In this document: one piece after another, positions 1-64,000 of the stretch
How positions within the stretch are numbered: position 1 is the stretch's first letter
How the letters are laid out: the number at the start of each line of letters is the position of its first letter
Source of the DNA: Coptis chinensis
Taxonomy: Eukaryota > Streptophyta > Magnoliopsida > Ranunculales > Ranunculaceae
Assembly (NCBI GenBank): GCA_015680905.1
Contig: CM027379.1
Coordinates: forward strand, 99,313,001-99,377,000
Length of the DNA: 64,000 bases
Direction of reading: 5' to 3'
Position numbers and translations under genes: made by a program
The notes under the pieces: generated by a model
Told to the model about the DNA's origin: nothing
Databases searched by the model: none
What the model saw: the letters and a program-made list of their open reading frames with translations, nothing else

Positions 1-26
1 AAGGCGAAGCTACTTCTATATATGGA

Positions 27-758
27 GTGAAGGAGACCCTCGAGTCCTTCTCTGCTCCACGGGGACTCAAGCTCAATATAAGTAAAACTACCCTTCTCAC
101 TGGTAGTATAAGCCCCTCTTCAAGTACTACTTTGGCAGGAATCTTGGGTGTGAAGCTAGTCACTCCCCCAATCAAGTATCTGGGGTTACCTTTAACAGCA
201 TCTAGGTTAGGTGTACAAGATTGTTTGCCATTAGTAGAGATGATTACAACAAGAATTTCAAACTGGAAGAACATTTTCTTGACTCTTGCAGGAAGGCTAC
301 AACTGATACACTCAGTACTAACATCATTTCATAACTACTGGGCAAAGACATTCATCTTGCCTATGGGGGTCATGGACAAGGTGTCCAAGATTACTAATAG
401 GTTCCTGTGGGCTGGTCCTTCTATGGAGAAAAAGATACACAAAGCAAGCCATAGTACTATAAGATACAGTAAGAGTGAAGGAGGACTGAATATAGTGGAT
501 CCTAAAGTGTGGAATGTGGCAGCATATTGTGGTCTGATTTATAAGATTGCAAGTAAAGATGAAACTCTGTGGGTCAAGTGGATGTGGGAGTACCAGGTGA
601 GAGGCAAAGAGTTCTGGACAATGAAAATTCCTTCAGATTGTTCTTGGGTGTGGAGATCAATTCTCAAGCACAGGAAAGAAGCTGTCAAGTTCATTAAGTA
701 TGTGATAGTAAATGGTGAGACTACAAGCCTTTGGCACCAACCTTGGTGTTCAAAGTAG
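27..758 (+). pseudogene. LINE-A reverse transcriptase, C-terminal portion
   Basis: This 243-codon open stretch matches the part of plant L1 RT after the active site: KTTLL, YLGLPL, the W-K connector, GRLQLIHSVL, the FLW motif, EGGL and the S-W-x-WRSIL segment. The domain copies element RNA at a nicked target site. It has no start codon of its own, because the frame is an internal slice of pol that stops at a TAG. The matching region of LINE-B (15475 onward) shows the FADD motif just upstream, which this copy has lost to the window edge. Confidence 0.85.
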
Positions 759-2050
759 CTATTGTTAATGAATCCAGAAGCTAAGAGGTTGCTACAATTG
801 CTTGATGAAGCAAAAGTGTCCGAACTGATCAGTGATAGGCAATGGAATAGTAGAGTACATGATCTTCCAAATGGAGAGCTCAAGAATGCTATTTTGGGTA
901 CAGAGATACAGGACATGCTGGAACAAGACTTCATAGTGTGGACAGAAACTCCTACAGGACAATTCTCTACAAAATCTGCATACATGACACTCAAGAAAAT
1001 CAGAGAAAAAGTTAAGTGGTATCGACTTGTTTGGGGGAAACTTACAAATCCCAAAGCACTCCTTTATAGCATGGCAACTGTTTTAGTGGCAGCCCTCTCC
1101 ACTCGATAGGCTTATAAAGAAAAATATTCTTCACCATTCACAATGTTGCCTATGCATGCAGGAAAGGGAGAACTCTCACCACCTATTCTTTGATTGCGCA
1201 TACACTAAAGTAATATGGGATGAAATCAAAAGAAAGCTTGCCCTCAATCCAATGGTGATGGAATCAAATCAAGAGTGGTACTACATTATGAGAGAGACAA
1301 GAACAAACTCAACAGGAGCAGAGATCATTAGAGCTATGACATGTGCAACAATATACAACATTTGGAATGAGAGAAATAGCCACAGATTCAGAGGAAAGAA
1401 ACACCAAGCTAATCAGGTAGCTGGTGATGTGATGAAAAAAATGAAACTCTACCTACAACAAGTTCTCAAGAGTGTTACTGAAACAAACGAAACAAGAAGA
1501 ATGTTGGACTGCTTGGGTTTGCAACTTGGATGGACTCAACAAACTGTGACTCAATGTCAATGGCAGAAGCCTTTAACCACAATGCTCAACCTTGATGGTA
1601 CAATGCAACCACAAAGCACAGGATATGGAGGACTGATCAGAGACAAGGATGGTAACGTTCTGATGACATATAATGGGAGCTCTAACAAGAGGTCCATTCT
1701 ATTCCGTGAACTACTAGGCATTCGGAAGGACTAAGAGCAAAGAGATGATAGGCATAGACCGAATTGAGATAAATCCGCATTCACCGAGGGTCACATCATC
1801 AATGGAGCGAAACTAGTCCTTGGTTCTCAGAGAAATTTGTGTGCGCCATCGAAAAGGATGTCAAAGTTCCGGAAAGGTAGAGACAAGTCATATATTCAGA
1901 GAAACGAATCGAGCAGCTGACTTCCTTGCCAAGTCATGTAATATGAGTGATCAAACAATTATCTATAGTATAGGACCTTACCCTAAGCTCCTAAGTGAAA
2001 TATTAGCTGATGATGCTAATGGAGTTGTATACTACAGATATTGAAATAGT

Positions 2051-2074
2051 GCAGGTCGAGGCCTGCCTAACCTC
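2051..2074 (+). other. Conserved LINE 3' tail with stem-loop
   Basis: The block starting GCAGGTCGAGGCCTGC can fold as GCAGG/CCTGC and is followed by CTAACCTC, then the poly-A. LINE-B carries the near-identical block at 17587-17609. A shared 3' UTR hairpin is the kind of feature an L1 RT may use to recognise its own RNA; that role is inferred. Confidence 0.5.
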
Positions 2075-2097
2075 TAACTGATTAAAAAAAAAAAAAA

Positions 2098-2472
2098 GTT
2101 TAAATAGTACGTATATATTGATGTACCAAACTAACCCATCCATAACATTTTGTAAATACTTTAACTTGTAAATTTTCTTTAATCAATCTATCTATGTATT
2201 CCCTTTTGTCTTGCAAAATGGAGTATAATTGTTATGAAGCTCTAAATAAATCTCGAGTTTATGAATAAATTGTTGTATACATTGATGCCTTCACTTTATT
2301 GATTTTTGTTTGTTCACTTACATAATAGGAAATTTTTAGAATTAAGAAAATGTCACACGGTTGGGGGCGGCTTACTCCTTGAGGCTTACGCGTCGCGTCA
2401 TGAGCTGGTTAAATGCTTCACCCCGTGCTTTGAAACGTTGCTAGGTACTGCTACAAATGGTCTCGGTAAGAT
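2098..2472. other. Intergenic, no gene seen
   Basis: AT-rich spacer between the LINE tail and the NPP fragment. A locally GC-richer patch at about 2355-2440 (around TTACGCGTCGCGTCATGAG) stands out from its surroundings but matches nothing I recognise. Confidence 0.5.
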
Positions 2473-2765
2473 TTGGTCCAGCACGGTGACCCTCTGGACC
2501 CTGAAAATTTACGTTTACCAGGAAGATCCTCAACTCAAAGTTTTCTAAACAGTATCCAAGCCCTCTTCATATGGAACTTTAATTTACGATTGTAAGTTGT
2601 AACACGGACAAGATTTTGGAGGACAAATCCATGATCGTTTCTTTACCTCATAACCGGGCCAAGAGTAGGTAGCAGCATTCAATACATGCTTGACCACAGT
2701 TTACTATATAGGGGTTCACACCAATGAGGTTCATGACCACGCTGCTTAGTGGAATTTTACCAGTG
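2473..2765 (-). pseudogene. NPP gene fragment (decayed partial copy)
   Basis: This stretch is a degraded copy of the interior of the adjacent NPP gene. It aligns by eye with plus-strand 3679-3975, covering roughly residues 120-222 of the intact protein, including the DPDSxGH metal-site region (GGTCCAGCACGGTGACC here, GGTCCAACACGGTGACC there) and the tryptophan-rich W-F-P-G-S-E segment. Internal gaps and shifts make it non-coding. It lies 230 bp downstream of the intact gene on the same strand, as expected for the remnant of a tandem array. Confidence 0.8.
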
Positions 2766-2995
2766 TCCAGTACTTTGGGTCATAAAGCAGCTTCGTTTCT
2801 AAGTTGTGCATGAATCATGAAGATAATGAAATGAGGAATGTTCGTTTGACAAGAAACCCTCAGTTTAGGTTCAGAAAATGCATCTACTATAACACGAGGA
2901 AATGCCTTAACAAAGTGAAGCAGGTGATACATGTTAATGAGAAAAATATCCAGCTGATATTATACAAGAACAGATCTTCCACTACAGCACTTCAA

Positions 2996-4339
2996 CTAGA
3001 CCACAACAGAACCTTCATTATCATACCCATTTGGCAAGAGAACAGAGTTTGCAAACGAAGCCGTGCCATTGTTTGAAGCACCCTGTATATTCAGAACAGA
3101 GGTAACCATATTGTAGATCTGAACATTCTCAAAAGAGGGAACCTTCCGGCCCCTTGCAAACTGAGGTCCATGGCCAATAAAGATAGTCCTCATAGAGAAG
3201 TAAGCATTATCATAACCATGAGCTCCCGCGCAAGTTCTCTGGTTCAAATTCCTCTGCTCCACCATAAACCCTTCATCGAGCAGTCCTATGATTGGAGATA
3301 TGCGGTAATTGGCAGAATAGTGAAGTCTAGCAGGGAAGTCCTCCTTGAGAAACATTTTCAAATTCTTTCCGTTTCGAACAGTGCTTGAGTTTAGTCCTTC
3401 TGTCATATTCTTTACAACTTCAGGTGGAGAGACGCCAGCAGGAGGTCGAATTGCGAGCAATGGATAATAAGACTGAACCCACGACTCCGGAATTTGGACC
3501 CATGGAACCAAATCTTCAAGATAGAGGGACTTTCCGTCACATGTACCAGCCATGCCATGATCACCAACCATAATGATAGTAACATCATCGAACACTCCTC
3601 TCTTTTCGAGCCCTGCTATCAACTTCCCAATAATTCTATCAATATTAGCTACTGCTTCAGTGATATGCGGATCATCAGGTCCAACACGGTGACCCTGACT
3701 GTCTGGATCCTCAAAATATACGTTTATAAACGAAGGAATCTCGTTACTAGGAAGATCAAAATATCCTAATACAGTATCGACGCGCTCCTCAAATGGAACA
3801 GAAGCATTATAAGGAGGACAAAATTTTGGAGGACAGTTCCATGATCCTTTCTTTACCTCAGAACCGGGCCAGAAGTAGGTAGCTGCACTCAATCCATTCT
3901 TGACCACAGTTTGCCACAGTGGTTCGCCTAACCACCAATGTGGTTCATGACTTCGTGTAGTGAAAGTCTCGCCGCTATTTGGGTCGGTAAACCAGTTGGC
4001 AATTATGCCATGGTAATCTGGATAAAGACCGGTGACAATGGCATAATGGTTTGGGAATGTTAAAGTAGGGAAAACTGGGATCAAACCGGTCTCAGCTTCA
4101 GTTCCATTTCTGATCAATCGGTGGATATTGGGTGTGGGTGTCTTGAATTGGTACCCGAATCGAAACCCATCTGAGGATATCAATATTACAACTGGTCGCT
4201 TAAGCTTGACGAGTGGACGAGCAACATTTTCGACAGAATAGGAACCAAAAACAATTGGTGCTGCCGCTAAGGAGATACCTATGAGAACAAATAGAAGTTC
4301 ACTTAGTGAAGCGAAGGATTTTACAGATGTTCTTGCCAT
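2996..4339 (-). CDS. Nucleotide pyrophosphatase/phosphodiesterase (plant ENPP family)
   Basis: A 447-residue single-exon protein, full length for plant NPPs. Residues 12-32 form a hydrophobic signal or signal-anchor segment, followed by the alkaline-phosphatase-fold catalytic domain. Visible active-site residues are D57 in SSDGFRFGY, the nucleophile T94 in PTLTFPNHY, D213 and H217 in DPDSQGHRVGP, D260 and H261 in GDHGM, and H374 in GAHGYDN. This is the two-metal set that hydrolyses nucleotide phosphodiester and pyrophosphate bonds, probably in the secretory path or outside the cell. NGT and NMT/NSS sequons suggest glycosylation. The ATG at 4339 precedes the signal directly. A broken copy lies downstream, and another split copy at 13216 and 57507. 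No damage is visible, so this is the likely functional member. Confidence 0.93.
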   Translation of the reverse strand: MARTSVKSFASLSELLFVLIGISLAAAPIVFGSYSVENVARPLVKLKRPVVILISSDGFRFGYQFKTPTPNIHRLIRNGTEAETGLIPVFPTLTFPNHYAIVTGLYPDYHGIIANWFTDPNSGETFTTRSHEPHWWLGEPLWQTVVKNGLSAATYFWPGSEVKKGSWNCPPKFCPPYNASVPFEERVDTVLGYFDLPSNEIPSFINVYFEDPDSQGHRVGPDDPHITEAVANIDRIIGKLIAGLEKRGVFDDVTIIMVGDHGMAGTCDGKSLYLEDLVPWVQIPESWVQSYYPLLAIRPPAGVSPPEVVKNMTEGLNSSTVRNGKNLKMFLKEDFPARLHYSANYRISPIIGLLDEGFMVEQRNLNQRTCAGAHGYDNAYFSMRTIFIGHGPQFARGRKVPSFENVQIYNMVTSVLNIQGASNNGTASFANSVLLPNGYDNEGSVVV

Positions 4340-4506
4340 GACTGCTTTGATAGCTTAAGGGCAAATTTTCGACCCTTTAATAGAGAAGAAGAAACATTAA
4401 AATAATGTTCCTCTCAATAGTTGGTAGCAGCCGGATCTCCAAGTGGGTATAAGCCTAAGACGCCTAACAAGAACCACGAGAAATGAAGGGGAAAAGAACC
4501 GTTTGG

Positions 4507-4516
4507 GATATATATG
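4507..4516 (-). promoter_or_regulatory. Possible TATA box of the NPP gene
   Basis: CATATATATC on the minus strand lies about 170 bp upstream of the NPP ATG. Position and sequence fit a plant TATA box, but the region is generally AT-rich, so this is a weak call. Confidence 0.3.
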
Positions 4517-4734
4517 AAAAGGATAAAAAAAAGTGAATGGAGACAGTGGGTATAAGCCTAACAAGAACCAACGAACACCAATTTTTTCTTGCTCTTTATT
4601 CGTTCTATATGAATGTTTTCATCAATCATTGTCCTTCTATATTACTCATTTTCCACATTTTTCACTTTTCTCTTGTATATTGTATATTTTTGTACTAGAA
4701 TAGGGCTATTGCTACAAGCCTGTTAACCAATGCC

Positions 4735-5130
4735 CAAAATATCGATATCAATAAATATATCGGTGTATCCAAAAACCGATATATACTCAAAAACCGATAT
4801 ATATTGGATATATCCATTTTTTTTGTGAATAGTCCAAACTATTTAAAATATCAAAAATATCAAATATATCAAAAATATAATATCGAAAATATATTGAAAA
4901 TATCAGATTTATATTAAAAAATAGTAAAAAAGTCAATCGATATATATCATAAATATCAGATATATCGATTATATTGGCGATATAAAGTTTTATATTGGAA
5001 ACTCCGATATATATTGAGAAAAAAAGAATTCTATATTCGGTAGATATATGTCAAAAATATCGATATCGGTATACCAAAATACCAATATATATCGACAATA
5101 TATTAGATATATCTGCGATATTTTGATCCA
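4735..5130. repeat. AT-rich degenerate repeat built on CGATAT / ATATATCGG words
   Basis: About 400 bp is made of overlapping variants of CGATATA, AAATATCAAAAATATC and ACCGATATATA. Many are self-complementary (CCGATATATCGG type), so both strands look alike. It lies between the NPP promoter and the LINE relic. No coding potential or clean unit length is visible. It could be a low-complexity satellite seed or the inside of an old palindromic transposon. Confidence 0.6.
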
Positions 5131-5489
5131 TGCTGTTAACTGCATTTAGTAGGACTGTGAATCGGATATCGAATATCTTTATTCCGTATGAGTACCTTAG
5201 TGGCACCTATGCCCAATAATGAGAAGATTGGTCAGACTAAGGATGGAATGATGGATGCACAACCAAGAGTGCCCACAAGCTGACAAAAGAAAGGAAGAAC
5301 GATAACTTTAAAAGCATAAACTACTGAAGGAAACTCAATTCCGGAAAAAAAAAATCCAACGCCACCTTTTTTATCATAAAAGGAATGTATTTGGCCGGTG
5401 TGAAACAAATGATAGTGGTGATTGTTACAAGATTACAACTATTAAATTGAGGAAGATGTTCAAAGTTCAAACTGAGTACATTGCCAGGA
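5131..5489. other. Intergenic, nothing recognised
   Basis: Unique-looking AT-rich spacer without open frames or repeats that I can support. Confidence 0.4.
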
Positions 5490-6330
5490 GGGCATCAGCA
5501 ACTAAGTGCAGGAGATATAGCCCACAATATTGTATCGTCACTATACCAGCTGTGAAGCAAATCGACCACCTCTTTTGACCAAAAAATCAGCTCCTGCAAG
5601 TGAACTCCTCTTTTGTCCAGTGTACATTCCATGTCATACGCAAGCCTTAATCGCCATGAATATCTTCTCCAAGTTATGGGCAAGTTTTGTTAATATCCTC
5701 ATTATGCAACTTCAAATTGATCCAACACACACACCATAACGATTACATTCACAAACCAGTTTCACAGAGCTAGTTGACAGTGTTATGACATGCCTTGAGG
5801 TAGATTGTCATAACAAACGCACATCTTGCAAAGAACCTGCTCGACAAATGCACATCTTGCAAAGAGGTAGATTGTTTCTTCCTCCTGTCCACACAATACA
5901 CATCTGTTTGGTATGCTCCATCCCCTAATCTGCAAGCTATCGCCATATCAATTCTCACCAAGAACATACCTGATAGGGAAAAAAAAATATAGCCTTATTG
6001 GTGCGTTCCCTACAGTCTTGTAAGGCAATGTGATGTGTGTAGCATTAACCATTAGGTTACCTCCACTATTCTCGGATAAAAAAGACTTCACATAAGAGAA
6101 ACCCTTCGTGTTCCACTTCCATTGCCCTCATATTCACTATTCCCTCTTTTTATTGTCAAATGGTACCCGATCGTCAACCAAATTCTTCCACCTCCCAATA
6201 TTGGCGGTCTCTTGTGTGAAGATTCCCCGCAGCTCCATTTCCCCAAGACAAAGTAAGTCGCTGATGTCTGATCATGCCATTATACCAATTCTCTTCCACC
6301 ACTAGTTTTCGCGATACATGTAGTCACCGA
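5490..6330 (-). mobile_element. Antisense LINE relic (zf-RVT and flanks)
   Basis: On the minus strand near 5830-5950 one frame reads RGWSIPNRCVLCGQEEET followed by IYLFARC. This is the zinc-binding domain that follows reverse transcriptase in plant LINEs (CxLC, then E-E-x-x-x-LF-x-C). Flanking minus-strand frames at 6100-6330 and 5495-5740 give short LINE-like tryptophan-rich pieces. The relic is heavily broken, with no RT core or RNase H left. It appears unrelated in detail to the LINE at 1-2097 and is much older. Confidence 0.55.
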
Positions 6331-6550
6331 GCATAATACAATTCAAACGAGATAAGAAACACCTTTAAGAAGTCGGTTCAAGTACTCTTCCCTTAAAAAG
6401 GTTCGAAAAATCAGTGTCATAGTCATAGAATCATGTGCGTAGGTATTTAACTAAAGTCGAATGGAAATTCGTGCATCTTTCATTAACTTAAAAAAAATGC
6501 ATTCTAGAATTACTCACTCTCATCCATCCTCACGCCCAACAACAAATTCT

Positions 6551-7723
6551 TCAAGTACTTACTTTACTTTGGTACAATTTCAAAAGTTCTGGCACCTCAT
6601 TTTGATATCTGATGACAAACCTCTCCAAGAATGCATTTTCGACTAGTTTTAATGCTCTACCCACGCTATTCTTTCTTATTAAGCCCTTTGAAAGAAGAAT
6701 TTGAAGAACAAAGCTTCTAGGAACAATTCTCTTTTCCATGCTTAGTAATAAAACAGTTGCATATTTGGAAATATCATCACGGCTCCAATTCAAATTATTC
6801 ATAAAGAAATCCAGTGCTGTGCTAATCTTCTTCAACGAAGCACCCATAATGAAGGGTTGCTTGTTGAACACAGCGAGAACCTCATCTTCTGACCAGCCAA
6901 AACTCTTATAAACTTCCATTTTCGCATCCCAAATAGGCTTTTTTATCCCAGAAAGCACAATGAATCCACTAATGAACACCGTACTTGTAGGACTAAAACC
7001 CATTTTCTCGAGTTCTAACACGACTTCACTAATCTTGTTGGGATCAACACATAGAGTTCGAGGATTATAAATCATCAATTTGGAGATGTTGGATTTGGGC
7101 ATACCATGAGCTAGTAGCATTGCTATGTTTGGCCCCATTCGTTGTTGTACACCTCTGGGCCACTTTAAACGGTTAAGAATGATGGCGACGTCACTGTCTG
7201 TTGTGGCAAAGCTTTTAAGGAAGTTGATGGTAGGGATGATGGACTTCTCTACGCTTGCCATAAATAAATCGTTGTGCTTAGATACGATTTCACTAAGATT
7301 GGTTCCCGCAATGCCAATGCTTTTGAAATATTCAAGCTTGGGTCTTAACGTTTTATGAGGAGAGGATAGGAGATATGGAGGGTGGGTTGCAATGATTTTT
7401 GAGATGTGGGCATCAGTGAAACCATGGGACTTGAAGAGGGACAGAACTGAGTCAGGTTTAGTCGTTGTTGATTCCTTGAGAACAAATTTTTTGGAAGCTT
7501 TAAGAGCTGATTCTGGGGTTAACCCACATGAGTTTATAAGGTAGTTTACTGTGAAATCTGGGTTTGAGATTATGGAACTTTGAGTAGAGATGAATCTAAC
7601 GAGTAGAGGCTGGTTTTGAATAAGTAAATAATCATGAATTTGGGATGCGGCGCTGATTCTTGAATTTTGAACAGTTTGGAATCTATTGAGTAATGAAATT
7701 CTGTAAACAATTTGATGGGGCAT
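6551..7723 (-). CDS. mTERF domain protein (plant mitochondrial transcription termination factor family)
   Basis: A 390-residue intronless protein starting at the ATG at 7723 (MPHQIVYRIS). The frame stays open 75 bp further upstream but offers only a GTG at 7798, so I chose the ATG. The first 45 residues are rich in R, S and Q and low in acids, as in a mitochondrial presequence. From about residue 55 there is an array of mTERF motifs: degenerate 30-residue helical repeats with L-x3-G and P-x-L spacing, for example GLTPESALKASKKF, SHGFTDAHISKII, MGFSPTSTVFISG and FGWSEDEVLAVFNKQP. Such proteins bind organellar nucleic acid and act in transcription, splicing or ribosome assembly. Plants carry large clusters of this intronless subtype; the exact target cannot be told from sequence. 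A transposon end lies about 150 bp upstream. Confidence 0.92.
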   Translation of the reverse strand: MPHQIVYRISLLNRFQTVQNSRISAASQIHDYLLIQNQPLLVRFISTQSSIISNPDFTVNYLINSCGLTPESALKASKKFVLKESTTTKPDSVLSLFKSHGFTDAHISKIIATHPPYLLSSPHKTLRPKLEYFKSIGIAGTNLSEIVSKHNDLFMASVEKSIIPTINFLKSFATTDSDVAIILNRLKWPRGVQQRMGPNIAMLLAHGMPKSNISKLMIYNPRTLCVDPNKISEVVLELEKMGFSPTSTVFISGFIVLSGIKKPIWDAKMEVYKSFGWSEDEVLAVFNKQPFIMGASLKKISTALDFFMNNLNWSRDDISKYATVLLLSMEKRIVPRSFVLQILLSKGLIRKNSVGRALKLVENAFLERFVIRYQNEVPELLKLYQSKVST

Positions 7724-8339
7724 TGTCCAAAAAAATAAATAAAACAATTTGTAGGAACTTACAGAGAGATTGAGGTCGCCCGTCAAGGTCGAGTTCACAA
7801 AAAAAAACGGCCACTTCTTTTAGGGAAAATAAATGGTGTGAAAAACTGAAAAGAAGGACAAACAGTGGATATTAGGGCAGGGATCGGGTCGGGTTCGGGT
7901 TGGCTATATCCGAATCCGAATAGTTTCGAATCCAAACACATTAAATCCGAAATTTAATATCCGAACCTGACCGACCCAATCGGATAACACTAAAAATTAA
8001 AAAAGGTACTTGTTACTGCCGAACCCCATATTGTGTTGGGCAGACCCCAAAAACTAAAACACTTATTACAAATGTGCCATTGGTCCCAAAAGTTGTTTTG
8101 TGTTGGGCAAACCCTAAACCAAAGTGAATTTGACTTTGTTGAACCTTTTTCACCCTTTTCTATTCTCTTCTTCCACCATAAAACCATAAACCCTTAAACC
8201 TTTTAAACCCTAACACTAAACACTAATAGAATAAACCCCATTTTTAAATGATGAAAAAAATGTAATGCATTATGACCCCATTCAAGAATATGCCCAACCC
8301 CATTTTTAGAACAAAGTGAAAAAAATGATGGATGATAAT

Positions 8340-8620
8340 ACATTTAATAAGAATAAGGTAAATCTAAATTAAACGTCAATTATGAATGTAGTAAATATGC
8401 ATGTAATAATTTCCATCTAGGAATTATTGATTCAAGAAAAAATTATACATGTAATAATTTGCATGTAGTAATTATGCAATAGAATTTTGCATGGAATTAT
8501 TGATGTGTAATTATACATGTAATAATTATGCATGTAAATTAAACGAAAGCGTAATTTCATGAATGTAGTAATTATGATCATGTAAAAATTATGCATCTAG
8601 ATTTAAATTTGGAAAACGAT
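8340..8620. repeat. AT-rich repeats of ATGTAATAATTATGC
   Basis: Inside the hAT-like element, the word CATGTAATAATT with its near-palindromic neighbour TGCATGTA recurs at least six times. Right of it (8640-8880, and again at about 9860) the phrase GAACTTGGCAAAAA recurs with GATTTGAACGGT. Confidence 0.6.
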
Positions 8621-9536
8621 TTGTCCGCTTTTTTGCGATTATACGATTTGGAAAAAAAATGCTTTAATGCACACCGTTGAATTTTGGCATGTCGCTTTCG
8701 ATTTTAAATTTGGAAAAACGACTTTTCATGTTTTTTTCCTCTTGACTTGGCCCCGAAAAATGGTGTGGCCATGTCATTTGAGATTTGAACTTGGCAAAAA
8801 ACGATTTCTATTTTTTTTGATTTGAACGGTGGGCCCCAAACGTGCCATTATTTGAACTTGGCAAAAGGTTTCTGTATTTTTTGAGATTTGATTATGCATG
8901 TGTGGCCATGTCGTTTTTATTCTCTAAAAAAATTATTAAAAAAACAGCAAAGTCATTTTTGGCATTGATCCCAGAGAAGTTAATGTTCCAAATGGAAGAG
9001 GTCATGCGGAGTAACCATTTTACCTCTTTTATCACAAAGTTAGATAGAATAACTTTGTTTCAAACATGATAGTTAAAGGAAATTTGGAAATTGTGTGAAA
9101 AGATACACCGAAGATATACCGTTGTCATACCTTCAAATCCGTACATTTTTTATATTTTTTGCAATTTATAAATTCAAAATGCCTCGGGCCTTCGAAAGAC
9201 TTGAATTTGAGGGGATAATGAATCCCAAAAATGGTCTCAATGATATGTCTTCAAGCCACGACCACCCTTAGATGGATGTGTTTGAACTCTCATTGACTAG
9301 TTATCCGCTTACGCAGGTTCTCCGTGCTCTTTCACTGCGAAGAAATTAACTATCTAACGATCGCATACGGGTGGAAAAAATGGTAAACCATATTTGAGAA
9401 ATGTACAATTTTGCTATAAATCATTTTTAGAACACCTTTTTCTTTATTGCTGTGGGCAACGGGTGATACAACTATTTTTGTAAACTAAATGGCTATTGAT
9501 TAGATGACTTCTTGCCTAAGTCGATCCGGACGATTT

Positions 9537-9539
9537 TTT

Positions 9540-9571
<32 letters not shown>
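9537..9571. repeat. Poly-T tract
   Basis: An almost pure run of T in the hAT-like element. It could be the reverse complement of a poly-A tail from a small retroposon, but no retroposon body is recognisable on its right side. Confidence 0.7.
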
Positions 9572-9572
<1 letters not shown>

Positions 9573-9957
9573 CGAGATATCAATGTCATCATTTCTCCAA
9601 CTCATCCTAATTGATTCTACATTTTTGTAATGCCTCACCTTATACCTCGCATTGATAGCTTTGTGTTTCTCCGTAAAGTTAGTAACTCTACATGACTACC
9701 AGCTTTAGCACAAAATTGAACACCCTTGATGATCCTTCATGCCTCCTTCCACCCACCATTACCTGAATTATGAGCTACTGATCCCATTGCAGTTGATCTT
9801 AACCATAGGTAGGTTTCTGTGGATGGTCTTACCCAAGTTCCATAATATTGTTGGTTATGACTGAACTTGGCAAAAAGATTTCTCTGTTTTTTTGGCATTT
9901 GAACGGTAATTGAAAAAAAGATCGAGCTTACCAATAGTAATTGAAAGGTAGCTAATT

Positions 9958-10066
9958 GGTGGGTTTGATCAGCTAATTGGTGGGTTTGATCTTGATTGAG
10001 ATCGAGCTTGATCGAGATCGTGGGTTTGATTTTGGTGAGAGAAATTTGATTTTGGTGAGAGAAATC
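9958..10066. repeat. Short tandem duplications
   Basis: AGCTAATTGGTGGGTTTGATC is present twice in succession, followed by two copies of a TTTGATTTTGGTGAGAGAAA unit. These are local slippage-type duplications inside the hAT-like element. Confidence 0.7.
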
Positions 10067-10499
10067 GCGAAGAGGGTTTGAAGGATAAAGGTGGTAGCCG
10101 GTTTTCCGGTTTCTTGAATATTTGGTTGGGGGGTGTACGAGTCCAAGTTGTGCCTAACAATGGGCGCACCGCCCAACTCGGTCCGCCAACACAAATTGAG
10201 TCCGGCAAGAATGGGACCCTTAAGAAAAAACCCAAAAATTATATCCGAACCCGACATACCCGAATGCGACCTGAATACATAAATGGATATAAAAATCGAC
10301 CCAAACCTAATGTATTCGGTAATCGGGTCAGATCGAATTCGGGTCTACTCGACCTGATTCTCTGCCCTAATAGATATTAACCAGGCTAATTTCCATGGGC
10401 CTGAATGGCTGATTCGTAGTCTCTCCGTTATTTAATAGGACAACTAATTGGGCTGAGAGCCCAACTTTTCAATTCTTTTGGCCCTAAGTCTATCTTAAT

Positions 10500-10745
10500 T
10501 TTAATTTTGAAGATTAACGAACGTCAGCAATGTTTTCTTATGTAATATAAATATATATTTTCATATGTAAAACACTATGTAAATTTACATTTTCATATGA
10601 AAATTAAAATTTTAAATTGACATCTATAAATTGAAATTTTTATAAGTAAATTTAAATTTTAATATATAAAAATACTATGTAAATTTAAATTTTCATATAT
10701 AAAAATACTATAATTTTATATTGTCATATGTAAATTTACATATGA
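10500..10745. repeat. AT-rich block of TTTACATTTTCATATG-type repeats
   Basis: Variants of AAATTTACATTTTCATATG and ATAAAAATACTATG recur about seven times, some inverted. No coding sequence. Confidence 0.6.
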
Positions 10746-10870
10746 TGACGTCAGTCCGGTTTGTCCTTGAGCTGAAATTATTGTTGAAAATTTGTTCTTA
10801 AGTCGAAATTATAAGTAAAGATTGATGACGTCAGTTCGATTTTCCTTCAATTCGAAATTAAAATTTAGGG
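10744..10870. repeat. Two tandem copies with a TGACGTCA palindrome
   Basis: Two diverged copies of an 80-bp unit each begin GATGACGTCAGT; the TGACGTCA cores are at 10746-10753 and 10826-10833. TGACGTCA is a classic bZIP (TGA/CRE-like) binding palindrome. No gene start is visible nearby, so a regulatory function is only a possibility. Confidence 0.5.
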
Positions 10871-10938
10871 CCGACTTGGGGAGAAATTATTATTGGGCTT
10901 TTTTTTTGGGCTGTAATCACTGTTAGTAGAACCTATAT

Positions 10939-11671
10939 GCTCTGTTTGGTTCACTGCAATGGGATGCATTTGCACCCATTTCCCACTAACTACCCATTTA
11001 CTGGTGTTTGGCCCACTAATGCAAAGTGGCAGTTATGCAAATAAGTTGCACTCATGTGCACCGTATAAATAGGTCAGGAGACAACTTGTTGCAACCAAAA
11101 AAACATTGTAACTATTTGCAATTCCTCTCTCTCTCTCTCTCTCTTAGCTTTTTTTTTGGTAACTTCCTCATCTTTTGTAGCAGCCACCAACAAGGAAAAT
11201 AAAAGTTTAGTTTTTTAATCTCAATTTCTCCTCTCCATGAAGAATAAACTATCTCAAATTAACTAATTTTGTTGAATCTCAATCTCCTTTCTATGAAGAT
11301 TTAAACCAACTCAAATCAACTAATTTTGTTTGAATCTCTATCGAAATTAGATAAAAAATTAAAGAAAAAAATTGAGGAAAAAAAAAATTTTAGGTAGATT
11401 TTATGGATGAGATCTTAAAATAAATTGTTCTATATTTAAAGACTTGTTTTAATCTTAAAGTGTGTATTTAAAATTTGGAATTATGGAGAGGAGAAAATCA
11501 TTTGGTTATTTAGTCATATATTTGTGAAGAAGATGAAAAAAATGTAGGGTGCTTTTGCACTACTCTAACCAAAACAGAGAAGTGACTTGTCATTGTAATT
11601 CCTTATCGTGTATTACGATGTAATTGCACCCATTTGCTATTTGCACTTGCTTGCATCGAACCAAACAGAAC
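10939..11671. mobile_element. TIR element, about 730 bp, no transposase
   Basis: The left end GCTCTGTTTGGTTC and the right end GAACCAAACAGAAC form a 14-bp inverted repeat with one mismatch, and inner words such as ATGGGATGCATTTGCACCC also recur inverted (GGGTGCAATT). Flanking AT-rich bases allow only a short, unclear target duplication (TATA). Inside are a TATAAATA at about 11067, a (CT)10 tract and a duplicated leader-like block at 11215-11335. The superfamily is uncertain; the end sequence resembles PIF/Harbinger- or hAT-derived MITEs. Confidence 0.6.
11125..11144. repeat. (CT)10 microsatellite
   Basis: Pure CT dinucleotide run just after a TATAAATA and a CAAC-rich stretch, resembling a plant 5' UTR pyrimidine tract. 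Confidence 0.9.
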
Positions 11672-11930
11672 ATATAATTTATTTACTTCTAAACTGAAAT
11701 TGGTAAAGCCTCATTTGTAAATTTGTAATCATTTTTTGTATGATCCATTTCTCCAACTTGTTTGACGACCTGGAGCACACACAAATGGGCATGGTTTTAG
11801 CGAGTTTGGTGTAAACTTGTTATATATGGCTTGGATACCACATCAAAGTTGAAATAACTTAGCAATATTTTATATTCATGAGAGATGGCAGAGTCCAAAT
11901 TTGTTCACCATCGGCTAGTGCTGGTAGATA

Positions 11931-11967
11931 CTAGTATACTACCAGCGCAACTGTTGTACCGCGTTGC
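11931..11967 (-). mobile_element. Candidate second Helitron 3' terminus
   Basis: On the minus strand GTGCAAC and GTTGCGC form a 7-bp stem (one G-T pair) around an 11-base loop. About 10 bases later comes CTAG followed by T, the canonical Helitron 3' end. The closing words GTAGTATACTAG resemble the GGCATACTAG of the proven Helitron end at 13528. The 5' end of this element was not found; it should lie at higher coordinates, before 13216. Confidence 0.45.
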
Positions 11968-12239
11968 ACACTATCGATTAGCATCTTAAACCACATTTTT
12001 ACATAAAAAACCAAAATAAAAAAAATAGTATTGTAATATTGATAAATACAATCAAACAACAACCCATATAAATGTGGTCAAAGAAACGTTCCATAACTCA
12101 CTTCACCCAATGGAAATATAATCAAACAGCAACCCATATAAATTAAAGTTGAGAAAAATCCATCCTTCCCTAATCCAGTGAAAGTTAAAAGGCCCTATAA
12201 CCCCATTTCTAGTAGAACCACAACTGAGTTAAACCTAAG

Positions 12240-12518
12240 GCTGAGTCCAATGGCTCCCTATCCTTTTAAAAGTAGTGCTAAAGTCAATAAAGTAGAGCTA
12301 AAATCAACAAAATAGAGCTAAAGTCAACATATTTTACTCTCTATCATTATTTTTTTATATATATATATATTTACTAGGATTTTACTCTCTATATATATAT
12401 TTTAAAATAGATATAGAGAAGAATCCTTTGTATATATAAAGAGAAAATTAATGATAGAGAGTAAAATCTGTTGACTTTAGCTCTACTTTTAAAGGGATAG
12501 GGAGCCATTGGACTCAGT
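12240..12518. mobile_element. 279-bp MITE with long inverted repeats
   Basis: The ends CTGAGTCCAATGGCTCCCTA and its inverse TAGGGAGCCATTGGACTCAG are perfect, and pairing continues inward for about 60 bp (CTTTTAAAAGTAG, AGCTAAAGTCAAC, TTTTACTCTCTATCATTA), making a near-complete foldback. CTAAG flanks both sides (12235-12239 and 12519-12523), a likely 5-bp target duplication. No coding capacity. The family is not identified from the ends alone. Confidence 0.85.
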
Positions 12519-12523
12519 CTAAG

Positions 12524-13215
12524 TCCTTCATTACCAGCAAACAAAATCACCCAAAAAGTCCAAAACCATTTAAAAACTTACAACAACAAACTAGAAGATA
12601 GTCACCATCATTGCATAGGTATCTTTCACTTATTCATTCAACCTAATATAATAGTAAAAACCCATCAACTTCACTATATAAAAACAATTTAGAATCTTTG
12701 TTTCTAGGTGTTTTGATCCTTTTTATATTTTATATTTTATATTTTCCCATGATTTTGGATTTTGCATCTTTGAAGAAAATAGTCGGGCTGAAAGAGCAAA
12801 GAGGAGCTCTTCTCCTATTTTTGATTGGTGAGTATAACTTTTTATTTATTTATATTAGTAGAAATTAGGAATTATAAATTAAATTAAAACCTTACAAACC
12901 AATATGGAAATGCCTACACACAAATGGTAGTCTTGGAGTGGACACCAAGTTAACATACATAGTAAGTCTTGGAGTGGACATCAAGTCGATCATGCCAAGA
13001 TACAATACACAAACATACATAGAACTAGTAATAATCCTTATTACGGCATAGCTCATTTGGTAAGAAACCTTCAGACTAGGTTCTACATAATGCATTATAG
13101 AATAACACAAGGAAATTGCATTACAAAGTGAAGAAGTACATCTTCACGAGATAAAGACCCAGCAGAAGCTTACTACAAAAGAACAGACCAAACCAGCATC
13201 ACTATAGTACTTCAA
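12524..13215. other. Spacer; right part is decayed NPP 3' UTR
   Basis: Bases 13055-13135 align by eye with 2846-2925, downstream of the intact NPP stop (shared words AGAAACC, TAGGTTC, ACAAAGTGAAG). The NPP duplication therefore included the 3' UTR. Nothing else is recognised except a tandem repeat of GTCTTGGAGTGGACA at about 12930-12985. Confidence 0.55.
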
Positions 13216-13527
13216 CTAGACAGCAATAGAAGTTATAGAACCTCCATTCTCATAACTGTTTGGTAAGAGAACAGAGTTCACAAATGGAGCTGTGCCATTA
13301 TTAGAAGCGCCCTGTATATTTAGAATCGATGTAATCAAATTGTAGATCTCAACATTCTCAAAAGATGGAATCTTGTGACCTCTTGCAAACCGAGGACCAT
13401 GGCCAATAAAGATGGACCTCATAGAGAAGTAAGCATTATCGTAACCATGAGATCCCGCACATCTTCTCTGGCTCAAATTCCTCCGCTCCACCACAAACCC
13501 TTCATCGAGCAGTCCTATTATTGGAGA
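13216..13527 (-). pseudogene. Second NPP copy, C-terminal part (split by Helitron)
   Basis: On the minus strand this encodes the last third of an NPP: the SPIIGLLDEG segment, the metal histidine in GSHGYDN, IFIGHGPRFARG and a C-terminus 3-4 residues longer than the intact paralogue. The frame is open to a stop at 13216. Homology ends abruptly at 13527, at the point corresponding to residues 347-348 of the intact gene, and resumes 44 kb away at 57507. The break is the insertion point of a Helitron, not a deletion. Confidence 0.92.
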
Positions 13528-13556
13528 CTAGTATGCCAACCGAGCTTCGCACTGGT
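13528..13556 (-). other. Helitron 3' terminus: hairpin and CTAG
   Basis: Minus strand: CCAGTGC-GAA-GCTCGG forms a stem with a GAA loop, one mismatch and one bulge. TTGGCATA and CTAG follow, then the host T. The 12-base gap between hairpin and CTAG and the CTRR end are canonical. The slightly imperfect stem fits an aged copy. Confidence 0.85.
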
Positions 13557-14549
13557 TTTTCAAAAGTAGTCGGTGCACACATGGTATTTTAAGAAAATTC
13601 TGCTCAAGGATCATTCTAAGTTGATGCTTAATTGCTTCACATATATATGATGTATGTATATGAGCAATTATTATATACACTACCCTGTCCCATGGTATAT
13701 GTTTGGGCTGGAGGATTGAGATTTGATTCGGACTAAAGTTTCTTTTCCTTGACACAACAATCGATTTTATTGTCAGATTTCTAAATGGATTCATAGATAA
13801 TTGCCTGAAATAACTTTGGTTCACAATCGTTTTTAGATAAGACAATGCTCTTTAATACCAAAAGGAATGATGTACAATGTAGGAGGCCTCAGCCAGTGAA
13901 GCTGATGGACTGATGGTCTTGGCGTGCGTTAGTGGAAGCAGTATGTTGGTCTCTGTCTCTGAGAACCACTTTTGGCATGTAGAGAACATTGTGTCAGAGT
14001 ATTAATGATTAGGCCAATGAAATTACTCAGTGATCGTCTCAAGCTCATTATAGTTGCAATTTGCATTGAACTTTCACGATTAGTCTGGTACTCTGAATTT
14101 GAAATTACCGGTACACCGGTGATAGCTGATACATTGCCATCGATACGGTTGTTATCATGCAATGACGGTTTATATATAGCACGATGTTACCTACATAAGT
14201 ACAGATAGCACACACACTTAACATACACGATACACACGGACACACCATATATTCCACATAATTACTATAGGTAACATTCCCTTACGATGAAAATTGAAAA
14301 ATGGTAAACTTAAATAGATATGTGCTGGCGTGTGGCATATAACTGATGAAGTCAAATTTGGTCATGCGGGTTAATTTTCTGAGATAACCATTTTAAGGGA
14401 GTGAAAGCATATCTAATAGAAAAGACTTATTAAAATTGACCAGATTCTGTGTGAATGTAGTTTGACTCTGATCACATCCAGCAAAAAATCTTCTAACCAG
14501 GCAACCCTACACACAACTATTCTAAGAACCTCCGAAGTCATCAAGTCAA
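13557..14549. other. Helitron 3' interior, no gene recognised
   Basis: There are open frames of about 77-105 codons on both strands (for example minus 13528-13845), but none has a recognisable motif. A CCGGTACACCGG palindrome lies at about 14109. This is possibly Helitron non-coding or captured DNA. Confidence 0.4.
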
Positions 14550-14580
14550 ACTATTCTAAGAACCGCTGAAGGATTCACAA

Positions 14581-16140
14581 GGTGATACTCTCACTGGCCA
14601 AGCTGAAGTCATCAAGTCTATCTTGGAGTATTACACTGATTTGCTTGGAGCAGATGCAGGAGAGATATATGAAGAGGAGTTCCTTAACGAATTGCAGGTC
14701 AGAGACACAGTATCTGATCAGATGAAACTTAGTCTTGATACAGAGGTCACAGCAGAGGAAATCAGATCAACCCTTTTTGAGTTGAAGGACAACAAAACAC
14801 CAGGACCTGATGGCTTCACTCCATATTTCTTCAAGAGATGCTGGTCTATTGTTGGTCATGACTTCACTGCGGCTATCTTAAATGCTTTTGCTTATTGTAG
14901 ATGTCCTAGAGGTGTTAATGCTACTTTTCTATGTCTCATACCAAAAGTCAGCAATCCCTCCAAGGTTGAGGATTTCAGGCCTATAGCATTGTGTAACACT
15001 ACATACAAATGCCTTTCTAAAATCATTTCAAATAGGCTAAAGCTTGTTATCAATGACCTAGTGCAGACTAATCAATCTGCTTTCATCCCTGACAGATCAA
15101 TCCAAGATAACATTCTCCTTTCACATGAGCTACTCAGAGGTTATGAAAGGAAGAATGGTACTCCGAGATGTACCATCAAGGTGGATATCAGGAAGACATA
15201 TGATATGGTAAGTTAGGAGGCTATCAAATCTATGTTGAAGATTTTCAGCTTCCCACCTAACATATGCAAATGGATTGAAATGTGCATCTCAACTCCTTCC
15301 TACTCTGTATTGATAAATGGCGCTCCTGAAGGATTTTTCTCTGGAAGAAGAGGAGTTCGTCAAGGAGATCCTCTATCTCCATATATCTTTGTGCTTGTTA
15401 TGGAGATTCTCAGTTGTATTCTCAAGCAAAAGATTGATGATAAATCCATTCAATATCATTCAAAATGCAAGTAGGTGAAGTTGTCCCATTTGGCATTTGC
15501 GGATGATGTGCTCATGTTCTATAAAGGGGAGGCTTCCTCTGTTCAAGCAATCAAGGAATCTCTTGACATGTTTGGAAAAGCTACAGGCTTACAGATCAAC
15601 AAGTACAAGACAACTCTCTTAGCAGGTGGTCTAAATGAGCAAGATTCTGTATCCTTGGCCTCTATACTGGGGGTGGAGTTGGTTAAACCACCAGTGAGAT
15701 ATCTTGGTTTACCACTCATCTCGGCTCGGTTAGGCATAAGGGAATGTCAGCCTCTTGTGGAGAAGGTAACAAATAAGATTACAAACTGGAAATCGAGACT
15801 GCTTTCTTATTCAGGAAGAGTACAACTAATCCAATCAGTGCTGTTATCGTTTCATACCTTTTGGGCTAGAACCTTCATTTTACCTAAGACGGTACTGGAG
15901 CAAGTTGAAAGGATCTGTGTCAAGTTCTTATGGTCTGGAAGTTCTAACCAGAAAGGCTATCACCAAGCAAGTTGGAGAATGGTTTGTCAGCTAAAAGAAG
16001 AAGGTGGGTTAGGATTTATGAACTTGCATAGATGGAATATTGGTGCGTATTGTGGTTTGATCTTTAAATTGGTAACAAAAGAAGATACAATATGGGTTGA
16101 TTGGACGTGGAAGCAACACATCAAGTCAAGTCACTTTTAG
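14581..16140 (+). pseudogene. LINE-B reverse transcriptase (three in-frame stops)
   Basis: Fingers and palm motifs are clear: DNKTPGPDGFTPYFFKRCW, FLCLIPKV, DFRPIALCN, YKCLSKIISNRLK, QSAFIPDRSIQDN, RRGVRQGDPLSPYIFVLVME, then HLAFADDVLMF with the catalytic aspartates, and GLQINKYKTTLL. In the parallel sequence the first and third stops sit where tryptophan is expected (M-V-S-W-E-A and H-F-W-T-M-K), so TGG became TAG. The RNA-dependent DNA polymerase is inactive in this copy. Confidence 0.88.
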
Positions 16141-16559
16141 ACTATGAAGGTGCCACAAGATTGCTCGTGGACATGGCGTAGTATTCTGAAGACAAGAGCA
16201 GTGGCCAAAAATTTCATAAAATACACCATTGTAAATGGGAATGACGTCTTATTGTGGCATGATATATGGTGTGATCGATCACCATTGATAGAAGACGAAG
16301 AAGCTAAAGCAGAGTGGAATTTCCCTGATGATACAAAAGTGAGTGCACTCATTGAAAATGGGAGGTGGAATGGAGAAGTTAATGGTTTACAGTCATTGTC
16401 GCTGAAAGAAACTATTAGGAAAGTGGAGATTAATCAGCATCTGCCAGCTGATAAGATCGTATGGACTCCACATCAGAGTGGACTTTTCACATCTCACAGT
16501 GCCTACGATGCTCTAACTCAGAGGAGAGAAACGAAAGGATGGCATAAACTGGTGTGGGG

Positions 16560-16740
16560 AAGATGGGTACTGCCAAGACACTCATTTACTACCTGGCAAC
16601 TATTCTTAAACAACATTCCTACTCAAGACAGGTTGGTACAAAGAAAAATCATTTCCTCTTCAGCTTGCTGTCTTTGTAGTAACAGCAGAGAGTTCTCTGT
16701 GCATTTGTTCTTTGAGTGCTCTTATTTGAGGGAGATTGTT
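16560..16740 (+). pseudogene. LINE-B zf-RVT zinc-binding domain
   Basis: The frame 16144-16953 encodes WGRWVLPRHSFTTWQLFLNN and PTQDRLVQRKI followed by CCLC and HLFFEC, the CxxC...H...C zinc-binding module between RT and RNase H in plant LINEs. Confidence 0.85.
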
Positions 16741-17102
16741 ACCAGAGTCAAGCAACTGCTGGGCATAGTTACGGATAATAGATCAGCAAACAGAGAATGG
16801 TCTTCGATCCAAAGACTCTGCAAGAATGAGGAGGTGGGGGAAATCTATAAAGTCTTCTTTTGTACAGCTGTGGATAGCATATGGAAGGAAAGAAACTCTC
16901 GCAGATTCAGGCAAATTTTAAATCAGCTAGGACGATATTTGACAAACTGGTAAGTGAGGTAAGAAATTATCTGCAAGTTCTGAAACCGGAAATTAAAGAG
17001 TCCATCACTGCCAGGAATTTGTTTCATCGGTTAAATATAGATATCCAACTGAAGTTTCCAAGATATACGGACTGTTTCTAGATTCCTCCACTTGGAAATC
17101 GG

Positions 17103-17579
17103 GTGAAGGCAAATGTTGATGGTGCGTTGAGTACCAATGGGACAGGGCATGGTGGTCTAATAAGAAATCAAGTCGGCAGTGTTCTAGCTTGTTTTAGTGG
17201 AAGCGGAGGAATGCACTTAGTGCTCATTCAAGAATTAAAAGCCATTGATATATGTCTACAGAGATGTCTGTCAGAGGGATATAAGGAAGTAGAGGTGGAA
17301 ACTGATTCTTTGAGGGCAGTGAAGGCTATCAATAAGTTGGAGAAGCCACCTTGGTACTGTTGGGATATTCTGGAAGCCATTGAAAAGAAAAAAGAAAAGT
17401 TTATCTTTGTTTCCTTCTCCCATGTGTACAGAGAGGTAAACAGAGCGGAAGATTACTTAGCATCTCTAATTCAGGGTAGTTGTAATCTTTTAATTCAATT
17501 TGTCCCTCCACTAGATCATGTATTGCAGAATATTATAAATGATGATGTGAGTGGACAAAAGTATGTAAGAAAAGGTTAA
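17103..17579 (+). pseudogene. LINE-B C-terminal RNase H
   Basis: A 158-codon frame with RNase H-fold residues: NVDGA (first D), the GGLIRN strand, QELKAI (E), ETDSLRAV (second D), and the H-V-x-REVNRAEDYLA segment near the last catalytic D/H. Plant L1 elements of this type carry this domain to remove RNA from the hybrid. It lies in a different frame from the zf-RVT, so the pol frame is broken. Confidence 0.85.
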
Positions 17580-17639
17580 ATCAATACAGGTGGAGGTCTG
17601 CCTAACCTCAGCTTAAATATATTTAACTTTGAAATACCA

Positions 17640-18177
17640 ACATAATGAAGCCAATTAAGAACCCAATCAATAAATAAACAATTAAAACACTCAATCAACT
17701 AAAATAAATATGATTAAAGTGTAGAACTTTACAGAATCGAGGGTTGGTCGAATCGGCGAAATGTTGAGTTCAATGTTTAACATTGAAATAGTGAACACAA
17801 TTACTCGGCTAATCGAGACTAATTGGCCGAGTACTCGGGGAGTTTTTGAGCCTGATTGTGATCGGGGATTAAATTGTTAGTCAGGTCGGCTAAACAGCGA
17901 GTATCGAATACTCACCGATTAATCGGGGAGTACTCAACGATTTAATAGCCCAGCTAAGAACCATAATAATTAGATCAAAATCTGACACTAAGGTAGCACC
18001 CCCACAACACATACGACATTTTCAACCGACAAAGCACACAGAACCAAGATAAAAGTAACAGTGAATTGCTCTGCAGCTTATGCTGCATGTTGGAACTATG
18101 ACTTGTGGATTCATTAAGACTTGAATCCGACTAAAAATATCAAGCAATCACAATTAGCATAAAAAGTACAGCTTACT
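17640..18177. repeat. Spacer with ATTAATCGG / CGAGTACTCGG repeats
   Basis: In 17745-17945, words built on GATTAATCGG, CCGAGTACTCGG (a 12-bp palindrome at about 17828) and GGGGAGTACTCAACG recur in direct and inverted order. The rest is ordinary intron-like sequence. A remnant of an unidentified transposon end is possible. Confidence 0.45.
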
Positions 18178-18313
18178 GATCCATCACATGTTGAGTAATC
18201 TTTCAAAGGCAATGGCACATTAAGATCAATAGCAGAAGGAAGATGCACCAACTCTACCCGGTTGTCAGAAATGGCATCTGCAACACACTTGGCTTTTGGT
18301 TTCTCACCACTGC
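18178..18313 (-). pseudogene. Captured host exon, gene unknown
   Basis: On the minus strand an open 45-codon block (GEKPKAKCVADAISDNRVEL, then LPSAIDLNVPLPLKDYSTC) is bounded by a good acceptor (TAACAAAATGTTGCAG) and a good donor (GATCA/GTAAGC). This looks like a real spliced exon. It lies downstream, on the same strand, of the BED zinc-finger exon at about 25040-25325, with the Copia at 18413-23932 sitting in the intervening intron. Probably part of a gene fragment carried by the Helitron. I do not recognise the family. Confidence 0.5.
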
Positions 18314-18412
18314 AACATTTTGTTACATTAGAAGAAGCAATTTCATCACGATAGTAACAAATGTTTGCCTTCACATAAAAATTAATAATAATACAATAGT
18401 TGGATATCTATA

Positions 18413-19153
18413 TGTAGAGAAAAACGATGTTTTCTTATTCTGGTGTGAAAGGCGCGACCCGCGCTCCATTTACACCTGGGCAAGGCGTGACCCGCGCTCA
18501 TGTTTTTGGCGACCTCCAGTGATTTAAGCGCGACCCGCGCTCAACTTTGCCTGGTCGAGGGCGCGACCCTAATAATAATACAATAGTTGGATATCTATAT
18601 GTAGAGAAAAACGATGTTTTCTCATTCTGGTGTGAAAGGCGCGACCCGCGCTCCATTTACACGCAAGGCGTGACCCGCGCTCAACTTTGCCTGGTCGAGG
18701 GCGCGACCAGCGCTCCACCTTATTTCAGCACGAATTTGCCATTTTTCGGAAGTTTTCTGAAATAGTATAAATATAGGTTTTTTCTGTAGAAACCTAATTT
18801 TTCCAAAACAAAGAAAGAGAGAGATTATAAGTGAGCAATTCTTTGTGAGTTGAGTGTTCATTCTTTGTGAGTGAATTGAGAGACTTGTAATATGTTACTC
18901 CGGACATCTAGTAAAGCTTGGAACTGGTAATGTGGACGTAGGCAAATTGCCGAACCACGATATATCTCGTCTTGTAGTTTGTTCTTCTTTTATATTAATT
19001 ATTTTACTTTAGATACTTGTTATTTGATATTGAGAAGTGTTGGGATTACTTTGGAGGGTGTTGAAGTCTTGTCTAGTAAGAAGGATCGATCCTTGTGTAG
19101 GATTGATCTATTATAGTGGGTAACATTATTTTCACAGTGTTATATTCGTAACA
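18413..19153 (+). repeat. Copia 5' LTR with a duplicated left end
   Basis: The LTR proper is 18600-19153 (554 bp). A 187-bp tandem duplication places a second copy of its first part, together with about 30 bp of host flank including CTATA, to the left (18383-18569). It starts TGTAGAGAAAAACG, has TATAAATA at 18766, and ends ...GTAACA before the primer site. CGCGACCCGCGCTC words recur in its U3. Confidence 0.88.
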
Positions 19154-19154
19154 A

Positions 19155-19168
19155 TTGGTATCAGAGCA
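19155..19168 (+). other. Copia primer binding site (initiator Met tRNA)
   Basis: TTGGTATCAGAGCA, one base after the LTR end, is the usual plant Copia site complementary to the 3' end of initiator methionine tRNA. Confidence 0.9.
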
Positions 19169-19266
19169 TAGGTTTACGACCTAGAAATTGGTGTAGACAA
19201 GGTGTTCGATTAAATTCCTGAGTTAAAGTTTTTTTTTGTTTGGGTTATTGTGTGTAACTTGAAAAA

Positions 19267-20020
19267 ATGGCTCCCAAGATGTCAAATGCTAAGTTTGAAG
19301 TAGAGAAGTTTAATGGGAAGAATAATTTTGGGATTTGGAGAATCCAAGTAAAGGACATCTTCATCCAATAAGGTTTGCATAAGGCTTTAAATGGGATTAA
19401 ATCTAAGGCGGCGAGTATGAGTGATGATGATTGGGAAGAGTTCGATCTACAGACTTGTTTATCAATCCGGTTGTGTCTTGCTAATGAGGTTATGTATAGT
19501 GTGATGGGAGAAGATACCGCTGTCGATATTTGGCTCAAGCTAGAGTCTATGTATATGACCAAGAGCATGACTAACAAGATGTACCTTAAGAAGCGTCTTT
19601 ATCGGTACATGATGGTGGATGGTTCAACGATGCAAGAGCACGTTAGTGAGTTCCGTCGATGCCTAGCGGATTATTTGAATGTTGGCATGAAGATGGATGA
19701 TGAGGATCAAGTGGCATGTTTAATATTCTCTTTGCCAGAAAGCTATGAGCATCTAATGACTAACTTTATGAACAGAGAAGATGTAGATCTCGACGAAGTT
19801 CAAACTGCGCTTCTTTCTTATGAGTTGATGAAGAAGACACGAGTTGAGAATAGCATTGATGCAGGATAGGGGCTAGTGGCAAGAGGAAATTTGTATGAAT
19901 AGAATTCTACAAGTAATGAGAATTCTAGGTCCAACTTAAAGAAGCCTTTAAAACATGTAAAGTACTACAATTGCAATGAAAAGGGACATTACGTAAGTAA
20001 TTGTCCTCACCCGAAGAAAG
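19267..20020 (+). pseudogene. Copia gag with zinc knuckle (fossil)
   Basis: Begins at MAPKMSNAKFEVEKFNG and shows the UBN2-type gag domain of plant Copia elements (WLKLESMYMTKSMTNK, LKKRLY, FSLPESYEHL), then a CCHC knuckle (YYNCNEKGHYVSNC) near 19965-20005. The domain forms the virus-like particle. Confidence 0.85.
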
Positions 20021-20129
20021 AGAACAAGAGAGATAGTCAGAAGAAAGGTAAGGCACAAATTGAGGCAAGTTATGCTTCAGGCTTTGAAGGGGATGAGTTC
20101 AGTCTCTGTGTGCCCACACAAGACTATAT

Positions 20130-21190
20130 GACCGAAAGGTGGATTCTTGATTCTGGATGTTCTTATCATATGTGCCCGAATAAAAAGTGACTTACTTATT
20201 ATGAGAGCATTGATGGTGGTTCCATTTTGATGGGTAATAACGTTGCTTGTAAGACGATAGGAATTGGAACTATACAGATCAAGATGTATGATGGTGTAGT
20301 GAGGACTTTAACCGATGTGAGACATGTTCCTGAGCTAAAGAAAAGTTTTATTTCTCTTGGTACCTTGGATTCCAAAGGCCACAAGTTTGTGGGCGAAGGT
20401 GGAGTCCTAAATATTGTTAATGACTCTTTAGTTGTTATGGAGGGTCAAAAACATGGAACCTTATATACTCTGATAGGTAGTACGGTGATAAGCGATGTAG
20501 TAGTGGGTGCATGTAGTAATGATTTTGAGTGTACTAAGATATGACATATGCGTTTAAGGCATATGAGTGAAAAGGGTTTGTCTGAGTTGTGCAAATGAGG
20601 GTTCTTGAAGAATTTGAAGAAGCCAAGTATAGGGTTCTGTGAGCATTGCGTCTATGGTAAGTAGTGTAGAGTCAAGTTCAAGTCAAGCAAGCACACGACA
20701 ACAGGCATCCTTGACTATATGCATACGGATGTTTGAGGACCCTCCAGGGTGGCTTCAAAGGGAGGTAACCGCTATTATGTCTCATTCATTGATGATCATA
20801 CTTGCTATGTGTGAGTGTATATGATGAAATCAAAAGATAAAGTGTTTGAGACATTTAAGAAGTGGAAGGCAAGGGTTGAGAATCGCACAGATAGGAAGGT
20901 AAAGACACTACGGTCTGACAATGGTACTGAGTATACCTATGGACCTTTCCAAGAGTTTTGTCTTGTAATGGGGAATTGCCGCATTAATGGACGATCGAGG
21001 GCATGCCACAGCAGAATGGAATGGCAGAGAGGATGAATAGAACCTTGCTTGAAATAGTGAGATGTTTGTTGTCTAATGCCGGTCCCAGGCAAAGATTATC
21101 AGCAGATGCGTTATCCATGGCGTGTTACCTGTACAATAGGTCACCAGTACCAGCTATAGATTACAGGACACCTTATGAGGTGTAGTTAAG
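20130..21190 (+). pseudogene. Copia protease and integrase (fossil)
   Basis: Protease motif WILDSGCSYHM near 20140-20180, then integrase pieces: the zinc-binding H-x-x-x-H region near 20545, the core (LRSDNGTEY) near 20910 and GMAERMNRTLLE near 21010-21050. Confidence 0.85.
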
Positions 21191-21739
21191 TAACTTAGCT
21201 GATTATAGTATTTTGCGAGTGTTTGGATCGATAGCTTACTACCATGTGAGGGAAAGCAAGCTAGATCCTAGAGCTAAGAAGGCCATATTCTTAGGTTTTG
21301 CAAATGGGGTAAAGGGATATAGATTGTGGTGTCTAAAAGACCACAAGTTCCTAGTTAGCAGAGATGTTACCTTTGATGAGACTTTTCTGTTATCTTTCAG
21401 TAAGCCGAAAGTAGCTGGGTAGAATGGTGAGTCTATAGAAGTTCAAGCTACTGAGCTTGAGTTGTTTGATGCAGTAGATGACTGGTTAGATCATGATGAG
21501 GTACCAAATCATGAAACCACACAGCAACAGGAAGAAGAGCAAGAGCATCCGCAACTTGTACTGGTTGACCCTAGGCCAAAGAGACAAGTTAAAGAAGTGC
21601 ACAAGTATGGGCACGAGAAGCCGGTAAAACAGTATGGTCAGGTGGATTTAGTGGCATATGCACTGAATATCGAAGATGATGAGCTAGATAGCTTCAAGGA
21701 AACTGTTAGAGATGCTCATTATAGAGATTGGTTGGTAGC

Positions 21740-23242
21740 TATGCAAGCAGAGATGGAATCTCTTGATAAAAATCACACATGGGACCTAGTTTTATTGCCA
21801 AAGGGCAAAAAGACTATCGGCAGTAAATGGGTGTTCAAAAAGAAAGAGGTCCTTCCTGAGTCTGATAGTACTGGGTACAAGGCAAGAGTGGTAGCAAAGG
21901 GTTTTTCACAGAAGGAAGGAGTCGACTATAATGAGGTATTTTCCCCGGTGGTCAAACATACATTCATTTGTGTGTTATTGAGTTTAGTTGCTCACTTCAA
22001 CTTGGAGTTAGAGCAACTTGATGTGAAAACTGCTTTCTTGCATGGGGACTTGGAGGAAGAGATCTATATGAGACAACCTGAAGGGTTTGTCGTTGCTGAG
22101 AAAGAAGATCATGTATGCAAATTGAATCGGTCACTGTATGGGTTAAAGCAATCACCCAGGCAATGGTACAAGCGCTTTGACACGTTCATAATGCAACATG
22201 AGTACACCCAAAGTAAGTATGATTGTTGTGTTTACTTTCATAGGCTTCGTGGTAATGACTTCATCTATCTCCTGCTTTATGTGGATGATATGCTTATTGC
22301 TTCCAAAAACATGGTGGAGATAGACAAGTTGAAATCCCAACTTAGCTCTGAGTTTGAGATGAAAGACTTAGGTGGAGCCAAGAAAATACTGGGCATGGAG
22401 ATTGACAGAGATAGGCAGAATCGACGGATAGTTGTATCTCAGAAGAAATACCTTCAGAAAGTACTTTCGCGTTTTGGTATGGAGAATGCAAAGTCGGTTT
22501 CTACACCTTTGGCTGGGCATTTTAGGCTTTCAGCTAAGTTCTCTTTTAGTTCGGTGGAGGAACAAAAGCATATGGCACATGTTCCTTATGCTAATGCAGT
22601 GGGCAGTTTGATGTATGCTATGGTGTGCACATGCCCAAACATTTCACAGGCAGTTAGTGTTGTAAGTAGGTATATGGCTAATCCTGGGAAGCAGCATTGG
22701 GAGGCAGTGAAAAGGGTATTAAGGTACTTAAAGGGTACCTTGGATGTAGGATTAGTTTATGGTGGAGGCACTTGTTATGTCAGTGGATATGTGATTCAGA
22801 TTATACAGGTGATCTAGATAGACGACGATCGACTACTGGTTATGTTTTTATGATGCATGGTGCACCGGTTAGTTGGAGGTCTATGTTACAGGCTACAATT
22901 ACTCTATCTACTACTGAGGCAGAGTATATGGCAGTGGCAGAGGCAGTGAAAGAGGCATTATGGCTTCGAGGTCTTCTGGATGATATGGGTATTGAGTAGA
23001 ACAGTGTTGCTTTGCATTGTGATAGTCAGAGTGCTATTCATTTAGCGAAAAATCAGGTTCATCATGCTCGGACCAAGCATATTGATGTCCGTTATCACTT
23101 TATACGGGATGTCGTTGAGGATGGTGATGTAGCACTTGAGAAAGTGGACACCCATGACAATCCTGCTGATATGATGACTAAGGTTGTCACCGGAGTTAAG
23201 TTCCAACACTGTTTGGACTTGCTCCAAATCCTAAATGCTTGA
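21740..23242 (+). pseudogene. Copia reverse transcriptase and RNase H (fossil)
   Basis: RT motifs KWVFKKK, QLDVKTAFLHGDLEEEIYM, LYGLKQSPRQWYKRFD and the catalytic LLYVDDML (about 22277), then RNase H ([54 protein letters not shown]). Confidence 0.9.
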
Positions 23243-23363
23243 TAGAGCCCTTTGTGGGCATGGCCCTTAGGGGCGGATGGATTGCGAGTTTCTGGATGGA
23301 TGTGTTCTTGCTGGATGTGTTCGGCTCGGTTTTATGTGTTCAAACCTCACCGAGGTGGAGAAT

Positions 23364-23932
23364 TATAGAGAAAAACGATGTTTTCTCATTCTGGTGTGAA
23401 GGGCGTGACTAGCGCTCCATTTACACCTGTGCAAGGTGCGACCCGCGCTCATGTCTTTGGCGACCTCCAATGATTTAAGCGTGACCCGACGCTCCACCTT
23501 ATTTCATCACGAATTTGCCCTTTTTCAGAAGTTTTCTGAAATAGTATAAGTATAGGTTTTTTCTATAGAAACCTAACTTTTCCAAAACAAAGAAAGAGAG
23601 AGATTATAAGTGAGCAATTCTTTGTGAGTTGAGTGTTCATTCTTTGTGAGTGAATTGAGAGACTTGTAATCTGTTACTCCGGACATCTAGTAAAGCTTGG
23701 AACTCGCAGTGTGGACATAGGCAAATTGCCAAACCACGATATATCTCGTCTTGTGGTTTGTTCTTCTTTTATATTAATTGTTTTACTTTAGATACTTGTT
23801 ATTTGATATTGAGAAGTGTTGGGATTACTTTGGAGGGTGTTGAAGTCTTGTCTAGTAAGAAGGATCGATCCTTGTGTAGGATTGATCTATTGTAGTGGGT
23901 AATGTTGTTTCCGCAGTGTTATATTCACAACA
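23364..23932 (+). repeat. Copia 3' LTR
   Basis: A 569-bp direct repeat of 18600-19153, preceded by a purine-rich GAGGTGGAGAA and followed by the target repeat CTATA. Confidence 0.92.
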
Positions 23933-23937
23933 CTATA

Positions 23938-24990
23938 CTTAACCCATAAACTGAAGTGGATATTCGTAGAGATATAATGACAAAGAAAAAACATCCTAGG
24001 ACAAAGGGTAAACCCTAGAAAAGAATATGTCAGAATGACAGTGATACTGAGCCAAGAAGCAAAACACAAACCAGTATCGTAATACAACGTAATAACAGCA
24101 CATTGACGCATAGAGACAATTACTCTCAATAGACTTGTAATATGTCATAGAAGACAGGTAAACAAAGTATCAGCCTTCATTTAAAAGTTTGTAAAACAGC
24201 TCAGCGTTTAGTCCATAATGCAACATTTGCTTACTTAACTCTATAATTAACTAAGGCTAGCATATGCAATTGCCTCAGTGTTATAGTAACCTTCCAGGTT
24301 TGCATAATTGAGTAAGTTAGTAAGTGCATATAGCGATAGGTATAACTTGAATTAGCATCAATGTGACTTATGGTATCCACAGTCCAAGTTGTACGAAAGA
24401 GGAGGACTTATTGACGTAACTCAGCAATTGGAGTTGGAAACTATCTAGCATGGTATCCATGTGATAAATCAATGATATGTGAAGGTGAAAGCAGTCTGTG
24501 ATTCGAATGCTTAATTTGCTCCAGTAAGTATCCTCAAGACTTATAACAGTCAGGCAGATGAAATCATTTTTAGTTGGAAGAAGACTTTTGTTTTCGTTGC
24601 GATCCATCTAGTTCACTATTTATCCTTCTCCAAATAAGTCGCACGAAATTGACTTAAGTTTCTCCATTTAATTTTATTCAGCAAATTACCTATGAACTAT
24701 GCTGGTTACCAAATGCCTCCTGAGTATTAAAATCAAGATTTTACAACACAGTCTTAATTTTAAGTTTTATCAAACACCCTTCCAAAATACCATGTCGAAA
24801 ACTCTCCTATTACAACATGTAGGTTCCCAAGTTTCTTTTCTCTTTCAGTAAAAGTAGATAATATAGTTATATATTAAGGGATAAACTTCAGTAGTTCCTA
24901 ACTTCACTAAGATGAAATATCCTACAATACAATGGTTATCAAGAAGACTGTAAGCACACTATCCCCATTAAACTAATCAAATAGATATTT
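23938..24990. other. Helitron interior, intron-like, no gene seen
   Basis: AT-rich sequence without repeats or convincing frames. It fits the intron between the captured exons at about 25040 and 18313. Confidence 0.45.
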
Positions 24991-25034
24991 CTAAGTCTGA
25001 CATATAAATTTTGAAAGATGTTTAAATAAGCAAA

Positions 25035-25325
25035 CCTGCAGCAGTACCACTGGACCAATCCACGAATTTTCCCTGTGATTATTTTGGCCATCCTTTAGAA
25101 ATAGTCGATACTCGCAATCAGCCAACAATTTCCCTATCGTGCGATGCATTTCAACAGGAACCAGCTTAGACTTTTCTTCATCGGTGCATGTCCTAGCCAA
25201 GTGTAGTTTAAGTCTTCTAACACCACCGTACGTCACAATTTTTTTTACAGTAGTTACACTGGGATTTCTTGCGATCATCATCAAATGATATTCCATGATC
25301 CTAAACAATGTCCGGCTTACAAGGC
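25035..25325 (-). pseudogene. Captured BED-type zinc finger exon
   Basis: On the minus strand one frame reads KKSQCNYC, and after a +1 shift the next reads KKIVTYGGVRRLKLHLART. Together these hold the Cx2C and Hx4 parts of a plant BED zinc finger as found in hAT-derived proteins. The block ends at a possible donor (CTGCAG/GTTTGC) near 25037. The frame change at about 25245 marks it as broken. It lies 3' of the RPA gene on the same strand and may be a host fragment captured by the Helitron or the start of an old hAT element. Confidence 0.55.
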
Positions 25326-25329
25326 ACAC

Positions 25330-25955
25330 CTATACAAAACATATATATAGATGCACAAACTAAATCTCCTGAAACCTATATACAGACTACAAAGAAAAGT
25401 AGTCTTAAGACTTATTTTCCTGAAACCCTCCTGTATAATGAAACAATGTTCTTAACATATTGGTACACAGTAATTAACATCTTGTATAATGAGATCGTAA
25501 AGAACTTTCAATTAAGTGGAAGACAATGAGCAAATATTGAGTTTAATGTATGTATAATATCCCTTTAAATAACAAAAATATATAAGTAAAGCAACTTCAA
25601 CATATAACTTGAGTGTATTTTCGTATGTCGTTCCGCACTCCTTCGTTTACGTCATGATTCTATTGATGAGAAGCCTTATGAATTCAATCAATCCTGTAGT
25701 AAGAATAATTTTAAATCTCATTATTAGTTATTATTTCAATATTTTATTTCCAAGTATTAGGGAATAAGTATGTTACCTGAATTTCTACACATTGTTTTTT
25801 GGCATTTGGTTATTCATCCTCTTGTTTGATTTTGATGCCCTGTTTTTAAGATAGTAATTGAATAGGTTAGTAGTAGAGCAAAACGTTAGCTATGACTATT
25901 ACTGGGGTATGAAAGGAAGCTAAAGTTCCACAGCTTGCTTAGGCAATAAACTGCA
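25330..25955. other. Helitron interior, nothing recognised
   Basis: AT-rich, with no supported frame. It separates the RPA-like gene from the BED exon. Confidence 0.4.
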
Positions 25956-25959
25956 ACAG

Positions 25960-27953
25960 TAAAATTTTAACAATGCATTATAACCAACAGTAAAATTTGT
26001 ACTTACCTTTTCAATTTTGTCTAATTTTGAGACAGTTAATGAGCTATCTTTTCCATTTTCACAGTTGTACTTTGTTATTCTGACTTCAAATTCATATTCC
26101 TTGCCAATTAGTTCTTCTAATATTTCAGAAACCAAGTCGAAGCCATTTTCATGCATAGAATATTTTAATATCATTGTGCGAGATTTTTTGTAAATAAATA
26201 TAATTTTAAAGAGTTAAAGCTAATTAATACCTGTTTCTCAATTTTCAACAGTTCATCCAAAGGACGTTGCAACAAATATTCGGCCTCATCATCAAACAAT
26301 GTTATCAACTTTTTGCATGTTGAATCTTCTATTTCAAATTGGAGTTTGTACCTGCATAGAATGTAATTACTTTAGTCTCTATGATAATATTTGTATTTTT
26401 TTTTTAATAATATTTGTTACAATACCTTTTTGTTGGTTCTTTCATTAAAATGGAACAATAATCACACCACCATTCTGGATATTTTAGTTATACTTTTCTT
26501 CTGCACTGATCGCTTTCACAACAATTGTAATGCCAGTTGTATTTGTTGTCAATATCTGATATTTTTGCTTTAAATTTGTACCTTTTCCCCTATACATTGA
26601 TAATTTCAAATTTTGTTAAACAGTAAAACAATAATTGAAAAAAAGAATTACACATGAACTTGGATAAAGGCAGGAAGTTACCACTGATGAAGTACTTAGC
26701 AATGTATCAATTTCTTCTAAATTTTTCACTCGAATTGCCTCTGTTGCATAGGTAGATGGCCTTTTTCTTGAAATTGGCAACTCTGCCCGTGGATTGTTTG
26801 AACTGCATTTTACATGAGAGATATGTCATAAACTTTAAAGTATGTACATAATTTTTTCTTGTTAAATAAGTAATTGTTATCTATTTTTTAAAGTATGAGC
26901 ATCATCTGTTTCCAGGTTTATATACACCTTTGTCGCTGGTGTTGGTTGGAGTACATATTTACCTGAAGCCCAATAACTTCATACATTAGCACATATCACT
27001 CAAATTTATTGAATGTACATATTTAGATAGATGTACCTGAGAACAATCTGACTATTGTTGAAGTCACAGTTATAATATCTCTTGGGCCTTTTTTTGTTAG
27101 GACTTGTGGTATTTGTTTAATCCGATCTCCCCAGAAAGTAATTTCCAAGCATTCCATTCTAACAACAAATAAGGAAACAGAGTTCAAAATATACCATTGG
27201 TGATTAGTTGGTTTATTAAATAGTAGAGTATCATTAATAAGAAAAAACATACCTCTCATTATCAATGTAGATTGCTTTTTTATTTGATTGTCCCATTCTT
27301 GTGTGAACATTTTTTTGCAATTCACCGATGTTGTTGTAGAATCCAATGACATCTTAATAAGGTAAACTTTATTGGTAAACCTATGAAAATTTTACCAATA
27401 AACGAACTAATGTACTTTGAAAAAAAAAATGTTAGAATTCCCAGTAAGAAATTCGTCTTGCTTATCTCGTGGGGCTAATTTCTTAAAATCGACAAAGCTG
27501 AATAGTTGTCGTGGAATTGATGTTTCATCTGAAATATTCCTCATGGTTGTATACTTCTCAAATGTTATCTTGTTTTTATTGTTCACGGGACAGTAAGACC
27601 TAACGTTTTTAACGGTGAATTTTTCCAAATGTACCACTGAACCATCTTGAACTTTTTCCTTAAACTGTGGATAAGATCTCTATAGGTATAAACGCATTGA
27701 TTTGGTCACCCTGTATGAATGAAAAAAAAAAATAATTGATATAAATCTTAAAGTGATAAAAGAGATGTTGAATAAGTGTGGTACTTACTTTTTCGTCGAT
27801 GAGGATCATATCCTTACTTAACAATGTCTCATTTCCAACCAGATAGTGGTCCCAGCTTCTATCAATTCTTACTCTGAGCTTCAAATTCCTAACTAATTTG
27901 GTGGCTTGCTTTATCAAACTGTAATGAGTTGTCATGTCTAAATGCTGCAACAT
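25960..27953 (-). pseudogene. RPA70-like single-strand DNA-binding gene of the Helitron
   Basis: Exon blocks on the minus strand match plant Helitron RPA1: an N-terminal OB fold (LVRNLKLRVRIDRSWDHYLV, then DMILIDEK with donor GTAAGTAC at 27788, then GDQINAFIP after an acceptor ending CATACAG). Next come VVHLEKFTVKNVRSYCPV and KITFEKYTTM, DVIGFYNNIGE, then ITFWGDRIKQIP and IVRLFSG of the second OB fold. A zinc-ribbon region follows near 26450-26580, and a C-terminal part (LIGKEYEFEVRITKYN) near 26040-26115. It would coat single-stranded DNA during rolling-circle transposition. The start is the ATG at 27953. Frame breaks between blocks suggest it is defective. Plant Helitrons commonly carry such RPA genes. 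Confidence 0.75.
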
Positions 27954-28298
27954 TATATAATGTTAGATCGACCGAGAACAGATAAGTAGGAGATTATCTT
28001 TTCAAAGTTAATATAATTAACTAAAAAATAAATATAAAATGAAAACAAAGGTATGTCCAATGAAGTAATAAACTGTAATGATTTCAAACACTTGGCATAT
28101 ATAGAAAATGGTTGTGTATATTCCAATAAAGAACAAAAGAGAATAAAAAAAAAGATAGCGAATGTGAATAATGTCTCCATAGTAGCTGCTGGTCCTCTAC
28201 ACTATAATAGAATAAAAAAATTAATTAGTTAATAAGCAATTCTCTCTATATGAAGTTAAAAATTGAAAATTTGAGATTGAACTAATATATTTTTTACC

Positions 28299-29622
28299 TC
28301 ATTGTAAATTGTTGAATGCTTCTTTGTAGACAATGTTCTGAGTGTATCCTTCTGGTTCGTCACCATTTTTCTTGATTAGGAATTTCAGTCCTGATCATGT
28401 AGTTGTTCGTTATACTGCAACGTATAGTTGTCCATGACTGAAAACTGGCTTAGGCAAGTATACCCCCACTTGCTTCAATGTATGTCCTTGACTTTTATTT
28501 ATTGTCATTGCGAAACAAATCTTTATTGGAAACTGTATTCTCTTCAAACTGAAAAGCCAGTTCATGCACTTATAAGTTGTCTCTATCCTTGGTATATCAG
28601 TTTCCCCGCCAATGTTGCTCCCTGTTATAATTTTTGCTCTAATGACCTTTGGAGCTAATTTGATAATAATAAGTCTCGTTCCATTACAAAGACCAAGGCT
28701 CTGGTTTATGTTTCTAATGAGCATGATTGGCGTGCCAAGTTTCAACTCCAGCTTATGGTTTGGAAGACCAGATCCTTTAATTGTGTTAAGAAATTCAACT
28801 AGGTATACTGCATACTGTTCTTCAATATTTTTAGATATGGAGCTTAATGAATCGGCGCTGAAGTACTCACGCATTTGTCCCTCGAAAGAAAACAGGATGT
28901 GGGAGTTGATATCATCTACAGACTCATTTGTAGGTGGCAGAATGCATCCGTCTCTGAAGTATTTGTCATCCATGTATTTTGATGGTAAATCTTTGTAAAT
29001 ATTTGACACGATATCACTTATGCTGTCATTTCCAGGGGGAATAAGAAGATCATTAGGAATTTGGATCCAATTTTTTTCTTTACCTTCGAATATGGAAATG
29101 GCAGGCAAGTTTCCTTCTCCGAGGTCTAATACCCACTTGCTGAAATCTGACACCAATGAAGAATCCACATTCTCTAAGCGCATGTTTCTAGTTAGCTTGA
29201 AGACTTTGCAATGTTGCCAAATATGTGATCTGTTTATTGATGAAGCAATTATTAATTCCCTTGTACCTCTTGGAATGACAGGTAAAATCTTCCTGAAATC
29301 TCCCCCTAGCAGAATAATTTTACCTCCAAAGATCTTGTTTTCATTTTCTTTGCCCATTAGATCTTTCAGCGTCCTGTCTACTGCTTCAAAATCATGCATG
29401 TGGGTCATAGGAGCTTCGTCCCAGACTATAAGATCAGCTCGTTGAATAAGTCTGGCCAGCATGGTGTTTTGACTTATATTGCAGGTTGAGTACTCATCAA
29501 TTTCTATTGGGATTTTAAATCTTGAATGCGCTGTCTTTCCACTTGGAAAAAGTAGAGCTGCTATTCCCGAAGAAGCAACTGCAATGACTATTTTCCTTTG
29601 TGACCACAGTTGGGTCAGTATG
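28299..29622 (-). pseudogene. Helitron helicase, C-terminal part (PIF1 family)
   Basis: On the minus strand: ASSGIAALLFPSGKTAHSRF, the Walker B LIVWDEAPM (about 29428), KIFGGKIILLGGDFRKILPV (motif III), the SINRSHIW-KVFKLTRNMR region, then GTPIMLIRNINQ-GLCNGTRL and FAMTINKSQGHTL, all typical of the SF1B PIF1-like helicase of Helitrons. It ends with GLKFLIKKNG...NNLQ and a TGA at 28299-28301. The upstream half was displaced by the Gypsy at 29628-46925. Stops near 28405 break the last part. Confidence 0.9.
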
Positions 29623-29627
29623 GTATT

Positions 29628-30112
29628 TGTTCCGGCCCCCACAAATGTGGCCCAATAAAAGCCCAATTCAATATAAAGCCCACACTCAAAGTCCATGCTA
29701 CAAAAAAGACCACGCTCAAAGCCTACATCCCACGATGTTTTGCAAGTCAAACAACTTCCACCAACTTCATCCCACGACAGTTCTCCCGCCAGTTCTCCAA
29801 CTTCATCCCACGACAGTTCTCCCGCCAGTTCTCTAACTTCATCTCCCACCAGTTCTCCAACTTCATCCCACGATTGGAATATTGGAACGAGGAAGTAACT
29901 ATCACCGATCCTACCTATAAAATCCAACCTTCGTCATTTTTCCAGAACTACGCAATCGAGACTTGATCCCAAGAAATATCTTTGGGTACATAGGCAACTT
30001 CAAAACCGAAGTCCAGTCTCATATTTCCCCAACCACCATCTCCTTCACCATCTCCAAAAAAACATTACTTCCTACCCTCAACTGGTGTGTTTTGGCAAAT
30101 CTTGCTGAAACA
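29628..30112 (+). repeat. Gypsy 5' LTR
   Basis: Begins TGTTCCGGCCCCCACAAATG and ends TTGCTGAAACA. It contains a short-period repeat of CTTCATCCCACGACAGTTCT and CCCGCCAGTTCTCCAA in which the two LTRs differ in copy number. Confidence 0.92.
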
Positions 30113-30114
30113 TA

Positions 30115-30130
30115 TTTGGCGCCGTCTGTG
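30115..30130 (+). other. Gypsy primer binding site
   Basis: TTTGGCGCCGTCTGTG, two bases after the LTR, in the position and style of plant Gypsy primer sites. The tRNA is not assigned. Confidence 0.7.
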
Positions 30131-30164
30131 CTCCTACCCTCAACCACAAACAAAAGTTACGTCA

Positions 30165-32150
30165 ATGGCTTCTAGAAAAATCAACAACGGTGAAAGTTCC
30201 CCCTCACAAGTTCAACACTCACCTTCTGCTGGGAATTCACTTTCCAAGTCCGATGGACCTCGACCATCTACGACTGAGAGAGTGGGTATTCATGTATCCG
30301 ATCCATCAACTCAGGTCGACCGTCGTCTCCGACAATTGGAGAGCAAGAATAAAAATCTGAAGAAACAGCTGTGTCAACTTCTCGAAGATGATTCAGGGTC
30401 CATGACAAAAAGTGTTTGGGATCGTTTGAACACTGAAGCATCTCTATTAAAGACTCCAAGCACAAACTCCCGCACCAAGAGAAACCGTGCGAGTCGCTTA
30501 CGAAAGGCTTCAAACAGAATGTGCAACGCCGAAAGCCCACACTTTCCAGTGTAATCGTAAGCGAATCCCAAAACTCCTTTGCCGACCTTGATGCCGACCA
30601 CCCTGTGAGGGATCGCCAACTCACAAAAGATCTCATGAAGAAAACAGGTTTAGCCAAATCGGACCATACTAAGGGAGATCGGAAAAATATCCATATAGGT
30701 CGGCAAGGTAGACTGCCCAACCAACGAAAAACCAATGAAGTTCCTTACCCCAAGCTCTAAGAAGGGTAGGCAAGCCACTGCAAGTCCTCGTCGCAACAGC
30801 AATATGCGCCGATCTGGACAGCAGCACTATTCACCGGGCAGTTCCAGTTCACAACCTAATCACTCAAGTTGTAGTCCTAATCCAAGAGCTCATTGTCGGC
30901 CGAAGTATGTTGACAATGGTAGCAATGGAGATGGAGACTCACTTGCAACAGGTCAAGAAAATGGTTGTGACAGTCCAGCACTCCGTCCATATTCTCCCGA
31001 TGTTCACCATAGGAGACGAAGGAACCGATCTCCACTACTGGCTCGGTCACCTTCACCTGCATGGACGGGTCGACGAGAACTCACTCCCCCTCCTCCGAAG
31101 AAATCTTGGCCAAAACGTCCACAGTTCGGTCGGGACCATCGTCGAGAGAATGTTCCATTTTCTGAACGACGTCTCCATGAGATGATACTGAAGGCTGTTA
31201 ATGATAAGGAGTCACGAGAAAACAAAATTCGAAATCTCGCTATAGAAAGTGGTATCGATTCTCCCTTCTCTTTCCGAATCCAAACAACCGTTCATCACAA
31301 GGACTTTAAGCAGCCAGAATTTGAGAAGTATGGTGAGATTGATGGAGATCCTTTAATGCATCTTGTTAATTACAGAAACAAGATGATCTTATGGACTTTC
31401 GACGATTCTCTTCTTTGCAAGTTATTCCCATCTACACTCATTGGAATTGAGTCGATGAGATGGTTTAACATGCTTCCATAAAGATCCATCCACAATTTTA
31501 CTGATTTGGCTTACAAGTTTGCCGAGCATTTTCGTCACAACTGGAAAGAACCGAAACATATTGATTCTCTATTCAGTATTAAACAACAAAAAGAAGAAAA
31601 ACTCAGTAAGTTTGTTGCGAGATTTCGGAAAGCGGCTGTTGAAATCCCAGATGCATATGATATTCTTGTCATTTATGCCTTCAAGGAAGGCATTAATTAT
31701 GATAGGGACGGCATTTACAACTCTATTGTAAAAGACGTCCCAACAACTCGTTATGAACTTTTTTCTCGAACTCAATAGTTTATTCGAGTTGAAGATGATG
31801 CATCGGCACGAGTTCACAGAGATAGGGATCGAATAAGCAAGCCGCAAGAACAGAGTCAAAGACAGAAGTTTCAACAAACATCCGATCAAAAGTCCAAGAG
31901 TGATGGTAGGCCACAACAATGGAACGGCAAAGAACAAAAGAAACTTCCCGAGTTAAAGCTTACCACCCTCAACGAGAAGTATGCTGTTATCTATGAGAAG
32001 ATTAAGGGAAAGAATATCTTATCTCCACCTTTTCCCCTCTCCGAAGATACCAAGGCTACATGTGACAAATCACTATGGTGCAAATTCCACTATGATTTTG
32101 GTCATGAAACTGAACAATGCCGATCTCTAAGGGGTCGAATCCAAGGTTTG
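30165..32150 (+). pseudogene. Gypsy gag region (fossil)
   Basis: Starts at MASRKINNGESSPSQ. It has a charged, S/P/R-rich N-terminal part, the retrotransposon gag core near 31315-31780 (PLMHLVNYRNKMILW, SLFSIKQQKEEKLSKFVARF) and a variant knuckle (CKFHYDFGHETEQCRSLRGR) near 32080-32140. Confidence 0.8.
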
Positions 32151-34190
32151 ATCGAGAAGGGTATGCTCCAGGATTACGTGCTGGGTAAAACAAAACAAGC
32201 TTTAGTCGTGACCGCACACAATGTAATCAAAGTCAGTCATGCCAGAGTTGATTCAATGTCTAACACCCAGCGCAAGAATTTCAATCACTCCAAGATCATT
32301 GATCTCAGCCACCACTATGTTTATAGTGGATATGATTTTCTCCACGGTATGGGTACTGAGACTTATGAGGAAGGACCTTTATGTTGGACTGATAATGATC
32401 TAATAAGAGTGCACCACCCTCATTATGATGCTGTTGTAATCCAAGCTTTTGTTGGAATTCATCGTGTGCAGAAAATCATGATCGATACAGGTAGTTCGGC
32501 AAGTGTGATCTACAAGCGTTGTTACAAAGGACTCAATCTCCCTGAGAAAATGATAGTTCCCGATCCAAATCCTATCATTAGCTTCGGATGGACAAAGAAG
32601 AAAATCAATTGGTAGATGCTCTCTTCCGGTGACATTAATGAACAAGGAAGTTACAATTGATTTTCTTCTCATGGATTGTAACTCCTCCTACAATGTCATT
32701 CTGGGAAGAGATTGGATCCACTCAATGGGAGCTATCGTTTCTACTTTCCATCAGGCTATCAAGTTCTGGTGTGATGGTATGGTAGGCAAAGTTAGAAGTG
32801 ATCAAATAGCAGCTTTGAAGTGCCATGAGTCTGTACTCGAAGATTATAAAGATTCGGAAGTCAAGGGCAACTCCATCCTAAATGTCGATGGGGGGGAAAT
32901 AGCAATTACAGAATTCCATTGGTTGGGTAAATGCTATGGAGCAGCGTTTAGGTGCCCCCCCGACCATCGACAGGCTTCTTGAAGTACAGATCGGCAACCA
33001 GGAAGAAGAAACCACTTTTATTTCTGCAGAAATTTCCAAGAAGAAACAGGATGAACTCATTGAGCTTTTGAAGAAAAATTGCACAGTGTTTGCATGGATG
33101 GTCAAACAAATGCCTGGGATTGATCCTTCACTGGCATATCACAGGCTGGATATCGACAAAACACAAAAGCCCACCGTCAGAAGCCTCGCCGAATGGCTCC
33201 CGATCGAAAGCTCAAAGTGAAAGAAGAGATCGACAAACTTCTAAGTGTTAATTTTATAAGGCCTGTACTATATCCGAAATGGATATCCAATGTAGTAGCA
33301 GTCCCTAAGAAAAATGGGAAACTTAGAATCTGTGTTGATTTTACTGATGTCAATAAAAAATGTCTTGTTTACCCGTATCCCTTGGATCGTATTTCTGAAA
33401 TGGTTGATGCCACTTCAGGGTTTAAACATATTTCTTTTATGGATGCCTCAATGGGATTTTATCAAATTGCATTAGCTGAAGATGAACAAGAACTTACAAC
33501 TTTCATAACAGACCAAGGCTTATTTTGCTATAAGGTAATGCCTTTTGGTCTAAAAAATGCACCGGCAACATATCAGAAATTCATAAATACATCATTTTCA
33601 GACTTCTTAGGCAAGTTTATGGAAGCTTATATTGACGATATGGTCATCAAGTCGCATGAAGAGTCTTCTCACCTTCATCACTTGCAAAAATTCTTTGATC
33701 GGCTTGTGCATATTCCAATGCGTCTAAATCCAACAAAATGCGCATTTGGGTTAGCATCGGGTAAATTTCTTGGATATCTTATGACCAAATGAGGCATTGA
33801 AGCTAATCCTGATCAAATCTGTGCAATTACCAAAATGCCCTCGCCAAAAACAAAGAAGCAGATCTAACAACTTACAGGTAGGATAGCCGCTTTGGGTAGA
33901 TTTATCTCAAAATATTCAGATCGGCTCCACCCCTTTTTTCAAGCCATAAAGGGATCCCCAAAATGGACAGATGAGTGTGACGTAGCTTTTCAGAAAATGA
34001 AAGAATACCTAGTACAGCCGCCAATTCTTGCTAGTCCGACCACCGGACAAACAATTGGCATCTATTTGGCGAAAGATCGAAATAGGCTGAGTGCCGTCTT
34101 ATTCATTGATGATGAAAATGAACAACCAATTTTCTTCATAAGTAAGACCACTTACGACTCCGAAAGCAAGGTATTCAAAGATTGAGAAAA
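32148..34190 (+). pseudogene. Gypsy protease, reverse transcriptase and RNase H (fossil)
   Basis: Protease IMIDTGSSASVIY at about 32480. RT at 33193-33792 with WISNVVAVPKKNGKLRICVD, PYPLDRI, FMDASMGFYQI, FGLKNAPATYQ and the catalytic YIDDMV (about 33630). A Ty3-type RNase H follows at 33892-34190 (YLAKDRNRLSAVLF). Confidence 0.88.
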
Positions 34191-34499
34191 TAGCTCTCTC
34201 ACTTGTCCATAGTGCACGAAGATTGAAGCCTTATTTCCAAGGGCGTATCATCAATGTCTACACTGAATACCCCTTGAGAAAAGTTTTTCAAAATGCTGAT
34301 TTGAGCCGATTAGCAGAATAGGAAACATATTTTAGTGCCTACGAAATTATCTACAAAGCCCGATCATCTGAGAAAGGCCACGCAATGGCATCACTTATGG
34401 CCGATTTTCCTGTCGATGACATACCGACCATGGAAAAGCAGTTTGAGGAACCTCCTCTTAATCCACAACAAGGATCGGCCGATCCTTCCACAAGTGCTG

Positions 34500-34873
34500 A
34501 CTCTTCTTTATGGATTCTACATACGGATGGTTCAAAGAACAAATCAGGTTCAGGCCTAGGTTGTGTTTTGATCCGATCTGATGGCGAAAAAATTGAAAAA
34601 TCTGTTCGCCTCGGATTTTGCTCATCAAACAATGAAGCTGAATATGAAGCGGTTCTTTATGCAATGCGAACAACACTTGACCTGGGGGCAACAAAGATCA
34701 AATTATTCACTGACTCAAAGCTTGTGTCGAATCAATTTGGCGGATCTTTTGTTGCTCGAAATGATAGGATGGCTGCATATGTCCAAAAAATGCATGAGCT
34801 ATCCATTCATTTCAAATCCATTCACGTTCACCAAATACTCTACGCAATGGTAATCGTCATGCCGATGCCTTAG
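34500..34873 (+). pseudogene. Second (archaeal-type) RNase H of the Tat Gypsy (fossil)
   Basis: LWILHTDGSKNKSGSGLGCV, NNEAEYEAVLYAMR and LFTDSKLVSNQ carry the D-E-D residues of an extra RNase H placed between the normal RNase H and integrase. This arrangement defines the Tat/Ogre/Retand group. Confidence 0.85.
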
Positions 34874-35489
34874 CCTATCTCTCTGCCGCAGTTGATGTTA
34901 ACAATGAAAGAAAAATCTATATTGATTTCCAACCTTTTCCAAGCATAACTGTTATAGAAGAACATGTTCAAAACTTATATATTGCTCATCTATGCTATTT
35001 CCAGACGACATCTCGGAATTGCGAATTTGAGCAAGTAAATGCCATAACAACAAGGAAAAGAAAGAGAGAAGAGCTAGCTCAATCGGCCGACACAAGTTTA
35101 GAATCTCACTCAAGGGAAGCAGCTCAAGAAGATTTAGCCGACCATCAAGATTTGGCCGATCATCGTGTTGATAGTGATTCTCCACTCACACAGGATGCCG
35201 ACCAAAGCAATGTTGATATGGAAGATGAGTCCCATGAAGCAGATAATTCTCCAGAAATACCACATTTGGATCTCCAATCTATCGACGGTGATTCTTCACC
35301 AGATGATTGGAGACCTACTTATTTAGAATTTCTGCAACATGGAACTCTACCTGAGGATTCGTCACTTTCCTATAAAATTAAGAGAGATGCCTGGAAATTT
35401 GTCATAATTCCAAATTCTAAAGGTAAGCTCCTACTTTATAGGAAGGCAAACAATTTCAGTCCTCTTCTCAGATGTCTTTCCAAAGATTA

Positions 35490-36553
35490 AGGTCATCTAG
35501 TTCTCGAAGAGATACACTCCGGACTTTGTGGAAACCATTCTAGGGGACGTAGTCTTGCACATAAAGCCATGACTCAAGGATACTGGTGGCCTAGCATGCA
35601 AAGACACTCAGCGAAATTTGCCCAAAAATGCATACCATGTCAAAAACATGCAAATATGGGCAAACTTCCAGCAACGGAACTCCACCCAATTCTAAGCCCT
35701 TGGCCTTTTGCAAAATGGGGCTTGGATATTGTGGGACCCCTACCAAAGGCTCCTGGAAGTGTACGATTCTTATTGGTTGCGATTGATTATTTCACTAAAT
35801 GGGTAGAAGCTCAACCACTTGTCAACATCTCAGCAACAGATGTACGACATTTCTTATAGAAAGACATCGTTTGTCGCTTTGGAATTCCATCTAACATCGT
35901 CTCTGACAACGGTAAACAATTTGATGCAGAAGAAATACACAAATTTTTGTTCCTCACTAAAAATTCAGCATAATTTTTTTGCTCCATATTATCCACAAGC
36001 AAATGGACAAGCAGAAGCAACTAATAAGACGATTCTCTCGACTTTGAAGAAGAAACTTAATGAAGCAAAAGGAAATTGGGTTAAAGAGTTGCCAGCAGTG
36101 CTTTGGGCTTATCGCACCACTCCAAAGCATTCTACCAATCTTTCCCCTTTCAACCTAGCTTATGGCATGGATGCTGTCCTCCTGACAGAATTAATTGCAC
36201 CAACGACAAGGACAGAAGCGGTACAAACTGGAAACAATGATGCTGCTCTAACTTTGGTGGCAGATTCAATCGATAAAACTAGAGAAGAAGCTTTACAATG
36301 TCTAATAAAATATCAGGCAGACATGAAACGTAAATATGATAGAAAGCTTTGCCTCAAAAGTTTTGAACCAGAAGATTGGGTACTTAGCCTAAAACAGAAG
36401 CTTATTGAATCTGGGAAGCTGTCAGAGAATTGGGAAGGACCGTTCATCATTGATAGGCCAGCATCTAAAGGGTCTTATTTCCTTCGTAGAATAACTGGAG
36501 AAAAATTTGCCAAGCCATGGAATGCTTTTCATTTGAAAAAGTTTTATCATTGA
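35490..36553 (+). pseudogene. Gypsy integrase (fossil)
   Basis: The zinc-binding part (CIPCQKHAN) and the core (WGLDIVGPLPKAPGSVRFLL, IDYFTKWVEAQPL, then the D-N-G region and YYPQANGQAEATNKTIL) end with FEPEDWVL and W-E-GPFII. No chromodomain is seen, as usual for Tat. Confidence 0.88.
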
Positions 36554-36647
36554 ATGTTTTGTTTTTCATTTCATTGTAATCATTTCGTAATTCAATAAAA
36601 TTCGGTCCATCTTTCGTTTTAACTAGGAATCAAATATAAAAAATTTC

Positions 36648-37325
36648 CTTATGTCATCATTAAACTATGGGGGCGGCGACTCCCCAAATTTCATTATGTT
36701 ATCATTACATTATGGGGGCGGCGACACTCCAAATTTCATTATGTCATCATTAAACTATGGGGGGGACACCCCAAATTTCATTATATTATCATTACACTAT
36801 GGGGGCGGCGACACCCCAAATTTCATTATGTTATATCATTACACCCCAAATTTAATGATGTTATCATTACACTATGGGGCGCTGACTCCCAAATTTTATT
36901 ATATTATCATTACATTATGGGGCTGACACCCCAAATTTCATTATATTATCATTACACTATGGGGCGACACCCCAAATTTTATTATGTTATCATTACACTA
37001 TGGGGCGTGACTCCCAAATTTCATTATATTATCATTACACTATGGGGCTGACACCCCAAATTTCATTATGTTATCATTACACTATGGGGGCGACTCCTAA
37101 ATTTCATTATGTTATTATTAAACTATGGGGGCGGCGACACCCCAAATTTCATTATATTATCATTACACTATGGGGGCGGCGACACCCCAAATTTCATTAT
37201 GTTATTATTAAACTATGGGGGCGGCGACACCCCAAATTTCATTATGTTATCATTATACTTTGGAGGCGGCGACACCCCAAATTTCATTACGTTATCATTA
37301 TATTATGGGGGCGGCGACTCCCCAA
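36648..37325. repeat. Minisatellite array in the Gypsy 3' untranslated region
   Basis: About 15 units of roughly 41-47 bp. Each has a G-rich core CTATGGGGGCGGCGACACC followed by CCAAATTTCATTATG and TATCATTA; units vary in the GGCGGCGA part. Arrays behind integrase are known from Tat/Ogre elements and can seed satellite DNA. Long open frames here are a by-product of the repeat. Confidence 0.92.
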
Positions 37326-37559
37326 TTGCGTTATCCTTAATACTTATATCTATTTTGCCGACCTACCTAAAGGCCAGATTACCCAACTCTTATATATTTT
37401 GACCGACATATTCTGATTACCAATCTAATAAAAAATAGATAAAATCCAATAATCATGAATACAGTAAAAAATAAAATAAAAACATAATCGAGAAAGAAAA
37501 AATTGTAACCTAACCTCACATCATCCTAACAATAAAAAACAAAAATTTCACTCAAGAAG

Positions 37560-40195
37560 TTGCGGCAGAATGCTATCGTCCACTGGAACTGGAACACCTG
37601 TTAGATCTGATAGTGATACATCTTCCAACTTCCTATAACACATAGTATAATAATCTGACAGCTGCTGCAATTTTTCCCGTTTCTCAGAATCTCTCGATTT
37701 CTAAAGTACAACACTTGCCGATGCTTCACGCAACAACGCCCCAAATTTCTTAGTTTCAACTGTATGCTTCTCAATCATATCATCCTTCTCTTCACAACCA
37801 ACCCTAAAATTTTCCACCCTCTCATGATATTCATCTAACTCCTTCTTCAAAAATGCATTCTCTTGCAATAGTACCTTGTGGTCTCCTCTAATCCCCTCAG
37901 TCTCGCAAACTCGTTTTGCCAATTCCAATTTCTCACATTTTAAAATCTCAACTTCATCACTCAAAACCTTCTGCTCCTTGAGAACAACAATTTCTTGATT
38001 CTGTTTCGACAATTCAGCTTTCATGATATTCATTTTCATCTCATAATCGTGCAAAACTACTTCATTTCTCATAAGTACTCCTCTCATACGTTCATTCTCC
38101 TGAAAGATGAGGTCTCTCTCCTTCCAAATATTTCTCAATCTCAAATATTCACTGGTTTTAATCTTATAATTTTCTTTTGCTTCTAAGATTTCTTTAGCAC
38201 AATCCCCAATCTTCGACGTCTAAGAGAACAAAAATAGTGTGTTGATAAAAAATAAAAATAAAATAAAAAAACACAAAACACAAAACCACACACAAAATTA
38301 CCTCTGCAAGCTTTGAATTCAACATATTAACGGTTTTTACAAAATCTACGCTACGTTGATAATCCAAACACAATAACTCTGGATCTGAAATATTAGACAA
38401 AATGATTTAAAATAATAATATATAATAATACGTAAATACTATAAAAATAACTATTCAACATCTAACCTTCAATTGCCAAGGCTTGCACGTCTGGAGTGAT
38501 GAGCATAGGCATTGTAGAACTACCGCTCATCCCTGGTTGCGACGAAGAAGGTACAGTTGAGCCAACAATGATGTCGGTACTAACAACAGTAGACACTTCT
38601 GTTGACACGCGTGCATCGGTGTCAGCAGAAGTCAGCAATCCAGCATTTGTACCAACAATCGTTGACACTTCTGTTAACATACTTGCATCGGTGTTAACAA
38701 CAGAAGTCGGCAATCCAGCACTAGTGCAAACAACAGTTGATACTAAACTCGACACACCAGCAATGGTGCCATCAGCAGAAGTTGCTACACCAGCATTAGT
38801 GCCAACAACAGGTGTTGGAACTCCAAAACTACTTCCACCAAAAGGAGTTGGCACTCCAAAATTGATCTTGACAACAGAAGTTGAACCCATTGTATCTCCA
38901 CCATCGTCAACTTTTTCCATCTACATTACCAAAAGAACCATTAAACAATCAATAACGAATATTATTCTAAATCACAGAAACAAGATCAACACTAACATCA
39001 AGTCCAGATATACTGTTAGTCATCGCTTCCCCACCGATATCATCATCATCATCATCAATATTAAGCACATCAGTAGTTTTTTGTACAGGAAGACAAAAAA
39101 CCTGTCATAATGAAACATCATTCCAAAACATATTATAGGTATTACATATTTGATATTTTAAAAGAAATATTATATACGTACCAATTCTCGACTCTCAATC
39201 CCTTCCTCAATTTTACTTGAGTTATCCCCAATTTTCTTTTCCTTCTTTTTTGGACGTACGCTTCTTTTCTTCTTTCTAATATTTTCTTGTCCACTATCAT
39301 CAGAGTCATCTCCTCCTACTTCTTCGTCATCTTCACTGCTATCATCTACAATAACATTCTTTTTTTTCTTTGAGCCACAGTAAGGTGCTAATTCTCTAGG
39401 CTCATTAAGCAGTCCAGTTTCTATATCATGATAATAATCTACTATATCGTCTGGAAACGAAAGATCATAGACATCTACATTATGGCTAAACAAACGAACA
39501 AATTTCTTTTTTATCATCTCGCTGCTAAACACTGATTTATTTGGAAACTTCAGAAAATCCCCTAAAAAAACAAGATAATCAAAATCAAAATGTGATGCTA
39601 ACTATTTAAAATTATAATTATAAGAATATTGAGTTAACATCTTACCTGATATATTGTTAGGATAATCAATATTTTCGAACCTCCAACTGCCTTTGATCTT
39701 AAAACCATACAATTTTACATTCTTGTAGTTGGAAGGCATCCCATAAAACCGATAATTCTGGTTGTGATGGTTATGATATCCCAACGCATAACTTTTAGAA
39801 GAAGCCTTGTTTTGCCGCAGAGGCTTCAATAACTCAAACAAAAGGTCTGACGACATACTCTTTTGATAAACCTTACAAATTCTTACTACACGGGAAAATA
39901 TAACCCAATAGCCAGGAGATAATTGTAAAGGATGTACTCTCCATCGAGCTAATAACTCGGACACTGATTTTCAAAATGGAATACTATAACCAAGCCAAAA
40001 ATGTGAAAACAATAAAATTATCTCGTCATTTTCACATTTTTGGTCGATATCGCTACCAACATACTCAATAGAAACATCATCTCCAATATCATACTGTGCT
40101 CTCAAACTATCTGCATCAATACCCTTCGCCACCCTATTCATATTAAAATCCCCCTTATCACCCCATCTTCTCTTCAAGTTATAATTCATCTCCAT
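37560..40195 (-). CDS. Antisense multi-exon gene carried by the Tat Gypsy
   Basis: About seven exon-like blocks on the minus strand have plausible splice borders, for example ATCAG/GTAAGA at 39646, TTTTTTTAG at 39562, TTG/GTACGT at 39182, TATGACAG at 39102, GAAG/GTTAGA at 38467, GAG/GTAATT near 38300 and TTCTCTTAG near 38222. The N-terminal blocks (40195-39646: ELLARWRVHPLQLSPGYWVI, LLFELLKPLRQ, YRFYGMPSNYKN, GSWRFENI) resemble the plant putative gypsy-type transposon domain (PF04195 style). A DDD/SSEDDEE acidic and KKKRSVRPKKKEKK basic block follows (39532-39182), then a Ser/Thr/Val-rich repeat (GVPTP, STEVSTVV), then a coiled coil (38144-37701). TATAAAA lies at about 40431-40437. Tat and Grande elements are known for antisense extra ORFs. 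Function unknown. Confidence 0.6.
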
Positions 40196-40430
40196 TAAAC
40201 AAATATTTTTAATACTGTCAAAAACTAAACAAAATAAAAATCTGACCTTTTCCTAAATCTCGATTCAATTGATCAAACCCTCAAGCCACGAAACCACCTT
40301 GATAAGCACTAGAGTATCCAACGTGCAAACTTTACTGAGCAAGACGAACGAAAAAGTATTATAAAATCAGAACTTTGTTTTATTTTTCTTCTCTCTCAGT
40401 TTTATGACTGATGAAGAGCCGACTTGCGTT

Positions 40431-40440
40431 CTTTTTATAT
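40431..40440 (-). promoter_or_regulatory. TATA box of the antisense gene
   Basis: GGATATAAAAAG on the minus strand, about 240 bp upstream of the first block, is followed by a GAGAGAAGAAAAA leader-like stretch. Position and consensus fit a plant TATA box. Confidence 0.5.
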
Positions 40441-40639
40441 CCAAGGACTAAAGTAACGTAAACCAATAGGTTTCCATGTGTTTCACAACCAATAAAATTC
40501 ATTGGTTTCTTGTGTTGGGTCTTTCACAAACAATAGGTTTCTATTGCCGCATCTCTGGCGAAAAGAAATACACTCGCATGGCAAAAGAAGACCAACAAAT
40601 CCACGACAATTGTTCCTTGAAATTGTTGTCGCTGCATAT

Positions 40640-40944
40640 TTATTGGTTCCTTGAATCTTTTATTGCCGCTGAATGCCGCTGCTATTTTGCCGCTGGGTGT
40701 GTAATATTGAATGTCCCTGAATGTCGCTGCTATTTTGCCGCTGGATGTGTAATATTGAATGCCGCTTCTAGGATTCTTCCAATTTAATCCTTTGCCGCTG
40801 AATGTTGTTGCTAAGACTCTTCCAATTTAATCCTTTGCCGCTGAATGTCGCTGCTATTTTTTCGAATTGCCGCTGGATGTGTAATTGAACTGCCGCTGAT
40901 GTGTTGATCCATTTGAATTGCCGCTGGGATCGAATCGCCGCTGT
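40640..40944. repeat. TGCCGCTG-rich repeat block
   Basis: TTGCCGCTGGATGTGTAATATTGAATG and close variants recur about six times upstream of the antisense gene. The block was cut by the CACTA; GCCGCT words continue after 44942. Confidence 0.7.
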
Positions 40945-41814
40945 CACTACTACAAAAAAACACATTAGCCACGGTTGGCAAACTTGTATATACCACTGTT
41001 TACCCAATAACAGTGGCTAATAGTTACTTACCACGGTAAAGATATCTTTTCTAATTTTGGTACAAACAAATCCCACTATTCTTCTAAAACAGTGGTATAC
41101 AATGCCCCATATACCACGGTACAAGCCAATATGCCTATTTTGTTTTCTCATATTTATATACCCCACTGTTTCTACAGAAAATAGTGGCTAATGTTTTCCA
41201 AAAAAATTAATACCGTGGGTAAAGCAGTATACCAAAACCCCCCTCCCTTAATTAAAAAAGAAAAAAAAAAGAAGGGAACTCATCTGCTTTTTTTCAACAG
41301 AACACTTTTCAACTAGTTACCAAAAAAACAAAGAATTCTCAACTTCTATTGGTCTCTTTTTTCAACTAGCTAGGGTTTCAAGTATTGATTTTGTTCATTT
41401 CTCAATTTCGGATTATAGGTATTTGGTTTTGTCTCCCTCTCTCTCGATTTCTGCTGTAAATTTAGTGGTTTTGCTTTAAATCGTTGGTAGATGTTAATAG
41501 GGTTTTCTAAAAATGTAATTTTCTTCTCCAATTTAAGTAAAGCCCAATGTTGTAGTGATCTTTGTATGTGATCATTTTGATGACTCATATTCTACTAGAA
41601 ATGGGGATGGTGTAATGACTATTCAATTTGATATACTTAATACTAGTAGTAGTACTAGTGTTTTTGTTAATTACTAAGAAGCTTGTTCCTGTCATGACTT
41701 ATGCTTCTAGTACTGGGCTTGATTTGTCTTTGTCGAGTACAGTGGATCTTTCATTTGCTAGTAATGTGGTGTTGGACCAGGTTTGAGTACAACAACAGTT
41801 GGAAATAAAGCTAG

Positions 41815-42810
41815 TGGTGAAGAAGAGTAGGAGGGGCGAGGCCAAGGAGTTCTCGATGATCGTGGGGTTACATTTTAATTGGAGAACTGGAAGATGGGAA
41901 TCTCATATTTGGTTAGTCTATTGTTTATATTAATTGATTGGGTCTATTTTAGTTTTGTGATTAATTAGTTGCACAATTTTAATTTTGGCGTGTTTTTTTT
42001 GTTTAGGTAAGGAAATTGTGTAAGTTGATTGGTGATGAATTGATCTTATGAATGGTGTTTTTTAATGATGAATTTGGGATTTTGGATTTTGTTTTTTCTG
42101 TTTTAGGTGGATTTGATATTGCTCATGCTGGTGCAAGGTGAAATTTGCATACTAGCCTTCTATAGTTCTATTCAATTTTGAGTTGTTCTTGGTTGAATTT
42201 TGTTTTGACTTAATTAGGTTGGGTTATGAATTGTCTAGTGTATGATCGAGCTGCTATTAAGTTTCGAGGAGTTGAGTCTGATATTAATTTCAATCTTACT
42301 GATTATGAAGATGATATGAAACAGGTATGATGGGGTTCTTTGATATTATGACTTACCATAAGTTTGTAATTAGCACATTAGAATTATTTTAACTCGATTT
42401 GATCATCAACAGATGAGGAACTTGACGGAGGAAGAATTTGTCCACATTCAACGTCGCCATAACACTGGATTCGCAAGGGGGAGCTCTAAATACAAAGGTG
42501 TCACGCTTCACAAATGTGGTAATTGGGAAGCTCATCATATGGGACAGTTCCTCGGCAAGAAGTAAGAAATCTCCGACTCGACTCCATACATTTATAGAAT
42601 GTCTGTATGTAGCTATTAGGCCTAAGTTCGAGACTGCTTGCTCTTCAAATTGAGTCTCTATATTCTAGTCGTGGGGTTGTTCGGTTCTTGGACACAGTAT
42701 ATATGCATGGAAACCCTGTTATCATCGTTGAGAATACGACGCTTGCTTGCATGCATATATATGTATTTTGGGTTGTTCGATACTGAAGTAGAAGCTGCAA
42801 GGTCCTACTA
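41815..42810 (+). pseudogene. Captured euAP2 (AP2/TOE type) gene fragment with introns
   Basis: Successive blocks match a two-AP2-domain factor. KKSRRGEAKEF and NWRTGRWESHIW (41818-41914) are the first AP2 domain, with part altered before the WESHIW motif. GGFDIAHAGA (about 42107-42138) follows, then [18 protein letters not shown] and EDDMKQ (about 42240-42324, donor CAG/GTATGA). [15 protein letters not shown] plus [20 protein letters not shown] and GQFLGKK (about 42413-42563) come next, then GLFDTEVEAAR near 42775. Exon borders match those usual for euAP2 genes and introns are kept, so capture was at DNA level. Missing pieces and shifts make it non-functional. Confidence 0.85.
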
Positions 42811-42929
42811 AAAATGAATTTCACTCTCCTTGATACTGAATTTTTTAGCAACTCAACCTCTCAATATATTATTACTTGCAACAATCATTTTATGATCTTA
42901 TACGTATATATGATTACTTGTAATGTTTT

Positions 42930-43065
42930 GGTTGAACAGAAATGGGTGCAAACACTTGGTTTTAGGCCAAGGCAGGCTATGATGTTGTGGAAATGGATTT
43001 ATGAACATGGCATTTGGGCACATTCTAGTGATGAATTGAAAGGTATTCTTATGATTAGATTCTGA
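42930..43065 (+). pseudogene. Unassigned coding-like block in the CACTA
   Basis: QKWVQTLGFRPRQAMMLWKW and IYEHGIWAHSSDELKG read cleanly in one frame after a CAG-like acceptor region. I do not recognise the family. It could be another captured exon or decayed element sequence. Confidence 0.35.
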
Positions 43066-43942
43066 GATAGTGGCTACCCTTTTGGTTTATATGCAACTAT
43101 AGCATACATTTGCTAGTTGTGATACTACTTGTGATATCTGAACAGGTTGATTTGGAGAGCTCAAATGGACACTATTCAGTCACAAAAGTCTCTTTGTGTA
43201 ATGCATCCACATTATAGTTTTGTTGACAACATATTTTCTTATCCTTCATCCTTTATTTCCTTATTGAGCCAGCTTCCGGTTCGTCAGACAAGTTGAATTG
43301 AAAGGTGTTAATTGCAAGTTGTTTAGTTAACAATCACTCTCAATTCATGTATTTTCAAATCAGTGGGAACTTCAACATCTGCATTTGCAATTGTGGTTCG
43401 AGGGAAATGTGCGGCCTAGTTTCTAGTATCTGGAGGAGGCATGTGTCACAACTATAAGCTTTGCTAGACAACATAGAAATTTCGTATCCATTTTGACATT
43501 CTACCTATAAAGTATAAGCTTAAGGTATTTTCTACTGGTTGCTCATATTATTTGTCTTTGTGACTGTTTGGTCTTTAGAAGTAACTAGTAAGTAGGGTTG
43601 GTCATTAGTTATTGATATTCAATTTGTTAGTTTTTTTTTTTTGAGAACCATATAATTATCTAATCATTAGTTAGAATAGATAGTCATATTTATCAGTGGT
43701 TATATATGTAATGAGCTATATAAGAAGCTTAGGCAACCTCAAGCTTTAATGGAGTGTGGAATTTGGTTTAGATCAGCATGTGTTCTCGATTTACCATTTT
43801 CATAAGAATACTTTGGTTTAGACCAACATGTGTTCTTAAGGTGCCAAGTGTCCTTAGCATCATAAACAAATTCTTATGCATACATATTGTGTGTTTGGAA
43901 AAATATATATATGCTTATGAATATTTTCCATGTTTGTACTTA

Positions 43943-44212
43943 GGGCCCGTATCAACCTGGTAGTAAAGAGTGTGAGTATTACGTAATGAAGTTTATGAGA
44001 GAAATAATGGAAGCTTCTTCAGATAATTCTTTTGAAAATAAGGTATAAGTTGTCATACACTAGCATTCTCTATTTTGTGTTACTCTTCATTATTTAGTTA
44101 TTATATTACTCTATGATATTTGATCGTGCAGATAACAAATCTATCCCTCAAAGATACATACACACAAGAGGAACTTGATGTTGTTCGACTTGAAATTCTT
44201 AGATTCATCTAG
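43943..44212 (+). pseudogene. Ulp1-like peptidase C-terminus of the CACTA
   Basis: YQPGSKECEYYVMKFMREIM (with the usual catalytic-region pattern G-x-x-x-C-x-YYVM), then after an intron-like gap ITNLSLKDTYTQEELDVVRL-EILRFI and a stop. This C-terminal Ulp1 peptidase module is common in plant CACTA elements. The rest of that ORF is missing. Confidence 0.7.
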
Positions 44213-44942
44213 CATAATGAAGTGTTCGAGCCAAGTGTTGTGTTTTAGTTAGGTTTTGACCCATTCCAGTTAAGGTTTGGTATTTGGTCTCACCATTTTT
44301 TTGATATTTTAGATGGAACAAATAGATTGCTCTTTTGATTGATGGAACAAGTTAGGTCATTATTATTTTGATAGAACAAGTAAATTTGGATGTTTATTTC
44401 ATTATTGATGACTCGAAAAAGTTCAAAACTCTTTTAGCAATTCAATGTCTTCGTGTTGGATGTTTAAATTTATTTCTTTTGTTCATGTTGTACTATGAAT
44501 TGTTTATTTGAGTAATGTGTTTTTAAATCCAGTGTGGATATATATGGTGAAAAGGGCAGGTTGTAGGTTGAATGAATATGATTAGAATCAAATAATTAGG
44601 GGCTTTTATTTTTTTTTAAAAATGACTATAAACCACGGTTTGGTAAGAACCGAGGTATAAGTAGTTTATATACCCCACGGTTTTTATCCAACCGTCGTAT
44701 TAGCATCACTATTCCCCACGGTTCACATCGAATAGAGCATATTGTTAAGACTATTAACCACGGTTTGGAAATCCTAATATCACGGTTTTAGTCAAAACCG
44801 TGGTATATAAGAGGTACTATTACCCATGGTTTTGCTAGAAGTATTTGTCACGGTGGTTGTTACCACGGTATGAAAACAGTGACTAAAGGCTTTTTACCAC
44901 TGTAAATAACAGTGATATATGAGCTTTTCTGTAGTAGTGTGT

Positions 44943-45170
44943 GTTTTCTAACATATGAAGTATTGGCCGCTGTCCATAGAACTGCGCAGGGAAATCAATT
45001 GGACTGGAATCAACTGATGGATAGTGTATTGGCCCTTTTTCACCACCCTCAGGAACCGGTGGAGCTGATGGAATAGCATCCATTCTAGTGTGCATAAATG
45101 CCGCTCGCAAGCCCATAAATGCCGCTTGCAATCCCTTTGAATCATTGTGACAACGGAAGTTTTGTTATTC
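44943..45170 (-). other. Gypsy-internal coding-like fragment, unassigned
   Basis: The minus strand reads MQAAFMGLRAAFMHTRMDAI and PPVPEGGEKGPIHYP. It continues the pre-CACTA GCCGCT context. Not recognised; possibly part of the antisense gene's upstream region. Confidence 0.3.
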
Positions 45171-45890
45171 CAAGATAAAGAAGAACAACAGAACCTCTCT
45201 AATAAAGATTTGAATGCCAAAGATGAAACTAATAGAAAGCTGAAGGAGTTACTTAGTCTTGAAGATACCTAGTGGAGATTGAGAGCTAAAGCTTTGTGGG
45301 TGACAAAGGGCAAAAGATGTACAGGATATGTTCACAGAGTTGTCAATGCTAGAGTAGAAGTAATACTATATCTAGGTTATAGGTGGATGGGCAGTTAGTT
45401 AATACATGATCAATAAGTGATTAAAAATCAGATAGTTGATTGGTACAACAATTTATTTGAGGAAGAATTCCTCGTTAAACCTATTCTTGATGGCATTGAA
45501 ATTAACTCTGTGGGAGCCGAAGCTGCAGCTTGGTTGGAAAGGGACTTTGAGGAAGACGAGGTCAAAGTGGCCCTTAAATCTTTGGTGGCAGAAAAATCCT
45601 TTAGGCCAGATTGGGTAGAATGGGGTTTGGTCAGAAATGGTGTAGTTGGATTAAAACATGTTTGTCGACTATGCATTCTAAAAGATCTTAAGGGTTGAGG
45701 CAGGATGCCTCCCTCTCCTATGCTATTTATCATTGTGGCTGAGGCTTTTTATTAAATTGGTGATCAAGGATGAAGAGCATGTGGAGAAAAAGTGAAGAAT
45801 TTGAAGTCGATCTTCATATGGTTTGAGGTTGTGTTAGTGATGCAAACTTCTGCAAGAGTGATGTCTATGCAGTGAATCTTACCTCGACGA
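45170..45890 (+). mobile_element. LINE fragment inside the Gypsy
   Basis: The plus strand shows the linker before RT (RKLKELLSLED, RLRAKALWVTKGKRCTGYVH with W in the usual RSR-W-GD place, IVDWYNNLFEEEF) and then the first RT motif (EVKVALKSLVAEKSFRPDWVEW). It jumps to MPPSPMLFIIVAEAF, so the middle RT is deleted, and a LHVNFCKSD-like piece follows near 45840. Several stops and shifts. It belongs to a different subfamily from LINE-A and LINE-B. Confidence 0.6.
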
Positions 45891-46409
45891 TAGTATAGTG
45901 TATCGCTTCATTGATGTATCAGTTATGAAATCATCGTTGGAAGAAAGCCGGGACGAGATACATTGACAACCCGCCGGTGGAGTCACACCGGACACCAACC
46001 CATTTGGTGCAAATGATGCGTTGGATTGCTTCCATGCTTGTAACAGTTTAGAAGATCTTTGCCTTAAATCCAAGCAGTGCTGTTCTATCACTACGATGAC
46101 AAGCTTCTGTTGTAAGGGAGGAATAAAGGGAGAATGCTGAAGTTAGCTGTTTAGGATCTGATGCTGCATAACCAACTTATTGTGATTAACTGAACAAGGA
46201 CTCAGCGTCCAGTTTTCCTTCTTCAATTCTGAAATTATTTTTATACAGGACTACAAGTACAATGTGATCAATTAGATTGACCCACCTCAATTTCCACTAT
46301 CCATTTACTATTTTACCAATCAATATAACAGTTTACAAACCAACAAACCTATAAAAAAAAAAAAAATCTTTGCCACACAGGCTTTGCCCATGTAACAAAG
46401 AGAGGGCGA

Positions 46410-46925
46410 TGTTCCGGCCCCCACAAATGTGGCCCAATAAAAGCCCAATTCAATATAAAGCCCATGCTCAAAGTCCATGCTACAAAAAAGACCACGCTCA
46501 AAGCCTACATCCCATGACGTTTTGCGAGTCAAACAACTTCCACCAACTTCATCCCACGACAGTTCTCCCACCAGTTCTCCAACTTCATCCCACGACAGTT
46601 CTCCCGCCAGTTCTCCAACTTCATCTCCCGCTAGTTCTCCAACTTCATCCCACGATTTGACAGTTCTCCAACTTCATCCCACGATTGGAATATTGGAGAA
46701 CGAGGAAGTAACTATCACCGATCCTACCTATAAAATCCAACCTTCGTCATTTTTCTAGAACTACGCAATCGAGACTTGATCCCAAGCAATATCTTTGGGT
46801 ACGTAGGCAACTTCAAAACCGAAGTCCAGTCTCATATTTCCCCAACCACCATCTCCTTCACCATCTCCAAAAAAACATTACTTCCTACCCTCAACTGGTG
46901 TGTTTTGGCAAATCTTGCTGAAACA
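46410..46925 (+). repeat. Gypsy 3' LTR
   Basis: A 516-bp direct repeat of 29628-30112, preceded by a purine tract AAAGAGAGGGCGA and followed by GTATT. Differences from the 5' LTR are a few substitutions and copy-number changes in the CCCACGACAGTTCT repeat. Confidence 0.92.
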
Positions 46926-46930
46926 GTATT

Positions 46931-47620
46931 GTAGAGGAATGTCTTGCCAGTCCATCCTCCTCCATAGAAAAAATAAACCCCACCTGAGTTTGTATTGACT
47001 GCATTTATAATTTCATCATATATAGTCCTCTGGTCATGATTCAGGCAGTTTTGCATTTCATGAAATTGTTGGTGCATTTCATTGTGACTATATTCTTGTT
47101 CTTCCGTGATGAGTCTATCTGGGTCTCTAGGTTCTAACCTCATATCTTTGAACAGTATCTTAAAATCCTTCAGTTGACAGTTTACTTGTTTCAGTAATCT
47201 GTCAATCTCAGTCAGCGCATGGTTTCTAAGCTTTTTAGGTGTTAAAATCAGATCACCGTCATTTGCTCGGAGTTCTTTCTTTGTCCAGTATGTCGTCTAT
47301 AAACAACTCCCAATGTCTGTTCCATAGAACCAAAGGTTCACTCACCTCACAGAAAACTAATAGTGTCGCAAATAACTACCTCAAGGAAGCACTACAAGCC
47401 CATTGACTTGCTTCAACGATTGCATTGTTCCATTAAATCGTCATTTTGCAACAGTCCAAGTGCAAGACATGTTGATTTGAAATCCTCATACACCTTGCCG
47501 TTGACAGTTCTGAGATCTTTATATGACGTTGCACCTTTTTGAACATTTAATACCATTCGCAAATAAAACCGTTCGCCTGACGTCGGATGTGCATAAAAGA
47601 TCCTTCCGATTTTTACTCTT
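46931..47620 (-). pseudogene. Helitron helicase, N-terminal part with Walker A
   Basis: On the minus strand LNHDQRTIYDEIINAVNTNS and GGVYFFYGGGWTGKTFLYNT contain the Walker A loop (GxTGKT, with W where G is usual). Its reading frame stops at the Gypsy target site and resumes at 29622 with L-T-Q-L-W. Upstream (47145-47620) the helicase linker is broken by stops and shifts. Confidence 0.85.
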
Positions 47621-47622
47621 TT

Positions 47623-48486
47623 CTATCTTAATTTCCAATATTTCAGAGAATCAATCCAAACAAATTTTAATGGGAAATCAACATACCTCAGGTGTCTACC
47701 ATCTTCATGTAATTGGTTATAGCGCATCCACTCTGTAAATTTGGTTTTCTTTGCACTTTCACAGGTGATGACTTCATCGGTGTTGTCATCGTCATGATAG
47801 AACATCGTATGTTTGTCTTTAAGATGGAATGGTAGTCTCTCAATAGGTGGGTATTGATATTGGATATCGTAACCAAATAATCTCCAGCAAGCTTCATGTG
47901 CAGATACATACCGACAGTCTAAGAATCTTTGAATTTCATCAACTTGTATTATTGTTTCTTTGGTTTCTGTGTTTTCTACAGTGGTATCAGTCTCAACAAT
48001 AGCAGTGGATCTATCTTGACCTTTGCTCAAGTATTTGAAGAGATACTTGACCATTTGACTTCTATTATAGAACTCCACGTTGATGTGTGCTCCATATTTC
48101 TTTGAAAGAGTTGGATTATAAGGAACAACCCATCTGTTATCAACGGTGAAAGTCTTCTTCTTCCATTTTTTTGTAGTTGTTTTACCTGGTCTTCTCATGT
48201 ACATTGCAAATCCCTTGTCATCGGATGTAGTTTCTTCGCAAAATTCTTTTGGATAAAGTCTAGTACATTTTCTTTCGTTCATGCAAGGCGACTTCTTGTC
48301 TAGCTCTCCACATGGACCGTGAATCATGTTGTCTACGACAATTTCATATAACAATGGGTCATCATTTTTTATCAATGTCAGGATTGTCAGCTGGTGTAGA
48401 AGGCTTGTCATCAGGGTGCAACCAAAGTAGTATGTGAGCGTGTGGTAGACCTCGTTTTTGGAATTCAATAACATAGATTGCTGCAA
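47623..48486 (-). pseudogene. Helitron Rep nuclease, C-terminal part
   Basis: The minus strand carries the HUH motif LPHAHILLWL (about 48418-48447, in the adjacent frame) and then GPCGELDKKSPCMNERKCTR, YPKEFCEETTSD, RWVVPYNPTLSKKY, HINVEFYNRS and the two-tyrosine helix VKYLFKYLSKGQDR (about 48016-48056), the nick/ligation residues of Helitron Rep. It ends in the linker region toward the helicase (CRYVSAHEACWRLFGYDIQ). A frame change separates the HUH motif from the rest. Confidence 0.9.
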
Positions 48487-48549
48487 AATTCAAATCTAAA
48501 AGTAAATAAATATGAATGCTTGATACCACTATATCACATGAAAATTTAC

Positions 48550-48765
48550 AAACAAATTTGTAAATATTTAAAAACAAGTTATGTGACTCAAGTTATGGTA
48601 GTTAATATATTTATTGAAAACTTGAGTCACTCTTGGCATTCATAGTTTAGGCATTCATATTTATTTACATCTTATGTTACTCTTGGCTTGCTACATCTTA
48701 TTCCTTTGTAAATATTAACTCAAGTTATGGTAGTTAATATATAATGTTCTGCATAACCCCGAGCA
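48550..48765 (+). repeat. Direct repeat flanking the kinase-bearing insertion, left copy
   Basis: Matches 52232-52452 (shared AAGTTATGGTAGTTAATATA twice, TTATTGAAAACTTGA, CTTGGCATTCATAGTTT, TTGGCTTGCTACATCT, AACCCCGAG). The same words appear inverted at the Rep exon edge at about 52850-52935. Confidence 0.75.
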
Positions 48766-49974
48766 ACCACTACACCAGAATGGTCAATTCCTAACAGACC
48801 ACTTTTTTAATTTCTAACGGATATATCCGTTACCAACCTTCTTACGAATATATCCGTTACTTATCAAGTTTTTCGTTAGGATATATCCCAAATAAGATAT
48901 TTTAATTATTTTTTAATATATGTTTAAGCGAGAAAAAGAAAATAAAACAAAAGAACAAAAAAAGTAGAGCATCTAAATGGTAAAGTTTCTGCCCGCAACC
49001 AAAAAAGAAAGAAAGTAAAGTTTAACGAGGAAGACAATGTTTTCCTTCTGATCTATCACTCGAAGAGGAAAGGCTCGTCATCTGTTAAGAAGAACAGAGG
49101 TACTCTACCCTCTGATTTCCTTATTGTTCTTAGATTTAATCCCATGCGGTTTTCCTAAAATAGTGTTCATAGATTTTAGGGATTTTTTAGGTAAAAGCGT
49201 TTCTTTTATATAGCTTTAATGGTGGAGACAAGGTAAGCTCTCATTTCGATCTGTTTTCTCTCATTTGTCTAAATCTATTTTTTTTTTTTTTTTTTATTTC
49301 ACTTCTATTAAGTTCCAAATTTATTCAACTTACATGCCATAAACTTGGAGCACCAATCTATTCAATGGGGTTTCCTAAAAATTCTCAATTTGAATTCCTT
49401 TTCAATCTCCAAGAGTATTACGGCAAAGAATTAAGTATTACGGCGTTGTGTTCATTGACACTACTTTAAGGGCATAATGGGGAGGTCTTCGGTCTTGCTC
49501 TTTCAATTGGTAGGATATCGACTCTAATAATTGTATATAATTTGCCTCTAGTTTCTTTTTGATTACCAGGCTTTGAAAACAAATTAGGGTAATGAAGATG
49601 TAGATGGGTTTTTTTTTTTTTTTTTTTTTTCAGTACTGTAATTTGTTGCTTTAGTTTTATAAAGTAATAAAGTCTTTTAAATTTTTATCCTATTTCTGAA
49701 AATGATGAATAGTTAGGGATGTGATTACTGTGCTTGCTTGAATATATATAACCTGACTTTGAGTTTTCCTTTTGCTCATCAAAGTTACCGTAGATTTTGT
49801 GAACAAAGGATGCGGTGGTGTTGGTCGCTTAACTTTTTTTTTTCAGACTGTGAGAGGCACCATGAGATTGATCTGGGTGATTATAAGGATAACAATTTGT
49901 AGACAAAATGAATATTGTGTTGAAGGTGTTGATTTTTTTTTCCTTTTCACTTTTCAGGGTGCTGAGTTTGAAGT

Positions 49975-51414
49975 TATTGAAGCCCCATTAGAGGGAGAAA
50001 TGCTAGTACGACAATCTCCCTTGTTTCTTAGAACTTCAAGTATTCGACACTACAATATGCCACTGGATCATTTAACATTGCCAACAAGATTGGTCAGGGA
50101 GGATTCGGGACAGTATACAAGGTAAGTTGCAAAACTATGCAGATATAAACATTGTTATTGCAACTTGCAATGGCCAAAAAACATTCATAAAATTTGAAAT
50201 AACGGAGACTTTCGACATATCATGAAAACCACTTTTACTGTTGGTGATCAACCTCCTTTTTGCTGACGGGAGTTTTAGCTGATGGAAGAGAGGTTGCTGT
50301 TAAGAGGCTTTTTGTTAACAACAGACACAGCTGGAGATTTCTATAACGAAGTCAACCTAATCAGCAGTTTAGGGCACAAAACCCCGGGTTGTTGGGTTGC
50401 GGTTGTTCAGACCACGAAAGTCTTCGTCTATGAGTTCCTCCCAAACAGGGAGCTTAGATCGCCCTATTTGGTACTTTTCTTAAACTTCACCTGCCTACTT
50501 TTAATTATATGCATGTGAACAAAGATGTCAAAATTCAATAGTTTAACTATGGTATATTCAATAGATTGGCCTTTGACCGCAAAATTGTTAAAGTCCGAGA
50601 TAACCGTGCATAGGACCATCTGTAAGCGTGATTCAATGCTTTTTACACTTACCAACAAACTAGATTACCAATGAAACTACTCTTGTTGCCTCACTTTTGA
50701 TAAATATTCTTAAAATGAAACTAAGTTTCAATTTTGAATCACATAAACAACGAGATACATCGATCCGGAGGAAAAACATTGAACCGGAAGAAGAGATCCA
50801 AGATTATTAAAGGCACGGCAAATGAAGGGATGATTTACCTGCATGAGAACTCAAGATTATAATCATTCACAGAGATATAAAGGCTAGCAATCTCCTTTTG
50901 GATTCTAAGCACCGAAATTGAAATTGCTGATTTTGGGTTGGCAAGATCTTTCCAAGATGACAAAGGCCATATCAAGATCTTTGCCATTCTGCACATTGTA
51001 AGTGGCATTCACTTTTTTCAATTCAAAATAATTTAAAGATATATATATATGTCAGCCTACAAAATGAGTTAGTTTCCATAGAATCGTGTGTTGTACCACC
51101 TCTTACTTACACTCTCCATATAAAGATCATACATAATTCCATATATGTATGCGCATGAAGAAGCGGATTAGCACATCTCCTTTCATATATGTTTACTACG
51201 AGAATTTATGAACAAATTTATGTTTATAATGAGAACATATTAACTTTTTTTATATCCGCAGAGGATATATGGCTCCCGAGTATCTATCACATAGTCAATT
51301 AACAGAGAAGGTCGATGTTTATAGCTATGGGGTGCTTCTGATAGAGATTGTTACTAGAAGACAGAATAACATGAGCAAAACCTCTGATTACTCGGACATC
51401 TTGGTCACCGAGGT
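49975..51414 (+). pseudogene. Captured cysteine-rich receptor-like kinase (DUF26/CRK) fragment
   Basis: Kinase pieces in order: FKYSTLQYATGSFNIANKIG then QGGFGTVYK with donor AAG/GTAAGT at 50121; VLADGREVAVKRLFVNNRH with the catalytic lysine (about 50275-50330), then FYNEV-LISSLGHK; GMIYLHENS, HRDIKASNLLLDS and DFGLARSFQDDKGHI (about 50835-50990); [20 protein letters not shown] and [14 protein letters not shown] (51263-51370) with donor GAG/GTAAGC at 51414. Order, introns and sequence are those of plant CRK kinases. No extracellular or membrane part is present, and stops and shifts occur within pieces, so it is a dead fragment. Confidence 0.82.
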
Positions 51415-51629
51415 AAGCTTACTGAAGTCATCATACTAATAAAAACCATCATTATTGAAAACTTACAATGCTTTTCCCAACTGTTTCATTCAAGCGAAAG
51501 AAAACTAAGTTCAACTATTCAATTTGTTTATCAATTCATTGTCTAATCTGTCAGGGATATATTTTTGTCCCAACTTGATCTATAGCATTTAAGCATAATC
51601 TTTTATGTTTTGAAGTATTCCGTCTGCAC

Positions 51630-51870
51630 CATTAGTGTGTGCGTGTGGTGTTGTGTGCTGGGTGGAGCCTGCTGCTGGGTGTTACTGCTGCCGCTGGCGC
51701 CTGCTGTTGCCATGGACCTGCTGGTGCTTGCTACTGCTGCTGGGTGGAGTGTGTCTGGGTGTTGTTGTTGGGTACCTGCCTGTTCGCTTGCTGCCGCTGC
51801 TGCCATGGACCTTCTTGGTGCTTGCTGGTGGTGGTGGTGGTGTCTTTGGTGCCCTTGGTGTTTAGTTCTT
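51630..51870 (+). repeat. CTG/GGT-rich low-complexity stretch
   Basis: G-rich, with CTGCTGCTGGGTG, CCTGCTGGTG and (GGT)5 words. This composition produces long open frames rich in Cys, Trp or Val in several frames, which I do not regard as genes. Confidence 0.75.
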
Positions 51871-52231
51871 CTTCAGGAAGGGCTAAGTATCAAAAAGCCT
51901 TTGGTACTTAAGTATTTTGTGTTTGTTTTTGCTAGTGACTAGAGAACTTTAAAAAGGATAGAATGAGTGTTATATTCTTGAATGAGAATGATGGTGTACT
52001 TGTGCATTTTATGGAACTTCGTTATGTTCTTATTTGGTCTTATGAATTATATTTTGTTATTTTGGCTTACTTCATTTTTGTTTACTTGCTTTCAATTTTT
52101 GCTTGATTAGAACAAGTCTTGTTTCCAACTTTCTTTTCTTGTGTTGAAAAGAAACCTTTTTGTTATTCATTTGTTGATTAAGTTTGTGGAATGTGTTCTT
52201 TATATCATATTTGATATCCGTTAAAAATTAC

Positions 52232-52452
52232 AAATTTATTTGTAAATATTTAAAATTGGCTATGTGACTCAAGTTATGGTAGTTAATATATTTATTGAAA
52301 ACTTGAAGTATTATCTTGGCATTCATAGTTTATATTCATATTTAAATTTGGCCTTATGTTACTCTTTGGCTTGCTACATCTATAACCTTTGTAAAAATAT
52401 AACTCAAGTTATGGTAGTTAATATATAAAGTTCTCTTTTAACCCCGAGTGAA
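52232..52452 (+). repeat. Direct repeat flanking the kinase-bearing insertion, right copy
   Basis: Second copy of 48550-48765, diverged by several indels. 52453-52850 beyond it is spacer without a recognised feature. Confidence 0.75.
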
Positions 52453-52900
52453 CCATTGGCTTTCAGTTGGAATATCATTCCTTTTTTGGCTTATTTATTA
52501 GTTATTACACTTGGCTTGAAGGTTCTAAGTGAGACATTACACATTATATTGTAAATCGACTAATTATTCCTATATAAAAAGTGTAAGAGAAGGCCGAAAC
52601 TAATTGACCCGTACTACTAACTTGAGGTGTTTGTGAAATCTTGGTAGTGTCGCTTCCCCATACTTACTTTGACAAAATGACAACCATAGACATTTTCTTG
52701 ATCGGTGTTTGTCAACCATAGACATAATAACATCTTACATATTGACTTAATGTACCAGCTTGATTAAATTTTAGAATGAAAAAAAGTGAAACCAGCAAAA
52801 AATAAAATAAAATAAAAATGAATAATTTACGGGGGAAAAAAGAAGGAATAAGATGTTTTCAAGCCAAGAGTCACATAGTTTAGGCATCACACAAATAAAA

Positions 52901-53861
52901 TTAAGATGTAAAATATTTAAAATTAACTACCATAACTTTGCCAAAGTGTTCTTCTTCTTTGAGGTCCTTCATAATTTGATCCACTTTTATTTTAAACGCT
53001 CTAACAACAACTTTGGGACAATATTCGGATTTTAGACCTTCAACTCTTTTCATTGGAAGTTTAATTTCATTCCACTTTGGATTGCAAGTGAATGTGATGA
53101 ATAGATCTGGAGGTCCCGCCCATCTGCATATAGCAATGGCATATTGGTAATTTTGCACCATGTACCGTGGCCCACCAGTAAATGAAGAAGACAAAACTAA
53201 ATGCTTTTCGACTAATCTTGCATCTGTGTCTCCAGCGTGCACTGAGTCAACTATAATCTTATATAGTTCTGCTCTAATTTTGGATTGGTTGTTTCGGAAC
53301 CAATCAAGTCTTTCTTCTTCTACACATGTGTATATATCGACCAGAAATTGCAATTTTACTTTACCACCTCTGACTAAAGTCTGGCCCTCATTTTCACTAT
53401 GTTGAAGTTTGAAGGCATAATATTCTCGCATGCTAACTGTGTGGCGGTGATTTTCTGATATTTCTTCTTCTCCTCGATACAAAATATCGAATGTGTAGCC
53501 GTTCTCACCGTATGGAAATAAAAGAGGATATTGCATTGCCATAAAGCTAGGATAATGTTCAGTAATTCGTTTGAGGCCTTCTTCTTGGTGTTCAACAACT
53601 ATATCTCGATGATGAAATTCAACTCCATTTCCAAACATCAGTGCTGCAACTTCAGTAGATGTAGGCAGGTTGTACTGTCTTGCATCTTTTGAGCGTGTGT
53701 CAATGAGTCTAATGCATACAGGTATGTAGTCCTCTTCATTGAACTTATCTCGTGCCATTCGGAAGGCCTTTGCAATTTCATTTTCCACATTCAGCATTGT
53801 TATCAATCCTTCAACTATACTACCATCTAATGCTTGTTCGAGTGCTTGATTGGCAGAGCAC
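52901..53861 (-). pseudogene. Helitron Rep, Helitron_like_N region
   Basis: The minus strand carries the conserved N-terminal Rep block: IVEGLITMLNVENEIAKAFR, MARDKFNEEDYIPVCIRLI, HRDIVVEHQEEGLKRI, HPSFMAMQYPLLFPYGE-like (YPSFMAMQYPLLFPYGENGY), MREYYAFKLQ, FLVDIYTCVEEERLDWFRNN, then DLFITFTCNPKW and MKDLKEEEHFGKVM. It runs to the exon edge at about 52920, after which the HUH part resumes at 48486. It is separated from the upstream block by a TAG at about 53865. Confidence 0.92.
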
Positions 53862-53866
53862 TTAAC

Positions 53867-54294
53867 CTATTGGACACCTCGCTTCTCGTGGTCATATATA
53901 TAAAGCTGCGCAAACTTTGGTTTATCTCCTATTGGAAGTAACGATCCAATTTTATGGTAATTTTGTCCATGAATTCTGAAGACATATGGACCACCACCAT
54001 TGTTAATTGCATAGTCTATTTTTCCACCCATTGATGTGAAAGCAAAGATCGAATTATATGATCTTATGTTTTCAATAAAATGAGTGCTTTTTGGTCCCCT
54101 TGATTCAAGCAGATCCTTTAAGAATTGTGGAGGATTCTTCAATAGTGGAAGTTGTATCTTTCCCACTTGACAACAAATGGAGAATGTAGGCAGCTGTCCC
54201 TTTTGTTTCTTGTTGTTCCTTTCTTCATTCCAGAGTATAGCTCCACAGAAAGAACAAATTTTGTTGGGTTCACCAAAGTCCCATAGTTCTATAT
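53867..54294 (-). pseudogene. Helitron Rep, zinc-finger-like N-terminal exon
   Basis: The minus strand reads NKICSFCGAILWNEER (CxxC), FSICCQVGKIQLPLLKNPPQ, FIENIRSYNSIFAFTSMGGK, PYVFRIHGQNYHKIGSLLPI and FAQLYIYDHEKRG, the classic plant Helitron N-terminal domain. The exon begins after an acceptor (TTTCTTTATATAG) near 54295, and the block ends at a stop. Confidence 0.9.
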
Positions 54295-54368
54295 AAAGAA
54301 AAAAAAGATAAGAAAAAGGATATAAGTTATTAATCGAAATATTCAACGTGTTTAATTTAATACTTACC

Positions 54369-54641
54369 AATATCGCGAGTACTTTTGCGAAGTGGAATGC
54401 TGTCAATGAAATCAAAATCTGACAAATCAAAATTTGTTGAATTGTTGTTGATGTTCTAAAAATCAACGTCAGTAGTAATGTTTCTTTCCCTATTCACGGT
54501 TTCTTCTCTATGCATAGACTGAACTCTTCGAATATTTGAAATTCTGGTAGCACGCGAATCATTTATAACCAACACTCTTTGTGGGAGAAGATTGCATCCT
54601 AGCCTTGATTTACGAACATGTTTATTCTTCTCCTTGGCCAT
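54369..54641 (-). pseudogene. Helitron RepHel first exon
   Basis: Begins at the ATG at 54641 with MAKEKNKHVRKSRLGCNL, a basic, nuclear-localisation-like start. It ends at a donor (GATATTG/GTAAGT) at 54369 after SDFDFIDSIPLRKSTRDI. A stop/shift near 54460 breaks the frame inside the exon. This is the 5'-most coding part of the Helitron. Confidence 0.75.
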
Positions 54642-54659
54642 AGAGATTTCTTATAATAA

Positions 54660-55335
54660 AGATAAAAAAAATGCAGAATTATAATTGTAAGGGACACTTA
54701 AAATAGAGTAGTTAGATTGAACACAGATAAAAGAAGTACTTAGATATATAGAGTAGTTAGATTGAATACACACAAAAAAAATGTAATCATGCACTCACAA
54801 AAAAATCTAATATAAAGAAAAGAAGTACTCAGATATATAATTATATGCACATACAAAAAATTATGAATTGAATCATGTAATTTAAAATTTTAACATTACC
54901 TGTAAAGAAACGACGACGGAAGTGAATCCAGTAGGCAAACTCTAATATAAGGTTTTGTTAACAATAGCAAACAAAGTTTTGTTAGCAAATAAAGTTTTAT
55001 TCAGAGTTTCGTACTTAAGTACACTGAACACAGAATATCCCCCTGGTCATGCAATTTAAAAGATTGATTCAGATAGCTTAGAAGCCAGAAGGTTAAAGTA
55101 AATTCAGGACCCAACTACAAACTTTAGGAAAACCAAATCAACAAATTGACATTACGACTATGATTGACATTTGATACCTGCTGTTGGGCCATGCATGGCA
55201 ACCAGCAGTCTCACTATCTTGTACTCTAACTTAGACACCAGTGCCTAAGACAATATACCTTCATGTATTAATTGATATATTATATTCAACTATATAATAT
55301 GAGTCCCCGAGTCTAATGAAAACCGAGACCCGCCT
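54660..55335. other. Helitron 5' region, non-coding
   Basis: AT-rich, with a direct repeat of GAAGTACTTAGATATATA / GAAGTACTCAGATATATA near 54735 and 54825. Presumably contains the RepHel promoter; no clear TATA was chosen. Confidence 0.4.
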
Positions 55336-55339
55336 AATC

Positions 55340-55450
55340 CCTAGCTTGAAGAGCATGCATCGCAAGCCTTACCTTTGTAGCCTCTGAAGGGAAGTGGAGC
55401 TCAGCCAGTTCTCTCTCCATTTTATAAACCTTTTCATCCTATCAAACATT
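55340..55450 (-). pseudogene. Possible captured exon
   Basis: The minus strand reads DEKVYKMERELAELHFPSEA followed by a donor-like CAAAG/GTAAGG. Short, helical and charged; family not recognised. Confidence 0.3.
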
Positions 55451-55845
55451 GGCTTCTGCTGTGTTCGGCAATTGATCTCAGTTATTGTAAAATATGCCAA
55501 GTAGAATACCTCGTGGAATTGACTATCTCTAGGCATACTTGAGCTTTATGAATTAAGCAAAGTCATCATCATTATTCAATAATTTATAAGCACGTTTCAT
55601 AAGCAATTAAGGCTTGATCTCTCTTAACTTTCTAATGCCGACTTCATGTTCAGCCTAAGCTTGCACACTTTTCTCAACTTGGAGGTGTCCCTAGTTCATA
55701 TAAAGTTTATCGTATACAAGTTTTGGTCCATTTATATTGCCCATGTGGGCATGTAGATGGGAATGCTGAGAAGATTTGGTAAGAGTCTTTATTTCTGCCA
55801 TGAAAAGACAACATAATTACGTACTTTTCAACTGGTAACAGCTGC

Positions 55846-56151
55846 ATGATCCTTTCCAATCAAGACATGCTACTTGATGATGTAGGGAGGCATTACTACA
55901 TATTTGGAGAGGAAGCTTCCCTTTATGAAGTTAGTTATCCATCCAGATTGGAAGCCATGACCAACTCAATATCTTACTGCAGCTGTAGAGCACAACACAA
56001 AACTAATGTTGTTTCTGTTTGCGTTAATTCCTACAGAAATGCCATGTGCATTCCCTTGCAAAAGGACCAAGTGCTATCACAGCACAACGTAGGGTATCGG
56101 AAGCACAGGACACGGGCTTTACCTTCTTGGGTTGTAGGATCACTGGCGTAG
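55846..56151 (+). other. Open frame of 101 codons, unassigned
   Basis: Starts at ATG and is rich in S, C, N and Y, with no motif I recognise. It may be chance or another captured piece in the Helitron 5' part. Confidence 0.2.
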
Positions 56152-56329
56152 GGATTGCCATCTTAGGAAGGTCCTTATTCTAGGGTGGTGTTTATTATGA
56201 GTTTCATGTCTAGTGCTGTACTTCCTCAAGGATGGGATGGCTGGGGTGAGTCGAGCAATCATAGGTACGCCCAAACTAATCCCAGATTTCTACTTTGTGT
56301 AGGTAAAAGTTCCTACAGCGTTTAATGAT

Positions 56330-56610
56330 TCATCCTCAGTGGTCGAAGGGTATTGTCGAGAGAATAGTATGGATAAGGCCTTCTAGCTTCTTGATGAGAT
56401 GAAGAGGAAGAAAGTAAGGTGCACAATGGTGACTTACAGTATAATAATTGATGGACTATGTTGTTATGGGAATTTCTCACGAGCTAATGAAATTCTGAAG
56501 GAAATGGTTGCAGGTGGTCTGAAGCCAAATGCTCAAATATACACAACTCTTATCGCAGGTCACTCTCGTGATGGTAAAGTGGAAGAGGCTAGAAAGGTTT
56601 TAGAGGGAAT
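56330..56610 (+). pseudogene. Captured PPR repeat fragment
   Basis: About two and a half pentatricopeptide repeats on the plus strand, opposite to RepHel: VVEGYCRENSMDKAF-LLDEM, VTYSIIIDGLCCYGNFSRAN, EILKEMVAGGLKPNAQIYTT and LIAGHSRDGKVEEARKVLEG. P-type PPR proteins bind organellar RNA, but this piece lacks start, targeting sequence and most repeats, and a TAG at about 56384 interrupts it. A host fragment picked up by the Helitron. Confidence 0.75.
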
Positions 56611-57054
56611 GACTATCCTACTTGAGATGGTAGACAAAAGATATGATCATGTTACAACTAAGAAAAAAAATCCCAATATATATGAACTCACAGACCACCC
56701 AGCAAAAACAGTCAGGATCAAAGAGAAAGTTGAAAGCAAAATATAGAATCCTTATTCAGGAACATGACACAATCATAGTTTCACATGATTTCACATATAA
56801 ACAAAGTGCAACATATTTAGTTACTCATAGTTTCATGTTCAATCACCCAAAAAAACATCTCCTTATATTCAAATATCTGTGTTTGTGTTCGTTATATATT
56901 GATATTCATCATTTTCAACCAAAACTAAACTTATTTGTCCGCTAATACAGTTATAATACCTATTGCACAACCTAGAGAAAGCATGAAGAACCCGATATGC
57001 ATCTATAAGTAATACACATCAAACTTTTATAATAATAATTAAAAAAAAAAAAAA

Positions 57055-57370
57055 AGGCAAAATTCTAACCTTATACTTATTCGCAGCAACCCACTCTTGA
57101 TACTGCTTCAAAAAAATCTTATACCTCTCAACTGTATGACTCTTCCGCAGCAACCCACACTTGATACTGCTTAAAAAAAACCTTATACCTCTCAACAAGC
57201 TCTCAACAAATCCCTTCATATATATATAGAGAGAAATTGGTGTGGAGTTGGTGTGTTTGTGTAATATAGTGAAATTGGTGTTTGATTTCGATTGCAAGAG
57301 AAATTAGTGTTTGATTTCGATTGGAATTGGTAATTAGTGTTTGATTTCAATTGGAGTTGGTGGGTGTTTG
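57055..57370. repeat. Two tandem repeat blocks near the Helitron 5' end
   Basis: A 67-bp unit (GCAGCAACCCAC-CTTGATACTGCTT-AAAAAAA-CTTATACCTCTCAAC) occurs twice at 57086-57200. A roughly 28-bp unit with GTGTTTGATTTCGATTG occurs about four times at 57268-57370. No gene. Confidence 0.7.
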
Positions 57371-57482
57371 ATTTAGGGATATTTAGTAAATATTTCAAAC
57401 TCAAAGGAGGAATGGCTAAATAATAACAAAAGAGAGATTTAAATTTGCCTACTCGAGATTTGAGGAGGCTTCCGATAGACCT

Positions 57483-57506
57483 GGTTATCATATAGTGTAG
57501 AGAAGA
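57483..57506 (-). other. Helitron 5' terminus
   Basis: Minus strand TCTTCTCTACACTATATG, the TC-start T/A-rich 5' end style of plant Helitrons, preceded directly by A of the NPP gene at 57507. Confidence 0.85.
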
Positions 57507-58020
57507 TATGCGCTCACTTGCAGCATAATGAAATCTATCAGGTAAGTCCTCCTTTAGAAACACTTTCAAATATTTTCCATTTGAAACGGTGCTTGAACTT
57601 AGTCCTTTAGTCATGTTCTTTACAACTTCGGACAGAGAAACACTAGCAGGGGGCGAATTTCCAGCAATGGACCATAAAACTGAAGCCGGTCCATCGGAAT
57701 TTGGACCAAGGGAGCGAAATCTTCAAGATAGAGGGACTTTCCATCACATGTACCAACCATGCCATGATCACCAACCATAATGATATTAACATCATCAAAC
57801 ACTCCTCTCTTTTCGAGCCCTGTTATCAACTTTTTGATGATTCTATCAATATTAGCTACTGCTTCAGTGATATTCGGATGATCGGGTCCAACATGGTGAC
57901 CCTAACTATCTGGATCCTGAAAATATACGTTTATAAACGAAGGAATCTCATCGCTAGGAAGATCAAAGTATCCTAAGATGGCATCCACACGCTTCTCAAA
58001 TGAAACCTTCTTGTTATAAG
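57507..58020 (-). pseudogene. Second NPP copy, middle part (split by Helitron and Copia)
   Basis: Minus strand, roughly residues 175-347 of the intact paralogue: SFINVYF, the DPDS...GH metal site, LITGLEKRGVFDD, GDHGMVGTCDGKSLYLED, then GLSSSTVSNGKYLKVFLKED and YAASERIS, ending at the Helitron junction. A TAG replaces the Q of DPDSQGH (about 57905), and a one-base loss near 57650 shifts the frame, so the copy is dead independently of the insertions. The 5' third is cut off at 58020 by a Copia LTR and is not seen in the window. Confidence 0.92.
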
Positions 58021-58190
58021 TGTCAAAGATGTTTTACTGAATATTTCTGATAATTTTATTGATATAAAATAGTAGGTATATACAAGAATACAGAAGATCT
58101 CCTAGATCGACATATCTAGGAGAAGATAATACTCTTACTAAGATTACAAGATACTTGCTAATCCTAACTATGGTAACAAATATTCCAACA
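58021..58190 (-). repeat. Copia 3' LTR (170 bp)
   Basis: Bounded by TGTTGG and TGACA on the minus strand, directly after the purine tract CTTGAGGGAGGG. Confidence 0.85.
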
Positions 58191-58197
58191 CCCTCCC

Positions 58198-59506
58198 TCA
58201 AGTTGGTGTGTGGATATCACACATGTCCAACTTGACAAGAGAGTCAATAAACGCCTTGCTAGCCACTGCTTTAGTAAGGACATTTGCTAGTTGGTCTTCA
58301 GACTTTACAAATGGAAAAGTAATAATTCCAGCTTCAAGTTTCTCTTTGATAAAATGTTTATCAATCTCCACATGCTTCGTCTGATCATGTTGAACAGGAT
58401 TATGAGCTATCTTTATAGCTGACGTATTGTCACAATACAGATTCATTTCCACTTTTGGTTTAACACCCAAGTCCGTCAACAAGTTTCTCAACCACAGCAA
58501 CTCACATACCCCATATGCCATACCTCTATATTCAGCTTCAGCACTTGATCTTGATACTACTGGCTATTTTTTACTCCTCCAAGTCACAAGGTTTCCACCT
58601 ACAAAAGTGAAGTATCATGAGGTAGACCTTATGTTGTCGGCTGAACCTGCCCAATCTGCATCAATGTAGCCTTCTACTTTTAGGTGATAATATTTCGAGA
58701 ATAATAAGCCTTTACCTGGAGCAGATTTCAAATATCTCAATATGCGATCTACAACATCCATATGAGGTTTACGTGGGTCATGCATGAATTGACTCACGAC
58801 ACTAATTGCATACGCAATATCTGGCTTGGTATGCGATAAATATATCAGTTTCCCTACAAGCTTCTGATATCTCCCTTTATCGGTTGGAGTTGCATTTAAA
58901 CACAGAAACAGCTTGTGGTTATGCTCAATGGGAGTATCAACTAGCTTACATCCGAGCATTCCCATCCCAGATAATAAATCAAGAATGTATTTCTGCTAGG
59001 ATAAGAAAATACCATTCTTTGATCAGGCTACCTCAATCCCAAGGAAATATTTAAGGTCTCTGAGCTGTTTCATTTCAAATTCAGAAGCCAGATACTTTTG
59101 TAAGCTAGAAATCTCCTCATCTTCATCACCTATCACCACCATATCATCAACATAGATAATCAAAGTGGTGATTTTACCTCTTCTGTGTTTTAAAAAAAAA
59201 GTGTGATCCAAGTTGCTTTGTTTGTAGCCGAACTTCTTCATAGACTTGGTGAACCTACCAAACTAAGCTCTTGGGGACTGTTTTAACCCATACAATGCCT
59301 TCTTTAGTTTACAGACCATTGTTGTATCTAAGTATTCTAGTATACCTGGGGGAGGATCCATATATACTTCTTCAGTAAGATCTTCATGCAAGAAAGCATT
59401 TTTAACATCAAACTGAAGAAGAGACCAATCTTTATTAGCTGCTAATAACAAAAGTACTCTCACAGTATTGAGTTTAGCAACAGGTGCAAAAGTTTCTTGA
59501 TAATTT
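58198..59506 (-). pseudogene. Copia RT and RNase H (fossil)
   Basis: RT pieces FAPVAKLNTVRVLLLLAAN, QFDVKNAFLHEDLTEEVYM, KALYGLKQSPRA, LIIYVDDMVVIGD (about 59150), FLGIEVA, and KLIYLSHTKPDIAYAIS. Then RNase H (WLRNLLTDLGVKPK, YCDNTSAIKIAHNPVQHDQT, KHVEIDKHFIKEKL). Confidence 0.88.
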
Positions 59507-61189
59507 TAGACACCCCATTTTTGCACTCCAGGCATAATTCATTCACGATTTTGCCTTGAATTAAATTTGATCATATAAGGTGATTTTCTTTCTAGAGTCT
59601 TCATTTCTATATCAAACTTCTTTCTTTTCATCTTCTTTTAGCGTCTTTAGACTCTCCTCATCATGTTCTAGCTATGGCTGAAGTTTCGTTGCTTTTCGAA
59701 GTTTTGAGTTTGAAAATGACCAAAATGCCCCTGTAACCCTTTGGAGCCCAAATCTCGTTTTTTCCACTCTTTCTTTAGATGAGATTATTTCATATTTGAA
59801 TTACCCTTGAAAAATCCTTTGAAATGAATACAAGATTGCCTAGGTTTCTTTTGGATTTCGGAAACCCTAATCTTGCCTATCCCGCTTCAAATTGTTGACG
59901 CCTTTGTTGAGTGCAACGTTTGTTTGGAGTAAGATTTCGACCCAAGGGTATTTTTTAAGAGTCCATGGGCCTTCCTAATGGATTAATGAATAATTTTTGT
60001 GGAAAAGAGTTTTCCTAATTTTGACCGGTCAAAGGGAATTTCTGAAGATTGAAAATATGGTCAAAATGGGCCTTTTTGTGGATTTTGGATTTGTGCTCGT
60101 GGGCTGTGGATCCAGCTCGAGTTGGACCTTTTAATTAGGGTTTATAGCCCATTTTAAAGCCTCCAAAAACCTAGAGAACCTTCCTTTTTGTTTGATTTGA
60201 TTTGATCCCTAAAATCAAGAATATTCTGTAGAATATGTCATTTTTTGAGCCAAGTTTGGAAACCCTGGATTATGGGCTCATTAAGGACGTGTAGGGCTTG
60301 TTTGTTTGCCCTAATCCATCTAAAATATCCAAAAACCAAGGGCCAAGATCGCACCCCTTATCCCACCTCTTGAATCAAGGGCCAGATTTAGGAGGTGCAA
60401 CCAAAAAGATATCAAGCCATTGGATTTTTTTCTTCATCAATACTCAGCCATTGGATCAAACTCATTACCATATTTGAATCCATCCCAAAAAGCTATAAAT
60501 ATGGGTCTCATTCACCCACAAAAAACAATCTAGAGCAAACTAGAGCTAGGAATTCAGAGTTAATAATCTGGACCTAGTTATTTAGAGCTAATAGCCTTCT
60601 TTTCTTTAGTGTTCTTCATTTTTTCTTCTAGTTCTTCATTTTAGCCTTCTTTTCTTCTCGTCGATCTTGAGTAGAAACTTCTTTTCACCCAAAAGTTGTT
60701 TTTTTCTCAAATCACCTGTTTCAATCCAAAAATCACAGTTATCAGTTCAAGATCAAGTTTATCATCAATCAATCAACCAATCTACAATCAAGTATGAGGC
60801 AACATTCCAAACAAGGTGACATCTTTCTTTTTTATTTTATTTCCTTTATCATTGCATATTAGGTTATTTTTTTAGTTTTATTATAACATATAGTCATTAG
60901 TTTTTTAATAATTTAGTGAGGATCATCCAACTTGATAGATTAATTTTTCAAGCTTTCTTCGTTTGCTTATCTTAACACGTTACACCTTAATAGAAGTAAG
61001 GCTGGTTTTTACCAGGCGATTGTGGGTGCCTAACACCTTCCAACATCGTACCTTGACTCCCGAACCCAATAATCATCTAGTTTCAAGGGCTAGTCCTTCA
61101 CATAGGTTTTACTCAACTTTTCCTTAATAAAGTTAGTGGCGACTCTAAAATCAATTGCATAGACCTAGGTACACATTTTTGCTCGTACA
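59507..61189 (+). repeat. Gypsy 5' LTR (about 1.7 kb, left edge approximate)
   Basis: Starts where Copia RT homology ends and finishes at CTCGTACA just before the primer site. TATAAATA lies at 60494-60501 with a leader behind it. The exact first base cannot be fixed without the 3' LTR. Confidence 0.65.
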
Positions 61190-61191
61190 GG

Positions 61192-61215
61192 TTTTTGGCG
61201 ACTCTACTGGGGACT
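61192..61215 (+). other. Gypsy primer binding site
   Basis: TTTTTGGCGACTCTACTGGG follows the LTR end, in the form common to large plant Gypsy elements. The tRNA is not assigned. Confidence 0.65.
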
Positions 61216-61341
61216 TCCCTAGAGAGTCAGACTTACGTTTTCTTTTGAGGTGTTTCAGTTAAGATAGGAAAGAAGAAGGCTTATCCGGAAGCCAGTTGGA
61301 ATAGAAGGCCAGGGTTAAGGTTATCTCGTGCAACCGTTAAC

Positions 61342-63804
61342 TTGCTTATGGAAATGGAGAATCTACCAGTTAATTCTCCTCAAAGGTCTCTTCTACTAGC
61401 GTCTCAGCCAATGGTTAGTTCCCTGCTTATCTCTCAAGGTGAACAATCACTGTCTAGCAATGGACAACTACCCCAAGGAGGTGGTCAGAGTCCAACATCA
61501 CCCCCTCCTGGATTGGAAGACTTATTAAAGCAAACTGTGGAAAGGATGGTCCAAGAAGTACTATCCAAACTTATGAACCAGGGGCAAGGACAACAATCTC
61601 AAGGGCAATCCGTTCCATCACCACCACCACCAAGGTTTGATCTTAACCTACCTACTCCACAAGCTCAGTTGCCTACTAGGAATTTCACACACCAATCCAC
61701 CCAGCTACAACTTCCTATATCATCTCAGACTCCAAACCAACCAATCTCTCATATCGACTCAACCTACATGGCTCAACCCACCATTCACCATTCATACTAT
61801 AACCCAAACCAATATACATCCACACCCATGTTCACCCCAAATATATCCCAACCCATGAGCTCTACACTATTCATGTTCCCTCCTTCATACGTCACACAAA
61901 CACCACAACCTACCACCTACATGAACACCCAAAATCAAAATCCTATAAACCAAGATCAATACCAAGGCCCAGTGGTAGACAGATTGAAAAAGATTGAGGA
62001 AGCACTGACAAAGATCAAAGCGGACGAGTTTGACTTGGATAGTCTCTGTCCATATCCACAAATCAGGGTTCCACATGGTTTCGAATTCCCTAAGATGAGA
62101 GATATGACGGAACTGGGTGTCCTAAAGCCCATGTGAAAATGTACGCTAGCTACTTGCAGCTATGGGGATCGGGCCGAACTATTGGTCCAATTATTCCAAA
62201 TGAGTTTAAAGGGTCGCGGCACCGACTTGGTGGATGAACACAGGACGCTTCGAGAAGATGAGAACGGGCTGAACTTGCAATAGCTTTTGTGACCCATTTT
62301 TCATACAATACAGACATCCAGATGGGTCGAAGACATTTGGAGGCACTCAAGCAAGGTCCAACTGAGACATTCACTGAATATGTAACCGGTGGAGGACCAA
62401 GGCAGCTCGATTCTAGACAGCCATCGAGACGCGAATGATTCGAATGGTGGTAAAAAGTTTGAACTCAAAATATGCAAATCGATTGAGTCTCAGCTATCAT
62501 CCATCTTTTCAGGCTTTGGTTTCGGCGGGGACTCAAATTGAAGATGCTTTAGCTTGTGGAACTATGACCTCAATTGTATCGTCAGGTTTAAACGATGCTC
62601 AGAAGAAGAAGCCACCTTCAGTTACTGTCAATAAGCCGAAGGACACACATGCCGTCACCACACAAGTACATCCTCAACCACACACACAGATCCAGGCAGA
62701 GGTGACAACTCATCCTTTTGCCAATCAAGTCATTTTCCCTCCAAGACAGCAAGACAGGGGTTTTCCCAGGCAACAGAGGTAGTTCACAGAATTGGGCTTC
62801 CCATTACAAGTTGTATTGAGGGCTTTAGTCCAACAGGGCTTGATTACGTTAATGCAGTCGAGGCCTCCTCCAAATCCAGTGCCATCCTGGTACGACGCTT
62901 CAAAACATTGTGACTTCCATCAGGCTCTAGGTCACACGATGGAGAGGTGCATGCTCCTTAAACATCTTATCCAAAACTTAATTGATGAGGGTAAGATAGA
63001 TGCGATCAATCTTGGCATTCTCAATATATCGAAAAATCCATTACCAATGCATAATGGAAGAGTTAATACTTTGGAAGCTGTCAAGAAGGATCCGGCATCA
63101 TTCATCACTCCGATCAGACAGATTCCAATGTTAGCACCACAAGGCCAGTTAATCTTCAAGATGCCGTCAGAAGATGCATGGAGCAAACAAAGCCTAAAGG
63201 TATCCAATTAAATGGGGTGGTAGCACCATTTCTACATACTCCACAGATTCAAAAGTCGTTCAAGTTGACTAGAGAGCATCTGGAAGCCTTTATGATGCAG
63301 AGGCCCATTACAAAATGGGTAGATCCTTTGAATACATCTCAATCCGCGGCGTCACAAGTTGGGTCAGAACCTCAAGGACCCGTGATTTGCCAGAATCCAA
63401 CTCAGCAGCAAGTGATCCCAACTCTTATCACAATCCCCAAAGTCCAGTTTGTGCCAGCCAAGAATCACGATACCGAGGAGGTTCTAGGGAAGAAGTTAAT
63501 TGAGCCCGAGAAAAGTAAAGATGACTCAGCAATCTCACTACATCAGTTGAAGCAATTAGAACCTAGTTTGGTAGAGGAATGTGTTGAGACTCACGGTTTG
63601 ACAAGAGGAGGAAGGATATACAAGCCACCACACTTGCAGAAGGATCAGGTTGTGGCCCAGCCCGACCGACCTACCGCCATCTTGAGCGAGAGCGGGGAGG
63701 GTAATGAAGTAATCCAACAATTGCAGAAAACCAAGTCCAACATTTCCATATGGGGTTTACTCATGGCATCACCCCAACATAGGGAGCGCTTCTTCAAGTC
63801 TTGA
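61342..63804 (+). pseudogene. Gypsy gag region (fossil)
   Basis: Starts at MLMEMENLPVNSPQRS. It has a P/Q/T-rich N-terminal part, the VVDRLKKIEEALTKIKADEF helix with PHGFEFPKM, the gag core (LGRRHLEALKQ-like and PSFQALVSAGTQIEDALACG), a variant knuckle (CDFHQALGHTMERCMLLKHL) near 62910-62970 and the linker GLTRGGRIYKPPHL near 63600. Confidence 0.8.
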
Positions 63805-63939
63805 ACCAAGCTCATGTTCCAAATTCTATCCAAATTTCACCACTTGGCATCGCATCGCTTCCCTTAGGAAGACAAACTCCATAATATTTTCTGATGATGA
63901 TCTGACCGCAGACGGAATAACTCACACGAAAGCATTGAC

Positions 63940-64000
63940 TATTACGGTGCATTGCAACAACTATAAGGTGCCATTTGTATTGATTGACAACGGATCTTGT
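63940..64000 (+). pseudogene. Gypsy protease start, cut by window end
   Basis: NNYKVPFVLIDNGS matches the VxxVLID-N/T-GS active-site strand of plant Gypsy proteases. Only the first motif is inside the window. Confidence 0.7.

Follow-up and report, generated by a model that had tools for sequence, protein, structure and literature searches.

A 44-kb insert in an NPP gene copy of Coptis chinensis, best explained by a single Helitron carrying nested elements

In this study we focus on a copy of NPP, a plant phosphodiesterase gene, that is split by 43,979 bases of inserted DNA, and we ask what kind of event placed them there. The window, that is the whole stretch of DNA analysed, comprises 64,000 nucleotides of the Coptis chinensis contig CM027379.1 (assembly GCA_015680905.1, positions 99,313,001 to 99,377,000), and the insert occupies its positions 13528-57506. 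Our analysis indicates that the insert is very probably one autonomous-type plant Helitron (RepHel, then an RPA-like gene), which entered the NPP coding sequence between A and T without loss of a base.

The empty site in the NPP paralogue

An intact NPP paralogue on the minus strand (2996-4339; Phosphodiest, E 1.1e-104, Pfam) serves as the empty-site reference, and codons are numbered here according to its ORF of 447 codons. The interrupted copy lies on the same strand, with its 5' part at 57507-58019 (the alignment reaches 58006, the final bases being placed by eye) and its 3' part, from codon 348 on and with the 3' flank, at 13053-13527, as given by window self-BLAST, joined-flank alignment and codon position. 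In the self-BLAST, 2842-3298 pairs with 13053-13527 (79.8% identity) and 3296-3799 with 57504-58006 (85.0% identity), both on the same strand. Once the flanks are joined by script, they align without break through GCATATCTCC with 0 bases lost, and codons 347 and 348 become consecutive. These results bear out the sequence-only reading of this locus, in which NPP homology stopped at 13527 and resumed at 57507, with no base missing. The two flanks have diverged about equally from the paralogue (K2P 0.154 and 0.170; dS 0.40 and 0.35). Beyond the NPP 5' part, a further retroelement junction was seen by eye at about 58030.

The termini of the insert

Read along the minus strand, the insert begins with TC (57506-57505) and ends with CTAG (13531-13528), preceded by A at 57507 and followed by T at 13527. 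The 5' terminus (57484-57506) begins TCTTCTCTACACTATATG, and the 3' terminus (13528-13555) consists of an imperfect hairpin and then CTAG. Three bases, TCT, are common to both self-BLAST matches at the junction; because of this overlap the breakpoint slides over four registers if no duplication occurred, which leaves an uncertainty of 3 nt in the position of the boundaries. The exactness claimed earlier for them holds to that limit, the paralogue bracketing the insert on both sides. Among the four registers, only the one first proposed gives A|TC...CTAG|T, and A|TC...CTRR|T arose by chance, in any of the four, in 59 of 200,000 random position pairs. Helitrons are known to insert without target duplication. 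The canonical ends (5' TC, 3' CTRR) are present, and an A|T target without duplication, as in canonical Helitrons, fits the empty-site paralogue, a 3-bp duplication being also a possible reading.

Canonical plant Helitrons carry a GC-rich hairpin of 16-20 nt, located 10-15 nt before the 3' end. Here the position is right and the letters resemble maize HelA, whose 3' pattern is given in PMC2267711 as CG-N-AA-N-CG-N9-CTAGT; the insert differs from it by one mismatch, the 9-base spacing included. The stem, however, has one mismatch and one bulge and is no more stable than shuffled sequence: the 33-base 3' end folds with z -0.17 (81 of 200 shuffles as stable), and for a 24-base stretch 130 of 200 shuffles fold equally well. 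The hairpin is degenerate and decayed, so that of the ends described from sequence, the TC start and the CTAG end between A and T stand, while the hairpin does not stand as an intact one. With up to one mismatch, the HelA 3' criterion is expected to match 1.14 times per window by chance; an exact match lacking a hairpin lies inside the gypsy element described below, at 43423-43426 (0.035 expected by chance). With a hairpin score of 6 or more required, a plain hairpin-CTRR scan of the insert's minus strand missed the true end and returned 12 internal sites. As alternative 3' ends these were ruled out by the paralogue, which fixes the boundary. No exact match to the 3'-end pattern or the 5' end was found in prokaryote and viral contig collections, which have no bearing on plants, and the literal 3' stem letters together with "Helitron" gave no literature match.

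A variant of the Helitron reading, less favoured but with odds that overlap those of the best explanation, places the start of the element proper three bases inwards, at 57503 (TCTCTACACTATATG). The extra TCT would then be a 3-bp duplication, a pre-existing triplet at a T|T target, or bases from the donor site. Read from 57506 the element starts TCTTCTCTAC, and from 57503 it starts TCTCTACAC; the former has 5 and the latter 2 differences to the maize HelA 5' consensus with one gap allowed, a score of 2 or better being reached by 15 of the 7,958 TC sites in the window. This consensus is that of maize and may not suit the family of the insert. If the element started at 57503, either 3 bp would have been duplicated or the target would have been T|T, and Helitrons are known for insertion free of duplication; moreover, neither the paralogue nor ENPP3 (6c01) has an extra residue at the insertion point, so the triplet requires an additional event. 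Occasional insertion between two Ts is reported in PMC4683698, whereas PMC6591975 describes insertion at AT sites.

Helitron genes and nested elements

Rep, PIF1 helicase and RPA-like pieces occur as one set, in the expected order and on the minus strand, and in a tblastn of the 8 pieces against the window each matched its own place only. An open frame at 53870-54493, without Pfam match, is the probable N-terminal part of RepHel, judged from its position and its frame, which is that of Rep; a stop codon (53867-53869) divides the two. The first part of the Rep domain follows at 52904-53866 (Helitron_like_N, E 1.9e-37, profile 1-171 of 191) and the last part at 48365-48481 (profile 174-191, E 2.4e-6, 28.3 bits against a cutoff of 28.9), containing RGLPHAHIL, which we take to be the HUH motif. 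Its continuation (47626-48369) contains, in translation, YLFKYLSKGQD, presumably the two-tyrosine motif; this piece gave no Pfam match at 0.01, only PUD at 0.06. The PIF1-type helicase is found at 46931-47296 (PIF1 profile 1-39, E 1.6e-9) and 28413-29627 (profile 40-218, E 2.8e-65; Pif1_2B_dom, E 2.8e-23), divided by the gypsy element across which the profile is contiguous. The two components of the RepHel protein of canonical Helitrons, an HUH Rep and a PIF1-type helicase, are thus present, and their orientation agrees with the TC and CTAG ends. Downstream of the helicase, at 26231-27944 (minus strand), lies the remnant of an RPA-like (OB-fold) gene, such as many plant Helitrons carry. The indications for it are modest: the region 27443-27944 matched DUF223 (E 1.2e-10) once three pieces of it had been joined by hand, whereas pieces searched apart (27663-27962, 27789-27944 and 27443-27661) gave no RPA match in Pfam, and Rep_fac-A_C matched at 26231-26353 (E 2.7e-5, under the curated cutoff).

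RepHel is interrupted by stops at 53867-53869, 47376-47378, 28410-28412 and 28395-28397, by the gypsy insertion and by at least three frame changes, the choice of continuing frame being our reading. Judged from these frames, it should no longer be producible as a single protein, and the intact ORF expected of a presently autonomous element was not found. Near the Helitron 5' end, a PPR gene fragment on the plus strand (56387-56743; PPR_1, E 8.8e-19) is a candidate captured host sequence. Stop-to-stop segments of at least 100 aa that overlap the insert number 58, and the Pfam searches covered 27 of these as well as shorter pieces; Rfam at gathering thresholds and ARAGORN gave 0 matches in the whole window.

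Two LTR retrotransposons on the plus strand, both with paired LTRs, 5-bp TSDs and pol domains, are nested in the Helitron. The gypsy element (29628-46925; 29623-46930 with its TSDs) is 17.3 kb long, is flanked on both sides by GTATT, and carries RVT_1 (E 2.3e-29) and RVT_3 (E 1.8e-12); its LTRs (29628-30112 and 46410-46925) differ by a K2P of 0.023. The copia element (18413-23932; 18408-23937 with its TSDs, CTATA) carries RVT_2 (E 1.1e-74) and Retrotran_gag_2 (E 3.6e-31), with a 187 bp tandem duplication at the 5' LTR junction and a 3' LTR that begins with TA, not TG. Its LTR divergence (K2P 0.067, 18600-19153 against 23364-23932) suggests that copia is older than gypsy. A LINE fragment with RT and RNase H on the plus strand extends over at least 14560-17576 (RVT_1, E 2e-13; RVT_3, E 8.7e-18); the search for its target duplication gave only a 9-base match, CTAAGAACC (14522 or 14556 with 17954), at chance level by estimate. 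Finally, a block in the Rep region (48531-52455) is bounded by 240-bp direct repeats (48531-48769 and 52214-52455) and contains a protein-kinase gene fragment (51233-51436; Pkinase, E 1.5e-9) and a perfect CACTA-type end at 48768. For this end no partner was found in the right place with up to two mismatches (4 matches in the window, 1.5 expected). A CACTA origin of the whole insert was rejected, as a lone end without partner can concern this inner block only.

Origin and growth of the insert

We interpret the whole insert (13528-57506, minus strand) as one Helitron with nested elements, its 5' end at 57506 or 57503 and its 3' end at 13528, breaking NPP between codons 347 and 348. A single Helitron, as the sequence-only reading had proposed, is well supported: the paralogue shows the empty site, the ends are TC and CTAG, the target is A|T, the RepHel and RPA-like pieces follow one another in order on the strand that the ends require, and each of the two nested LTR retrotransposons is bounded by TSDs. 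Against it count the shuffle-level hairpin, the better 5' consensus fit at 57503, the chance-level matches to the 3' criterion and the modest RPA support. Following the mechanism known for the family, the Rep domain would nick a single strand at the TC of the 5' end, and copying by rolling circle would proceed as far as the terminator, the hairpin with CTAG at the 3' end. Without staggered cuts, the strand would then be joined into the A|T site of one of two NPP paralogues. After landing, nested copia, gypsy and LINE would have enlarged the Helitron from about 14-18 kb to 44 kb.

It is improbable that the insert is a composite of two Helitrons, either inserted at one and the same site or arranged head to tail, with the 5' end from one and the 3' end from the other. 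Adjacent head-to-tail and multi-terminus Helitrons are described for maize in PMC2267711 and PMC3288121, and one of the 12 internal hairpin-CTRR sites, at 56282, lies within the Helitron sequence and clear of the nested elements; but the other 11 fall in gypsy, copia or LINE, and the Rep, helicase and RPA-like pieces are single and in order between both ends. Far less probable still is an assembly chimera of unrelated contigs fused within NPP fragments: the window is repeat-rich, but the break would have to fall at consecutive codons, at Helitron-like termini and between similarly diverged flanks, and the window contains no N. Equally remote is the insertion of a retroelement or another class of DNA transposon with the Helitron inside it. 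Nothing points to this beyond the shared TCT, which permits a 3-bp duplication, whereas the ends read TC...CTAG, neither CACTA...TAGTG nor TG...CA (inverted repeats were sought by eye only), and the RepHel orientation fits them.

On the preferred reading of a single Helitron, the insert minus its nested elements measures 14.4-18.1 kb. The threefold inflation proposed earlier agrees with our ratio of 3.0 (43,979 / 14,447) if the 3.7-kb Rep-region block is also secondary, and falls to 2.4-fold (43,979 / 18,134) if it is not; that the nested elements arrived after the landing in NPP is the simplest reading, suggested by parsimony. There is a rather small chance that one of two departures from this history applies. 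Either some or all nested retroelements were already aboard, up to 44 kb entering NPP in one rolling-circle event, a length exceeding the up to 39 kb that PMC6431247 cites for Helitrons of maize; or the family has its 5' end at 57503, and the extra TCT records either a duplication of 3 bp or 3 bases of donor DNA taken by a shifted 5' nick, an exception to the no-duplication rule. With maize Helitrons of up to 39 kb cited, the earlier remark that such features are rare for so large a copy carries little weight.

The insert thus represents a known kind of event, well bracketed, and no new kind of element; existing knowledge of Helitrons is unchanged by it. Its interest is that one window holds the empty site together with the two ends of the element, its coding genes and a number of nested insertions, so that it could serve as a test case for annotating Helitrons broken by nested retrotransposons and for the study of Helitron decay within a gene. 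Of the parallels found, the Helitron in the pearly-s mutant of Ipomoea tricolor comes closest, an 11.5-kb element in DFR-B that arose as a spontaneous cultivar mutation; by comparison the present insert is more decayed, reaches 44 kb with nested retroelements and lies in an NPP gene. The autonomous-type Helitrons of maize measure 12.2-14.6 kb according to PMC3288121, with ZmhelB1 and ZmhelB2 at 12,992 and 12,217 bp. Like these two, the insert has RepHel and then RPA-like domains in the same orientation and a similar length once nested elements are subtracted, whereas their ORFs are intact, with RPA in the same ORF, and its genes are broken. Its 3' end is like that of maize HelA, whereas its 5' end resembles the HelA one only if the start is shifted inwards by 3 bases. 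PMC3288121 also cites Morgante et al. for Rep/helicase sequences of maize into which other transposons have inserted. The present Helitron is likewise split by nested insertions, and here an intact paralogue supplies the empty site.

The interrupted NPP copy and the insertion site

The intact NPP gene, a plant phosphodiesterase gene, lies on the minus strand at 2996-4339 (447 codons; Phosphodiest E 1.1e-104, Pfam), and a second copy is present as two pieces, self-BLAST pairing 2842-3298 with 13053-13527 and 3296-3799 with 57504-58006. When 57507 and 13527 were joined by script, the gene ran through GCATATCTCC without a gap at codons 347 and 348, which bears out the sequence-only reading that the insert (13528-57506, 43,979 bases) interrupted NPP with no base lost. 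The window contains 0 N bases. The two self-BLAST matches share three bases (TCT), so that four junction registers are possible if there was no duplication. Only one of the four gives the boundary A/TC...CTAG/T, and it is the register that the earlier reading had named. By chance, A/TC...CTRR/T was obtained for 59 of 200,000 random position pairs, with four registers permitted.

Compared with the intact gene over 165 and 99 codons, the two pieces show dS of 0.35 and 0.40 and dN/dS of 0.35 and 0.25, so the NPP pair evolved largely under constraint. The interrupted copy also carries a premature TAG at codon 215 and a one-base gap, and is cut again within 58020-64000 by a retroelement; the end of this element lies near 58030, and self-BLAST turned up no other copy of that end in the window. 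With these other lesions present, the Helitron is one possible cause of the death of this copy. A third NPP fragment (2606-2702, 88.7% identical to 3816-3912) suggests a larger tandem array. Between both NPP copies, at 6554-7819, a long open frame on the minus strand contains an mTERF domain (E 1e-38), and the left edge of the window (3-1734) is taken up by another LINE-like fragment, with zf-RVT (E 6.6e-8) at 1087-1731.

The termini of the Helitron

The 3' end of the insert shows one mismatch to the published maize HelA 3' criterion, exact 9-base spacer included (PMC2267711). With up to one mismatch tolerated, chance alone predicts 1.14 hits in the window, and the scan found two: this end, which sits where the paralogue had already fixed the boundary, and an exact match at 43423-43426 (0.035 expected), which is within the nested gypsy element and where no inverted repeat was seen. 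In the hairpin-CTAG end proposed earlier, the hairpin is poor: as DNA, the terminal 33 bases have a folding energy of -2.6 kcal/mol against a shuffle mean of -2.36 (z -0.17), a value matched or bettered by 81 of 200 shuffled sequences.

With one gap permitted, comparison with the maize HelA 5' consensus (PMC2267711) gives 5 differences for a start at 57506 and 2 for one at 57503; 15 of the 7,958 TC sites in the window reach 2 or better. The EAHelitron authors describe Helitron 5' ends as less conserved, and one element may have several (PMC6591975). The better score favours 57503 as the real start of the family, yet we regard this as rather unlikely, as the extra TCT would have to stem from a duplication, from an additional triplet already present in this gene copy or from donor bases carried over, and neither the paralogue nor ENPP3 (6c01) has an extra residue at the insertion site. 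Position 57506 is kept as the working boundary.

Helitron genes and nested elements

Between both ends, the parts of an autonomous-type plant Helitron follow one another on the minus strand in the expected order, from Rep to PIF1 helicase to RPA-like OB folds. Pfam places Helitron_like_N at 52904-53866 (profile 1-171) and 48365-48481 (174-191), and PIF1 at 46931-47296 (profile 1-39) and 28413-29627 (40-218). The RPA-like region gave DUF223 (E 1.2e-10) with three pieces of 27443-27944 joined, no RPA match in Pfam for the pieces searched singly, and Rep_fac-A_C (E 2.7e-5, under its cutoff) at 26231-26353. The translation contains RGLPHAHIL and YLFKYLSKGQD, which we take to be the HUH and two-tyrosine motifs of Rep. 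Eight gene pieces searched against the window by tblastn (E 0.01) matched only themselves, hence there is one set of Helitron genes. RepHel, the Rep-helicase protein, is broken by stops (53867-53869, 47376-47378, 28410-28412, 28395-28397), by frame changes near 48365, 47430 and 47300, and by the gypsy insertion. Near the 5' end, at 56387-56743, lies part of a PPR gene in antisense orientation relative to the Helitron, a candidate captured host fragment.

The two Rep domain parts are separated by a 3.7-kb block (48769-52455), bounded by 240-bp direct repeats (48531-52455; 84% identical, K2P 0.074, 15 gaps) and containing a protein-kinase gene fragment. It starts with a CACTA-like end at 48768, for which no matching partner was found, and is either an insertion or captured sequence.

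The gypsy element (29628-46925; LTRs of 485 and 516 bases, K2P 0.023) is flanked on both sides by GTATT, and the PIF1 profile picks up at the very next position beyond it, so that gypsy landed in a once-continuous helicase gene, which therefore predates it. About 10 kb of the 17.3-kb gypsy lie beyond pol. This part contains a tandem array of 45-bp units at 36641-37325 and, at 37704-39970, several open frames on the minus strand; three of these were searched and gave weak Pfam matches only. The copia element (18413-23932; LTR K2P 0.067) has CTATA on both sides, and a 187-bp tandem duplication (18383-18708) spans its 5' LTR boundary and target-site flank. At least 14560-17576 is occupied by a LINE fragment, in which Pfam recognises RT and RNase H domains. 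The copia LTRs are older than those of gypsy; at 1.3e-8 substitutions per site and year they date to about 2.6 and 0.9 million years, ages that are indicative only, as the rate may not be that of this species. The simplest order is that the retroelements inserted after the Helitron landed in NPP; possibly the Helitron carried copia, gypsy or both into the gene.

Original size and comparison with known Helitrons

Without gypsy, copia and LINE, 18,134 bases of the insert are left, and 14,447 without the block too, which corresponds to a 2.4- to 3.0-fold inflation. The roughly threefold value of the sequence-only reading is thus reached if the block is also subtracted, but not if it is retained. 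Autonomous-type maize Helitrons of 12.2, 13.0 and 14.6 kb are given in PMC3288121, which also cites Rep/helicase sequences interrupted by other transposons, as the helicase is here by gypsy; for maize, PMC6431247 cites Helitron lengths reaching 39 kb. Of the features that define canonical Helitrons, the TC and CTRR ends, the insertion between A and T, RepHel and the RPA-like pieces were found here, whereas the hairpin lies in the right place but is not a stable one. The insert is a Helitron of an already known type, unusually well bracketed.
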